Shown in pieces: positions 1-43,220 of a stretch of DNA of 43,220 nt. The translations under genes and the position numbers were made by a program. The stretch comes from a virus. The stretch's first letter is position 1; each line of letters begins with the position of its first letter. Under the pieces are notes generated by a model. The model searched no databases and was not told where the DNA came from. It saw only the letters and a list, made by a program, of their open reading frames with translations. The stretch lies in IMG/VR virus record IMGVR_UViG_3300005338_000004, positions 1-43,220 of that record, one strand, 5' to 3'.

Positions 1-120
1 GGCTATTTAAGCTTCTGGAGATAGTATTGAGATATATTTAGCCGCCTTCGGCGGGGCTTGCAGCGCTTCGCTCGCTGTCGAGTACAGATTCCGGCAATTT
101 GTTAACACGTCCAGCCAACA
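1..120. repeat. terminal direct repeat, left copy
   Basis: These 120 bases are identical to 43101-43220. The leftward gene series reads straight across the joint: a zinc-protein gene ends at 102 and the next leftward gene starts at 43080. The repeat is therefore best read as an assembly overlap of a circular or circularly permuted genome, though a genuine short terminal redundancy is not excluded. An R-to-F pair of the mini-palindrome family straddles the joint. Confidence 0.95.
39..56 (+). repeat. mini-palindrome, F copy at the joint
   Basis: TAGCCGCC, loop, GGCGGGG; stem CCGCC/GGCGG. For the leftward genes it is an R copy between the zinc-protein stop and the next gene. Confidence 0.8.
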
Positions 121-362
121 TGCATGTAAGGACAATCGTCATCATGTGACTTGGCGGGATCGTTAGGGGTGCGGAGGACGCCGTAATCGCAGAATCGGCA
201 ACCATGAGGATTAGCAATGAGCGCCGCAAGCGCCTCTTGATATGGCTTCCGAACGTGTCGGGCGAGGGTGTAAAGCTCTCGCATCGAAGCCTTCCTGAGC
301 AAGGCTGCTAGGTCAGGGTCACGGCCTATAATCTCCCATATCGTAAGTTCACCTTCGGTCAT
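102..362 (-). CDS. small Cys/His zinc-binding-like protein
   Basis: An 86-residue protein starting MTEGELTIWE. The ATG at 362 overlaps the stop of the upstream methylase gene (ATGA), which fixes the start. The first 50 residues look helical. The C-terminal third has CRFC, then a late H, CPYMH and a terminal Cys, an arrangement that could hold zinc and is common in small phage proteins. It is the last leftward gene before the circular joint, and translational coupling to the methylase is likely. No specific function is recognised. Confidence 0.7.
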   Translation of the reverse strand: MTEGELTIWEIIGRDPDLAALLRKASMRELYTLARHVRKPYQEALAALIANPHGCRFCDYGVLRTPNDPAKSHDDDCPYMHVGWTC

Positions 363-862
363 CTCTCTCGTCCTTTCAGATAAAATCCGGGGACCGGAAT
401 GGATGCCAGCCGTGTGCCGCACTCTCCCCATCCGACTAGCACTGTAGCCCTCATCAGGCCAACTTGGGATCGATCCAGCCGCAGAAACTTCGGCCTGCCT
501 GCCATGAACAGGAAATGCTCAGCCGTCTTCGCCATGTCTTGAAACCATCGGGTGTCACTAGAGGCAAGGACCAAAGCAATGCCGTTGCCATGCTCCGCCA
601 TAGCGCGCATCCAAGGGCCTGGATTGCTGTAAGGCGGGTTGCACCACACCGAACCCTCCCAAGCCTCCCTGAGTCCGTTTCTAGGCCATACAATGCGGTT
701 CGTTGCCGTGGGGTGGTCCTCGATAGCGCATGGGTCGGTATCGAATGGACCAAGGGCATTAATCAGGCTCAATGGCGTAAGAGTCGTATCCTTGGCCCCA
801 ATTGGGTCATGTGGAGAGATATTGCCGTTAACACTCATCCGCGTAGCGGCTGTCTCTGTCAT
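359..862 (-). CDS. phage DNA N-6-adenine methyltransferase (Dam family)
   Basis: A 167-residue protein of the phage Dam type (PF05869-like), which transfers a methyl group from SAM to adenine in DNA. The catalytic NPPY motif is at residues 75-78 in the context VWCNPPYS. The upstream DPCA region and the GRPKFLR stretch fit the family, and the length is usual for the small phage enzymes. The ATG at 862 overlaps the stop of the ribbon-helix-helix gene. Residues 4-8 (TAATR) are encoded by a copy of the dispersed mini-palindrome. The likely role is modification of phage DNA against host restriction; target specificity cannot be read from the sequence. Confidence 0.87.
   Translation of the reverse strand: MTETAATRMSVNGNISPHDPIGAKDTTLTPLSLINALGPFDTDPCAIEDHPTATNRIVWPRNGLREAWEGSVWCNPPYSNPGPWMRAMAEHGNGIALVLASSDTRWFQDMAKTAEHFLFMAGRPKFLRLDRSQVGLMRATVLVGWGECGTRLASIPVPGFYLKGRER
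839..851 (-). repeat. mini-palindrome inside the methylase gene
   Basis: Stem CCGC/GCGG; encodes AATR on the minus strand. Confidence 0.75.
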
Positions 863-1017
863 ATCTGTTCCTTTGGATTAGCCGCCTTCGGCGGGGGCGC
901 TTCGCGCTCTAGAAGGCCACGAACCCAATCGCTCACCGTGCGTCCCGGCTTTGCCGTCGCCTTCCTCCATACCCGCTTCTTTAAGGCTTCATCAACCTTC
1001 ACATTGATTGTCGGCAT
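859..1017 (-). CDS. ribbon-helix-helix-like DNA-binding protein
   Basis: A 52-residue protein starting MPTINVKVDEALKKRVW. A short beta segment followed by two helices (EALKKRVWRKA, VSDWVRGLLER) fits a ribbon-helix-helix fold. It is the first gene behind the leftward promoter at 1059-1086 and lies beside the promoter overlap, so it is a good candidate regulator of that switch (inference). The C-terminal tail APPPKAANPKEQI is encoded by an inserted mini-palindrome. Longer in-frame starts run into the promoter and are unlikely. Confidence 0.65.
   Translation of the reverse strand: MPTINVKVDEALKKRVWRKATAKPGRTVSDWVRGLLEREAPPPKAANPKEQI
879..896 (+). repeat. mini-palindrome inside the RHH gene
   Basis: Stem CCGCC/GGCGG; on the minus strand encodes the PPPKAAN end of the ribbon-helix-helix protein. 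Confidence 0.75.
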
Positions 1018-1034
1018 GGACTGCAAATTCCCTC

Positions 1035-1063
1035 TTGACAGCGTGTTACGTTGCGACGATATT
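1035..1063 (+). promoter_or_regulatory. rightward early sigma70-like promoter
   Basis: TTGACA at 1035-1040, a 17-base spacer and GATATT at 1058-1063. The predicted start near 1070 gives a short leader before the first rightward gene at 1109. It shares its -10 region with the leftward promoter. Confidence 0.65.
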
Positions 1064-1086
1064 ACCAATCACAAACGCAATGTCAA
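1059..1086 (-). promoter_or_regulatory. leftward sigma70-like promoter
   Basis: Read on the minus strand: TTGACA (plus 1081-1086), a 16-base spacer and TAATAT (plus 1059-1064). The predicted start near 1052 leaves about 35 bases before the ATG at 1017. It overlaps and opposes the rightward promoter. Confidence 0.65.
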
Positions 1087-1108
1087 GCACGAACAACGGG
1101 AGCGGCCA

Positions 1109-1486
1109 GTGGCAGACATGAAGATCACAGACGGCAAGGGCGTCCACTTCACGATGGACAATGGCGTGCTCATCAGCATCCAGATCGGCCCCGGCAATTA
1201 CGGGTCGAACTACGACATGGGCTTCTCGGAGTTCTATGAGGGTGGCCGCAAGGCGTTGCCATCGTCAACCACGGCAGAGATTGCCGTATGGAACACGCGA
1301 CCAGTGTCCGGCATGCTGAACTTGGGTGACGATACCGTAAGGGGCTACGTGCCGGTAGAGGACGTGTTGCGCTTCATGGAGTTCCTTCGCAAGCTTCCCG
1401 AGGGCGTTACCACAAACTCGTGGGCCGAGCGGCTTGCCGAGTTTGATTGGGAGCCCGCCACACAGCGCGACGAGGCCGCAGAATGA
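1109..1486 (+). CDS. hypothetical early protein
   Basis: First rightward gene, 125 residues if started at the GTG (VADMKITDGKG) that lies 6 bases after GGGAG; the ATG at 1118 would give 122. It looks like a compact soluble alpha/beta protein with an N-terminal beta stretch (GVHFTMDNGVLISIQIG) and a helical C-terminus (VEDVLRFMEFLRKLPEG). The reading frame stays open upstream to 464, but that part is antisense to the methylase gene and spans the promoter. No family is recognised. Confidence 0.7.
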   Translation: MADMKITDGKGVHFTMDNGVLISIQIGPGNYGSNYDMGFSEFYEGGRKALPSSTTAEIAVWNTRPVSGMLNLGDDTVRGYVPVEDVLRFMEFLRKLPEGVTTNSWAERLAEFDWEPATQRDEAAE

Positions 1487-1656
1487 GCAACCATCACCCC
1501 CGCGTAGCGGCTAAATCATCTATCCAGGATGAATACGGTAACAGGATAAGACTCACTTGGTGGGAAGTTCTGTATTTTGGACTTAGCTGCTTCGCAGTGG
1601 TGTGGCTAGCAGCGTGGGCATATGAGGCGGCAGCGGTCGCCGGAGGGATGCAATGA
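1483..1656 (+). CDS. small single-pass membrane protein
   Basis: A 57-residue protein whose ATG overlaps the previous stop. There is one transmembrane segment at about residues 27-47 (VLYFGLSCFAVVWLAAWAYEA). Residues 6-10 (RVAAK) come from an in-frame mini-palindrome at 1498-1515, one of the clearest cases of the element inside a coding region. Function unknown. Confidence 0.6.
   Translation: MSNHHPRVAAKSSIQDEYGNRIRLTWWEVLYFGLSCFAVVWLAAWAYEAAAVAGGMQ
1498..1515 (-). repeat. mini-palindrome, coding RVAAK
   Basis: R copy with stem CCGC/GCGG, loop GTA, in frame near the N-terminus of the membrane protein. Confidence 0.8.
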
Positions 1657-1880
1657 GCTGGCCAGACGAACCCTATTGGTCAGGAGACAATGCCATCAGC
1701 AATGAGGAAGACGACAGGATCACGGCTGAGGAAGCGGCGAAGACGCCGGAGCAGATCAATGCCGAGGCTATCGCACTCCTTGCCCAGACTGTTCTGGGGT
1801 TGAGCCAGAGGGTGAAGGCTCTTGAAGCACAGGGCAGGAAGCCTAGACGCCCATTCACTTCAGGCGAGATAAATGATTAG
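1653..1880 (+). CDS. hypothetical acidic protein with coiled coil
   Basis: A 75-residue protein with a good GGAGGG ribosome site; its start overlaps the previous stop. The N-terminus is acidic, then a helix (INAEAIALLAQTVLGLSQRVKALEAQ) with heptad character, then a basic tail. Probably a small oligomeric regulator or scaffold; not recognised. Confidence 0.6.
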   Translation: MSWPDEPYWSGDNAISNEEDDRITAEEAAKTPEQINAEAIALLAQTVLGLSQRVKALEAQGRKPRRPFTSGEIND

Positions 1881-1905
1881 CCTCAAGAGTTTGAGGAAGC
1901 CTAAT

Positions 1906-1948
1906 CCGCCGAAGGCGGCTAACTATTCAGCGCTACGCGCGGGGAAGG
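1906..1948. repeat. R/F palindrome pair
   Basis: R copy 1906-1922 (CCGCC/GGCGG) and F copy 1929-1948 ending GGGGAAGG, the ribosome site of the gene at 1956. Confidence 0.85.
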
Positions 1949-1955
1949 GAAGACG

Positions 1956-2120
1956 ATGAGGAAGTACGAGATACTGGAGCAGGTTGCCAGAAGGTGGGTC
2001 TCAAGGGGCTTTGTTTGGGCTCTGACGCATAGAGAGGCGACTAACAAATGGTGCGGCCTCGTGGGCATGAGCAGGGCGAGGGCCGATCTGGTTCTGACCG
2101 CGCATCTCATTCTGGATTAA
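1956..2120 (+). CDS. hypothetical 54-aa basic protein
   Basis: ATG at 1956 lies 8 bases after GGGGAAGGGA, a ribosome site supplied by the mini-palindrome at 1929-1948. The product starts MRKYEILEQVARRWVS and ends AHLILD with TAA at 2118-2120. It is bounded by palindromes on both sides, like a cassette. Helical, basic, unknown function. Confidence 0.6.
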   Translation: MRKYEILEQVARRWVSRGFVWALTHREATNKWCGLVGMSRARADLVLTAHLILD

Positions 2121-2121
2121 T

Positions 2122-2140
2122 CCCGCCGTAGGCGGCTAAA
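2122..2140 (-). repeat. mini-palindrome, R copy after a stop
   Basis: Stem CCGCC/GGCGG with loop GTA, directly after TAA 2118-2120 and before the GGAAGGG site. Confidence 0.8.
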
Positions 2141-2157
2141 TATAGGAAGGGAATAAG

Positions 2158-2421
2158 ATGGAAGACGTAGCCGCTACGCGGGGTAAGGAAGATAGACTCA
2201 ATTCATTTGCTGAGGAGTGCCGCACTAAGCTGCGTGCCAAAATCCTTGAGACGATGGACGTTACGTCGCTCTGGTCAGCAGCGCGAGACACGGACCTGTC
2301 CCGCTACGAAGTCGAGCATATGACCGCAAAACAGCTTCGCGCCGCGTTAGTTGAGAGATGGTCAGACGCCGAGGAAGCAATATTCCGTCACCTAGACGGA
2401 GCAAAGGACAATCGGCCATGA
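2158..2421 (+). CDS. hypothetical 87-aa protein
   Basis: The ribosome site GGAAGGG precedes ATG 2158. Residues 4-8 (VAATR) are encoded by an F-copy of the palindrome, so the element sits just inside the gene. The rest is helical and charged (FAEECRTKLRAKILETMD, LRAALVERWSDAEEAIFRHL). No family recognised. Confidence 0.6.
   Translation: MEDVAATRGKEDRLNSFAEECRTKLRAKILETMDVTSLWSAARDTDLSRYEVEHMTAKQLRAALVERWSDAEEAIFRHLDGAKDNRP
2168..2183 (+). repeat. mini-palindrome, coding VAATR
   Basis: F copy, stem CCGC/GCGG, in frame in the gene at 2158. Confidence 0.8.
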
Positions 2422-2681
2422 GCGAGCCCCAAGGAACCCGCGTAGCGGCTGTACTTGACTCCCAACGCTGGCGTGAAACCCGTGACGAGTTGGATGCTAT
2501 GGCCAGCAAGCTCTACACCCTGGCTGAGACTGATGATGGCTGGATCAGTAGGAACCTGCATTCCTTAGCTGCTGAGGTCAGTGTCCTTGCAGAGCAATAT
2601 GCTCAGAAGCTTAAGGCTCATGATGCATTGAAGATGGCTTTGGAAGGATCATTAATAGCCGCTACGCGGGGAGTGGAATGA
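2418..2681 (+). CDS. hypothetical coiled-coil protein with a palindrome at each end
   Basis: An 87-residue protein; ATG at 2418 overlaps the previous stop. Both ends are encoded by palindrome copies: TRVAAV near the N-terminus (2437-2450, R orientation) and IAATRG at the C-terminus (2656-2671, F orientation). Between them is a long helix (ELDAMASKLYTLAETDDG, LAAEVSVLAEQYAQKLKAH). Unknown role. Confidence 0.6.
   Translation: MSEPQGTRVAAVLDSQRWRETRDELDAMASKLYTLAETDDGWISRNLHSLAAEVSVLAEQYAQKLKAHDALKMALEGSLIAATRGVE
2437..2450 (-). repeat. mini-palindrome, coding TRVAA
   Basis: R copy in frame in the gene at 2418. Confidence 0.75.
2656..2671 (+). repeat. mini-palindrome, coding IAATRG
   Basis: F copy encoding the C-terminus of the same gene. 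Confidence 0.8.
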
Positions 2682-2776
2682 TGGAAATGCTCAAGGTTTG
2701 GTTGCCGGGCGAAAGCCCATGGTCCGAGGTTCTGTCCAGCAATGAAGGACGGCACCAAGACTGTGCGCCTCGATAA
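2678..2776 (+). CDS. possible 32-aa peptide overlapping the next gene
   Basis: ATGATGGAAATG directly overlaps the previous TGA, the arrangement used throughout this arm, and the frame runs to TAA at 2774-2776. It overlaps the start of the gene at 2742. The other frame across the same bases reads a Cys-rich segment without a start codon, so this may instead be the damaged 5' end of the next gene. Confidence 0.3.
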   Translation: MMEMLKVWLPGESPWSEVLSSNEGRHQDCAPR

Positions 2777-2978
2777 CAAGCTGGCTGGCGACTACACCAA
2801 GGACGAGTTCCGGGCGCTCCTTGCTGCGGTCTGGACGAACCAGAGTGGCGGAGAACCTCCTGGGATGGGCGACACGGACTACCGCAAGCACTCTTACCGC
2901 TTCAACGATATCGTGAATGTTCGGCAGGAGCCGGAGACCGGAGTCTGGGCGGTTATCGGGTATGCAGCCACAAACTAA
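2742..2978 (+). CDS. hypothetical 78-aa protein
   Basis: Starts MKDGTKTVRLDNKLAGD. The ATG has no clear Shine-Dalgarno sequence. The frame is open upstream to 2682 and reads a Cys-containing segment (CSRFGCRAKAHGPRFC) that resembles a zinc knuckle but lacks a start. The body is soluble with an acidic helix (KDEFRALLAAVW). It ends just before an R palindrome at 2979-2998. Function unknown. Confidence 0.5.
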   Translation: MKDGTKTVRLDNKLAGDYTKDEFRALLAAVWTNQSGGEPPGMGDTDYRKHSYRFNDIVNVRQEPETGVWAVIGYAATN

Positions 2979-2998
2979 CCCCGCCGCTAGGCGGCTAA
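2979..2998 (-). repeat. mini-palindrome, R copy after a stop
   Basis: Stem CCGCC/GGCGG with loop GCTA immediately after TAA. Confidence 0.8.
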
Positions 2999-3026
2999 AT
3001 ATGTCATGAACTATAAGGAGGGAAGA

Positions 3027-3296
3027 ATGAATGAAGTAGCCGAGGACAAGCCTCAGGTCGATCTAACAGAGTTCCTTACAGACCGGAAGCAAGCCCTGCT
3101 GTCGATGAACCTCGATACGATCAACGCCTACATGCGCAAGCACGGCTCCGCCTTCACGCTGCCGGATAACGATGTCGGCTGGATGGCAGTCCACAAGGCA
3201 CGGACGGCCGCAACCGATCTGCCTATGGATGAGCGCCAGAAAAGCGCCGACTGGCTGACGAACCGGGGCTATCAATCATGGGGAGACTGGAATTGA
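3027..3296 (+). CDS. hypothetical 89-aa protein
   Basis: A strong AAGGAGG site precedes ATG 3027, which I prefer to the ATG at 3006. Soluble and mostly helical; the middle (SAFTLPDNDVGWMAVHKARTA) and the end (WLTNRGYQSWGDW) recall small phage proteins of no known function. Confidence 0.65.
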   Translation: MNEVAEDKPQVDLTEFLTDRKQALLSMNLDTINAYMRKHGSAFTLPDNDVGWMAVHKARTAATDLPMDERQKSADWLTNRGYQSWGDWN

Positions 3297-3631
3297 GCCC
3301 TCAAGCCCTAGCTGCTCTTATCGTCACCCTTTCCGCTGTAAGCGGCTGCAATAAAACTGAACTTCATCATACGAATCTCGTTGCTCAGTTCCTTGGTGAA
3401 TCTCCTGAATTAGAATTAGCCGCTAACGCGGGGGAGATAGACCCACCTATCCCGACGAAGGCGGCTCAACCTGATCCAATTCTACCACCGCCTACACCAA
3501 CAGGACCAGCCTTCGGAGAATACGGCTATACCGGCCCGCTTCCCTGCCCTGAATCAAGATTCAGAATTTTGACCTGCGGCGATAATGGCGAATGGCACTG
3601 GCTCGACAGCAATATGGGATGGGCAACATGA
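3293..3631 (+). CDS. probable small lipoprotein, proline-rich
   Basis: The start is probably the TTG at 3293, 7 bases after GGGGAG and overlapping the previous stop; this gives 112 residues. The N-terminus SPQALAALIVTLSAVSGC is a short signal with a lipobox-like end, so the mature protein would be lipid-anchored at its Cys. A proline-rich stretch follows (PPIPTKAAQPDPILPPPTPT), encoded in part by palindrome-derived sequence. Phage lipoproteins of this kind may be outer spanins or surface-exclusion proteins. It is far from the lysis genes, so exclusion is the more natural guess, but unproven. Confidence 0.5.
   Translation: MSPQALAALIVTLSAVSGCNKTELHHTNLVAQFLGESPELELAANAGEIDPPIPTKAAQPDPILPPPTPTGPAFGEYGYTGPLPCPESRFRILTCGDNGEWHWLDSNMGWAT
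3417..3434 (+). repeat. mini-palindrome, coding LAANAG
   Basis: F copy with a 4-base loop TAAC; a degenerate R copy follows at 3451-3468. Confidence 0.65.
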
Positions 3632-4008
3632 TAGATGATCTCAAGATCATGAACGCCATCATCGAAAGCGCCGTGCTTGATATCGGTGACCGTGGCTTCC
3701 TGCAAAGCTGGATCACACTCGACTATGGCGGCACAGGGCAGGGCTTCGGTGGGTTCGTGCTGTGTCCCTACATCGGCAGCGACATGAATCCTGACTGGAC
3801 CAAGTTCAGCGGCAACTATGCCGGTGTCTGGCTCACCCGGATCATGCAGATTGCCGCCGTTGGCGAATGGGGCAAGCTGAAAGGCCGGACCATCCGCGCC
3901 AAGGCAAATCACGGTCGCGTCGAAGCCATCGGCCATATCGTCAAGGACGACTGGTTCAACCCGTCCGAGGTGTTCAAGGCTATGGAGGAAGCAAATGTCC
4001 ACGCTTGA
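3628..4008 (+). CDS. conserved phage protein of unknown function
   Basis: A 126-residue protein starting MIDDLKIMNAIIESA; ATG 3628 overlaps the previous stop. The order of motifs (TLDYGGTGQGFGGFVL, then WLTRIMQIAAVGEWGKLKGRTIRAK, then AIGHIVKDDWFNP) matches a protein I recognise as widespread in unrelated phages beside recombination genes, with no assigned activity. Here too it sits directly upstream of a recombination-like gene. Confidence 0.65.
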   Translation: MIDDLKIMNAIIESAVLDIGDRGFLQSWITLDYGGTGQGFGGFVLCPYIGSDMNPDWTKFSGNYAGVWLTRIMQIAAVGEWGKLKGRTIRAKANHGRVEAIGHIVKDDWFNPSEVFKAMEEANVHA

Positions 4009-4897
4009 ACCCCGCATCGAAGCCATCCGCAAAGAATACGGCCTGTCTCAGGACGACTTCTGGCAGATCAAACAGAACAAGCAATGGGTGTGTAAACACG
4101 CTGCGCTAGAGGTCGTAGCCGCCAAGGCGGGTATCGAATGGCTGGAACCCCGGATCATCGAAATGAATGCCACCGGCTTGGTCACGTCCTTGATCGTCAC
4201 CGGCAAGCTCGGCAACCGCGTCGAGTGGTCAATCGGGGAAACCAATCCGACGAACTATAGCGTCACCGGCAAGCAACCCGCCTATCCGTGGGCCATGTCC
4301 GAGAAGCGCGGGAAAGACAGGGTGATCCTCAAACTGAGCGGTGTTCATGGCCTGCTCTACTCGGATGCGGAGATGGATGCCCCTAGCAGCCACATAGATG
4401 CCCAAGGAGAGGCTTCTGAGGTTGTCTCGGACAGTACAGCCAAATTGGTGTTCCCTGCCCTACAGAGCGAATTACAGGGCTGCGCTACGCGGTCGCAGTT
4501 GGACGGTGCTTGGTCCCGTTGGCTACCCGTCATCGTCCATTGGTCCGAATCCATGCAGCAGAATTGTGAGGACGTGCGCCAGCAAATGACGGATTACCTT
4601 CGTGAGCATGGCGGCGATGCCAGGGAAGCTAACCGTGACGTGATCGAGGCTGATCTGCGTTCCGCACTGGATATCGATGATCTCAAGGCCAAATGGTCAG
4701 GCTGGGGACCGGCAATGAAGAAGCTGGCTGCTGCTGATGTAGCCAAGCTCTCAGAGGCTAAGGAACAGGTGAAGAAGGCAATCCTGAATATCGGAGGGAA
4801 GGCACCGGATTTCGATCATCTGGATACTTCCCGCGAAGCGGCTGATCCTGAACTAGCTAAAGCAGAACGGTTAGCTGCCATTGCGAGGACGCCATGA
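3995..4897 (+). CDS. phage protein, possible recombination or ssDNA-annealing partner
   Basis: A 300-residue protein with a GGAGGA site, overlapping the previous gene by 14 bases. The N-terminal half (residues 1-130) contains WVCKHAALEVVAAKAGIEW and AMSEKRGKDRVILKLSGVHG; the latter resembles the AEKRAKDRLxLKLxG segment seen in phage proteins near single-strand annealing genes. The C-terminal half is helical and charged. Two palindromes lie inside: VVAAKAG (4116-4131) and SREAADP (4830-4842). The nucleic-acid role is inferred from motif shape only. Confidence 0.5.
   Translation: MSTLEPRIEAIRKEYGLSQDDFWQIKQNKQWVCKHAALEVVAAKAGIEWLEPRIIEMNATGLVTSLIVTGKLGNRVEWSIGETNPTNYSVTGKQPAYPWAMSEKRGKDRVILKLSGVHGLLYSDAEMDAPSSHIDAQGEASEVVSDSTAKLVFPALQSELQGCATRSQLDGAWSRWLPVIVHWSESMQQNCEDVRQQMTDYLREHGGDAREANRDVIEADLRSALDIDDLKAKWSGWGPAMKKLAAADVAKLSEAKEQVKKAILNIGGKAPDFDHLDTSREAADPELAKAERLAAIARTP
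4116..4131 (+). repeat. mini-palindrome, coding VAAKAG
   Basis: F copy, stem CCGCC/GGCGG with loop AA. Confidence 0.65.
4830..4842 (-). repeat. mini-palindrome, coding SREAA
   Basis: R copy with loop GAA in frame. Confidence 0.7.
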
Positions 4898-5028
4898 TGA
4901 CCAACAGGATGTACGTTCTGTCCATCATTGGCTCCTCTATTATCGTCCTGGCAGTGTCCTATGGGATGGCGATGCTTCAGGAACCTCAAGCTCATTGGCT
5001 TTGGTGTACGATGCTGAAGCTGTGTTAA
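4894..5028 (+). CDS. 44-aa membrane peptide
   Basis: ATGATGA at 4894 overlaps the previous stop. The product is MMTNRMYVLS followed by one hydrophobic helix (IIGSSIIVLAVSYGMAML) and a short Cys/Trp tail. TAA at 5026-5028 is followed at once by an R palindrome. Function unknown. Confidence 0.55.
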   Translation: MMTNRMYVLSIIGSSIIVLAVSYGMAMLQEPQAHWLWCTMLKLC

Positions 5029-5070
5029 TCCGCGTCAGCGGCTAAATATAACGCCTACGGGCGGGGAAGG
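5029..5070. repeat. R/F palindrome pair
   Basis: R copy 5029-5045 follows a TAA directly; F copy 5051-5070 has stem CGCC/GGCG and supplies GGGGAAGG to the gene at 5078. Confidence 0.85.
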
Positions 5071-5077
5071 AAGTAAG

Positions 5078-5341
5078 ATGGACAAGGGCGAGTTTATCAA
5101 ACACGGCTATACCGTAGAGCCTGGAGACGGCGGTAGCTGGATCGTCATTCAGGGCAGCGTGAAGTGGAAGAACGATGGCATGTTCAGCAGCATGCGAGGC
5201 TTCAGTAACCATCAGGATTTGCTGAACTGGCTTGCCGAGGAACACCGTGTAGATAGCCAACGGGATGCTGCCGGTCATCCGCTGCCCGAGAAAATGCGCA
5301 AGGAACGGTGGACCATCACGGAAGCTGATCGGCCGGACTGA
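5078..5341 (+). CDS. hypothetical 87-aa protein
   Basis: The ribosome site GGGGAAGG belongs to the F palindrome at 5051-5070. The product (MDKGEFIKHGYTVEPGDGG) reads as a compact soluble domain with alternating beta strands (SWIVIQGSVKW) and a helix (HQDLLNWLAEEH). No family recognised. Confidence 0.6.
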   Translation: MDKGEFIKHGYTVEPGDGGSWIVIQGSVKWKNDGMFSSMRGFSNHQDLLNWLAEEHRVDSQRDAAGHPLPEKMRKERWTITEADRPD

Positions 5342-5355
5342 GCGTTAACACTCTA

Positions 5356-5410
5356 CCCCGCGTAGCGGCTAATACATCTATATGAATAGCCGTGTAAGAA
5401 CACGGGAAGG
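5356..5410. repeat. R/F palindrome pair with variant stem
   Basis: R copy 5356-5372 (CCGC/GCGG); F copy 5387-5410 with stem CCGTGT/ACACGG, a fully compensated change, followed by GGAAGGG. Confidence 0.85.
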
Positions 5411-5807
5411 GAAGAACCTCGGATTTTGGGCATGGTTGAACCCTTTCTGCCTCATGGCCTACCGGCACAAGAGTTCCTGGCTAGGGGAAGGCTTACGCCC
5501 GCATACTCGGTTCCCTTTGCCCCGGAGGGCCGCGAGCTTTCCACCCCTCGCGTCTGCGACTACATTTTCGGCGTAGTCTGGGCTGAGCCGTTTTCCCGGA
5601 AGCCAACCGGGCGGACAAGCTCATGCCCCTCAAGTACCGTCTATGCGCCATGAGGACCGGAGTGCTATGGGTCACGCCCCCGGATTTGGGTTTAGCGCTT
5701 TAGTCTCGACCGGGTTGTTCAGGAGAGGAGGGTTGAAACCGGAACCGCGTTGGTCTAGTTATATCCCCGTCGCCAGTTGAAAGCCCTGTAAAAGCCTGGC
5801 GGCAATG

Positions 5808-5834
5808 AGCAGAGGATTTTGCGATCCTGCTGCT
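5808..5834. other. strong hairpin, unassigned
   Basis: AGCAGAGGAT (5808-5817) pairs with 5824-5834 with one bulged G around a 6-base loop. It is not followed by a U-run, so it is more likely part of a structured RNA or leader than a terminator. Confidence 0.5.
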
Positions 5835-5870
5835 CAAACAAGACCGTAGCGCCCGTGTCGAAATAAAGCA

Positions 5871-5895
5871 AGCCCTCGGCTAACCGCTGGGGGCT
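5871..5895 (+). terminator. terminator-like hairpin
   Basis: AGCCCTCGGC, loop TAACC, GCTGGGGGCT: ten pairs including two G-T wobbles, followed by TTCGCTT. The flanking AAAGC and GCTTT extend the pairing. It would end transcription before the VWA gene; termination is weak to moderate by appearance. Confidence 0.5.
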
Positions 5896-5985
5896 TTCGC
5901 TTATCCACCACTTCATTCCTAAGCCCTCTTGCAACGCTTACGCGGATATGCGATGGTGCGTCTTCGTCAACAAAAGGAGACCGCA

Positions 5986-6666
5986 TTGCCCAAAAACAAG
6001 CTTTATGCCCACGTCATCCTTGACCGCTCCGGGTCAATGGCAACGATCCAGGCCAAGACCGTCGATGCCTTCAATGAGTATCTGAACGGCCTTGCCGCCG
6101 ACGACAATATCAGCGCCCGCGTGTCGCTCACGATTTTCGACAGTACCAGCATCGATCTGTTGCGCGACAACGTGAAGGCGAAGGACTGCCCCAAGCTCAC
6201 CAGCGAGGAGTACCAGCCGCGCGCCTCAACACCGCTTTATGATGCCATCGGCAAGACCGTTGCCAAGATTGACACCGAAACGCGCCGTGAGGGTGAGAAC
6301 GTCGCCTTGGTGATCCTGACGGACGGCATGGAAAACGCCAGCACCGAATACACTAAGGAATCTGTGAAGGCCCTGCTCGACGGGCGGCAGAAGACCAAGA
6401 ACTGGCTGGTGATCTATCTCGGCGCCAATCAGGATGCCTTTGCCGAAGGCTCCAAGTTCGGCGCTTCGGCCAGCAGCACTATGGTCTATGATACTCACAA
6501 TATCGGCGCCACGATGAAAGCCGCGTCCGAAAGTACCATGCGTTATGCTGCAACGGCGTCCTTGGCGTCCGCCAGCTTCACGCCTACCGAACGCGCGTCC
6601 GCAATGGGTAAGAAGACCAATGCCAAAGACCCTAAATCCCTCGCAAGCACTCGCGCTAATTCGTGA
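5986..6666 (+). CDS. von Willebrand factor A domain protein
   Basis: I choose the TTG at 5986, 7 bases after AAAAGGAG, giving 226 residues; upstream in-frame ATGs lack a site. The N-terminus goes straight into a VWA fold: the MIDAS residues are DRSGS (13-17), Thr in STPLYD (82) and Asp in LTDGMEN (113). Such domains bind a metal ion and a protein partner, usually to assemble or gate a complex. Freestanding cytosolic VWA proteins occur in some phages with no settled role. The C-terminus (about 190-226) is basic and disordered-looking. Confidence 0.8.
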   Translation: MPKNKLYAHVILDRSGSMATIQAKTVDAFNEYLNGLAADDNISARVSLTIFDSTSIDLLRDNVKAKDCPKLTSEEYQPRASTPLYDAIGKTVAKIDTETRREGENVALVILTDGMENASTEYTKESVKALLDGRQKTKNWLVIYLGANQDAFAEGSKFGASASSTMVYDTHNIGATMKAASESTMRYAATASLASASFTPTERASAMGKKTNAKDPKSLASTRANS

Positions 6667-6835
6667 GCACGTCGCTAAGGCCGGTTCGCAGACAGCATTT
6701 GCCCGCCAGCATGGCCTTAGCGTTGCTTACGTCAATGACACTGTGAATGGCAGGCGTAACCCGTCGAAGGCCATTCTCAGTGCCGTAGGGCTGAGCAAGC
6801 GAGACACATACGTCGAGGCGGGCGACGATGACTGA
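6620..6835 (+). CDS. small helix-turn-helix protein (XRE/Cro-like)
   Basis: A 71-residue protein starting MPKTLNPSQALALIREHV; it overlaps the VWA gene end by 47 bases. The segment SQTAFARQHGLSVAYVNDTVNGRRNPS is a typical lambda-type HTH: helix, turn at GLS, recognition helix. It has the shape of a Cro-like protein. It sits in mid-operon rather than opposite a repressor, so a lysogeny role is not supported; it may tune early transcription. Confidence 0.65.
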   Translation: MPKTLNPSQALALIREHVAKAGSQTAFARQHGLSVAYVNDTVNGRRNPSKAILSAVGLSKRDTYVEAGDDD

Positions 6836-7250
6836 TCGCTACGTCATCCGCCTCAATACCCAGCGCGACCGTGAGAAGGCTATGGAAGCCATCAGACGAG
6901 CGCCAGACGGCTACAGGCTGCTCCTAGAGGCCCCTAGGCGGTCAACGGCGCAGTCGGACAAGATGCATGCCATGATCCGTGACGTGGCCGCTCAGGTGAC
7001 GCATATCGACGGCCTCAAGCACAGTATCGAGGACTGGAAGATTTTGTTCATGGACGCACTGAACCGTGAAACGCGCATGACGATGAATCTGGACGGGACC
7101 GGCCTTGTCGCCTTGGGACGTTCGACAGCCGAGCTTAAGGTGAGCGAGATGCAGGATATGATTTTGCTCATCACCGCTTTTGGCGATCAGCATCAGGTAA
7201 AGTTTAAGGCAGACGCGATGTTAGAGGCTTCGTATTCCGCGAAGCGCTAA
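6828..7250 (+). CDS. ninB: NinB-family recombination protein
   Basis: A 140-residue protein with the NinB signature: a strand-rich start, then LLLEAPRRSTAQSDKMHAMIRDVAAQV, the central WKILFMDALNRE and a helical C-terminus with FGDQHQVKF. In lambda, NinB (Orf) binds SSB-coated single-stranded DNA and helps load the annealing protein. The length matches the family. The stop codon and the last residues (SAKR) are encoded by an R palindrome at 7236-7250. Confidence 0.85.
   Translation: MTDRYVIRLNTQRDREKAMEAIRRAPDGYRLLLEAPRRSTAQSDKMHAMIRDVAAQVTHIDGLKHSIEDWKILFMDALNRETRMTMNLDGTGLVALGRSTAELKVSEMQDMILLITAFGDQHQVKFKADAMLEASYSAKR
7236..7250 (-). repeat. mini-palindrome encoding the NinB stop
   Basis: R copy; encodes SAKR and TAA. 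Confidence 0.75.
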
Positions 7251-7266
7251 ATCATAAGGATACAGT

Positions 7267-7554
7267 ATGAGCATAAATAGCGCTACGCGGGAAGCAGAGG
7301 CCGAGATTCAAACTTGGTTTGATAAGGTGGCCGCGCTTTGCATCGCACGAGGAGCCCCGGAAGGTTGGGAGGTATCCTTATCGGAGCTTCTGGGCACATA
7401 CCCGACCTACACGCACTACAAGATCGACGGTGCAGTTTACGGCAAACCAGCTCCCGGAAGACGAAAAGGCAAGCCCGTAGCCGGGACGAAGATGACCTTC
7501 ATTTTCAGTAACGAAGAAATCCGCGCCCTAAGCGATCCCGACGAAGTCGGCTAA
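7267..7554 (+). CDS. hypothetical 95-aa protein
   Basis: AAGGATACAGT precedes ATG 7267. Residues 4-8 (NSATR) derive from an F palindrome and the last residues and stop (DEVG, TAA) from an R palindrome with the variant stem CCGAC/GTCGG. The gene is therefore bracketed by the element. The body contains SLSELLGTYPTYTHYKIDG and a basic loop; no family recognised. Confidence 0.6.
   Translation: MSINSATREAEAEIQTWFDKVAALCIARGAPEGWEVSLSELLGTYPTYTHYKIDGAVYGKPAPGRRKGKPVAGTKMTFIFSNEEIRALSDPDEVG
7278..7294 (+). repeat. mini-palindrome, coding SATRE
   Basis: F copy in frame at the N-terminus of the gene at 7267. Confidence 0.75.
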
Positions 7555-7587
7555 CTATATAATAGCCGCCTAAGAGGCGGGGAAGGG
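7537..7587. repeat. R/F palindrome pair, stop then ribosome site
   Basis: R copy 7537-7554 (stem CCGAC/GTCGG) contains the TAA; F copy 7563-7587 (CCGCCT/AGGCGG) ends GGGGAAGGG before ATG 7598. Confidence 0.88.
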
Positions 7588-7597
7588 AGTTAACACA

Positions 7598-8104
7598 ATG
7601 GACAACATCAGGTTTGGACCAACTCTGGAAGAGCAGATGCCAACCGAAGAGGAACTTGCGGTAGTGTCGGAGACGATCAAAGCAGCTTTCGAGAAGCACG
7701 AGTCAGAGAAGCGCAAGAAGGTGAGTTTTGTGGGTGCTCCGGCATGCTTCCGACTTGAGCTTGCCTGCCAGCCGATCAATCAAGCCTTTGGCGGGTTCGG
7801 CTGCTACCTAGTTGGCAGTGCGCTTGAGCGACCGGACTGGCGTGACATCGATGTTCGCTTCATCATGACCGATGCCGAGTTTAGCGCCGAGTTTCCAGCG
7901 GTCAACATGAAGGCGCATACTTGGGAGTTTGATCCGAAGTGGATTCTGCTCACGACCGGTATTTCCGCGTATCTAAGCAAAGCCGCTGACCTTCCGGTCG
8001 ATTTCCAGTTCCAGCCTCAGACGCACGCAAACGAGAGGCATAAGGGACCGTGTAAACCGTTGGGCTTGATATTCGCCAAACCTGATCCCGCCGAAGGCGG
8101 CTAA
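7598..8104 (+). CDS. phage nucleotidyltransferase-fold protein
   Basis: A 168-residue protein. VGS at 72-74 and DID at 83-85 form the nucleotidyltransferase signature (hGS, about ten residues, then DxD). LPVDFQFQPQT later supplies the third acidic position. A C-terminal NERHKGPCKPLGL stretch is typical of the phage members I recognise. Substrate unknown; the fold transfers nucleotides to proteins, RNA or small molecules. The ribosome site comes from an F palindrome, and the C-terminus PAEGG plus TAA from an R palindrome. Confidence 0.75.
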   Translation: MDNIRFGPTLEEQMPTEEELAVVSETIKAAFEKHESEKRKKVSFVGAPACFRLELACQPINQAFGGFGCYLVGSALERPDWRDIDVRFIMTDAEFSAEFPAVNMKAHTWEFDPKWILLTTGISAYLSKAADLPVDFQFQPQTHANERHKGPCKPLGLIFAKPDPAEGG

Positions 8105-8150
8105 ATCTATCTCTATAGTCTAATAGCTAGCGCGCTACGCGCGGGGAAGG
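8087..8150. repeat. R/F palindrome pair, stop then ribosome site
   Basis: R copy 8087-8104 encodes PAEGG and TAA; F copy 8128-8150 (GCGCG/CGCGC) supplies GGGGAAGG to GTG 8158. Confidence 0.88.
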
Positions 8151-8157
8151 TGTTAAC

Positions 8158-8499
8158 GTGAGAGTTCTAGTCTGCGGCGGCAGAGATTATACGGACAAGG
8201 CCCGCGTCTTTGCTGTTCTCGACAAGCTGGATGGTGAAGCTGGCATTGATCGCATCATTGAAGGCGGCGCTAAGGGCGCGGACACATGGGCTGCTCAGTG
8301 GGGAGGGTCGAGGGGAATCCTTGAAACCTACGAAGCCGATTGGGAGAGCCAAGGCACGTTCGCCGGGCCTGCTCGCAACGCGCGAATGCTAGCGGAAGGA
8401 AAGCCTGACCTTGTCATCGCCTTCCCCGGAGGTCGCGGCACTGCCGATATGGTCAGGAAAGCCCGTAAGGCTGGCGTAGAGGTCATCGAGATTGCCTAG
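8158..8499 (+). CDS. SLOG-superfamily protein (DUF2493/YspA-like)
   Basis: GTG start after GGGGAAGG of an F palindrome; 113 residues. The protein opens with MRVLVCGGRDYTD and has GGAKGADTWAAQWG, then FPGGRGTADMVRKA, the glycine-rich nucleotide-binding pattern of the SLOG Rossmann-like fold. Relatives bind nucleotide-derived ligands and some act in defence or counter-defence signalling. The link to counter-defence here is inference from its neighbours (nucleotidyltransferase, HNH nuclease). Confidence 0.8.
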   Translation: MRVLVCGGRDYTDKARVFAVLDKLDGEAGIDRIIEGGAKGADTWAAQWGGSRGILETYEADWESQGTFAGPARNARMLAEGKPDLVIAFPGGRGTADMVRKARKAGVEVIEIA

Positions 8500-8869
8500 G
8501 CAGGAGTTCACCGCCAAGACCAAGAAGGCCGCTCTGGAGCGATCCTTGGGGCTCTGTGAGGCATCTGGGCCGTTCTACAACCGAGGCTGGGATGATCGCT
8601 GCAATAAGGTGCTGGGGAAGGTCGAATATGACCACTTCATCCGCGCTGCCGATGGTGGTGATGCGAGCCTGGAGAACTGCCGTGCGGTTTGTCCTGAGTG
8701 CCACGCATGGAAGACGCGCAAGGTCGATACACCCGGCGCTGCCAAGTCAAAGCGGATCATCCGTCGCAATGGTCCGGTAGAGCTACGGAAGCGCAAGCAT
8801 CCTATTCCCCAGCCCAAGAATGCCTCATGGCCCACAGGGCGTAAGATTCAATCGAGAGGATGGAAATGA
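8492..8869 (+). CDS. HNH endonuclease
   Basis: A 125-residue protein read from TTG 8492, overlapping the previous gene by 8 bases. The HNH core is at about residues 44-73: VEYDH (Asp47-His48), GGDASLENCR (Asn62) and CPECHAWKT (Cys67, Cys70, His71), with an extra Cys22/Cys37 pair that could hold zinc. The C-terminus is strongly basic. It could be a homing-type or recombination-associated nuclease; it is not next to a terminase, so a packaging role is less likely. Confidence 0.82.
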   Translation: MPRQEFTAKTKKAALERSLGLCEASGPFYNRGWDDRCNKVLGKVEYDHFIRAADGGDASLENCRAVCPECHAWKTRKVDTPGAAKSKRIIRRNGPVELRKRKHPIPQPKNASWPTGRKIQSRGWK

Positions 8870-9033
8870 GCAGATCAGCCTATCCACGTCCGTTCTGGCC
8901 TCGCGTCAGTCGTCTCAATCCTGAAATCTATCAGGGGGACACATGGGTTATCGATGGCCGCCTGAGTGAACGCTACACTGACAAGACGTGGCGCATGTGC
9001 GTACATTGGGCTCTTGCTGCGATCTTCGGCTAG
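8866..9033 (+). CDS. hypothetical 55-aa protein
   Basis: GGATGGAA precedes ATG 8866, which overlaps the HNH stop. The product runs MSRSAYPRPFWPRVSRL to a hydrophobic end (MCVHWALAAIFG) and TAG at 9031. Trp-rich and possibly membrane-associated. Unknown. Confidence 0.5.
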   Translation: MSRSAYPRPFWPRVSRLNPEIYQGDTWVIDGRLSERYTDKTWRMCVHWALAAIFG

Positions 9034-9036
9034 CGT

Positions 9037-9058
9037 CCCCGCGTCCTTACGCGGCTAA
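9037..9058 (-). repeat. mini-palindrome, R copy
   Basis: Stem CCGCGT/ACGCGG, loop CCTT, just after TAG 9031-9033. Confidence 0.8.
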
Positions 9059-9089
9059 ATAAATATCCCACAAAGGATAGAATAGCTAC

Positions 9090-9117
9090 TTGACACGTCC
9101 GGCAATTGGCCTACATT
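9090..9117 (+). promoter_or_regulatory. second rightward promoter
   Basis: TTGACA (9090-9095), a 16-base spacer and TACATT (9112-9117), in a short intergenic gap. Transcription would start near 9124, just before the ATG at 9143. The sequence ACGAACAACGG follows, as it does after the promoter at 1035. Confidence 0.65.
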
Positions 9118-9142
9118 CGCCATACGAACAACGGAGGACGAG

Positions 9143-9310
9143 ATGCTCAACTTTGCAGCAAGCCCGCTTACCGACAACAAGGGGCCCATCGGGGAATTGA
9201 CGCGCAGCCTACTAAATCCCACCAAGCGTGAGATCGAGGAGTGGCGCAGGAAGAATGCCGAAGCCACCGCGCGCATCAGGGCGGTTCTGGAGAAACAGAA
9301 AAGTGCTTAA
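9143..9310 (+). CDS. hypothetical 55-aa helical protein
   Basis: First gene after the promoter at 9090, with GGAGGA as ribosome site. The product MLNFAASPLTDNKGPIG continues into a charged helix (KREIEEWRRKNAEATARIRAVLEKQ). Not recognised; small, basic, coiled-coil-like. Confidence 0.6.
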   Translation: MLNFAASPLTDNKGPIGELTRSLLNPTKREIEEWRRKNAEATARIRAVLEKQKSA

Positions 9311-9464
9311 GGGCGTCAAGATCAGCCTGCGGCTTACGGAGTCACTAAAGAGGGCTTTGGAAGCCAGAGCCAAGGCGGATGAGGAGACGGAGGCCGAAAT
9401 CCATCGGCTGGCGCTCAAGGCATATCTGTTTCCTAAGCCTAGACTGCCAGCTAGATCGGATTGA
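9303..9464 (+). CDS. Arc-like ribbon-helix-helix protein
   Basis: GTG 9303 gives 53 residues, overlapping the previous gene by 8 bases. VKISLRLTESLKRALEARAKADEETEAEIHRLALKAYLF reads as a beta strand followed by two helices, the Arc/MetJ plan. Its place as the second gene behind its own promoter fits a local regulator (inference). Confidence 0.6.
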   Translation: MLKGVKISLRLTESLKRALEARAKADEETEAEIHRLALKAYLFPKPRLPARSD

Positions 9465-9483
9465 GTTAATAGCATCTAGGATT

Positions 9484-9508
9484 TAGCCGTCCTTTGGACG
9501 GGGAAGGG
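9484..9508 (+). repeat. mini-palindrome, F copy with variant stem
   Basis: Stem CCGTCC/GGACGG, loop TTT; ends GGGGAAGGG before ATG 9516. Confidence 0.85.
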
Positions 9509-9515
9509 AGGACAG

Positions 9516-9722
9516 ATGAACGCATGCCCATACTGCGGTGATGCGACCAACCACAACGGCGCATTCTGCTACCGCATCTATGCTGTGGAGTACGACAGCA
9601 GCGGCAGGATCGTCCGCGTGGAACTGTCGCCCTCCAAGCACGATCACCACCACTACCCGCCTCAATATGACAGTCCGAGACGCAGGGATGATCTGTCTGA
9701 TCTCACCAGAATCAGAGGCTAA
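9516..9722 (+). CDS. small zinc-ribbon-like protein
   Basis: The ribosome site GGGGAAGGGAGG is part of the F palindrome at 9484-9508 (variant stem CCGTCC/GGACGG). The 68-residue product starts MNACPYCGDATNHNGAFC, with CPYC plus a further His and Cys that could form one zinc site, and has a His cluster (HDHHHY). No specific family recognised. Confidence 0.6.
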   Translation: MNACPYCGDATNHNGAFCYRIYAVEYDSSGRIVRVELSPSKHDHHHYPPQYDSPRRRDDLSDLTRIRG

Positions 9723-9728
9723 CCCTTC

Positions 9729-9748
9729 CCCCGCCTCTTGGCGGCTAA
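9729..9748 (-). repeat. mini-palindrome, R copy
   Basis: Stem CCGCC/GGCGG, loop TCTT, after TAA 9720-9722. Confidence 0.8.
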
Positions 9749-9768
9749 CTCAGGCTAAATAGGTTCCT

Positions 9769-9972
9769 ATGACTAATAAGAGAGAGATAGATGTAGCCGC
9801 TACGCGGGATTACCAGATTGCCGCATTGAAGCAGGAGCTTCACGAAGCTCGAAAGCGGGCGCGTCAGGCAAACACTCGTGCTGACATCGCGGAGACCAAG
9901 CTACGGACCTTCAAGGCCGCTATCCGGGACAAGGCATCAGGACAATGGGTTTACGAGGAGTGGGGGCAGTGA
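9769..9972 (+). CDS. hypothetical coiled-coil protein
   Basis: A 67-residue protein. Residues 9-13 (VAATR) are encoded by an F palindrome at 9794-9808. The rest is one long charged helix (ALKQELHEARKRARQANTRADIAETKLRTF). Unknown function. Confidence 0.6.
   Translation: MTNKREIDVAATRDYQIAALKQELHEARKRARQANTRADIAETKLRTFKAAIRDKASGQWVYEEWGQ
9794..9808 (+). repeat. mini-palindrome, coding VAATR
   Basis: F copy in frame in the gene at 9769. Confidence 0.8.
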
Positions 9973-10292
9973 ACGATATCGAGGAAGCCAGCGGCGAGAC
10001 CGTACAGGCCGCTTTGGAGGATCAGCGCAGCGGAGGGCTGGACGTGTACCGAACGGCCGTCAGTGAGGCGCAGGATCGCCACAGCGCCGTGGTTACCGCC
10101 ATAGTCGAGGCTAGGGACGAGATACACAAGATCGAGGGCCGCATGCACGACGATGCCAAGCTGCTGAACGGCTGGAAAGAGCACCTGTCCTATCAGGAGC
10201 GCAGGAAAGCGGCTTTGGAACGCAGGATCATTGCCAACAGGGCCTTCCTGCGCAGTGCAGAAGATGAAGCGTCAGGGATCATAGAACCATGA
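9969..10292 (+). CDS. hypothetical coiled-coil protein
   Basis: GTG 9969 overlaps the previous stop (GTGA) and follows GTGGGGG, giving 107 residues. Almost wholly helical with heptads (AVVTAIVEARDEIHKIEGRMHDDAKLL, YQERRKAALERRIIANRAFLR). Unknown. Confidence 0.6.
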   Translation: MNDIEEASGETVQAALEDQRSGGLDVYRTAVSEAQDRHSAVVTAIVEARDEIHKIEGRMHDDAKLLNGWKEHLSYQERRKAALERRIIANRAFLRSAEDEASGIIEP

Positions 10293-10636
10293 GCATTCCT
10301 AGCTGGGTTAGAGTCGGGGCGAAGGTGGTGTGTGTTAACGATGATCCAAATCTGATGAGGGTCAATGCAGTGCATCCGGGCTTGGACGGCCTGTCCAAGA
10401 ACAGCATCTATACGATCAGCGGAACCTACATTGACCCTTGGGTTAGGTGTCTGATGGTCAGGCTGGTCGAGATTACCAGACGCTTCGAGCCAATGGCTGA
10501 TGGCGAGGCTGGCTTCATTGTTAGCCGTTTCCGCCCCGTACAGACCCTTCGGCAGGATGTCCGTATGGTGAAGGCCCTGATCCGGCAAATGCCTGCCAGC
10601 AAGAGGCTGGATCGACTACGGGAGCTATCGGAATGA
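10289..10636 (+). CDS. conserved phage protein, SH3/KOW-like start
   Basis: A 115-residue protein with ATG overlapping the previous stop. The N-terminus IPSWVRVGAKVVCVNDDP, a central YTISGTYID and the late SRFRPVQT follow a common small phage protein of beta-barrel type with no known activity. The C-terminus (VKALIRQMPASKRLDRLRELSE) is helical and basic. Confidence 0.6.
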   Translation: MSIPSWVRVGAKVVCVNDDPNLMRVNAVHPGLDGLSKNSIYTISGTYIDPWVRCLMVRLVEITRRFEPMADGEAGFIVSRFRPVQTLRQDVRMVKALIRQMPASKRLDRLRELSE

Positions 10637-10836
10637 AGGCCGGGGCAGACCCAATCGACTGGCAGGACATTCGGCTTGTATGTGGCGAAGGAAAGCTTAC
10701 CGCCGATGATGTTTACATCGCCGTTGAGATCATCCTGCTTCAGCGGCGGGAGCGGGAGCCTCAATCTGCACAACAGGGCGAGCTAGGACCATCCTCACAA
10801 GCTATGTTCCAGCCTGACTCACAGAGCAAGCCATGA
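10633..10836 (+). CDS. hypothetical 67-aa protein
   Basis: ATGA overlap with the gene before. The N-terminal half is ordered-looking (DWQDIRLVCGEGKLTADDVYIAVEIILLQ), followed by a Gln/Ser-rich disordered tail. Not recognised. Confidence 0.5.
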   Translation: MKAGADPIDWQDIRLVCGEGKLTADDVYIAVEIILLQRREREPQSAQQGELGPSSQAMFQPDSQSKP

Positions 10837-11006
10837 ACCTCCTGACCCGCGAAGCGGCTAATCTATCTCGTCTTAAACGTTCTCTCCTTCCTATAGTAAG
10901 GATAGAGCTAAGTGTGTTTACGCCTGATGATGAGGTAGCTGTCAGAGTTAGATTAAATGACGTAGCCGCCGTTCCTTCCCCTCGCGCTAGCGAGGCTAAA
11001 CCATGA
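10833..11006 (+). CDS. hypothetical 57-aa protein bracketed by palindromes
   Basis: ATG 10833 overlaps the previous stop; TGA at 11004-11006 overlaps the next start. Residues 5-9 (TREAA) come from an R palindrome at 10846-10861 and the tail (PRASEAK) from another at 10978-10998 with stem CCTCGC/GCGAGG. GAGG of that copy is also the ribosome site of the next gene. The middle (IVRIELSVFTPDDEVAVRVRL) is beta-like. Unknown. Confidence 0.55.
   Translation: MNLLTREAANLSRLKRSLLPIVRIELSVFTPDDEVAVRVRLNDVAAVPSPRASEAKP
10846..10861 (-). repeat. mini-palindrome, coding TREAAN
   Basis: R copy with loop GAA. Confidence 0.75.
10978..10998 (-). repeat. mini-palindrome, variant stem
   Basis: Stem CCTCGC/GCGAGG; encodes PRASEAK and provides GAGG before ATG 11003. 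Confidence 0.75.
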
Positions 11007-11395
11007 CTACACCCAGTGACGTGCAAGAGCTGATCTCGCGGCTTACATCGGCTCATGGCAGGCTGGTCGCATACACATCAGCGCCGGATATGATCTACAC
11101 CGTCCCCGGCGCCGTGGACCGGCTCGCTGTAAAACGCGACGACGTTCTGATGGCTCAATACCGTATCGCGGAAGCGGCCACCACCCTCGCCGCTCAAGCA
11201 GCCCGGATCGAGGAACTGGAAAAGGCGCTGCGGACGACCGCCGACATCTTCGAGGACATGTACCGATACGGTGTCGTTTACACCCCGAGTCCCGACGACA
11301 AGGGAGAGTTCACCAGCGCCTACTACCTCGGCGAAGGCATCATGCCGATGATCCGCGCCGTCCTACAACCCCCAATGCCAGTGGAGCCGAGATAG
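11003..11395 (+). CDS. hypothetical coiled-coil phage protein
   Basis: A 130-residue protein. Residues 45-80 form a helix (AQYRIAEAATTLAAQAARIEELEKALR) of the kind seen in many small accessory phage proteins, followed by a short ordered C-terminal part (DIFEDMYRYGVVYTPSPDD). Unknown. Confidence 0.6.
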   Translation: MTTPSDVQELISRLTSAHGRLVAYTSAPDMIYTVPGAVDRLAVKRDDVLMAQYRIAEAATTLAAQAARIEELEKALRTTADIFEDMYRYGVVYTPSPDDKGEFTSAYYLGEGIMPMIRAVLQPPMPVEPR

Positions 11396-11848
11396 ATGAG
11401 CGACGACGACAAGAAGTACGCAGCGCCGCCCGATGAATTTCCAGACAAGGGTGAAAGCGGTAGCGGCTCCACGGTTGGCTACTCAGTCGAAGCACGCTAC
11501 GCCTACTACAAGCCCCTGCCGATCACCGAGGATTTCACCTTAGACCTCCGGTGGAGGCGCATTCCAATCAACACCAGAGGCCCAATCGGGGTTCCTGACA
11601 GGAATGCGTGGCATGGCGATGCCATCCGCTACGGACTGCATTCTTGGGAAGCCGCTCAGGCCCTGCGCTGGTGGTTCTTAGCTGATCTCGAAACCCAACG
11701 GAACCTCTCAACAATGTGCGTTGAGACGAGGATCGTTGAACACAAGATCACCTACAGTTTTAGCGTCGAAGCGACCGGCGCAACCGATCCGCAAGACTTC
11801 CGCAGCGACCGTTTTCCAAGTCGCAAAAAGCCGGAGCCCCAGCCATGA
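11396..11848 (+). CDS. hypothetical 150-aa protein
   Basis: Starts MSDDDKKYAAPPDEF directly after the previous stop. Acidic disordered N-terminus, then a domain with LDLRWRRIPINTRGPIG, SWEAAQALRWWFLADLET and a strand-rich VETRIVEHKITYSFSVE. Ends in a basic Pro tail. No family recognised. Confidence 0.6.
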   Translation: MSDDDKKYAAPPDEFPDKGESGSGSTVGYSVEARYAYYKPLPITEDFTLDLRWRRIPINTRGPIGVPDRNAWHGDAIRYGLHSWEAAQALRWWFLADLETQRNLSTMCVETRIVEHKITYSFSVEATGATDPQDFRSDRFPSRKKPEPQP

Positions 11849-13083
11849 CCACACCAACCACACTCAGCGATGAGAGGCTGCGCTACCTAGCTGATCATCC
11901 CGCATCGGCGCTTGTTGCCCCGGCTCCATTCGGTTCAGATGGCACCCACAGACTGCGCCAATCAGAACTTGAGGCGCTCGCCCGAGAAGCCCTTGCTGCA
12001 CGAAGCCTGCCGGAGGGGGTACCCACGCATCGGCATGTGAAGCGCGGCACCGAGTACACCCTGATCGCCTACGGGCACTGGACCGGCATTAATCAGGTCG
12101 TAGAGGACGGCGCCGATCTAAGCGTAAGGGAAGACGCGCCGGGCTTGTGGTCTGCGTGTGAGCAGTACGAACGCGAAAGCGGCCAATGGGCGTCCCTCCA
12201 AACCGGGAAGCCGATGGCCCTTGGCGATGTCGTCGCAATCTACCGCTCCGTCGATGACGACTCGCTGTGGGTGAGGCCGCGCGAGGAATTTGAGGACGGT
12301 CGCTTCATCACCCTCCCCCGCCTAGCGGCTAATACCCCCTCACCAGAAGGGGTAGGGACAATGGAGGGGGTAGCTTTCCAATATCGCGTTGCGCCGTGGA
12401 TGCGGGCTTGTTTCGGTCCTGAGATCAGCAACGACCGCCTAGAGCGTGGGGACCGGGCGCTGGAAGAAATGCTCGAAATGCTCCAGTCTGGGGACTACCC
12501 GCGCGAGCGCGTAGCGGCGTTGACCGAGTATGTCTATTCCCGGCCAAAAGGCGACCCCCATCAAGAGGTCGGTGGCGTCATGGTCACGCTCGCGGCGTAT
12601 TGCCTCGCACACAACCTTGACATGCACGCGGCTGGCGAAGACGAACTCGCCCGCATCAACACCCCCGAGACCATCGCGAAGATTAGAGCCAAGCAAGCGG
12701 CAAAACCAACAGGTTCGGCACTCCCCGTCGCAATCGCCGCCCCCGCTCAACCCGTAACCGTCAAGGGGGAGCCTGTGGCTCATATGACCGAACAAGACGC
12801 CCTTTGGCTCGATGCTAAGGGCACGGTCGATTGCCGCCTCTACCGGCTTCCCATGGGCTCGCGTTGGACAGTCCCCCTCTACCGCGCCTCACCAATACAG
12901 GATGGAACAGCCGCTACGCGGGAAGAGGTGATCGAGGAATGCGCGAAGGTGGCAGAAGCGGAATCTGAGGCTCAGGCGCTTTCACACAAGGAAGCTATCG
13001 AACTTACCGACCCTGCCCGTCGTCTCGGTAAACGCATTGCCAAGGCCATTCGCGCCCTCTCCCTTGCCGGGAGAAGCAAATGA
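11845..13083 (+). CDS. multidomain protein with MazG-like core
   Basis: A 412-residue protein that looks like three accessory modules in one chain. Residues about 62-160: HRHVKRGTEYTLIAYGHW to LWVRPREEFEDGRF, a DUF1653-like domain. Residues about 172-300: a MazG-like segment (EEMLEMLQSGDYPRERVAALTEYV, then EVGGVMVTLAAYCLAHNLDMHAAGEDELARI) of the alpha-NTP-pyrophosphohydrolase type, though the EExxE metal site is partly degenerate. Residues about 310-412: GEPVAHMTEQ to PLYRASP and REEVIEECAKVAEA, a module common at phage accessory-protein ends. Three palindrome copies lie inside and between modules (RLAAN, RVAAL, AATRE), so the element may mark fusion seams. Confidence 0.7.
   Translation: MTTPTTLSDERLRYLADHPASALVAPAPFGSDGTHRLRQSELEALAREALAARSLPEGVPTHRHVKRGTEYTLIAYGHWTGINQVVEDGADLSVREDAPGLWSACEQYERESGQWASLQTGKPMALGDVVAIYRSVDDDSLWVRPREEFEDGRFITLPRLAANTPSPEGVGTMEGVAFQYRVAPWMRACFGPEISNDRLERGDRALEEMLEMLQSGDYPRERVAALTEYVYSRPKGDPHQEVGGVMVTLAAYCLAHNLDMHAAGEDELARINTPETIAKIRAKQAAKPTGSALPVAIAAPAQPVTVKGEPVAHMTEQDALWLDAKGTVDCRLYRLPMGSRWTVPLYRASPIQDGTAATREEVIEECAKVAEAESEAQALSHKEAIELTDPARRLGKRIAKAIRALSLAGRSK
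12316..12332 (-). repeat. mini-palindrome, coding PRLAAN
   Basis: R copy at a domain boundary of the MazG-like fusion. Confidence 0.7.
12908..12922 (+). repeat. mini-palindrome, coding TAATRE
   Basis: F copy in the C-terminal module of the MazG-like fusion. Confidence 0.75.
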
Positions 13084-13463
13084 AGGATTTAGCCGCTTCG
13101 CGGGAAGAAGAATTGTCAGGCGCAATCCGCGTTTGCCCGGAGCGCGACGGACGGTGTCCGCATGGCATGGCGTGCCCGTACTCCATTGATCGCTACCATT
13201 GTAACCTGGAGGCCAGCCGTCGCGCCCTAGCCCCGGCGAAGTCGGCTGCAAAGACGCGCGGTCAGGTTCTCATGGCCCTCATCCGAGTCGGTCCTACAAC
13301 TGCCAAGGCGATTGCTGAGGCAACTGGCCTCGGGATGCCAACTATCTATACGCATCTCACGAAGTTGGAATATCAAAAACAGGCGTTTCGGTCAAAGCCT
13401 AGTGGCCGCAGTTTTATCTGGTACTGGTCATTTGGTGCAAACCACCCCGCCGAAGGCGGCTAA
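13080..13463 (+). CDS. winged-helix protein with N-terminal Cys cluster
   Basis: A 127-residue protein; GGGAGAAG precedes ATG 13080. LAASR near the start is palindrome-encoded. Residues 19-41 hold CPERDGRCPHGMACPY and a further Cys, a possible metal site. Residues about 60-105 form a winged helix (RGQVLMALIRVGPTTAKAIAEATGLGMPTIYTHLTKLE) like IclR/MarR-type domains. The end (HPAEGG and TAA) comes from an R palindrome. Likely a transcription regulator; partner DNA unknown. Confidence 0.7.
   Translation: MKDLAASREEELSGAIRVCPERDGRCPHGMACPYSIDRYHCNLEASRRALAPAKSAAKTRGQVLMALIRVGPTTAKAIAEATGLGMPTIYTHLTKLEYQKQAFRSKPSGRSFIWYWSFGANHPAEGG
13090..13107 (+). repeat. mini-palindrome, coding LAASRE
   Basis: F copy at the N-terminus of the winged-helix gene. 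Confidence 0.75.
13445..13463 (-). repeat. mini-palindrome encoding PAEGG and stop
   Basis: R copy ending the winged-helix gene with TAA. Confidence 0.82.
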
Positions 13464-13559
13464 ATAAAACCCTATCAGATCACTACTGGTATAGCCTTCC
13501 TACTAGCTCTAGTGATTATTGTGATAGTAGGAATTAGCCGCTTCGCGGGGGCGATATGA
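13464..13559 (+). other. open frame encoding a transmembrane peptide, no canonical start
   Basis: In frame with the previous gene, immediately after its TAA, 31 codons read IKPYQITTGIAFLLALV and on to VIVGISRFAGAI, a perfect single membrane helix, and end with TGA overlapping the next ATG. The only candidate start near the 5' end is ATA 13464, preceded by GAAGG in the R palindrome; GTG codons occur only inside the helix. It may be read by stop readthrough or an unusual start, or be a relic. Confidence 0.4.
13535..13553 (+). repeat. mini-palindrome, F copy
   Basis: Supplies GCGGGGG to ATG 13556. Confidence 0.8.
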
Positions 13560-13720
13560 GCAAGTTCGAGAGCAAAATGCAGGTATTCTTCGCTGTGGCG
13601 TTCATCGCAAGCGCTGCTTTGGAACTAGGAGGCGTGCCAAGTGCCGTTATCCTGCCTGTGGTGGCCGTTCTCGGTATTCTGGCTGCACCGGCCTACAAAC
13701 CGACAGGAGACCGCCAATGA
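13556..13720 (+). CDS. 54-aa two-helix membrane protein
   Basis: The F palindrome at 13535-13553 supplies GCGGGGG before ATG 13556. The product MSKFESKMQVFFAVAFIASAALELGG then VPSAVILPVVAVLGILAAP has two hydrophobic helices. It lies upstream of two exported proteins. It has holin-like size but is far from the lysis cassette; function unknown. Confidence 0.6.
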   Translation: MSKFESKMQVFFAVAFIASAALELGGVPSAVILPVVAVLGILAAPAYKPTGDRQ

Positions 13721-13971
13721 ACCGTAGATCACTGCTGTTAGGGATGGGTGCTGTCCTTGCCGCTCCGGCTGTCGTCAAGGCAGAGTCGCTGATGAAGACA
13801 GCTCGCTTACGCGAGGACGTGCGCGGATCGATCCTTGAACTCTACCGCAACTCCGCTTCCCCGGCTACCGGTGATCTCGCGCAATTCAACGGCCAAACCT
13901 TCTGGCTATCGAATGACGGCTTCTACGCGATGAGCCATATAAGCGATCTGCAACGCATTCAGGGTTCTTGA
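13717..13971 (+). CDS. exported 84-aa protein
   Basis: AGGAG precedes ATG 13717. The N-terminus MNRRSLLLGMGAVLAAPAVVKAES has an Arg-Arg pair, hydrophobic core and AxA-like cleavage site, a signal peptide with Tat character. The mature part is about 60 residues (LREDVRGSILELYRNSASPATG, then QTFWLSNDGFYAMS). Followed by a secreted collagen-like gene, so the pair may act in the periplasm or on the host surface. Unknown function. Confidence 0.65.
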   Translation: MNRRSLLLGMGAVLAAPAVVKAESLMKTARLREDVRGSILELYRNSASPATGDLAQFNGQTFWLSNDGFYAMSHISDLQRIQGS

Positions 13972-13973
13972 CA

Positions 13974-13994
13974 CCCCGCCCGTCTAGGGCGCTA
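13974..13994 (-). repeat. mini-palindrome, variant R copy
   Basis: Stem CGCCC/GGGCG just after the exported-protein stop. The overlapping TTGACA at 13968 has no good -10 partner. Confidence 0.6.
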
Positions 13995-14030
13995 CCAAGT
14001 GCAATCCCGTACTGAGATGAGGAGACCCAA

Positions 14031-14576
14031 ATGCTTAAGCTAAGAACCGTTGGAGTGGCGAGCCTTGCCCTCCTAACCCTGGGAGCGATGGCTTATCCGG
14101 CTGACGCTGCCAAGCACAAACCTATCCCGGTCGATGCCTGCTCCGTGATCCTATCCCTGCCCGATGATACCATCGTCAAGGCTGGCGATCTCAAGGGCTG
14201 TATCGAACACCTGTTGCTGATCGCTAACCAGTCGCATGGAACGGTCGTCATCAATACGGGCGGCTCGAATGGCGGCACTGCCGGTCCGGCTGGCAAGGAT
14301 GGCATCGGAACCAAAGGTGACAAGGGAGACAAAGGGGATGCCGGCCCGAAGGGTGACAAGGGCGACACTGGCCCACAGGGACCAGCGGGAGCCGATGGCA
14401 CTGACGGTAAGGACGGCCAGGATGGCGCTACAGGGCCGCAGGGCCCGGCTGGTCCCGAGGGGCCGCAGGGCGAACAAGGTGAGCCCGGGCCTATTGGTCC
14501 TCCGGGTCCGCAGGGAGAGCCGGGGACGGGTGGCGGGTGTGATGGACATAGTGGCGGGACACCAGCCTGCCCGTGA
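14031..14576 (+). CDS. secreted collagen-like protein
   Basis: A 181-residue protein; GAGGAG precedes ATG 14031. Signal peptide at about 1-27 (AMAYPADAA end). Residues 28-75 form a small globular part with two Cys (DACSV, KGCIE). From about residue 83 Gly-X-Y repeats begin; after one break 24 uninterrupted triplets run to about residue 165, rich in GDK, GPQ and GPP, enough for a collagen triple helix. The tail has two Cys (GGGCDG, PACP). Phage collagen-like segments usually belong to tail fibres; here the signal peptide and early-arm position suggest export from the infected cell. Confidence 0.85.
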
Positions 14577-14655
14577 TCTGAATTGGCGCTTCGCGGGGTT
14601 GCTTTCCCTCCTCGCGTAGCGCTATCTACCTAAGGGTCTATCCTCCCTGACCCTG

Positions 14656-14683
14656 CATCACAGGCATTCTCCCCGCTGTGATG
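14656..14683. terminator. 8-bp hairpin after the collagen-like gene
   Basis: CATCACAG pairs perfectly with CTGTGATG around a 12-base loop, 80 bases after the last rightward gene. There is no U-run directly after it, so termination is only probable. Confidence 0.4.
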
Positions 14684-14753
14684 TTACTGACCGGTGAGCG
14701 CTAATTGGGTTGAGTTAGATTACCCTGCGCTGCGTGCTCCCGGTCTTTCTTAT

Positions 14754-14770
14754 TAGCCGCCTGATGGCGG
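14754..14770 (+). repeat. mini-palindrome, F copy in the convergent region
   Basis: Stem CCGCC/GGCGG with loop TGAT (read TAGCCGCC to GGCGG). Confidence 0.7.
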
Positions 14771-14899
14771 TTTACGAGCGGCGGATCACGCGCGGAGTCG
14801 CACTCCGTGGCGGGTCGCCACAAACGGAAATACCGTGTGCAAATCCGGTCGCCCACACTTGGGAAGTCGTCTAAGCAGCAGGACACCGTTTCTTTCTTC

Positions 14900-14918
14900 C
14901 CCCGCCTCTTGGCGGCTA
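14900..14918 (-). repeat. mini-palindrome, R copy in the convergent region
   Basis: Stem CCGCC/GGCGG, loop TCTT. Confidence 0.75.
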
Positions 14919-14983
14919 TTTAATAAACCCTCCCACATTACATGGAAGGGCTATGAGTAACCGAACATACGTTCAGGAGGGGG

Positions 14984-15322
14984 TTACGGCTGTTCTGCCG
15001 GGGTGTTGGCCGTGACAGCCTCAGACACCTTGGCCGACTCGGCGTCCAGCTTGTCAGCCAGATCGTTCAGGGCCTTGGGATCGGTGGCATTGTCACGAAT
15101 GGTCTGAGCCAGATTGGTAACGAGCGCGACGAGCGAATCGTCAACAGTGGTCAGGTTGGTCACGGAAGCTGTGAGACGGTCGATAACTTGGGACATGGTA
15201 TTCACCTTCTGGTTGAGATTGACGAAAGCCTGTTGCAGGCTGGCAAGGGCGTCATGAATGAGCCGAGCGTCATACTGGCCCTGCTTCAAACGCCAAAGTT
15301 CTGTCGAGCTTATCCAAGGCAT
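14984..15322 (-). CDS. coiled-coil protein of the lysis module
   Basis: A 112-residue protein starting MPWISSTELWRLKQGQYD; residues 25-105 are one long helix with heptads (ALASLQQAFVNLNQKVNTMSQ, VTNLAQTIRDNATDPKALNDLADKLDAES). No membrane segment or signal. It is the last leftward gene before the convergent region. It may pair with the neighbouring small membrane proteins; not recognised. Confidence 0.65.
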   Translation of the reverse strand: MPWISSTELWRLKQGQYDARLIHDALASLQQAFVNLNQKVNTMSQVIDRLTASVTNLTTVDDSLVALVTNLAQTIRDNATDPKALNDLADKLDAESAKVSEAVTANTPAEQP

Positions 15323-15358
15323 GGTCGGAGCCTAGCGCCGGTTTATGTATGGGCTGTG

Positions 15359-15571
15359 TCAGTGGATTCCGAGGTCTACGCCGAATAGGCCAAGCACCCT
15401 CGGAAGGACGTAGAGCAGCAGCACGCCGAGGACAACCAGCACCATGATGATTTTGATGATCTGGGCGCTAGGTCCCGGAAGTCCTAACTCGCCAACCGCC
15501 CACATGACGATCAGGTAGACGATAGCGAGAACGGCCAGGACTACGATAATCGAGAAAATGGTAGCGAACAT
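15359..15571 (-). CDS. holin-like two-helix membrane protein
   Basis: I start at ATG 15571 (MFATIFSII), 7 bases after GGGGGAG, which is provided by a palindrome on the minus strand; this gives 70 residues. There are two hydrophobic helices, about 2-26 and 38-61, separated by GELGLPGPSAQ. Size and plan match a small holin or a companion of one. Confidence 0.6.
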   Translation of the reverse strand: MFATIFSIIVVLAVLAIVYLIVMWAVGELGLPGPSAQIIKIIMVLVVLGVLLLYVLPRVLGLFGVDLGIH

Positions 15572-15581
15572 GGGAGTACTC

Positions 15582-15603
15582 CCCCGCACCGAATGGTGCG
15601 CTA
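15582..15603 (-). repeat. mini-palindrome serving a leftward gene
   Basis: Stem GCACC/GGTGC; on the minus strand it ends GCGGGGGAG, the site for ATG 15571. Confidence 0.8.
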
Positions 15604-15620
15604 TCTATAACGCCTGAACC

Positions 15621-15872
15621 CTAGACTTGTTTCCCTAGGGCGACAAGAACACGGATCAGCATGGAATTGGTCTCTTTGAGATCGGTCTTGACCTCACTAA
15701 CGCCACGCTCGATGCGCTCGATCTTGCCGTCATTGTCATCTCGCCGAACATAGTCGCGCTCGACGGTATCCAGCTTGGCGCTGAGATCGGCAATCATCTT
15801 GAACGCATAGCCTAGAACCAATCCCAGGATGGTAATCAGGGAGCCAAGTATCCATTCTGGCGATAGGGTCAC
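15621..15872 (-). CDS. membrane-anchored coiled-coil protein
   Basis: An 83-residue protein: one transmembrane helix at about 8-27 (ILGSLITILGLVLGYAFKM), then a charged coiled coil (SAKLDTVERDYVRRDDNDG to VKTDLKETNSML). The plan resembles an inner-membrane spanin or XhlA-like holin accessory with reversed order. Sits between the PAS gene and the small holin-like gene. Confidence 0.55.
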   Translation of the reverse strand: MTLSPEWILGSLITILGLVLGYAFKMIADLSAKLDTVERDYVRRDDNDGKIERIERGVSEVKTDLKETNSMLIRVLVALGKQV

Positions 15873-15875
15873 CGG

Positions 15876-16304
15876 CTATAGCGTGAAGCAATAAGCCACG
15901 CCTCCGATAAACGGCTTGCCAGCGTATTCAGAACCGAGACGAGCACCGTCCGGCAGATACAGCTTCTTGATGCTGATACGAACCTTAACGGTCCCGGCGT
16001 CCTTACGTTGCACAGTCATCGGTTGCGCTTCGCGTAATGGCCGCTCCACAGGCTGGTTGATCCAGGCATCGAACCACCCCTTATGCGCTTCCCGCTTGTC
16101 TCGCGGCAGGAATATCTCGACTGGCTGGCCGATCAGTTCCGTAGGCCATGCATAGCCCAGCGCATCCATTAGCTGACCGCCTTCGATGGCGACGATGATG
16201 TGATCCTCATTGACCACCACGAAGGTCATGGGCGAACCTCTGGCGAGGTCTGCCAACAGGCTGCTGTCGGTTGGGTCCAGGATGTCCTTGAGCAGGGAGA
16301 CCAC
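15876..16304 (-). CDS. PAS-domain protein
   Basis: A 142-residue protein that is essentially one PAS fold: MTFVVVNEDHIIVAIEGG, then ALGYAWPTELIGQPVEIFLPRDKREAH, the DAWINQPVERPL helix region and a strand-rich end (MTVQRKDAGTVKVRISIKKLYL). PAS domains sense small ligands, redox state or light, or mediate dimerisation. No output domain is attached. The gene directly follows a holin candidate in the lysis cassette (stop and start adjoin), suggesting a role in sensing or timing; this is inference. Confidence 0.7.
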   Translation of the reverse strand: MVSLLKDILDPTDSSLLADLARGSPMTFVVVNEDHIIVAIEGGQLMDALGYAWPTELIGQPVEIFLPRDKREAHKGWFDAWINQPVERPLREAQPMTVQRKDAGTVKVRISIKKLYLPDGARLGSEYAGKPFIGGVAYCFTL

Positions 16305-16634
16305 TTATTCCTTGCCCCGATTGAACCAAAGCCGCAGCAATGAAGTGGGGTCCTGAGATACGCGAAGCAGCCAGCGCACCAGATTGTTCGAGCTTACCGC
16401 CGCGATTGAAGCGATGCCGTAGCCAACTCTCTCGTCCCAACCAAAAAGTGCCGTGATCGAAGACGCCGCAATGACGCCCACCACAGTCCCAGCAAATATC
16501 GCCAGCATGGCGCTAGGGAAGCTGTGGCGTTTGGCGTCTAGCCCAACTGCAATGCCTGCCATTGTCAAACTCGCTAGGATGGTGAGGAACTTTGCGCTGA
16601 TTAATGCAACGCTTGATGACAGAAAATCGCCCAA
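16305..16634 (-). CDS. holin candidate
   Basis: A 109-residue protein from TTG 16634 with three hydrophobic segments (about 8-30 ALISAKFLTILASLTMAGI, 38-60 AMLAIFAGTVVGVIAASS, 71-85) and a basic C-terminus (LLRLWFNRGKE). This is the lambda-type class I holin plan. It lies next to the PG-binding membrane protein and endolysin. The 146 bases upstream hold no gene. Confidence 0.65.
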   Translation of the reverse strand: MGDFLSSSVALISAKFLTILASLTMAGIAVGLDAKRHSFPSAMLAIFAGTVVGVIAASSITALFGWDERVGYGIASIAAVSSNNLVRWLLRVSQDPTSLLRLWFNRGKE

Positions 16635-16780
16635 ACCAATCTCATTTCTGCCGATCTCGGCCCTTCCGGTTGAAACTAATCTCTATGTAACGTATTGAGC
16701 CAATTGCGTCTATTTCGCATGTTCAGTGGTTAGGGGCTGGCAAACGTTGCCTCGCGAGCCTGTTGCAGCCAGCCCGCTAA

Positions 16781-17278
16781 TCAGTTCGTCGGAAGAGCAA
16801 CCTTCCCGGCGACGACCTTCGGCTTCAGGAAGAACGTCCGCAACACCCAGACGCCGCCCATCATCACGGTGACGAGGATGGACGTAACGCCAGCCGTTGC
16901 TCCGGCATCGAGGTTCAGACCAAACTTGGTATTGACGAAGCCGATGATGACCAGCGCCATCGCAGCCGCCCAGATGTTGATCTTGCTGGTGATCCAGTTG
17001 ATCACGTAATCGCTGGCGAGGGCAGGGATGGAGAAAGTCGGTAGTGACCACTTGACCACTTCCGGCGCCTTCGCCGCTAGGCCAAGCGATTGCATCGTAG
17101 CATCATCTGGCTGACCCGTAGGCGGCAGATTGACGGATTCCTGATACTTGACCAGCGCAGCTTGAGAGACGGTCCCAAACACGCCGTCTATGTTGGATTT
17201 ACCATTGGCATCCAGGGCATCGAGAAAGCCCTTAGTGATCAGTTGGCGTTGAAGTGCAGAGGCATCGAAGTTAGACAT
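16781..17278 (-). CDS. peptidoglycan-binding protein with membrane domain
   Basis: A 165-residue protein. Residues about 8-70 are a PG_binding_1 repeat (LQRQLITKGFLDALDANGKSN, then GVFGTVSQAALVKYQ and DDATMQSLG). Residues about 98-118 and 128-150 are membrane helices (WAAAMALVIIGFVN; VTSILVTVMMGGVWVL). It could be a wall-tethered holin or a pinholin partner of the endolysin gene just upstream. Confidence 0.7.
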   Translation of the reverse strand: MSNFDASALQRQLITKGFLDALDANGKSNIDGVFGTVSQAALVKYQESVNLPPTGQPDDATMQSLGLAAKAPEVVKWSLPTFSIPALASDYVINWITSKINIWAAAMALVIIGFVNTKFGLNLDAGATAGVTSILVTVMMGGVWVLRTFFLKPKVVAGKVALPTN

Positions 17279-17299
17279 TTGAAGGGAGGTCCTTTCGGG

Positions 17300-17713
17300 T
17301 TAACCTGCGTAGGGGCGGACGATGTTGGTCTTCGAGAGTGCTTTCCAATCCGACAATTCGTAATGCGGGTAGTCTTTGATCGATTTCCAGTCACCGCCAT
17401 ATGTGATATCGACTCCAAGCTCCTTGGCTTTGGCCTTCACCACTTTGCTTAGCGCCACGAAGCGCGGGATGTCTTTCCAATCGATGGGGTACGGGCAGAC
17501 ATCGAGCGCCAGAGCGGGAGCCCAATTGTGGGCAGACTGTCCGAAGTGCGCCCGGCTGTGACCCTCGGAGAAGGCTTTTTCCTGAGCCTCTTTGCCGCGT
17601 TGCCCGTCAAGGATGGTGATGTCCTCGGTCTCGGCAACGGCGGTAAACAGCTTCTTGAGCGACGGATGCGCCCCGTTAAGTCTGGCTTGTGAAGCAGCAC
17701 TCAGTTTGGGCAT
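17300..17713 (-). CDS. M15 family endolysin (L-Ala-D-Glu peptidase-like)
   Basis: A 137-residue protein of the Peptidase_M15_4/T5-endolysin type, cutting the peptide stems of peptidoglycan. Zinc ligands are His62 (SAHNW), Asp71 (LALDV) and His117 (PHYEL); the catalytic acidic segment precedes it. No signal peptide, so it needs a holin for release. Its ribosome site GCGGGGA comes from a palindrome on the minus strand (17721-17737). Confidence 0.85.
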   Translation of the reverse strand: MPKLSAASQARLNGAHPSLKKLFTAVAETEDITILDGQRGKEAQEKAFSEGHSRAHFGQSAHNWAPALALDVCPYPIDWKDIPRFVALSKVVKAKAKELGVDITYGGDWKSIKDYPHYELSDWKALSKTNIVRPYAG

Positions 17714-17720
17714 CTAGCGT

Positions 17721-17737
17721 CCCCGCGTAGCGGCTAA
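17721..17737 (-). repeat. mini-palindrome before the endolysin gene
   Basis: Stem CCGC/GCGG; on the minus strand GCGGGGA precedes ATG 17713. Confidence 0.8.
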
Positions 17738-17769
17738 ATATTTATCCAGAGAGATGGTATTGAAGAAGG

Positions 17770-18120
17770 TCATGAGCCGTTCCGGTATTGGTACGCCATG
17801 ACCAGAGCGATATCTTGCACGGCTTTGATGGCATCACCAGCTAAGCCAGGGTAGCGGGCTGCAACGGCTGCATTCAGCGCAACATCATCCTTAGTGGTCA
17901 GGGCATTGATGAGAACTACAGCGCGGGCGTTGCCTTTGAGCGTAGCCCTGCGCGCTATTTCAGCGATTCCAGGCGCGGATAGTGCATCAATATCCGCCTG
18001 TGTCGGCTGGACGCCGAGGTCACTATCTACCCATTGGTTCCCAACTTGATAGCGAACACAGTTGGGGCTTTGATCCGTTGCCGGGAATGTCGGATTCTGA
18101 GTGTAAACGACGAACGTCAT
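17770..18120 (-). CDS. tail fibre assembly/chaperone-like protein
   Basis: A 116-residue protein starting MTFVVYTQNPTFPATD; its ATG overlaps the tail fibre stop. The N-terminal strand-rich part (CVRYQVGNQWVDSDLG) and helical C-terminus ending AYQYRNGS fit small proteins found directly behind fibres. Position is the main evidence. Confidence 0.55.
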   Translation of the reverse strand: MTFVVYTQNPTFPATDQSPNCVRYQVGNQWVDSDLGVQPTQADIDALSAPGIAEIARRATLKGNARAVVLINALTTKDDVALNAAVAARYPGLAGDAIKAVQDIALVMAYQYRNGS

Positions 18121-19871
18121 GCCATGATCTCCAATACCCGAAGGCTAGACAGAAAAACGCCGCCGAACATACGAGAGCCGGACGTACCGTTGAATGTCGT
18201 TGTGCCGGCGCTAGGGCTTCCTGCCCTGACCTTCATCGTCTGAGCAGAGGTAGAGCCGAAGACCGCCTGCTGCGTGAACGCCATAGCCGAGCCGTTGCCG
18301 CCCGTACCATTATTGATCGTCAGTGACACAGCCAGAGAATCCGTATCGCTATCCTTGAATAGAGCCGCGATGAGCAGAGCAGTATTTACCGAGTGCCCTA
18401 CGTTGATGACCACTTCCGACCTACGGACATTAACTGCCGATGTCGCAGTTATGGCCGGTGCTGTCATAAACAGCACACCCTCGGTGCTCTGCGGGATCGT
18501 ATCATCTATTGGGATTGTCGTAGAACCTGATGCCACGGCCCCCGTCTCAAGACTTACGGTATTGATTGGAGTGGCAGGCAACGGAGTTGCAGGAGTCCTG
18601 ATCTGGATCAAGGATGGAGCAGTTGCCCATGTTCCAGCAGTGGCTTCCGTGGCTTCAAGATACCCAAGAACCGTCATGGCCTTCGAGGTAACCGCCGTGC
18701 CGGTATAAATCACCTGTGCGCTATCAGCCCCGCCCGCTCCACCCTCGGCGGTGGATGAATAAATACCGTCGCGGATCGCCATGATCGACGTGCCGCTCAG
18801 GGCATTAACCAAGCCAAGTCTGAATGTTCCACCATCATTGAAACCAACAATCCACAGCCGTCCCGCTACAGCGCTGGTAAAGCCCATTGTGGAACCGGAG
18901 GAAATTACAATGGATGTAGCGGCGGTGACGGCTAGATAAGATGGCGTGCCAGTCGCGGCAGTGACATTTCGGAATGGGATAAAAACCGGGTTGCTGGCGG
19001 ACGGATCGCTACCGTTCACACCTTTTAGGGAGACCGTCAAAGCGCTGGAGCCAACCGATGCGGCAAGTCCTAGATTGATTGGGTTTGTGAGCGGGAAACC
19101 CGTTCCTTGCGCTGAAAAGGCTAGGATATCCGCGCCGCCAGATTTGACGTAGAAGTCCCGCGTAGCGCTTTCAGCGGCGGCAGTAGGGCTAACAATTACG
19201 GTCTCTTCCCGAGCATACGTGACCTTTGCCGGAGTCGAGTTCTGTCCGGTATGGAGGGCTTGACCTAGAATGTCATTGACAGCCGCTGACGGGGAATTGC
19301 GATAGTCCTCAATGATTGGACCAGCCGCCGCTGCGGCCTCAGTCGAGATCACTTGAATAGGCGTGTAGCCCACCGAGGAAGCAGTGTTGATCAACTGCCC
19401 CGTCATCGTGCCACCTGCGAGTGGCAGATAGGCACTCAAGCTCTGTGCCGGATTGAGCAGGATCATATTGGTGCCGTCATAGCGGAACCAACCATAGTTC
19501 CCGACTAGCATCTGCCCGGCAGAGGGATTAACCGAACTACCGCTGGCATCGATGACTTTGACGTTCTTGGCTCCAAGCGAGTTCGGATTGAATGTCGCCG
19601 CGCCAGTGTTTGTGCCGCCGAACTTCACCAAACACATGAAACCAGTCGTGATGCTGGTGATCGTGCTGGCGAGCGTGACCGTGACCGTATCTGTGCCAGC
19701 CGTTGTAGCGGCTCCGGATGTGTCGTTGCGGTACTGAGCAAGGAAAGCCGCCAGATTGCGGAAACTATCATCGGCGGTCGAGACCAGCCCGGTCCCAAGC
19801 ACAGACGTACCTGAAAAATCCGTGTTGGACCCTGGTGTCGTGCTTAGATCAAAAATGCTGTTCAAAGCCAT
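18117..19871 (-). CDS. tail fibre/receptor-binding protein
   Basis: A 584-residue protein. N-terminal about 150 residues (FDLSTTPGSNTDFSG, NLAAFLAQYRNDTSG, KVIDASGSSVNPSAGQMLVGNYGWFRYDGTNM) are the repetitive beta-rich adaptor type seen on phage fibres of alphaproteobacteria. The remainder is Ser/Thr/Gly-rich beta, suiting a trimeric fibre that binds the host surface. ESATRDF at about residue 235 is encoded by a palindrome copy (19157-19170). Followed by a chaperone-like gene. Confidence 0.75.
   Translation of the reverse strand: MALNSIFDLSTTPGSNTDFSGTSVLGTGLVSTADDSFRNLAAFLAQYRNDTSGAATTAGTDTVTVTLASTITSITTGFMCLVKFGGTNTGAATFNPNSLGAKNVKVIDASGSSVNPSAGQMLVGNYGWFRYDGTNMILLNPAQSLSAYLPLAGGTMTGQLINTASSVGYTPIQVISTEAAAAAGPIIEDYRNSPSAAVNDILGQALHTGQNSTPAKVTYAREETVIVSPTAAAESATRDFYVKSGGADILAFSAQGTGFPLTNPINLGLAASVGSSALTVSLKGVNGSDPSASNPVFIPFRNVTAATGTPSYLAVTAATSIVISSGSTMGFTSAVAGRLWIVGFNDGGTFRLGLVNALSGTSIMAIRDGIYSSTAEGGAGGADSAQVIYTGTAVTSKAMTVLGYLEATEATAGTWATAPSLIQIRTPATPLPATPINTVSLETGAVASGSTTIPIDDTIPQSTEGVLFMTAPAITATSAVNVRRSEVVINVGHSVNTALLIAALFKDSDTDSLAVSLTINNGTGGNGSAMAFTQQAVFGSTSAQTMKVRAGSPSAGTTTFNGTSGSRMFGGVFLSSLRVLEIMA
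19157..19170 (-). repeat. mini-palindrome inside the tail fibre gene
   Basis: Encodes SATRD on the minus strand. Confidence 0.6.
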
Positions 19872-19908
19872 GTCGGAACCTTAACGTATTTTCGGTTGAT
19901 TTCAAAGG

Positions 19909-21489
19909 TCATCGGATCATCCCGAACGAGTCCAACATGCCTGAAGCACGCAACGCAGCCTGACCACGTTGATCGGGTGATTGCTGGGCCATAAGTGCTG
20001 CGTGGACGCTCGCCGGGATTGCAGGCGGTGACTGTGGGACGGACGGCGGAGCGGGCGTGTTGGTATTTGCCCCTTGGTTGAACAGCGCAGCAAGCAGCCC
20101 GCCCTGAATAGGCTGGCCTTGAAGCAAGCTGGCGACATGCCCGATAGGGCTGCTGTTGAAGCCACTGGACATACGCGGCATGATCTGACTGGTTGGATTG
20201 ACCGTGTTGAATTGTGTAAGCGGCATGGCGGCTGGCGGGCGCACGGGGATGCGTGGAAGCTGAATGTCAGGACGCGGACGGGGTAGGGAAATGGTCGCGG
20301 TGTTGATAGCGGCTACGCCGGGGGCGGTTGGATTGATGCTTCCATACGCCATCGGCGGCAAAGACGTACTCAGCCGAGACGTGTCTTTGTTGGCGGCTAG
20401 CGTCCGAGCCGGGCCAGGGACAGTGGCGGCAACCGGAGGGGCAAAGGCCGGTGAGCCAAACCCGCCTGTAAAGGCGCTGCCATAGGACGAGGGCGGAGCA
20501 GGCCGTGAACTTTGCAGGGCACTAACTCTCGCCAAATCAGCCGCCGCCTGCTTCGGCACCACGCCGGGGGGCAAGCCGACATTCCCAGCCTGCGCGTTGG
20601 TCTTGATCGATCCAGACGCCGACGAGGGAACAATCGACGGCACCGGATTGCCTGTGGTGAACGTGACCTTGGGCGGAGGTACTTGATTGGCCGAAGATTT
20701 AACAGAAACCAGCTGGGGAACCGCTGGGATGTTTGCAGTCCGGCCCGCTGGCATCGAACCACGCATCCTCGCGGCGGCAGTGTTAGCCGCCTGCTGCGCA
20801 AGTTCCTGCCCCGTGTATGGATTGCCAGTTGTTGGGTTGATCTGGACCGTTCGGACCGAATGCGAGGTCAGCGGCGTTCCAGGCAATGGCGTTGCGGTCG
20901 GCAGATTAAAGCCTTTGTAGATGCCACCCGCGTCAGCCGTGGAGGTCGGCCGGACCGCGCTGTATTTGGCGCTGAGCGCATCGACCAGCGAAGCTGGCTG
21001 ACCGTTCGGATTAACTGAGATGGCTTTGACGTTGCTAGAAGGCGCGTAGGCTTCCGCTACGTTGGGTCGCGGCATTGGAATGGGTGCAACTGCATTAATG
21101 GCCGAAAGGGCCGTCTTCGGCGCACCGCTGCCCTTGGCAAACACATTGCCGTTGATGTTGACCGTGCCGTTGGGGGCCTCTAGGCCTTTCGACGCCGCTT
21201 CCGCGCGGAAATTAAAACCGCCTTCAGTCGGGTCAGGGATAGCGCGAGCCTGTACCTGCTGCCAAATCTGTTCGGCCTTGGCCCGTACTTTCGGGTCAGA
21301 CTGCGCCTTGACGGATGCGGGGCCGGGATTTGAGTAACCCTCATACTGGTTGCGCTGCTTAACTACCTGTGCCGGGGTTTTGCCGTCACGAGCCGCCCTG
21401 TTGACGATTGTATAAAATACCGCCCGAAGCCCTTCTTCATGGCCCCCAGCTTCGGCGATAGCGGTATTGATGACATCGCGTTCAGACAC
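19909..21489 (-). CDS. virion protein with SleB-like cell wall hydrolase domain
   Basis: The GTG at 21489 lies 6 bases after GGAGGA and gives 526 residues; an ATG at 21504 would add five. Residues about 5-125 match a SleB/Hydrolase_2 lytic domain: EAGGHEEGLRAVFYTIVNRA, then the YEGY stretch and the late FFRAEA-like NFRAEAA. The remaining 400 residues are Pro/Ala/Thr-rich low complexity with repeated PRP motifs. It is likely an ejected or tail-tip enzyme that opens peptidoglycan for DNA entry. Confidence 0.7.
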   Translation of the reverse strand: MSERDVINTAIAEAGGHEEGLRAVFYTIVNRAARDGKTPAQVVKQRNQYEGYSNPGPASVKAQSDPKVRAKAEQIWQQVQARAIPDPTEGGFNFRAEAASKGLEAPNGTVNINGNVFAKGSGAPKTALSAINAVAPIPMPRPNVAEAYAPSSNVKAISVNPNGQPASLVDALSAKYSAVRPTSTADAGGIYKGFNLPTATPLPGTPLTSHSVRTVQINPTTGNPYTGQELAQQAANTAAARMRGSMPAGRTANIPAVPQLVSVKSSANQVPPPKVTFTTGNPVPSIVPSSASGSIKTNAQAGNVGLPPGVVPKQAAADLARVSALQSSRPAPPSSYGSAFTGGFGSPAFAPPVAATVPGPARTLAANKDTSRLSTSLPPMAYGSINPTAPGVAAINTATISLPRPRPDIQLPRIPVRPPAAMPLTQFNTVNPTSQIMPRMSSGFNSSPIGHVASLLQGQPIQGGLLAALFNQGANTNTPAPPSVPQSPPAIPASVHAALMAQQSPDQRGQAALRASGMLDSFGMIR

Positions 21490-21515
21490 TATGTTCCTCC
21501 GCATTGGAGGATTGC

Positions 21516-21686
21516 ATGCGCGAGAAACTGCACGTCAGGTTACCGACTGATTCAGGTCCAAATCCATTCGATAGCGCCACGCCGTACCAAAAGCCGATCT
21601 GGCTCACATGGAAGTTCTGGCTCAGCATCGCTGTGCTGTCCGCCGTCTGGTATGGAATGCGTGTTTTCAACGGCACAGCTATCTAG
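21516..21686 (+). CDS. isolated + strand membrane protein inside the tail operon
   Basis: TTGGAGGA precedes ATG 21516, giving 56 residues: MREKLHVRLPTDSGPNPFD, then a Trp-rich transmembrane helix (LTWKFWLSIAVLSAVWYG). It fills a 190-base gap between two leftward genes and reads against them, so it is not a simple shadow of a gene. AT-rich TATAAAAT at about 21411 could be a -10 for it, within the hydrolase gene. A moron-like insertion is plausible. Confidence 0.5.
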   Translation: MREKLHVRLPTDSGPNPFDSATPYQKPIWLTWKFWLSIAVLSAVWYGMRVFNGTAI

Positions 21687-23427
21687 CTCCCGCAGTCGCC
21701 GGGATACCGCCGCGAACCATGATCGAGAGCGGCTTAGCCAGTGGTGCCAGTAGATTCGGTGCCTGCCGAGCTACCGGAATGGCATCGGTTGCCATGATTT
21801 GAGCCGCACGGTTCGCTGCTGATATTCCGATATGACTGGAAATCTCGCGTCCGATCTTGCCTGCTGTAGTTGTCGTCGCCAAAGCGGCCGGGAAGGCAAA
21901 AGGTCCAAGCGGGGCAAACGCGCCAGTCAAGGCCGCTGTTGAGCCGCCACCGCCGATCATATTAGCTCCGATGCCGCCCTTGAGCGTGAAGCCCATCCTG
22001 CCGATAAGCTCAGCAAGATTCTGCCCAGGCGTTCCTTTGGCAACCTGCCGGATGGCATCTTTCTCAATCTGAGTGAAGATGTTGCTTTTGTACTCGGGGG
22101 TTTTCATCAGATTGGTAAAGGCAGTTTTCAGGCCGGTCTCGTAGCTGGTTTTATAGGTATCCGCTTGCTTAATGGCGTCTTCGATCATCGAGACCTTAGA
22201 TGCCTTGTGCCACGTTGAAATCGCCGTCAGAAGCGCGTTCCCGGCTTCTTTCGGATCAGCACCACCGGCAATGTCGCCGGGCTTCAAGCTCTTGATGAAA
22301 TCATCGATTTGGCGAACGATGATGCCGCTGATTTCCTTACTTTCATCGCTCGCCTGCGCTTGTTGCGTTACCCGCTGCGCCGACTGCCGAAGAATGTGAA
22401 GGTCTTTGAAATCAACCGCCACACCAGCACTCGGATCAGCAAGTTCACTAGCCACCTTAGAGAACTTCTGAAGGACGCCAACCGCTTCCTTGCTGGTGTT
22501 CTCATTCGGGCGGAACTTCTGGGTCGCAACCTGTACTCGGTCCAGTAATTTGCCATAGGCATCCTTGGTCACCTGAAGCGGTGTGCCGCCCGTCGAGGCG
22601 TCAAATAGCTGCGCCCCGGCGCTGAATAGATCGGATGCAGCCGGGGCGTCCGCAATAGCGGTTTTAGTCAAGGCGCTTTGCGTACGCTTGGTCACGGCGT
22701 TTGAGATGCCTTCCCCGGCCTTGTTCAATCCCTGCCCAAGCAGCGAACCACCTAGACCACTGATGCCGCCGATACCTTCGTCGCCAAGAAGCTGTGCGCC
22801 TGTATGGCCGTGGGCGAGCCCTTGCAAGCCTTCATAGCCTGCTGTCGCAAGCGATGAGTTGAGAAGCTGCTTACCGAACAAACCAGCCAGCCCGAGCGCT
22901 TCCATGCCGCCCGGCAATGCACCAAGAGCGCCCGTTCCAGCCATCATGCCACCAACGCCGCCTAGGGCCTGCGCGACGGGAGCTTGTTCAGCAACCCTGT
23001 TCCGCTGCTGCTGGATTTCGCCGTAGTGCTGCGACAGCGAGCCGGGACGATTGGCAAAGATATCACCAATCGTCTGCCCGCCCGCCAATAGCGCATCGGA
23101 TGCTTGATTGAGACCAGGAATCGAGCCGGTAAGGCCCTGCACGGTAGCCCCGATGGAACTCATCAGGTCAGGTCGCGGAGATGGCTGCTGATACGCGGGA
23201 GGGGCCTGACCGTTGACCGTATTGCCGTACTGACCCGCAAGTGCCTTGACCTGATCCGGTGACGGCGGTGTGCCGGGTGTAAAGCCAGGGACAATCCCTT
23301 GCGGCGCGGCTTCGCTTTGGCTCGGCACCAGTCCGCGCTTCACCGCCTCGGCAAACAAAGCAGCCTTATCCGGAGGGAGTTTCCCCCTGCGGTTCAGTTC
23401 TGCCATGATTGCGAGCTTATCGGCCAT
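21679..23427 (-). CDS. internal virion/ejection protein candidate
   Basis: A 582-residue protein. The N-terminus (MAELNRRGKLPPDKAALFAEAVKRGLVP) is a short helical hairpin; residues about 85-250 are Gly/Ala-rich amphipathic helices (GGVGGMMAGTGALGALPGG), the middle is charged helical (residues 280-440) and the end is again Gly/Ala-rich (IGANMIGGGGSTAALTG). This profile fits podovirus ejection proteins that form a channel across the envelope. Its ATG overlaps the previous stop. Confidence 0.6.
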   Translation of the reverse strand: MADKLAIMAELNRRGKLPPDKAALFAEAVKRGLVPSQSEAAPQGIVPGFTPGTPPSPDQVKALAGQYGNTVNGQAPPAYQQPSPRPDLMSSIGATVQGLTGSIPGLNQASDALLAGGQTIGDIFANRPGSLSQHYGEIQQQRNRVAEQAPVAQALGGVGGMMAGTGALGALPGGMEALGLAGLFGKQLLNSSLATAGYEGLQGLAHGHTGAQLLGDEGIGGISGLGGSLLGQGLNKAGEGISNAVTKRTQSALTKTAIADAPAASDLFSAGAQLFDASTGGTPLQVTKDAYGKLLDRVQVATQKFRPNENTSKEAVGVLQKFSKVASELADPSAGVAVDFKDLHILRQSAQRVTQQAQASDESKEISGIIVRQIDDFIKSLKPGDIAGGADPKEAGNALLTAISTWHKASKVSMIEDAIKQADTYKTSYETGLKTAFTNLMKTPEYKSNIFTQIEKDAIRQVAKGTPGQNLAELIGRMGFTLKGGIGANMIGGGGSTAALTGAFAPLGPFAFPAALATTTTAGKIGREISSHIGISAANRAAQIMATDAIPVARQAPNLLAPLAKPLSIMVRGGIPATAGAR

Positions 23428-24581
23428 CAGTTGTTCAGGGCGTTGAGGAGATCGACGTCCGACATGCCGGAGAGATCGCCGCCACTCGTCTGAGGCTGCC
23501 CACCCTGCAAGCCAGGGACATTCCCAGCAGCATAGTCACCCGCCGCCGCCTGTTTAAGCTTTTGGAAACCTTCGGCCACGGCCTGCTTGAAGTCCTGAAC
23601 GGCGGTAATGAATTCTTCCTGATTGTTGTTCTGAGCGGCAAGCGCCATGCGGGAGTAAGCCGACTCCGCCTTCGCGCCCTCGTAATCTGTGACTTGTCCT
23701 GCGCCCTTAAGCACATTGCGCGCCTGAAGGAAGGCGTTGCCCTGCCCCTGCTTAAGCTGCGTCCGGAAGAGCGACATTGGCGAACCGGGCTGCGTCAGCG
23801 GCCAGACATCCGGTGTTAGCTGATTTGGAAACACGCCAAGGGTCTTGCCGAACTGATCAGCCATCCCCTGAGTGTTGTTTAGGAGATCGTCGGCAGCCTT
23901 GTTCGCCATGTCAAATGCCTGCGTAGCAGCAGGCAAAGCATTGCGCGCCGCAACAGCGTTTGCTGCATCCCCAGCACCTCCACCCTTCGCCGCCGCTAAA
24001 TCGTATGGCGAATAGATGAGAGACGGATCAGGCGGGGCACCCGTCACCAAATCCTGCCTTGACCCATCAGAAAATACCTGGATCGGGTGAAGCTGCTGGG
24101 TCTTCGGGTCTAGGAACGGCAACGTGTTGCCAAGGCTGCCCTTGACACCCGTGCGCATACCGGTCTGCCAGTCCTCAAATGATTTCGGCTGACGCCCGCC
24201 CTGCAATTCCTGATTGGCATAGAATTTATAGGTCGCCACATCGGATGGATCAGCCTGCGTTGAGGATGCCTCCCGCTTGGCTTGCAACTGCGCGGCAAGC
24301 TGAAACCCCTGTTCGGGAGGAAGGGCGGCGAACTGCGGATAGTTCTGTTTCAGCCATGAGGCTGTTTTGTTGATGTTGTCGAGACGGTCCTTTTCGGCTT
24401 TCTGCTGTATTGCATAGGCCGAATCCTGTTGTGCGCCCTGCGCTAGACCGGCAGTAGCGTTGCCAAGCCCCGGCTGTGGGTTTGCGAGTCCCGCCCCGAA
24501 ATTGGTAATCGCATTGCGGTGCTGGTCCCACCAATTGGTGAAGCCATTATCAACCCCAAGTGCGCCCAGAATCCCGGCCAT
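23427..24581 (-). CDS. internal virion protein candidate
   Basis: A 384-residue, mostly helical protein rich in Gln, Ala and Asp (QQDSAYAIQQKAEKDRLDNINK; FITAVQDFKQAVAEGFQKLKQA). It stands between two other putative ejection proteins with touching ends, the usual three-gene set of P22-like and SU10-like phages. No catalytic motif seen. Confidence 0.55.
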   Translation of the reverse strand: MAGILGALGVDNGFTNWWDQHRNAITNFGAGLANPQPGLGNATAGLAQGAQQDSAYAIQQKAEKDRLDNINKTASWLKQNYPQFAALPPEQGFQLAAQLQAKREASSTQADPSDVATYKFYANQELQGGRQPKSFEDWQTGMRTGVKGSLGNTLPFLDPKTQQLHPIQVFSDGSRQDLVTGAPPDPSLIYSPYDLAAAKGGGAGDAANAVAARNALPAATQAFDMANKAADDLLNNTQGMADQFGKTLGVFPNQLTPDVWPLTQPGSPMSLFRTQLKQGQGNAFLQARNVLKGAGQVTDYEGAKAESAYSRMALAAQNNNQEEFITAVQDFKQAVAEGFQKLKQAAAGDYAAGNVPGLQGGQPQTSGGDLSGMSDVDLLNALNN

Positions 24582-25502
24582 TTACAACAGCGCTCCTGCT
24601 AGACCGAGCCCAAGGCCGCCAACTTGCATCCACCAGGGCTGTGTCGGTTGGGTGCTTGTGCTTGTAGTCGTGCTCCCGCTAGCGCCAGCGGTGCCATTTA
24701 GAATAGACGACGCGCGCCCGAGGGTTTCCCATGGTGCGCCCTGGGTACGCTGGTACAGGTCATTCTCAGCCTGCAACTGCGCGTTGGTATTTGCATCCTG
24801 TGAACTACCGACTGAGCCATAGATGCTAGCTGGCAATTGACCGGCACTGAACAGCCCTGGAAGCGCTGCGGCTGCATTGCCGGTGTTGTTGATGCCCTGC
24901 TGTTGCAGCCCGGCTTGTGCGCCCAAGCTATTGTACTGGTTGGCAACGTTCCGGTCATAGATGTTCGTATCGAAGCCTGCCAGCGCATCGCCAAGCCCCT
25001 TGCCTAGCGACTCGTTGAAGCTGCCGCCGCCGAACCGGCCGCTGTTGTTGTACAGACTTCCAACGTTCTGCATGGTCGTATCGACCAAGTTTGAGCGCAA
25101 TCGCTGCTCGGCAGGATTCGACGTATCGTAAGCGTCGCCGAGAGTCTTGTATTGCTGCGATAATTGCTGCTGTTCCGGCGTCAATCCACCATTGTTGATG
25201 AGATTGCTGTCGTACCCCAACGCGCTGCTGACGCCGCCGCTATAGGTCGGGTTGTTGGCCGCTCCTAAGGCCATGCTTTGACCCTGCTGCGTCGTTGCGC
25301 CGCTCGGTGCGTAGAGGCTTTTGTTGAAGACCGGAACGCCCGCATTCGTCGCGGTATCGAGCTTGGTCAGCAGATTGTTTGTCGTTGCCGTAACCTGCGG
25401 ATTGGTCGGCTGCGTGCTGCTGGTGTTTGAGGTGGTCGTGGTAGAGTCGCCCAATTCAGAGAACCTTCCGGATGCCGTTGCGAGGCCCGTCATAGGGCTC
25501 AT
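24582..25502 (-). CDS. internal virion protein candidate
   Basis: Start uncertain: ATG 25502 (MSPMTGLATAS) or 25493 (MTGLATAS); either overlaps the previous gene. About 306 residues, Asn/Gln/Thr/Gly-rich (STQPTNPQVTATTNNLL; GVSSALGYDSNLINNGGLTPEQQQ) with a hydrophobic Gly end (VGGLGLGLAGALL). Fits a DNA-ejection protein. Confidence 0.55.
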   Translation of the reverse strand: MSPMTGLATASGRFSELGDSTTTTSNTSSTQPTNPQVTATTNNLLTKLDTATNAGVPVFNKSLYAPSGATTQQGQSMALGAANNPTYSGGVSSALGYDSNLINNGGLTPEQQQLSQQYKTLGDAYDTSNPAEQRLRSNLVDTTMQNVGSLYNNSGRFGGGSFNESLGKGLGDALAGFDTNIYDRNVANQYNSLGAQAGLQQQGINNTGNAAAALPGLFSAGQLPASIYGSVGSSQDANTNAQLQAENDLYQRTQGAPWETLGRASSILNGTAGASGSTTTSTSTQPTQPWWMQVGGLGLGLAGALL

Positions 25503-25770
25503 AGTCAGGGAAAATTCGGCCCCAGTTGCGACCGGCAATGCGTAGCTCATCGCAGCCCGAATCGCGGGCCATGTCTTCAATCTTGGCGAGTGTCTTGCGC
25601 ATCGTGGTCAACCATGCTTTCGGAGGTTCGGAGAGATAGCCCTTGAGGGTAAGAACGCCACAGCACATGCGGTCGCCTTCTTGGTAAATCTCGAAAACGA
25701 TCTGCCCTTCACCATTAGGAACCTTAACGCCTCGGACGATTTCGCCAACATTAACTGAAATCCCGTTCAT
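25456..25770 (-). CDS. conserved podovirus tail-region protein
   Basis: A 104-residue protein: MNGISVNVGEIVRGV, then KGYLSEPPKAWLTTMRKTLAKIEDMARDSGCDELRIAGRNWGRIFPDYEP and NGIRKVL. The RxWxRxxPDYEP end is one I recognise from small proteins near the tail genes of podoviruses; function unsettled. Confidence 0.6.
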   Translation of the reverse strand: MNGISVNVGEIVRGVKVPNGEGQIVFEIYQEGDRMCCGVLTLKGYLSEPPKAWLTTMRKTLAKIEDMARDSGCDELRIAGRNWGRIFPDYEPYDGPRNGIRKVL

Positions 25771-25773
25771 ACG

Positions 25774-26148
25774 CTAGCGCGCCCGTCCAACCTTAGTGCC
25801 GATAACATCGAATTTGCCTGCTGCATCATCGGACGTGATCCTGAGTTTGAAGCCCTTCTGGATCGTGAGGCTGCCAAACTCCACCGACTGCCGCGCCGTT
25901 ACGGCCTTCGCGTTCCAAACCACCTTCGACGTGTCCATGAGAACGTAGGTCGTCGTCCCATCATAGAGATCGACCGTTAGAGCGGGTGTTGACCCGGCGT
26001 TCTCATTGACGCTGAAATTGACGATATTGACCTGACCTGTCGACGCATCCGCCGCCGTCACGGTTGTGGCCGAGTTGGTCGTGATCTTTTGCAGGATCGG
26101 GGTAGCCTGCCCGTCAGAGAATAGGAATGAGGTTTGCACGGTACTCAT
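25774..26148 (-). CDS. probable virion protein, beta-rich
   Basis: A 124-residue protein (MSTVQTSFLFSDGQATPILQK) with alternating beta strands and a Thr/Val-rich composition; ATG overlaps the gp10-like stop. Looks like a small decoration or tail-associated protein. No family named. Confidence 0.5.
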   Translation of the reverse strand: MSTVQTSFLFSDGQATPILQKITTNSATTVTAADASTGQVNIVNFSVNENAGSTPALTVDLYDGTTTYVLMDTSKVVWNAKAVTARQSVEFGSLTIQKGFKLRITSDDAAGKFDVIGTKVGRAR

Positions 26149-27620
26149 CTTGGCCCCTGCGTTGAGCCCACGACTCTATCCACGCCCTTCGCATAGCTCC
26201 AGGTCGCAGCCGCAGGATAGTTGGACCGGAACTGGATATTGAGCCCGCGTCCATCAAGCGGCGCTGCGCCGTTCTCGCCCTTCGATTGCGCTGTCTTCCA
26301 TGAAGTCGAGGCGTCGAGACGGTCCTTGACGCCAAGCTCAAGCGTCATGGTGGCGCAATCGTCAATCGGGGTTGCCCATTGCAGCAATCCGCTGTTGGGT
26401 GAATTGGCAACGCGCGTGGTGATGGTGCCCGCTAGGTTCGTGCCGGTGAACACTCCGAATTTGTAGTTCTCGTCCAAAGCCCCGAATAGCGGCGCAGCGC
26501 CGGACCAGAACAGATCATCATAGGTCAATGTCTGGCTGTCATAGGTGCCTGTCGCCACATTGTAGGAAACGGCCACGGTCGCTAGTCGAGTGAGATAGCT
26601 GGTCTGCTCTGTGATGGTGAACCAGCGCTTCAGGTGCCATTCGTAACCGATGGCGACTTCGGAAACGCTTAACGAGCTATCTATCGAACGCTTATAGCGC
26701 CAGAGCACCACCTTGTGCAGCGGGTCAACGGCGCATTGGACTAGGCCAAACTGCGTCTGATCGACAGAGGCAAGGAAGGTGCGGGCCGTCAAATCGGCCC
26801 CGATAGGGACGAGCCCGGTTTCCTCTGAGTACATATAGAAATCATCGGTCTGGAGCATAAAGACCATGCCATCGAACGAACAGCACGCCTTGGCCCCTAC
26901 GGCACCCTTGCCATCCGAAACCTTACGCAATGAGAACTGCGCTCCGCCAGCCGCGTCACCAAACACCATGCGAACCAGCGCACGAGACTGGACGATCAAC
27001 GCCGTATTGTTCTTGAGGTCAAAGCCGCAAAGGATTTGCTCACCGTCCGCTAGTTCCTGATAGTCAGCACCGTCCGTTGTCCAATTGGTCTGATCGTTAA
27101 ACCCGGAGGTTTTGATTAGCCGGATATCGCGGTTGCCGTTCACATCGAGGCAATTGAGCGCCACGATGAAGTTGGCGCATGAAAAGATAAATGCCGGAGC
27201 GCCAGCAGCGGAAATCGCAGTAACCGCGCCGCCCGCCTCAACGTCATAGCTCTTGAGCCCATCAACAGTGTTGGTGAATAGAAACTTCGTGCCGAAGTGA
27301 AGGCCGGACCAGTCATACCCAGTAGGACACGCATAGCCCGAGGCAACCGAGACCAGCGTGTAATCAGATTGGAGTTGGTAAAGCGCGTCAGCGGTAAACT
27401 CGTACGCCTGCCAGGAGCCGGAGTTGAGCACCAGCGAGTAAACGCCGCGCGGCGAACTCGCTAAGGCCGTGGCACCGGAGGTGACGTAGAGGCTCGGAAA
27501 TGGCGCATAACCGTCAATTGTCGGCAGCACACCGTCCGCGACCAGAACTGGCGCACCAAATTCCCCACGATCCGGGGCGTAACTCGTACCGCTCTGAGGA
27601 TCAACAAAAGGGAACTGCAT
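26145..27620 (-). CDS. P22 gp10-like packaged-DNA stabilisation / tail hub protein
   Basis: A 491-residue protein. The opening MQFPFVDPQSGTSYAPDRG and early SLYVTSGATALASSPRGVYSL, then repeated beta blades (FLFTNTVDGLKSYDVEAGG; IVQSRALVRMVFGDAAGG; VLWRYKRSI; HLKRWFTITEQTSYL) match P22 gp10-type proteins that close the portal after packaging and connect to the tail. Length is right and the gene follows the gp4-like adaptor directly. Confidence 0.75.
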   Translation of the reverse strand: MQFPFVDPQSGTSYAPDRGEFGAPVLVADGVLPTIDGYAPFPSLYVTSGATALASSPRGVYSLVLNSGSWQAYEFTADALYQLQSDYTLVSVASGYACPTGYDWSGLHFGTKFLFTNTVDGLKSYDVEAGGAVTAISAAGAPAFIFSCANFIVALNCLDVNGNRDIRLIKTSGFNDQTNWTTDGADYQELADGEQILCGFDLKNNTALIVQSRALVRMVFGDAAGGAQFSLRKVSDGKGAVGAKACCSFDGMVFMLQTDDFYMYSEETGLVPIGADLTARTFLASVDQTQFGLVQCAVDPLHKVVLWRYKRSIDSSLSVSEVAIGYEWHLKRWFTITEQTSYLTRLATVAVSYNVATGTYDSQTLTYDDLFWSGAAPLFGALDENYKFGVFTGTNLAGTITTRVANSPNSGLLQWATPIDDCATMTLELGVKDRLDASTSWKTAQSKGENGAAPLDGRGLNIQFRSNYPAAATWSYAKGVDRVVGSTQGPR

Positions 27621-28253
27621 TTAGAGGTTCCAGACCGGCTCCACGGGTTGCGATGCCTCGGCATGGCCGTACTCAGCCACATCGGCCTGTATCTTCAAAT
27701 CTTGCAGGAAGTCATCGACACGAGACTGATAGAACGCAGCCCGCGTCTCATCCTCATTGAAGGCGCATTGGATGGCTCTGCATCCGGAGAAGTAAATATC
27801 CGGAGCCAAGAGGAGCAGCCAGTTGGTCGTATTCGACCCGCTTAAGGCGGTGAGCTTTTGCCAGGAGACCACAAGGAAGTCATCGTCAGTGACCGGCGTC
27901 ACGTAGAACGATGATCCTTTGAGCGCATAAACCTGCGCATCCGCACCGATCTGATATGGGTTGCGATCCACAAAGGCGTTCCAGCTCACCTGCGTTAATG
28001 GCACAGAGCCAAGCACGTTGCGGGTGATGGACTCGATCCGCACCGCACCAGTCGGGATCGCGCCAACGCCATTGGCGTCGGTATTGACGGTGCTGGTGGT
28101 CTTGCGGAGATAGTTTGAGCCAAGCTTGCGGTTAGCATAAGCCTCGAAGAGAGCAATGAACTCATCGGTCTGATCAGATGAGAACGTTCGGCGTGCCCAC
28201 GTTGCTAACGAGGTCGTTAAGGTCGCGTATGTGGGCGAAGAGAGAAAGGACAT
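27621..28253 (-). CDS. head-tail adaptor (P22 gp4-like)
   Basis: A 210-residue protein: YATLTTSLATWARRTFSSDQTDEFIALFEAYANRKL, a segment typical of phage adaptor proteins that bind beneath the portal, then IPTGAVRIESITRNV, FYVTPVTDDDFLVVSWQKL and helical C-terminus. Adjacent to the gp10-like gene, as in P22-type phages. Confidence 0.7.
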   Translation of the reverse strand: MSFLSSPTYATLTTSLATWARRTFSSDQTDEFIALFEAYANRKLGSNYLRKTTSTVNTDANGVGAIPTGAVRIESITRNVLGSVPLTQVSWNAFVDRNPYQIGADAQVYALKGSSFYVTPVTDDDFLVVSWQKLTALSGSNTTNWLLLLAPDIYFSGCRAIQCAFNEDETRAAFYQSRVDDFLQDLKIQADVAEYGHAEASQPVEPVWNL

Positions 28254-28478
28254 CTACTCAATCTCATCCGCGCCGTTGAGCAATTGTCGTTTGCAGCGCT
28301 CTAGAAGCCACAAGGTGGTGCCGCCGTCTGCGACCGATGAAGCGAAGTACTCGTTCCCGTCCTCATCGTATCCAGCCAGCACGACATCGGTCACGCCAGC
28401 CTCAATCGCCGCCTCAAGCACACGCTCGGCTGGTAGATCGAGTTTGGTGATAAACTTCGGGTAAATAACGTTGCTCAT
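28254..28478 (-). CDS. hypothetical 74-aa protein
   Basis: MSNVIYPKFITKLDLPAER then VLEAAIEAGVTDVVLAGYDEDGNEYFASSVADGG; a small alpha/beta protein resembling accessory proteins that report presence in host cells. ATG overlaps the upstream stop. Unknown. Confidence 0.55.
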   Translation of the reverse strand: MSNVIYPKFITKLDLPAERVLEAAIEAGVTDVVLAGYDEDGNEYFASSVADGGTTLWLLERCKRQLLNGADEIE

Positions 28479-28873
28479 AGCTTCCCCGATTTCGTCCGGA
28501 AGGGTTGGTTCTCAGGCCGATTGAGCCACCAGTTTTGATAGTCTCGCCCTTCGGTCTTGAGACGCGACCCAACATCGGCAAACCACTTTGCGAGCGGCGT
28601 TCTGGCCACCCGCACCAATGGCATGTTGCCGCCCTTGTCCGAGCCCATGCCGCTTGACCATGGACGCGCATCACGAGCATTGCGTTCCTCGGTATTGAGG
28701 CTTTGAAGATGCTCGTCCTCGATAAACTCGCGCTGCATCACCTCAATGGGAACACCCGTCACAGGGTGCGTACCGCGCCCGATGGAAACGCGATATGGGC
28801 CATCGAAATGCGAGAAGGTGAAGGTACAGTTCTTCACGTCCTCGGCAGTGAGCTTAGTCTTCGACGGTAGCAT
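28475..28873 (-). CDS. hypothetical virion-module protein
   Basis: I start at ATG 28873 (MLPSKTKLTAEDVKN), giving 132 residues and a 20-base overlap with the gene before. Contains FTFSHFDGPYRVSIGRGTHPVTGVPIEV and a C-terminal basic part. Conserved-looking but not recognised. Confidence 0.55.
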   Translation of the reverse strand: MLPSKTKLTAEDVKNCTFTFSHFDGPYRVSIGRGTHPVTGVPIEVMQREFIEDEHLQSLNTEERNARDARPWSSGMGSDKGGNMPLVRVARTPLAKWFADVGSRLKTEGRDYQNWWLNRPENQPFRTKSGKL

Positions 28874-29282
28874 CCGCGATACCGTTCTGGCGCATGATAC
28901 GCGCCTCTTCGACGGGAACCCTGATAACTGTCGTTGCCCAGACCTTGTGTTGGACATCAACGCCAGGCATCGGGCTTGGAGCCATTACATCCGGAATGAA
29001 GGCAGCTTCCTGGATCGTCGTTTCCTTGCCGTCAGGCCCCTTGCGTTTGATCTCGGGCCGGTTGTAGCCGACAAGTTCATAGCCCAGATGCGGACGATAA
29101 TGGCGCTTCAGTTCCATGCTGCGCATCGTCGGTTTGGGAACGGATGCGTATAACTCGAATCCTTCCTCTCCCGGCTCGGCTGGCTTAGGAGACAACGCAG
29201 CCTCAATAGCTGGGTCGCGCGGGAGGGGCGGACGGCCACGGCGTGGCTTCGCAACGGTCTTATCTTCAGTCTCGTCACTCAT
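28854..29282 (-). CDS. hypothetical virion-module protein
   Basis: A 142-residue protein with an AT-hook-like KPRRGRPPLPRD near the N-terminus and a later RHYRPHLGYELVGYNRPEIKRKGPDGK. The basic motif hints at DNA contact in the capsid; this is inference. No family recognised. Confidence 0.55.
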   Translation of the reverse strand: MSDETEDKTVAKPRRGRPPLPRDPAIEAALSPKPAEPGEEGFELYASVPKPTMRSMELKRHYRPHLGYELVGYNRPEIKRKGPDGKETTIQEAAFIPDVMAPSPMPGVDVQHKVWATTVIRVPVEEARIMRQNGIADATVED

Positions 29283-29293
29283 GGCGTCGTCTC

Positions 29294-30004
29294 CTAAGCT
29301 GCTTTCTGATCTTGGTTCTCATTCATCAGCGCCGCTCGCACGTCGCCGGTCCATTGCTTATCCCCGATGTGACCCAGATTGGTCAGGGTATCCATCCACA
29401 CGGTATGGCCGAGGGCGCGGAGATCATCAAAGAACTTCATATCCTCGCTGCGCCGTTTGCCATTGTGGACATCGAAATCGAAGATGGCCTTGAGGTTGCG
29501 CTGACTTAGTTCATCGAACAGCGGCGGCTTGCTGTCCGATAGCTGCTGCATGACCTTGCGATCCACAATGGTGAAGCCAAGCCCTACGCCCTTGACGGGC
29601 AACAGGCCGTACTTGTTCACATCGTATTGGCCGGGCTCGTAATTGACGTAGAATGACGGTTTATCCACCTTTGCCGGGTAGGTGCAGGCAATCACGTCGA
29701 ACTTGGTTGAGAGCGCCAAAAGGCGAAACACGTCCTTGGGCGTCCACACCATGTCGCTATCGATCCAGAGCAGCTTCTGCTTATCTGTTTCGAGGAAGTC
29801 GGCAACGATGGCATCGCGTCCCATCTGCACCGTGCCGCTCACTTCCGAACACATGCCGAAATCGATCTTGGCGCGGGTCAGGTGCTCGACTGTCCCGACA
29901 AGGGACAGCACGGTCTGGATGGGCACTCCGGTCTTGGGCGCAGTTGGCATGCCGATCAGAACCGACACACCTTCCAGGACAATGGTTTCGTCTTCTGTGC
30001 TCAT
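29294..30004 (-). CDS. glycosyltransferase-like protein (GT-A type)
   Basis: A 236-residue protein with LLWIDSDMVW (DSD at 82-84), the metal- and sugar-nucleotide-binding DxD of GT-A folds, preceded by GRDAIVADFLETD and followed by VIACTYPAK, a GVGLGFTIVDRKVM segment and SEDMKFFDDLRALG. These are the landmarks of phage glycosyltransferases. It stands between capsid-associated genes, so it may glycosylate a virion protein or the host envelope. Confidence 0.72.
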   Translation of the reverse strand: MSTEDETIVLEGVSVLIGMPTAPKTGVPIQTVLSLVGTVEHLTRAKIDFGMCSEVSGTVQMGRDAIVADFLETDKQKLLWIDSDMVWTPKDVFRLLALSTKFDVIACTYPAKVDKPSFYVNYEPGQYDVNKYGLLPVKGVGLGFTIVDRKVMQQLSDSKPPLFDELSQRNLKAIFDFDVHNGKRRSEDMKFFDDLRALGHTVWMDTLTNLGHIGDKQWTGDVRAALMNENQDQKAA

Positions 30005-30007
30005 GGA

Positions 30008-30619
30008 TCAGGCCGACAACGGAGTGATGATCGTGCCGGAGGCATTGCAACTGACCGTTACCAGCCATTTGTTGGCCGCGATATCGACCGCAACGAACTC
30101 GTCATAGCCGAGCCCGCCTTGCGTCGTGCGGTTCCATGTGGCCTTGATCGAGGTCGCAGTAGACATGAAGATCATCGCATCCGCCGCTGCGGTGGAGTCG
30201 AACATCAACGCCTTGCCGGTAATCGTGTCACCAGTTGCGCCAGTCACAACCAGCGTACCTTGGGTCTGCTGCACATTGTTGACCAAGTGGTACCGAGAAC
30301 CAGACCCGCTAGCGACGGGCAGGGTGAACGTACTCGTGCCGCTCGAATTGGTGTTGATGAGCAGGATACGTTCGGCATGCTGCGTTGAAGTCAGGGAGAG
30401 CGCCGTCAGAGTCGTAGTGACGATACGCCCGGAGGCATTGATCGTCTGTGCTTCAACGTACTTAGCCTCATAATCTGCTGAGGCATCATAGACGAGGAAC
30501 TTATCGCCGGTTGCCAGGGTATCAATAGCATTGGCGACGTTAGCTACGGCATAGGAGAGCTTGTTCAGTTCTCGGCTTGTCGTTGCGCCTGAAACGGCGG
30601 AACCTGCGGAGAGAGCCAT
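30008..30619 (-). CDS. virion decoration-like protein, paralogue 1
   Basis: A 203-residue beta-rich protein with ribosome site GAAGGA. Its C-terminal 118 residues align without gaps to the next upstream gene (30700-31134); I count 92 identities. The extra N-terminal 85 residues (TTSRELNKLSYAVANVANAID) may be an anchoring part. Ser/Thr-rich strands and position after the capsid gene suggest decoration or fibre function. Confidence 0.6.
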   Translation of the reverse strand: MALSAGSAVSGATTSRELNKLSYAVANVANAIDTLATGDKFLVYDASADYEAKYVEAQTINASGRIVTTTLTALSLTSTQHAERILLINTNSSGTSTFTLPVASGSGSRYHLVNNVQQTQGTLVVTGATGDTITGKALMFDSTAAADAMIFMSTATSIKATWNRTTQGGLGYDEFVAVDIAANKWLVTVSCNASGTIITPLSA

Positions 30620-30699
30620 TTAGATGATCCTTCAGTTTGGGCCGGGAGCGCCCGTGAATGGTTGGGAGCGAAGCGCGTTTGCCCCGCTCCCCGGATGGC

Positions 30700-31134
30700 T
30701 TAGGCCGAGAACGGCGTGATGATGGTGCCCGAGGCATTGCACGTCACGACAACCTCATAGACGTTGGCCGCAACATCGATGGCCTCCATCTCATCGTACC
30801 CAAGGCCGCCCTGCGTGGTGCGGTTCCAGGTCGTTTTGATGGTGGTTGCCGTGGTCATGAAGATCAGGGCATCGGCAGCGGCCGTCGAATCGTACATCAG
30901 CGCTTTGCCCACTAGCGTATCACCGGTTGTACCGGTGATGACGAGTGTGCCCTGCGTCTGCTGGACGTTGTTGATGAGGCGGAACTTGGTCCCGCTTCCC
31001 GTCGCAGTCGGGAGCGTAAAGGTGCTGGTTCCCGACGAATTGGTATTGATGAGAAGTTCGGTTTCTCCATGAACCTTGCGCGCCAGCGTAAGGCCGGTGG
31101 AGGTCGTGGTCATGGGCTGAAGAGCGACTGGCAT
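30700..31134 (-). CDS. virion decoration-like protein, paralogue 2
   Basis: ATG 31134 follows AAGGAG; 144 residues starting MPVALQPMTTTSTGLTL. A short relative of its downstream neighbour: LLINTNSSGTSTFTLP and TWNRTTQGGLGYDE are identical in both. Immediately downstream of the major capsid gene, so probably abundant on the head. Confidence 0.62.
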   Translation of the reverse strand: MPVALQPMTTTSTGLTLARKVHGETELLINTNSSGTSTFTLPTATGSGTKFRLINNVQQTQGTLVITGTTGDTLVGKALMYDSTAAADALIFMTTATTIKTTWNRTTQGGLGYDEMEAIDVAANVYEVVVTCNASGTIITPFSA

Positions 31135-31144
31135 GATGATCTCC

Positions 31145-32146
31145 TTACGTGCTAGCCGTGAGGCCGAAAGTATCGGCAACGACGCCATGGGCCGCTTCAT
31201 TGTTCATGAGCAGTGTCCATTCGACGTTGATGACACGCTTCTGAGCGTCACCGGTCTGAGCGGGCTTGTTGACCATGATGTCATCGAAGATACCCAGCGA
31301 GACCATGTTCGGGGTGATGATGAACACGTTACGGGCAACTGCCGCACCGGCTCGGGTCATCTGCACGTTGGGAACCACGGTCAGGGTGCCGAAGTCAGAG
31401 AGGTAGGTATCGGCAGCCGCAACGATGGTCGCTTCGCCCTTCCCTACTTCCTTGCGCAGCGAAACCACATCGGCGTCATCCAGGATACGGCTGAACACCT
31501 GCTTGTTGTAGTTGCTGAGCATGATGACTTCCGGATCGCCGCCAGCGTTGGCAACGTTCAGGATCACGCTGTCGAGCAGCGCCTTGGTCAATGCGCGCTG
31601 CGTGCCGTTGGTCGCCGCCGACTGAATACCAGCCGAGAACGAACCAGATGCACCGCCCGCACCAAGATCATCATTGGTGGTGAGCCACGCACGATACCCG
31701 GCAGAGGTCCGGTTGGTCGCGCCGTTGCCGGAACCCGCCGAACTGGCCTGATTGGCAAGCGCGGTGACTTCCATATCGATCTTAAGCTCGGTGCTCTTCT
31801 TGGCAGTCTCACGCGCAAGCTCAGACTTACGTCCGGCCTTGTCGGTGTTTTCCTGGGTACGCGAGATCAGGAACGATTTTTCGCTGATCTGCGTGTAGTT
31901 ACCAATGCGGGTCGTGGCGACGATAGGATCATAGGACCAATCGTTGCCTTCCGGCTGATTATTGGTGGTAACGGGGGTTGCGAGCGTGTCGGTCTGCCAC
32001 TCGGGGTGGATAGACTTGACGCTGCGGCGTCCGATGAGGGAAAGAAACGGCGTTTTCTCGGGCGTGATCATCCAGATGCGATCTGAAAGCTCTTCACGGT
32101 TGCCGACTGCGTCGTAAGTTTCCCAGGTATTAGCGGCCTGGGCCAT
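31145..32146 (-). CDS. major capsid protein (SU10/DUF5309 type)
   Basis: A 333-residue protein. TPEKTPFLSLIGRRSVKSIHPEW, IGNYTQISEKSFLISRTQENTDKAG and, near the end, PNVQMTRAGAAVARNVFIITPNMVSLG are hallmarks of the DUF5309/SU10 major head proteins with the HK97 fold. The length is normal. It follows the scaffold-like gene by 8 bases and precedes two small beta-rich virion genes, the usual order. Confidence 0.87.
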   Translation of the reverse strand: MAQAANTWETYDAVGNREELSDRIWMITPEKTPFLSLIGRRSVKSIHPEWQTDTLATPVTTNNQPEGNDWSYDPIVATTRIGNYTQISEKSFLISRTQENTDKAGRKSELARETAKKSTELKIDMEVTALANQASSAGSGNGATNRTSAGYRAWLTTNDDLGAGGASGSFSAGIQSAATNGTQRALTKALLDSVILNVANAGGDPEVIMLSNYNKQVFSRILDDADVVSLRKEVGKGEATIVAAADTYLSDFGTLTVVPNVQMTRAGAAVARNVFIITPNMVSLGIFDDIMVNKPAQTGDAQKRVINVEWTLLMNNEAAHGVVADTFGLTAST

Positions 32147-32154
32147 AGTATCTC

Positions 32155-33177
32155 CTAGAGATCGAAGTCCATGAGGGATGCGGCCCCATTCTCAAGAGTG
32201 GGATTCCGCTTCAGCCGCTCAAGCCGACCTTCCGCCGCTTTCTTTACCATCGCCGTGGGTTGCTGCCGTTTACCGGGATTAACCGGCTTCTTGGCGGCCT
32301 CTGCCTTGACCGTAGGGGCTTTGGAACGGATTTGCTGGTAGGCCAGCGCATCCCTCAGCACCTTCAGCATTCGATGGTCGCCCACCGAATTGACTTCCTC
32401 GGGCGTCAGTTGATAGTGCGTCTGTGCACCACTGACGATGTTGTCCCAAACCTTCTTGCCCTTGGTTGCGTCCTTGAGAACCGGAATCGCCTCCAGCAAC
32501 TTGGTCCGCTCTTCGGCAAGCCGCTTCTTGGCCTGCGCTGCGGTTTCCCCGTACTGGCGCTGTTGTTCCTGTTCCTTCTGGCTCATGAATGCCTGATAGG
32601 CTTGTGCATGCACTTGCCATTCGGCATTCTTTTTCTGCCATTCGATGAAGCCGACATAATCGTCGGGCGCTCCATTGAACGGCTCGGGCTGCTTGGGAAG
32701 GTAAGTCTCGGCATACCACGCGAGATAGTCGCGCGTCTGGTTCAGTGATTGAGCGTACTCGGTCCAACCCTTGCGTTCAGTCTCGAAAGCCTCTTTTTCC
32801 TTGGAAAGCTCTTGAGTTTTCTGGGTAAAACCGGCGTGATAGAGGTTGTTTCGCTTTAGCTCCGCAACGGTGATCGTCTTGCCGTCCTCAAGCTTGACCT
32901 TCGCACTGTCTGGTGCAAATCGGCCTCCCTTGACTTCAGCATCCGAGCCGTCCTCGGCGTCAGGATCGTCCTCTTCTACGGCTTCCGCATCGTCCTCAAG
33001 GCCAAGAGGATCATCCTCTTCACCCGGCTTAGCGGCGTCTTCCTCATGTCCATCAACGGGGTTCTCCGGAGGAGAGTCGTCTAGGAAGTCGGCAATGTCC
33101 CCAAGGATTTCGGCCTGCGTCGGGGGCGCAGTTGGTGTCTCAACAGTTTCCGTACCGGAAGGGTTGTTGTCAGCCAT
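32155..33177 (-). CDS. scaffolding-like protein
   Basis: A 340-residue protein. Residues 1-85 are strongly acidic (GEEDDPLGLEDDAEAVEEDDPD), 95-260 a long charged coiled coil (TQELSKEKEAFETERKG; KEQEQQRQYGETAAQAKKRLAEERTKL) and the C-terminus is basic (AEGRLERLKRN). Acidic start, coiled middle and basic end fit podovirus scaffolds; its place between portal and capsid genes agrees. Confidence 0.7.
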   Translation of the reverse strand: MADNNPSGTETVETPTAPPTQAEILGDIADFLDDSPPENPVDGHEEDAAKPGEEDDPLGLEDDAEAVEEDDPDAEDGSDAEVKGGRFAPDSAKVKLEDGKTITVAELKRNNLYHAGFTQKTQELSKEKEAFETERKGWTEYAQSLNQTRDYLAWYAETYLPKQPEPFNGAPDDYVGFIEWQKKNAEWQVHAQAYQAFMSQKEQEQQRQYGETAAQAKKRLAEERTKLLEAIPVLKDATKGKKVWDNIVSGAQTHYQLTPEEVNSVGDHRMLKVLRDALAYQQIRSKAPTVKAEAAKKPVNPGKRQQPTAMVKKAAEGRLERLKRNPTLENGAASLMDFDL

Positions 33178-33205
33178 CAGTTAGTCCTCATTTCAGCCGG
33201 GGTTG

Positions 33206-33472
33206 TCATTGGACAGTCGGCTTATTCTCAACCCGCTGACCACCATCCATCTTGCCGGAGGCAATGATGTTGGTTTTCAGCCGATCAACAATCTCCTGGC
33301 ACACGAAGATGCGCTGTTGCAGCGCAATGGCTTCGTGCATCGTTTCTGGACCAAGCTTCAATTGTTTGAAATCCGCGAACGCTTCGCCCATGATAGTATC
33401 CAAAGCCTGAACAAGCAACGGCTCATTGAGCAATCGTTCCGCCTCAGCTGCCAATCGTTCTTTATCGTTCAC
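33206..33472 (-). CDS. hypothetical head-module protein
   Basis: An 88-residue helical protein (MNDKERLAAEAERLLNEP; ALDTIMGEAFADFKQLKLG; MHEAIALQQRIFVCQEIVDRLK). Resembles small proteins found beside portal genes in podoviruses, with no assigned role. Confidence 0.55.
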   Translation of the reverse strand: MNDKERLAAEAERLLNEPLLVQALDTIMGEAFADFKQLKLGPETMHEAIALQQRIFVCQEIVDRLKTNIIASGKMDGGQRVENKPTVQ

Positions 33473-33918
33473 GATACCCTCGTAATGGTGAAATTGCTGA
33501 TCTGAAGGCTGTTGACGATGGACGCACCCTTACCGCCCAGGCCAATGTACCCGGCTCGGGCGAGCGTAATAGTTTCGGTATAGGTGCCGTTAGCGCTCCG
33601 CGTCGTGCCGGAGACAAGATTCAGGCTGAACGCTGCATCATCCGCCCCGACAATGGCGATTGAACCAGAAACATAGGTGCCAATCGTGTAGGTCGTGCTG
33701 TAGGTTCCAGCCTCCAGGATCATGCCTTGCCCATAAAGCGGGCGATAAAAATAGACATTGGTCGTGCTGGTGATCTGCAATAGTCCGCCAGCCACGGCGC
33801 TGGTGCCAATGCCGGTGCCGCTCAGAATATGGCTCGCTGCTGCCGTAAACGCCGAATCAGCCACGCGCTGTACGCGACTGAAAGTGCTGAACAGGCGTCG
33901 AAGCGTGCCAATATTCAC
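33469..33918 (-). CDS. probable virion protein, beta-rich
   Basis: A 149-residue protein; Ser/Thr/Gly-rich repeats of beta strands (YFYRPLYGQGMILEAGTYSTTYTIGTYVSG) typical of decoration or tail proteins. Starts overlap the previous gene. Confidence 0.5.
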   Translation of the reverse strand: MNIGTLRRLFSTFSRVQRVADSAFTAAASHILSGTGIGTSAVAGGLLQITSTTNVYFYRPLYGQGMILEAGTYSTTYTIGTYVSGSIAIVGADDAAFSLNLVSGTTRSANGTYTETITLARAGYIGLGGKGASIVNSLQISNFTITRVS

Positions 33919-34961
33919 AGGATGGCCGCGTGCAAGGTCACTACATAGACTTCCGAGTTGGCGGCTGGCGTATAGCCACCAATGGTGACGAGGTAGCCAA
34001 AGATGGACGTGCCAGCGGCGGTGATCTGCTTGTTGATGTTGTTGGTCTCGACATAGAGTGTCGAACCAAGATCGACCGGCGTTCCCAGATCGATGAAGCC
34101 GAGATAACTAGCCCTGTCGCCAGCCGCCAAATCCCATGCGCCGTTATCGGCAATCGCAGACGGCGGCGTCACGTTGTATAGATAGAGCCGCATATTAACC
34201 ATGCCAGCCGGCACGGCTGCAATGTCACACTCCAACGCCGCGCTGGTGATGAGGATTTCACCCGCCCACGGGGCCATATTGGTGAAAGTTAGCGGGCCGC
34301 CGACAACATCAACCGCCGTGTAGGGCGTTTGGTTGGCTGGGCGCGTAATAGTGAGGGCTTTAGTTGTCCCTGAGGCACGAGAACGGTTCCATACGCTGGC
34401 TACCGGGTCCCAGACCATGGGGAGCGCCTGAGTCTGGCTTACATCGTTCTCATTGGAATACGCATCCGCCATGCGGATAGAATTGTTGGCATCGGCGGTC
34501 TTGAGTACGGTTTGCAGGCGGAAAGCCGTCTGTGGGGTTGCCCCGTTGGTATAGACGACACGAAACCACTTGGCCGCAACCTGGACGCGATACGGTTTGC
34601 CGTTACCTGCCGAAGTGATCGGCACAGTATAGACATCGGTAACGTCCCAATTGGTGCCATCCGAGCTTTGCTGCATTGACAGACCATTGGTGGCGCTGGC
34701 CTGATCGGCAAACACGCTGACATTGACGGTCGTGTAGCGGCTGACATCGGTTGCCGTACCGGTGAAGACCGCATTGCCACCAAGCGCAACCGCCGTGCTG
34801 TTGTTGCTATCAACCCCAGGCGCAGCGGCGCTAAGCACATTGCCGCTCGCATCCATCGAGCCGAGATTGATGGTTCCGACAACATCGGCGGGCCGAACGA
34901 TGTCGAGATCGCCGCGCGGGCTCTTGTAGGTAAAGCTATCGTACTTCTGCGTAACCGTCAT
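33915..34961 (-). CDS. probable virion protein (head or tail associated)
   Basis: AAGGAG precedes ATG 34961; 348 residues (MTVTQKYDSFTYKSPRG). Beta-rich with NVSVFADQASATNGLSMQQSSDGTNWDV and PYRVQVAAKWFRVVYTN, features of structural phage proteins with a carbohydrate-binding-like fold. Located just after the portal gene. Confidence 0.55.
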   Translation of the reverse strand: MTVTQKYDSFTYKSPRGDLDIVRPADVVGTINLGSMDASGNVLSAAAPGVDSNNSTAVALGGNAVFTGTATDVSRYTTVNVSVFADQASATNGLSMQQSSDGTNWDVTDVYTVPITSAGNGKPYRVQVAAKWFRVVYTNGATPQTAFRLQTVLKTADANNSIRMADAYSNENDVSQTQALPMVWDPVASVWNRSRASGTTKALTITRPANQTPYTAVDVVGGPLTFTNMAPWAGEILITSAALECDIAAVPAGMVNMRLYLYNVTPPSAIADNGAWDLAAGDRASYLGFIDLGTPVDLGSTLYVETNNINKQITAAGTSIFGYLVTIGGYTPAANSEVYVVTLHAAIL

Positions 34962-35000
34962 TTTCGTCTCCTTGCCCAACTCATCGCCGGGACTTGGGGT

Positions 35001-37256
35001 TTAGTTCGGCTGCGCCTCTTGCGCGCTTCCGTTCGGCTTCGGCTTATTTGCCGCGATAGTCGCCTGATGCACCATGCGTTCGCGCTCTAGCTGTATCGAC
35101 GCAGCGAGCTTGTCGGCCTCGATCCGCTCATTGCTGGCAATCTTGGCGGCTTCCGTCTGCTGGCGCATTTGTTCAATGAGAATCTGGGTCTCGCGATCTG
35201 CTGCGCCAGTCTGAAGGTCGGCCTGCAATTCGGCCTGATTCTTGACCACGTCGCCCTGCGCCTTCAGTTCAGCGCTGTGCTGCTGCACCTGGGCATCGAC
35301 CTGCTTGAGGTCCTTGGCGTTCTGGCCGCGCAGCTGTTCAACCTGCAAGGCTGGATCAGGAGGAGGCGGCTGTTGCGCCTGCTGTTGCATCTGCTGCAAT
35401 TCCTGGTCGCTGATCGGCGGATAGTAATCATCCGGGTTCTTAAGCCCAGAGGCCTCGGCCATTTCCACAGCGGTCTTCCGAATCTTCGGGACGAACTCAA
35501 TGGCCTTGCTTTTGAAGCCTGCCGCGCCCAGCCGATCAGCCATGGCAATCTGGCCGTTCATGATCAGGCTGAGCATAGACATATCCCGGTCTCTCGATCC
35601 GGTTCCCAAACCGACATTGATGGTGCAGGCCATTTGATCCTGCCATTGCTCGACCTGGATAGTGCGGTAGCCGTTGTTCTGCTGCGTGCCGTCTTCCGTC
35701 TTGCCGTTGCGGCTCGGGATTTGAACCGGCGTGTCCTTGAGATATTTCTTTGCTAGCTTGCGGCGTTTGGAGAAGACCTTGGACCAGCCCATCTCCGCCA
35801 TGTTGCGGGCAACAAGCTCGACTTGCGAAATCCCAGCATCATGCTGCTGCTGTGCCGCCGTCGCTGTCTGGTTTTGCAGCACGTCCGGGTCAAGGGCCTG
35901 GGAGGTACGAGACATGCCGGTGCGGTTGACCAGCACATCATCCATATATTGGAGACCAAGGAAAGCCTTGTCGGCTATGAACGGCGTGACGTGCGGGGTG
36001 ATCGGGCTCGTTGCAGCGTTCTTGTTCTTACTGCGCCAGACAATGCCGCCGAAGATTTTGTTGACCAGAATATCCGGATTCTCAACCGTCCCGGCTTCAA
36101 CCTCCAGCATTGGATTGTTGACGGCATAGAGATTATCTATCGCCTGCCGCAGCAGAATGGTTTTGACGCGCTGCACATCGGCTGCTCGGTCGAAGACACT
36201 CTCGGCCTGCCACATATGCGGGACTGGATAGCAGGGAATGTCGGTATAGGGGATATCGTCATCCCACTCTTCCGAGCTCAGCACTTCGCCCTGACCAGCA
36301 TTCCCGGCGTACCAGACTTCCAATAGCTCAGCTTCGCCATCTCCATCCTCATCGGCGTGCATGAAGCAGCGGTAGAGATCGATAATGTCACCGCTCTTGA
36401 CGGTAGAGCTATCATTGTTGAAATTGGTCTGCCGCGCCTTGCGCGCGGTATCAACTTGATTGTTGCCGGTGAGATTGAACCTCGGGAGGTTCTCGATCAC
36501 GTCCTTGTCCCAACCGTACTCATCGGCCATTGCCATGAGATCGGAACGGGTCAAATCATCGTGCAGATAGCCACAGAATCTCGCCTCTTCTATGGTCACC
36601 GCATTGGCGTTGAGGAGTAGGTTTTCAGGCTTAAGCGTCTGATCCTTGATGTAGCCACGCTCGGTCACCTGCTTGAGCTTGACGGTATAAGTCGGAACCT
36701 CACCAATCTGGCCGGTATTGGGATCATCAACCTGCTGCGAGCCGGTCTGCTTGGGAAGCGACCCATTGCCCTGCCAGCCTTCGCTGAACAGGTAGGCAAT
36801 CTCTTCCTCAGTCTTGTCGCGGAAGGTCTGCGTCTTGCTCTGCTCTGGACACCAATAGGAGCACACCGCTCCATTGCCTAAGACCAGCGCGTCATATGTC
36901 GCATTGTAGAGAATGCGGTAACCATCGTTCTCCCGGAAAAAGCCGTAGTTCATCAACTCGCTGGCTTCTTCGGCTCCCTGCTCGCCTCCGGGCTGGGTCG
37001 ACTCGTAATTGACCATCTGGTCTGAGGCGGCAAATACCCGCACGATCATCGGCAGCATGCCCTGGATCGTATCGGCTACGTCTCTGGAGGTCTGGGAGCT
37101 ACCATTGGTACGGGCGGGAACATCGTTCATCTCGCCGCGCATGTATTCGATAGCTAAAGTGCGCTTGGTCTGGTCGAATGTCTGCGCCTGCGCTATCTCG
37201 TTGCCAATCAGCGCGGCAAGAGAACTGCCCTCGATCTCGTCGTCAGCCACGGGCAA
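35001..37256 (-). CDS. portal protein
   Basis: A 751-residue protein, the right size for podoviral portals. SRDVADTIQGMLPMIVRVFAASDQMVNYE and the GFFRENDGYRILYNATYDALVLGNG segment are portal-like; LRQAIDNLYAVNNPMLEVEAG and the wing/stem region follow. The last 130 residues are a Gln-rich coiled coil (QELQQMQQQAQQPPPPDP onwards). It forms the ring at the packaging vertex and stands between terminase and scaffold genes. Confidence 0.85.
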   Translation of the reverse strand: MPVADDEIEGSSLAALIGNEIAQAQTFDQTKRTLAIEYMRGEMNDVPARTNGSSQTSRDVADTIQGMLPMIVRVFAASDQMVNYESTQPGGEQGAEEASELMNYGFFRENDGYRILYNATYDALVLGNGAVCSYWCPEQSKTQTFRDKTEEEIAYLFSEGWQGNGSLPKQTGSQQVDDPNTGQIGEVPTYTVKLKQVTERGYIKDQTLKPENLLLNANAVTIEEARFCGYLHDDLTRSDLMAMADEYGWDKDVIENLPRFNLTGNNQVDTARKARQTNFNNDSSTVKSGDIIDLYRCFMHADEDGDGEAELLEVWYAGNAGQGEVLSSEEWDDDIPYTDIPCYPVPHMWQAESVFDRAADVQRVKTILLRQAIDNLYAVNNPMLEVEAGTVENPDILVNKIFGGIVWRSKNKNAATSPITPHVTPFIADKAFLGLQYMDDVLVNRTGMSRTSQALDPDVLQNQTATAAQQQHDAGISQVELVARNMAEMGWSKVFSKRRKLAKKYLKDTPVQIPSRNGKTEDGTQQNNGYRTIQVEQWQDQMACTINVGLGTGSRDRDMSMLSLIMNGQIAMADRLGAAGFKSKAIEFVPKIRKTAVEMAEASGLKNPDDYYPPISDQELQQMQQQAQQPPPPDPALQVEQLRGQNAKDLKQVDAQVQQHSAELKAQGDVVKNQAELQADLQTGAADRETQILIEQMRQQTEAAKIASNERIEADKLAASIQLERERMVHQATIAANKPKPNGSAQEAQPN

Positions 37257-37425
37257 GCTTCCTTGCTTCGTCGCGCTCTAGGCGACCATGCAGCCAGTCA
37301 GAGAACTGCTCGTATTGCTGTAGCGCTGAATAGCTATTCGGCTTGCCATCGCGGCCCTCGGCAAAAGCGGGCGATGCCCGGTTCCATTTGAAACCGTTGG
37401 GCGAAGAACGAATATCATCAGCCAT
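37243..37425 (-). CDS. hypothetical 60-aa protein
   Basis: MADDIRSSPNGFKWNRASPAF then a charged helix (QYEQFSDWLHGRLERDEARKLARG); overlaps the portal start by 14 bases. Not recognised. Confidence 0.5.
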   Translation of the reverse strand: MADDIRSSPNGFKWNRASPAFAEGRDGKPNSYSALQQYEQFSDWLHGRLERDEARKLARG

Positions 37426-37495
37426 GAAGGTCTATGCGCCGCCTCGAACCATGAAGCGGTTGTAAACCGGAAACGAGGTAATCGCAAGCGACTGT

Positions 37496-37750
37496 TCACA
37501 CGTCTTTGTCGCGCACCGTCTGCTGCGCACGCTCATATGCGTCTCGGACTTCTTGAATCGGTAGTTCACGCCAGCCTAGATACGCATCCCAGACTTTCCC
37601 GCTTGGGAAGAAGAGAGCAAAGACGCTTATGCCACGAATGCGCGGTTCCCATTTGCGGTAAAGGCCGCCTTCTTCAGTGACATAGAACTCCGGCTCTTCC
37701 ATCGTCGCGCTGACAGGGCGGGCGAACGGGTAATCATCATTCTGGATCAC
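37496..37750 (-). CDS. hypothetical 84-aa protein
   Basis: MIQNDDYPFARPVSATMEEPEFYVTEEGGLYRKWEPRI, then a Trp/Tyr-bearing amphipathic part and a helical end. ATG overlaps the stop of the gene upstream. Not recognised. Confidence 0.5.
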   Translation of the reverse strand: MIQNDDYPFARPVSATMEEPEFYVTEEGGLYRKWEPRIRGISVFALFFPSGKVWDAYLGWRELPIQEVRDAYERAQQTVRDKDV

Positions 37751-38064
37751 TTGGCGGCCTTCTTCCTTGCTCGGTATTCACGCTGTTTAGCGGCTTGATA
37801 GCCGGGCGGGTTGGCATCGGCTCCCCAGAAATTTGGATCATAATCCAGCGATCCGGCGTCATAAGTTCCCACGATGGGCGGGGGAGTAATTGTCGGCGCT
37901 CTATCCGTTGAGCTAGGCGCTACCATTGCCGGGTCCGTGTGAGGTAGCTTTGCTGGATTTGAACCAGCATCTCCGACTGGCCGTTTACCCGTACCGGTCT
38001 TCTCTTTCGACGGCAACACGGATGGCGTCGATTCGTTAAGCCTCTCGGCTGTGTAATCATCCAT
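37747..38064 (-). CDS. hypothetical protein with basic tail shared with its neighbour
   Basis: ATG 38064 (MDDYTAERL) gives 105 residues. The middle is Pro/Thr-rich and disordered; the C-terminus PGYQAAKQREYRARKK matches the neighbour's end at 16 of 19 positions. The tail could bind DNA or the portal complex; this is inference. Confidence 0.55.
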   Translation of the reverse strand: MDDYTAERLNESTPSVLPSKEKTGTGKRPVGDAGSNPAKLPHTDPAMVAPSSTDRAPTITPPPIVGTYDAGSLDYDPNFWGADANPPGYQAAKQREYRARKKAAK

Positions 38065-38296
38065 TGCGCTTGGCCTTATTTTTCCGCGCTCGATACTCAC
38101 GCTGCTTCTGAGCCTGATAGCCGGGCTTATGACGGTCGGCGTTACGCGGTTTAGCGCTAGAGCGGATCACCGGCCGGGAGGTGTCGTCTGGCTCCGCCTT
38201 GCTTGGAGGCTTGGCAACCCGCTCTAACTTCGGAGCCGGACAAGCACCCGGCACATAGTGGAACTTCTTGCACTTCGGACAGATCATCAGCGGCAT
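38057..38296 (-). CDS. small zinc-ribbon protein with basic tail
   Basis: A 79-residue protein. MPLMICPKCKKFHYVPGACP offers CPKC plus a His and a Cys for one zinc site. The C-terminus PGYQAQKQREYRARKN is shared with the downstream gene. It follows the terminase gene by 31 bases. Confidence 0.6.
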   Translation of the reverse strand: MPLMICPKCKKFHYVPGACPAPKLERVAKPPSKAEPDDTSRPVIRSSAKPRNADRHKPGYQAQKQREYRARKNKAKRNG

Positions 38297-38301
38297 GGCC
38301 G

Positions 38302-38331
38302 TTTACACCACGTTTACACCAGCCCTGTCAA
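38302..38331 (-). promoter_or_regulatory. possible promoter with repeated TGTAAAC
   Basis: On the minus strand TTGACA (38326-38331) overlaps the terminase stop; TGTAAA follows after 18 bases (38302-38307), with a second GTGTAAAC copy between. A start would fall at the ATG itself, so any transcript would be leaderless. Weak. Confidence 0.3.
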
Positions 38332-39083
38332 CGTACCCATTCAGAAGAGGCTTGGGGAAGCGCCTTAGCTTTGGAAACGTCAGCAAAGCGGATCATCATC
38401 AGCCCAACTCGGCTGGCTGATAACAGGTCATCCCTCAGCTTTACGATCTCGATCCGTCCATTATCGTTCTTTTTCCGGTGATACAGGCGCTTTTCTTCCA
38501 TCCAGAGCGGGCAGGTCTTGAACACCTTCCACCGATTGGTCTGCATACGGATCAGCATATCGCTAAGTCCAGCCTCAACGCCGTTCGTGCCATCCTCGAA
38601 CGTGGCTCGCTCCTCAAGCATGTTAAGGTCTTGATCCTCATACTGCTTTGCCAACTGTTCCCCTGAACCCTTGTCGTGCTGTAGGCCATCATGCGGCCAT
38701 GACCAGGGTAACCACTTGCCCCAAGGTTTCAACGCTGCTGCGTGGATAACCGGCGTAGCTTGTCGCTCGCGGTATTCCTTGGTCACGTGGATCGTGTCGG
38801 TATCGAGATCGTGCGCCAGATTAACGGCAGCGAACGGGTGATCATAGCCGAAGTCCATGCCCCCTATCTGCTTCCAGTATTTGGGGATTTCAAAGGGCTC
38901 TTCGAGGATCGATTCGTCGGCTATCGGGAAAATAGCGCCTTCGCCTAGACCGGGAATACCCTTGGACCGCGCCGCCCTCTCGTGCTGAGGCAAGGCGTTC
39001 CACTGATCATCTTTCTGACTTTGCGTCAGGTGCGGGACATCATCCCACGTTGCCGTCACTAAGTGCCGCAAGAGCCGCGTCAT
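38328..39083 (-). CDS. terL: large terminase, C-terminal nuclease part (frameshifted)
   Basis: A 251-residue frame beginning in the overlap; the real protein content starts at about VTATWDDVPHL. It contains the nuclease motif GGMDFGYDHPF and the later acidic GTNGVEAGLSD of terminase RNase H-like nucleases. Joined to the ATPase part it gives a normal-length enzyme. Whether the two are made as one chain by +1 frameshifting, as two proteins, or only appear split through a sequencing indel cannot be told from sequence alone. Confidence 0.83.
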   Translation of the reverse strand: MTRLLRHLVTATWDDVPHLTQSQKDDQWNALPQHERAARSKGIPGLGEGAIFPIADESILEEPFEIPKYWKQIGGMDFGYDHPFAAVNLAHDLDTDTIHVTKEYRERQATPVIHAAALKPWGKWLPWSWPHDGLQHDKGSGEQLAKQYEDQDLNMLEERATFEDGTNGVEAGLSDMLIRMQTNRWKVFKTCPLWMEEKRLYHRKKNDNGRIEIVKLRDDLLSASRVGLMMIRFADVSKAKALPQASSEWVR

Positions 39084-39789
39084 CCATGTATTGCATCACC
39101 ACTTCGGATATACCGGAAAGCGGCGTGAAAGTCAGCATCATAAGCCCGAGCGTCGTCATCAACCGCAACAAGCATTCGGTGTAAACGTCCTGCGGCGATT
39201 CCTCGTCCAACCAGATCAGATGTTTAGCCGTGCCCTGGAACTTCTTTCGCCCTTGGTCATAGCTCTTGAGCCCGCAAACGCTTATGCCGCCTGACTTATG
39301 CCGCACCGCAAAGGTATCGACTGCATCAGCCACACCACGGCGTCTACTCGGGTCGCCGATGAGAAGATTGCCGGGGATGAGCCCCGTTCCCATCTGTTCA
39401 ACCGGGCCTAAGAGGCAAAGCTGGATGATGTCGCGCGTCGTCTCCGCTGTGTCGCCAGATGCCCACGCATCAATGGGATGATCAAACCGGCGTCCCTCCC
39501 ACCAGTCCGGATACTCGCCAGTTAGATGCAGCGTTGTCTCATAACCGCCAGCACCCCAGGTCTTGCCAACACGGTTGGCGGCCATGAAGGCGCGTTCGTT
39601 TACACCAGCATCCGCCCCGAGACGGAAGAACTCCATGTGTTTACGATATAGTTGGCGACGTAGCGGGCCGGTGTCAGGGTAAAGCTCATAGAGCTTGCGC
39701 CTATTCCTGCGGCGCTCCGCTTCCTCCAGCAGCGCTGCCAATTCCCGCTTTTCCGAGAAGGATAGCAAGGCGGGATTCAAGCTGTTCAT
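39040..39789 (-). CDS. terL: large terminase, N-terminal ATPase part (frameshifted)
   Basis: A 249-residue frame holding the packaging ATPase: Walker A at 71-78 (ANRVGKTW), Walker B at 191-196 (LIWLDE), coupling region TFTPLSGISEVV near the end. It stops early at 39040, and the nuclease half continues in the +1 frame from an overlapping region. Start ATG 39789 lies inside the small terminase gene, an overlap of 89 bases. P22/Sf6-like headful family, normally about 480 residues in one chain. Confidence 0.85.
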   Translation of the reverse strand: MNSLNPALLSFSEKRELAALLEEAERRRNRRKLYELYPDTGPLRRQLYRKHMEFFRLGADAGVNERAFMAANRVGKTWGAGGYETTLHLTGEYPDWWEGRRFDHPIDAWASGDTAETTRDIIQLCLLGPVEQMGTGLIPGNLLIGDPSRRRGVADAVDTFAVRHKSGGISVCGLKSYDQGRKKFQGTAKHLIWLDEESPQDVYTECLLRLMTTLGLMMLTFTPLSGISEVVMQYMDDAALAALSDGNVG

Positions 39790-40147
39790 CGGTCAAATGC
39801 TCAATGCTTCCAGAGTGATTGACATCGATCTTATCCCCGTACTTCTTGGGCTGGAGCTTGGATGCCTTCCACTTGCGGGCATCGATACGCACTCGTGCCT
39901 TGTTAGCGTCAGGCTCCGTGTCGGCAATGTCAATGATCTCATCGGCGTAGAAGTCAGCCTGATCTTCCCGCGCACGCGTGTAATTGTCAGAAAACTCCTC
40001 ATCACTCGCCAGCCATTCGTAGATCGTAGGACGGCTTGGAAGCTTTAGCTCTTCGTCGTCACAGATCGACTTGAGGCTTTTACCGTCCGCAATGAGGCTG
40101 AGGATGGTGGCTTTGTGCTCGGCGATTTGCTTGGGAGAATAGGTCAC
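39701..40147 (-). CDS. terS: small terminase subunit (Sf6-like)
   Basis: A 148-residue protein from GTG 40147. An N-terminal HTH (KQIAEHKATILSLIADGKSLKSICDDEELKLPSRPTIYEWL) is followed by a helical oligomerisation part (FYADEIIDIADTEPDANKARVRIDARKW) exactly as in Sf6/P22-type small terminases that recognise pac sites. Directly upstream of the large subunit. Confidence 0.82.
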   Translation of the reverse strand: MTYSPKQIAEHKATILSLIADGKSLKSICDDEELKLPSRPTIYEWLASDEEFSDNYTRAREDQADFYADEIIDIADTEPDANKARVRIDARKWKASKLQPKKYGDKIDVNHSGSIEHLTDEQLESRLAILLGKAGIGSAAGGSGAPQE

Positions 40148-40240
40148 AACTGCTCTTGTCGATGCCTTGCGCTCAGGTGCGTGTTTACACCACTTCAGTT
40201 AGATAGCGCTATCCTTATAGAGTGTTGAAGGGAAATGAAA

Positions 40241-40260
40241 TAGCTCGCTTACGCGAGGGG
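40241..40260 (+). repeat. mini-palindrome, variant stem
   Basis: Stem CTCGC/GCGAG, loop TTAC, just after the stop of the leftward gene ending at 40263. The nearby perfect palindrome GATAGCGCTATC (40202-40213) may be a decayed copy. Confidence 0.7.
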
Positions 40261-40262
40261 CG

Positions 40263-40607
40263 CTAGGTTACGAACCGATATGGAGCCTCGAAATATCTGA
40301 CGTGTACCGTGCCTGTGGTCATAGAACTGTCGCCAGATGCAATAGGCTCGTCATGGGCGGGCGTTTGGGGTTCGGATGAGGAATTGTCCATCTGAGGGGT
40401 TGAGAGGCTTCCTAGGGCTGTTTCTAGGCGTTCCATTTCGATGGCCAGAAGATGCTCCAATCCGTCCCCTACAGCCCGCAGCCATTTATCGGTGAGCGGA
40501 TCGCTTTCTGTGAGCCTGTCGAAGATATCGCCAACCGCCTCCAAGTTAGATGCGTTCCATTCTTTATCGCTGATATCCCGCGTAGCGGCTACGTCTACTC
40601 TGCTCAT
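40263..40607 (-). CDS. hypothetical 114-aa protein
   Basis: MSRVDVAATRDISDKEW opens with a palindrome-encoded VAATR. Central helical part (FDRLTESDPLTDKWLRAVGDGLEHLLAIEMERLETAL) and a Ser-rich C-terminus. Lies between replication and terminase genes. Not recognised. Confidence 0.55.
   Translation of the reverse strand: MSRVDVAATRDISDKEWNASNLEAVGDIFDRLTESDPLTDKWLRAVGDGLEHLLAIEMERLETALGSLSTPQMDNSSSEPQTPAHDEPIASGDSSMTTGTVHVRYFEAPYRFVT
40577..40592 (-). repeat. mini-palindrome, coding VAATR
   Basis: At the N-terminus of the leftward gene 40607-40263. Confidence 0.75.
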
Positions 40608-40646
40608 TGGTTAGTGTCCTTGTTAGGAATAGCTGCCTGTTAGTTT

Positions 40647-40662
40647 TAGCCGCTTACGCGGG
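40647..40662 (+). repeat. mini-palindrome after a leftward stop
   Basis: Stem CCGC/GCGG, loop TTAC, next to the stop at 40664. Confidence 0.75.
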
Positions 40663-40663
40663 T

Positions 40664-41125
40664 TTAGTCGTCTCGCGCCTCGGGATCATCGCCAGCCGCA
40701 GTGATTGCCATCGCCCCTAGCGAGCCAGCAGGCAGGTCTTCGGCTAGTTTAAGCAGCCTTTGCGACATTATTTTTCGGGAATGCTCATCCATCTCATCTT
40801 TGGTAGGCAACAGCGCGACAGCGTGCTTCTCTAGCCGCGCCTCAACTTGCTCCAGCGTATCGCCCTTGAACATCTCGCGGGCCATGTCCCACTTGCGCGC
40901 TTCGCTAGCCAGAAGCGGCCCGGAAGGGCAATAGTCGAGGTTGTTATTGGCTACCAGCCCGCGACTCAGGGCTTTCATCACCTTTTCAAGAGCCCATGCC
41001 GAGCAGCCTTCCAGGCTCATCAGATAGGAGCTTACCGTCATCTGCGTGACCCTATCGGCCATCCACGGATAACCGGCGAACATTGCCAGCAATAACGCCT
41101 TCTTCCGCTTCTCGTCTTCCGTCAC
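40664..41125 (-). CDS. possible replication-associated or helicase-loader-like protein
   Basis: A 153-residue helical protein: LLAMFAGYPWMADRVTQMTVSSYLMSLEGCSAWALEKVMKALSRG, then NLDYCPSGPLLASEARKW. Similar proteins lie directly after O-like genes in phages and are sometimes called P-like; I cannot confirm it. Overlaps the O-like gene. Confidence 0.5.
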   Translation of the reverse strand: MTEDEKRKKALLLAMFAGYPWMADRVTQMTVSSYLMSLEGCSAWALEKVMKALSRGLVANNNLDYCPSGPLLASEARKWDMAREMFKGDTLEQVEARLEKHAVALLPTKDEMDEHSRKIMSQRLLKLAEDLPAGSLGAMAITAAGDDPEARDD

Positions 41126-41675
41126 TTTCCAACTCCGCCATGAAATCCAGCCTCAATGCCTCAACGCCTCTGAGCGGCCTTGGCGGCGAACCGCGCGCAT
41201 TCGGTAGCCGCTCGACGGCCTGCAGTACCCAATTCCGCCACGTCGCAGGCCAATCAAGTTTGGCGGCATCCTTCCCGGCCTTGGCCTGCCAATAGTTCCG
41301 GAATTTGGCAACCTCAGTTTGGGCTTGGGAAGGCGAAAGCCCATTTGACGTGGCAAACCCGATGTCAGGCTCGAAATCGTCGGAAAGGCGCGAACCGCGC
41401 CGAGGGGTTTGGGGGGTATAGGGGGGATTAATTTCTTTTAGGGGTCTGGGGGGATTTTCTTTATCAAGGGGGCTTAGGGGGGCAGGGGGTTTGTCCGGAT
41501 TGTCCCGCCTTGTCCGTGACTGTCCGTGACTGTCCGTGACATTTGCCCTGCTACGGGCCTTGCGGATAGCTTCATTCGACCGGACGGATGACAATGCCTT
41601 GACGGCCAACAGCGCCTGTTCGGCGGTTAGGCCGCTCGCCAGTAGCGCATCGATCATTTCAGGGGTGACCTTCAA
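41052..41675 (-). CDS. lambda O-like replication protein with internal origin-like repeats
   Basis: A 207-residue protein from TTG 41675, 8 bases after AAGGGA. Residues 1-30 hold a UBA-like helix pair (EMIDALLASGLTAEQALLAVKALSS), 35-90 a Pro-rich linker encoded by the tandem repeats and G-tracts, and 95-160 a DnaT/O-type domain (FEPDIGFATSNGLSPSQAQ, then FRNYWQAKAGKDAAKLDWPATWRNWV). The layout, a replication gene with iterons in its middle, is that of lambda O. Confidence 0.6.
   Translation of the reverse strand: MKVTPEMIDALLASGLTAEQALLAVKALSSVRSNEAIRKARSRANVTDSHGQSRTRRDNPDKPPAPLSPLDKENPPRPLKEINPPYTPQTPRRGSRLSDDFEPDIGFATSNGLSPSQAQTEVAKFRNYWQAKAGKDAAKLDWPATWRNWVLQAVERLPNARGSPPRPLRGVEALRLDFMAELESDGRREAEEGVIAGNVRRLSVDGR
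41404..41486. other. G-tract region, possible quadruplex or melting element
   Basis: Eight runs of four to six G on the plus strand, spaced by short A/T-rich links (TATA, ATTAATTTCTTTTA, ATTTTCTTTATCAA, CTTA). They meet the usual pattern for G-quadruplexes and flank the iterons. They encode the Pro-rich linker on the minus strand. Confidence 0.55.
41492..41540. repeat. iteron array, candidate replication origin
   Basis: TGTCC recurs at 41492, 41501, 41511, 41521 and 41531, about one helical turn apart; the last three units are perfect copies of TGTCCGTGAC. Direct repeats at helical spacing inside an O-like gene beside an A/T- and G-rich tract are what an initiator-bound phage origin looks like. 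Confidence 0.6.
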
Positions 41676-41752
41676 CAGCTAGTCCCTTGCAACTAAGATT
41701 CGGGCTAGCTATTGTCTCCACGCACCAACCGAAACGGCAAATGCACTTGTGG

Positions 41753-41784
41753 AGGCAGTTGAGGCCAGCCCGCTTCAACTGCCT
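41753..41784. terminator. perfect 10-bp stem-loop
   Basis: AGGCAGTTGA (41753-41762) and TCAACTGCCT (41775-41784) pair perfectly around a 12-base loop, between the DnaA-domain gene and the O-like gene. No long U-run on either strand, so it may act as an attenuator, processing site or protein-binding palindrome rather than a strict terminator. Confidence 0.5.
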
Positions 41785-41832
41785 TTCACATTACGCCGAT
41801 TTACTTGGCTTGCAAGCCAGATCGCGCGGGCC

Positions 41833-42369
41833 TTAGAGCGTGCCCGCATCTCCCTTGTGGCTTGTGGGGATAACCCATCCATGAGCGCCAAATATCGCTC
41901 GCGTACAGTCGATAGCTTCGTCCACGACGATTGGCCTTGGAATGGACGGCTTCCTGACTCGTGCTGGTCCGTTGCTGAGTAGGGATACAATGGACGAATG
42001 GTCACGGTGCATGAACTCCCCTATACGTGGATAGGACCACCCTCTGGCCCGGAGGTAGCTGGCGACTTCCTTACGACACCTGATGATATGCTGATCCCGC
42101 TGGTGGCTGACCAACCGGCGCAGGTTCTCGCCAAAGCCCTTGAGGATCATCTTGACCCCAGTGCGCCAGACAATCTCATCATCGTTGAGAATGGCGTCCA
42201 GTCGTTCCTGGGTCGGCCGGGGAAGCTCAACGGCTTGTTTGGGTTCAGGCGGTTCCATCGGGGGAATGTAGCTGCGCTTCTTGAGGGGAGGCTTTGGCTT
42301 TTGAACAATGCCCATAAGCCGTTCGCGTGCGCCGCGATAGCGCTCCTGATACTCACCCTCAATTGTCAC
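41833..42369 (-). CDS. protein with DnaA C-terminal DNA-binding domain
   Basis: A 178-residue protein from GTG 42369, after AAGGGGAAATAA. Residues about 88-140 match the DnaA domain IV: VASYLRARGWSYPRIGEFMHRDHSSIVSLL, with RDHSSI (122-127) corresponding to the GRDHTT signature that reads the DnaA box. There is no AAA+ ATPase. The N-terminal part is Pro/Lys-rich. It may target phage origin sequences or compete with host DnaA. Confidence 0.75.
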   Translation of the reverse strand: MTIEGEYQERYRGARERLMGIVQKPKPPLKKRSYIPPMEPPEPKQAVELPRPTQERLDAILNDDEIVWRTGVKMILKGFGENLRRLVSHQRDQHIIRCRKEVASYLRARGWSYPRIGEFMHRDHSSIVSLLSNGPARVRKPSIPRPIVVDEAIDCTRAIFGAHGWVIPTSHKGDAGTL

Positions 42370-42513
42370 TTATTTCCCCTTGGGTTTGTTGTTTCGTTTT
42401 GAGAAGAACTCAGGCGCATCGGCCATGCTCTTGGTGGTGTTCCAAGGCAGCTTAGGCGGCGTGAGCCCTGACGGGGGTAATTGCGCCCCAGCTTTCGAGT
42501 AGATTGGTCGCAT
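42370..42513 (-). CDS. small basic protein in the replication cluster
   Basis: ATG 42513 follows GAAGGA by 8 bases; 47 residues (MRPIYSKAGAQLPPSG to a basic end FFSKRNNKPKGK). It overlaps the end of the VRR-NUC gene by 62 bases and its TAA touches the next start. Unknown function. Confidence 0.5.
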   Translation of the reverse strand: MRPIYSKAGAQLPPSGLTPPKLPWNTTKSMADAPEFFSKRNNKPKGK

Positions 42514-42883
42514 GATCGATATCCTTCACCACAGCAAAGACACAGCCTAGCGCCTCCACTCGAAGCCGGAAATCCTTTTGCTCGGGAGTGAGGTAGCCCT
42601 TCGGGGCCTTGATCTCCATGAAGCAGATTTGCTGGTCAGGCGTAATGATGGTCAGGTCAGGAACGCCCTTGAGCATTCCCATAGCCTTGGCTCTAGCGCC
42701 CGCTATCCTGGATCGGGGATTGTTCGTCGTGTGCCAAAACACCATGTGCTTGGCTCCGCGTGTGCGTAGGTGAGCGACAATGGAGCGGTGCAGCTGTTCC
42801 TCGGGATTGCCGCGCTTCTGGATTGAGGCTGTCAGAGCCTTGGTCGTTTCGGCGAACTTGCGGGGCAGGCGGTAGCGGGTCAC
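42452..42883 (-). CDS. VRR-NUC domain nuclease
   Basis: A 143-residue protein of the standalone VRR-NUC type: EEQLHRSIVAHL, the catalytic GVPDL (73-77) and EIKAPKG (Glu90, Lys92) plus a following Gln. These phage enzymes are structure-specific nucleases acting on branched DNA. It opens the replication group, overlapping the gene upstream. Confidence 0.82.
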   Translation of the reverse strand: MTRYRLPRKFAETTKALTASIQKRGNPEEQLHRSIVAHLRTRGAKHMVFWHTTNNPRSRIAGARAKAMGMLKGVPDLTIITPDQQICFMEIKAPKGYLTPEQKDFRLRVEALGCVFAVVKDIDHATNLLESWGAITPVRAHAA

Positions 42884-43080
42884 TGCTTTGGCCCGACTTC
42901 ATAGATTTTGGCGTTCGTGCTTTCGATAGCATTAGCGAAGGCCAGTAGCGCTTGCTCAGCCGTAGCGTCTGGGGGCATGCCTTTGGCGAAATCGCGTGCC
43001 ATCTTGGCAAAGAAGGTGGCGGCCTGTTCCATCGCCATTCGGGCCATCTCACGCATCACAGTTGGATCATCGACGTTCAT
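42880..43080 (-). CDS. hypothetical 66-aa protein
   Basis: ATG 43080 lies 6 bases after GGGGGAAG of a palindrome on the minus strand; a GTG at 43095 would fall inside that element. Helical (REMARMAMEQAATFFAKMARDF; EQALLAFANAIESTNAK). First gene left of the circular joint. Unknown. Confidence 0.6.
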   Translation of the reverse strand: MNVDDPTVMREMARMAMEQAATFFAKMARDFAKGMPPDATAEQALLAFANAIESTNAKIYEVGPKQ

Positions 43081-43089
43081 GTTTTCTTC

Positions 43090-43105
43090 CCCCACGTAGT
43101 GGCTA
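43090..43105 (-). repeat. mini-palindrome, variant stem at the joint
   Basis: Stem CCAC/GTGG; on the minus strand it ends GTGGGGGAAG, the ribosome site for ATG 43080. Confidence 0.8.
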
Positions 43106-43220
43106 TTTAAGCTTCTGGAGATAGTATTGAGATATATTTAGCCGCCTTCGGCGGGGCTTGCAGCGCTTCGCTCGCTGTCGAGTACAGATTCCGGCAATTT
43201 GTTAACACGTCCAGCCAACA
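43101..43220. repeat. terminal direct repeat, right copy
   Basis: Exact copy of bases 1-120. Removing it leaves 43,100 bp of unique sequence. Confidence 0.95.

Follow-up and report, generated by a model that had tools for sequence, protein, structure and literature searches.

The window, that is, the whole stretch of 43,220 nucleotides that was analysed, holds a complete podovirus genome of 43.1 kb with a 120-base overlap between its ends. Dispersed through it is a family of small hairpin repeats, of which 43 copies were curated (Table 1). The unit starts with an unpaired head (TAG), continues as a short, perfectly paired stem-loop and ends in a G-rich tail; it can be written as [T/C]AG-CC(N2-4)-loop(3-5)-(N2-4)GG-GG(GAAGG); stems are usually 4–6 bp (minimally 4 bp, with one variant of 3 bp) and loops 3–5 bases. 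The copies are concentrated in the non-structural arms, which consist of small genes, few of them with homologues in relatives, and many copies are located in coding sequence. An earlier note on this DNA had described about 45 dispersed mini-palindromes between positions 39 and 14918. A dispersed family with copies in that range was indeed found, but the count is lower and the extent greater, with further copies at 15585, 17723, 40244, 40578, 40650 and 43092. Rfam gave no match above the gathering score in the window.

Table 1. Curated copies of the hairpin family in the window
Position	Strand	Unit	Context
42..54	+	CCGCC[ttc]GGCGG	repeated at 43142-43154 in terminal overlap
839..849	-	copy, +13	first codons of Dam-like gene 359-862 (MTETAATR)
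882..894	+	copy	head-to-head partner of 839
1500..1510	-	copy	first codons of 1483-1656 (PRVAA)
1881..1896	+	weak, CCTCAA[gagt]TTGAGG	
1906..1918	-	dimer, R half	
1930..1940	+	dimer, F half	tail GGGGAAGGGA = SD for ATG 1956
2123..2135	-	R half	ATG 2158 between copy and 2171
2171..2181	+	F half, +13	in 2158-2421 (MEDVAATR)
2438..2448	-	copy	first codons of 2418-2681 (GTRVAA)
2659..2669	+	copy	end of 2418-2681 (AATRGVE*)
2981..2994	-	copy	intergenic
3420..3431	+	copy	linker of lipoprotein-like gene 3278-3631
4831..4841	-	CAG head	near 3' end of 3995-4897
5030..5041	-	dimer, R half	
5052..5063	+	F half	SD tail for ATG 5078
5358..5368	-	dimer, R half	
5390..5405	+	F half, CCGTGT[aaga]ACACGG	
7280..7288	+	short variant CGCtacGCG, +13	in 7267-7554
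7538..7550	-	R half	provides stop of 7267-7554 (GTCGGCTAA)
7566..7580	+	F half, CCGCCT[aag]AGGCGG	SD tail for ATG 7598
8088..8100	-	R half	provides stop of 7598-8104
8131..8143	+	F half, CGCGC[tac]GCGCG	SD tail for GTG 8158
9039..9054	-	inner stem GT..AC	outer flank CTAGCGTCCCCGCG common to 17723 and G010:984
9487..9501	+	CCGTCC[ttt]GGACGG	SD tail for ATG 9516
9731..9744	-	R half	ATG 9769 between copy and 9797
9797..9807	+	F half, +28	in 9769-9972 (VAATRD)
10847..10857	-	copy	first codons of 10833-11012 (TREAAN)
10980..10995	-	CCTCGC[tagc]GCGAGG	
12318..12328	-	copy	mid-gene in 11845-13083
12911..12921	+	CAG head	mid-gene in 11845-13083
13093..13103	+	copy, +13	in 13080-13463 (MKDLAASR)
13447..13459	-	R half	provides stop of 13080-13463
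13538..13548	+	F half	adjoins ATG 13556
13977..13991	-	variant CGCCC[tagac]GGGCG	
14757..14770	+	without GG tail	
14902..14915	-	copy	loop, stem and tail start same as 9731
15585..15600	-	variant CGCACC[attc]GGTGCG	upstream of 15359-15571
17723..17733	-	copy	outer flank common to 9039; upstream of 17300-17713
40244..40257	+	variant CTCGC[ttac]GCGAG	
40578..40588	-	copy	first codons of 40263-40607 (VDVAATRD)
40650..40661	+	copy	head-to-head partner of 40578
43092..43102	-	CCAC[tac]GTGG	upstream of 42880-43080

The family is real and far above chance. The pattern TAGCCGCN{3,6}GCGGGG matched the genome exactly 15 times (reversed control, 0), and CGCTACGCGG was observed 13 times with 0.2 expected. 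A scoring scan with a cut-off of ≥14.5 detected 28 copies; at the same cut-off, 40 dinucleotide shuffles averaged 1.0 and never exceeded 3, and the reversed genome gave 1. In a test unbiased by stem content, perfect hairpins of at least 4 bp started at 32 of 113 TAGCC sites, with the control pentamers GATCC, TTGCC and TACCC giving 1/100, 4/191 and 1/51, respectively. A mismatch-tolerant count, with its expectation drawn from 1.2 Mb of related phages, yielded 31 perfect-stem sites (1.08 expected), 1 site with one G-U pair (0.66) and 2 with one mismatch (2.27); thus, the latter two are not in excess. Chance or base composition as the source of the copies was rejected by the exact-match, shuffle and mismatch-tolerant counts; the earlier note had staked its reading on such an excess. 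At least one hairpin, that at 4119, was not accepted as a copy, being a coding coincidence in a protein sequence conserved in homologues. Weak scanner hits in structural genes, at 14162, 17063, 19327, 20310, 22732, 26490, 30704, 34205, 37457, 37791 and 41388, were excluded as being near chance level.

Neighbouring copies within 100 nt are arranged head-to-head (R-F) in 11 cases and tail-to-tail (F-R) in one. The dimer spacers are AT-rich (10–43% GC vs. 57% for the genome); stems usually differ between the two hairpins of one dimer, and the spacers are not alike either. Gene middles are avoided, with 4 of 41 copies against 57% expected (p = 4e-10). Nine copies occupy first codons, often encoding VAATR. 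Rickettsia palindromic elements are in-frame palindromes inside genes as well, although at roughly 100–150 bp they are far larger. Some copies provide stop codons or Shine-Dalgarno (SD) tails, and in dimers both strands are furnished with stop and SD. The earlier note mentioned neither the head-to-head arrangement, the scarcity in gene middles, the in-frame copies in first codons and the provision of stop and SD, nor the second phage G010 (see below). Terminator-like sites number 13 (12.7 in shuffles), about three of them coinciding with copies, and the stem followed by a T-run of intrinsic terminators is not characteristic of the family.

The repeats could perhaps act as RNA, as a module of gene junctions or translation initiation comparable to SAS/ESAS: hairpins flanking the ribosome-binding region, or adjoining it, would control translation of the early genes or insulate it. 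A start is no more than 40 nt away for 24 of 41 arm copies (9.2 at random); in at least six genes the SD adjoins an F copy, several dimers have the start codon between their R and F halves, four in-gene F copies start at exactly +13, in some folded dimers SD and AUG lie in a loop, and the copies in G010 flank starts likewise. However, when avoidance of gene middles is allowed for, placement near starts does not exceed chance (24/37 vs. 0.53, p = 0.14), whereas near-stop placement is (p = 0.013). Linkers and C-termini also carry copies, both orientations occur, G-U pairs show no excess, and folding energies of the hairpin regions are ordinary (z −1.8 to +0.4). This explanation appears possible, but rather doubtful. 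SAS/ESAS of cluster K mycobacteriophages are likewise dispersed in the non-structural arm, near starts and sometimes giving the SD; ESAS forms an inverted repeat whose spacer varies, and the SAS consensus is absent from examined host genomes (PMC3203893, PMC12699233). In SAS, sequence is conserved and nearly all copies share one orientation; the present repeats conserve structure, with free stems, both orientations and many coding copies, and do not show GGGATAGGAGCCC in one orientation at 3–7 bp from starts.

Among near-copies of fixed 16–18-mers, stem changes are almost always compensated pairs and changes in loops or flanks are single, in agreement with the earlier statement that the stems differ yet stay paired. 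Covariation was scored in gap-free length classes, because MAFFT, run globally on 42 copies, placed the 3' arms wrongly. All positions counted were paired (100%), and the covariation score, for which shuffled controls had been proposed, was reached by 0 of 500 shuffles, with rows pre-selected for perfect stems. The stem excess is exclusively Watson-Crick. The earlier view that the folded form is selected or copied is supported. That view had left the choice between RNA and cruciform DNA; a DNA hairpin or cruciform is favoured over RNA alone, since G-U pairs and mismatches are not in excess and both orientations relative to genes are about equally frequent.

Covariation of this kind could also arise by mutation: template switching within the hairpin (quasipalindrome correction), which is a well-established kind of mutation (PMC7202029), would copy arm onto arm during phage replication without selection, dispersal being separate or old. 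The perfect-or-nothing stems would fit, as would inner stems differing in length as well as sequence. But GC-rich hairpins in the window number 59 against 44.8 in shuffles, a surplus about equal to the family size, and therefore perfecting of hairpins is not genome-wide; the conserved TAG head, the G-rich tail and the copy number would also be left unexplained. This explanation is unlikely.

Less probable still are recombination patches, short junction homologies by which small genes would be gained or shuffled, in the manner of PeSL cassettes of T4-type phages. Both are stem-loops of phage gene-shuffling regions, and the concentration in arms of small genes and the stop and SD on both strands of dimers would suit this idea. 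Identical stretches are only 15–23 bases, however, no shuffled gene block was seen, and promoter-like matches (sigma-70-type promoters only were scanned) are at the shuffle mean (7 vs. 6.6), none tied to copies; neither the early promoter nor the terminator-like stem-loop of PeSL, as cited in PMC4503421, was seen. Operator sites for a dimeric DNA-binding protein, suggested by palindromic copies at gene boundaries in both orientations, are very unlikely, since inner half-sites vary freely and the distance between outer arms differs by as much as 5 bp, a latitude not tolerated by a fixed dimer site; a folded foot explains stems of 4–6 bp between constant head and tail.

Among known systems, the GTAG-tagged REP families and REPINs (PMC3733652, PMC3116915) are similar in the unpaired tag at one foot of the stem-loop, small loops, complementary stem changes, predominance of head-to-head dimers (as counted above), intragenic units and copy numbers in the tens. 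Their stems are 5–13 bp, so that the 4-bp copies here fall short. The GTAG tag is conserved in >90% of members of most REP families, but the phage repeats have a TAG head in which T is mostly the preceding base (TTAG), with GTAG in only a few copies. Arms of REPIN doublets pair together and are conserved as a unit, unlike the phage dimers; the phage stems are without mismatch, and the repeats are phage-borne and not found in the bacteria searched. The RAYT (Y1) transposase associated with REP/REPIN (PF01797) is absent from this phage (G000), G010 and the relatives G007 and G001. The likeness to REP drawn in the earlier note is supported; the repeats were not assigned to REP because the tag and transposase tests failed. 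Yeast GC clusters, sponge RHE and double-hairpin elements (PMC4478555, PMC2800124) are also small GC-rich palindromes, patchy among relatives, mostly intergenic and sometimes paired; they differ in being mostly longer units of organelle, i.e., mitochondrial, genomes.

The earlier note had proposed scans of this genome, related phages and the host. Besides this genome, a second podovirus (G010), distant and otherwise dissimilar, contains the same family with the same start-flanking layout. The family is absent from >30 relatives and from 783 alphaproteobacterial genomes; neither whole-record relatives nor 78 capsid-protein relatives contain it. A host REP family was rejected, as scans by alphaproteobacterial order and class gave single matches at or below control. 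Concatenated elements gave nothing credible against GenBank phages and plasmids, nor did viral contigs match the flank pattern TAGCGTCCCCGCGN{2,12}CGGCTA or, in the family scan, include relatives of 11845-13083. No empty site was found in close relatives for comparison, and visual inspection of the flanks showed no target-site duplication of the kind that MITEs have along with terminal inverted repeats. Where homologous proteins could be aligned, no copy formed a clean insertion, and variable residues are replaced instead. The lipoprotein-like genes of the two phages do not align significantly and share just one motif at the C-terminus, and 2418-2681 is not significantly similar to G010 23396-23782 (E = 0.12).

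Perfectly matched arms that change together, sharing with a very different phage, and absence from the close relatives and bacteria searched give the repeats the look of a DNA element in miniature, mobile or self-correcting. The preferred but tentative explanation is that they are miniature, non-autonomous DNA hairpins of a REP/REPIN-like kind, which would be mobilised in trans, have their pairing maintained without flaw at the level of DNA, and be tolerated or co-opted at gene boundaries; movement is inferred. A trans-supplied factor, a host or phage enzyme, would act on the foot of hairpins that have been extruded, irrespective of the sequence of the stem, and so disperse them; a host-encoded transposase could still be the source of this activity. 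The arms would be kept identical by arm-to-arm copying, by selection on the DNA hairpin, or by both, and surviving copies would be those where harm is small, in gene junctions, first or last codons and linkers, some being co-opted as stop codons and SD sequences. In favour of this explanation are the perfect, compensated stems, the head-to-head dimers with AT-rich spacers, the scarcity of copies in gene middles and the patchy spread among phages; against it are the missing Y1 transposase, the negative searches of bacteria, the lack of an empty site or target duplication, the unlike hairpins and spacers of dimers, and copies that replace residues where clean insertions would be expected. It is more speculative that these are a phage-borne class of structure-recognised mini-elements, in which a phage or host activity at the foot of extruded DNA hairpins of 4–6 bp disperses them to gene boundaries regardless of stem sequence and arm-to-arm copying keeps every stem Watson-Crick perfect, so that shape and not sequence would be inherited.

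In bacteria, dispersed palindromic repeats have long been puzzling; their possible occurrence in a small phage genome offers a tractable system, with some 40 copies in 43 kb and the family shared by another phage. The clean split into perfect stems or none allows selection versus templated copying of arms to be tested directly. Should the elements move, they would show how small phages gain gene junctions (stop and SD) and N-terminal peptide extensions. Copies 9039, 17723 and G010:984 have the outer flank CTAGCGTCCCCGCG of 14 bases in common with different, compensated inner stems, and are therefore probably related by descent.

The dispersed mini-hairpins described in the earlier note do form a family in this window. 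The pattern TAGCCGCN{3,6}GCGGGG matched exactly at 15 sites, versus none for its reversed control, and a scoring scan returned 28 copies, where shuffles gave 1.0 at the same level. CGCTACGCGG was the most over-represented 10-mer of the window (13 versus 0.2 expected); the same 10-mer comparison showed no comparable family in seven relatives. Of 43 curated copies, 41 lay in the two arms, i.e., the small-gene, non-structural parts. A forward (F) copy consists of (T)TAG, a stem strand starting with CC (rarely CG or CT), a loop of 3–5 nucleotides (TAC, TTC, TTAC, TAGC, AAGA, AAGG and others) and a strand ending with GG, often followed by GGAAGGGA; stems have mostly 4–6 pairs, and R copies read in reverse complement. 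Adjacent copies up to 100 nt apart were arranged as R-F (11 pairs) or F-R (one), never in the same orientation, with spacers of 10–43% GC and usually different stems in the two hairpins of a dimer.

Since scans which require a stem cannot test pairing, three tests without this requirement were carried out, and they bore out the claim that the stems differ yet stay paired. Perfect hairpins were opened by 32 of all 113 TAGCC sites in the window, compared to 1–2% for the control pentamers GATCC, TTGCC and TACCC; for CAGCC, a set which includes true variants, the number was 10/195. Near-copies were gathered by their Hamming distance from fixed 16- to 18-mers; in this set loops and flanks showed single changes, and stem changes came as compensated pairs apart from a few exceptions (e.g., at 3450). 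Finally, [TC]AGCC...GGG sites were classed by inner pairing, with expectations from 1.23 Mb of related phages: 31 sites were perfectly paired (1.08 expected), one had one G-U (0.66), two had one mismatch (2.27) and 11 were worse (12.4); the excess thus falls wholly in perfect Watson-Crick stems. In gap-free classes five, three and four pairs had changed on both sides, and 0/500 shuffles matched the covariation scores; as the rows were preselected for perfect pairs, these counts illustrate diversity more than they test it. The outer flank CTAGCGTCCCCGCG is common to three copies, one of them in the second carrier phage, G010. Their inner stems differ in a compensated manner, suggesting that the three derive from a single source and that their hairpin arms changed in a coordinated way.

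Perfect pairing without tolerance of G-U, equal orientation and stems that vary in length above an unchanging foot point to a hairpin in DNA as what is maintained. The earlier suggestion of a selected or copied fold in RNA or cruciform DNA therefore stands in part, with DNA favoured. The likeliest reading, by analogy, is a non-autonomous hairpin which would be dispersed by an activity supplied in trans, its arms being kept identical through arm copying or selection. It is based on head-to-head dimers, a tag and intragenic copies, as in the bacterial palindromic repeats REP and REPIN (PMC3733652, PMC3116915); no empty sites were seen, so dispersal itself is what we infer. The resemblance to REP proposed earlier holds for the probable mode of working, but not for membership, since few copies have the GTAG tag and a search of this phage, G010 and two relatives found no Y1 transposase; nor are the arms conserved as in REPIN. 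Among dispersed palindromic repeats the family is unusual, being phage-borne, tiny and without imperfect copies. The SAS/ESAS repeats of cluster K mycobacteriophages and the PeSL cassettes of T4-type phages were rejected as identity because of mismatches in sequence, orientation or promoter.

Foremost among the rivals is an RNA module serving translation or gene junctions, and placement bears on it. Only 4 of the 41 arm copies were located mid-gene (57% expected, p = 4e-10). Among boundary copies, 24/37 were within 40 nt of a start (53% expected, p = 0.14) and 27/37 within 40 nt of a stop (52% expected, p = 0.013); thus, the raw association with starts (24 copies versus 9.2 expected) is mostly a by-product of avoiding gene middles. 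R copies provide the stops of 7267–7554, 7598–8104 and 13080–13463. Genes were called by a simple in-house model and supplemented by hand, and with starts provisional for that reason, F copies adjoin the SD of the next gene in at least six cases, four F copies begin exactly at +13, and nine in-frame copies occupy first codons, often as VAATR. The next-ranked rival would attribute the covariation to template switching alone.

Scans of IMG/VR for CCGC-type stems, which by design miss carriers of other stems, yielded one further carrier, G010 (IMGVR_UViG_3300005937_000082; 24.2 kb, 56.6% GC), a podovirus-like fragment with little similarity to the window and a portal and capsid family unlike those of the window. 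Its approximately 9–15 copies include head-to-head pairs and adjoin starts or sit in first codons. With CCGC-type stems the family was absent from scanned relatives of G010 and of the window phage, the latter represented by whole records and by capsid-protein loci, the loci covering mainly the structural region. It was also absent from 398 and 385 genomes belonging to the order and class, respectively, of the only host-linked relative, a Pelagibacterium prophage; these genomes may not include the phage's own host. Small lipoprotein-like genes at 3278–3631 and in G010 (locus L122, 794–1135) have C-terminal motifs whose similarity is not statistically significant, and mini-hairpins at differing linker positions.

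The first and last 120 bases of the 43,220-base record are identical, which makes it probable that the 43.1-kb genome is complete. Structural genes run leftward, with portal, scaffold and other head genes recognized by PHROG matches; the right-going arm (about 1.1–14.6 kb) contains small genes, mostly without counterpart in relatives. NinB, an HNH gene and a Dam-like methylase are also encoded; tRNA and Rfam searches of the window gave zero matches.

Selected features of the window
Feature	Position	Strand	Remark
Relative of Pseudanabaena phage Pam5 recombination protein	3995–4897	+	48% over 118 aa
Small secreted-looking protein, collagen-like Gly-X-Y repeats	14031–14576	+	PF01391
Two adjacent genes, common C-terminus GTIITPLSA / GTIITPFSA	30008–30619 and 30700–31134	-	
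Large terminase, two overlapping ORFs in different frames	38328–39083 and 39040–39789	-	
G-runs (GGGGTTTGGGGGGTATAGGGGGG), then tandem TGTCCGTGAC repeats	41400–41540		inside ORF 41052–41675
Protein with DnaA C-terminal DNA-binding match	41833–42369	-	below curated cut-off

The ORF containing the G-runs has a weak DnaT-like match, and the shared C-termini of the adjacent pair suggest that a virion protein has been duplicated in tandem. Portal identity to relatives is 58–66% at best. With the relative G007, which has the same two-ORF layout, the terminase ORFs share 83% and 76% identity; as two-piece matches were also obtained with the relatives G001 and G004, the split looks conserved, not an error.
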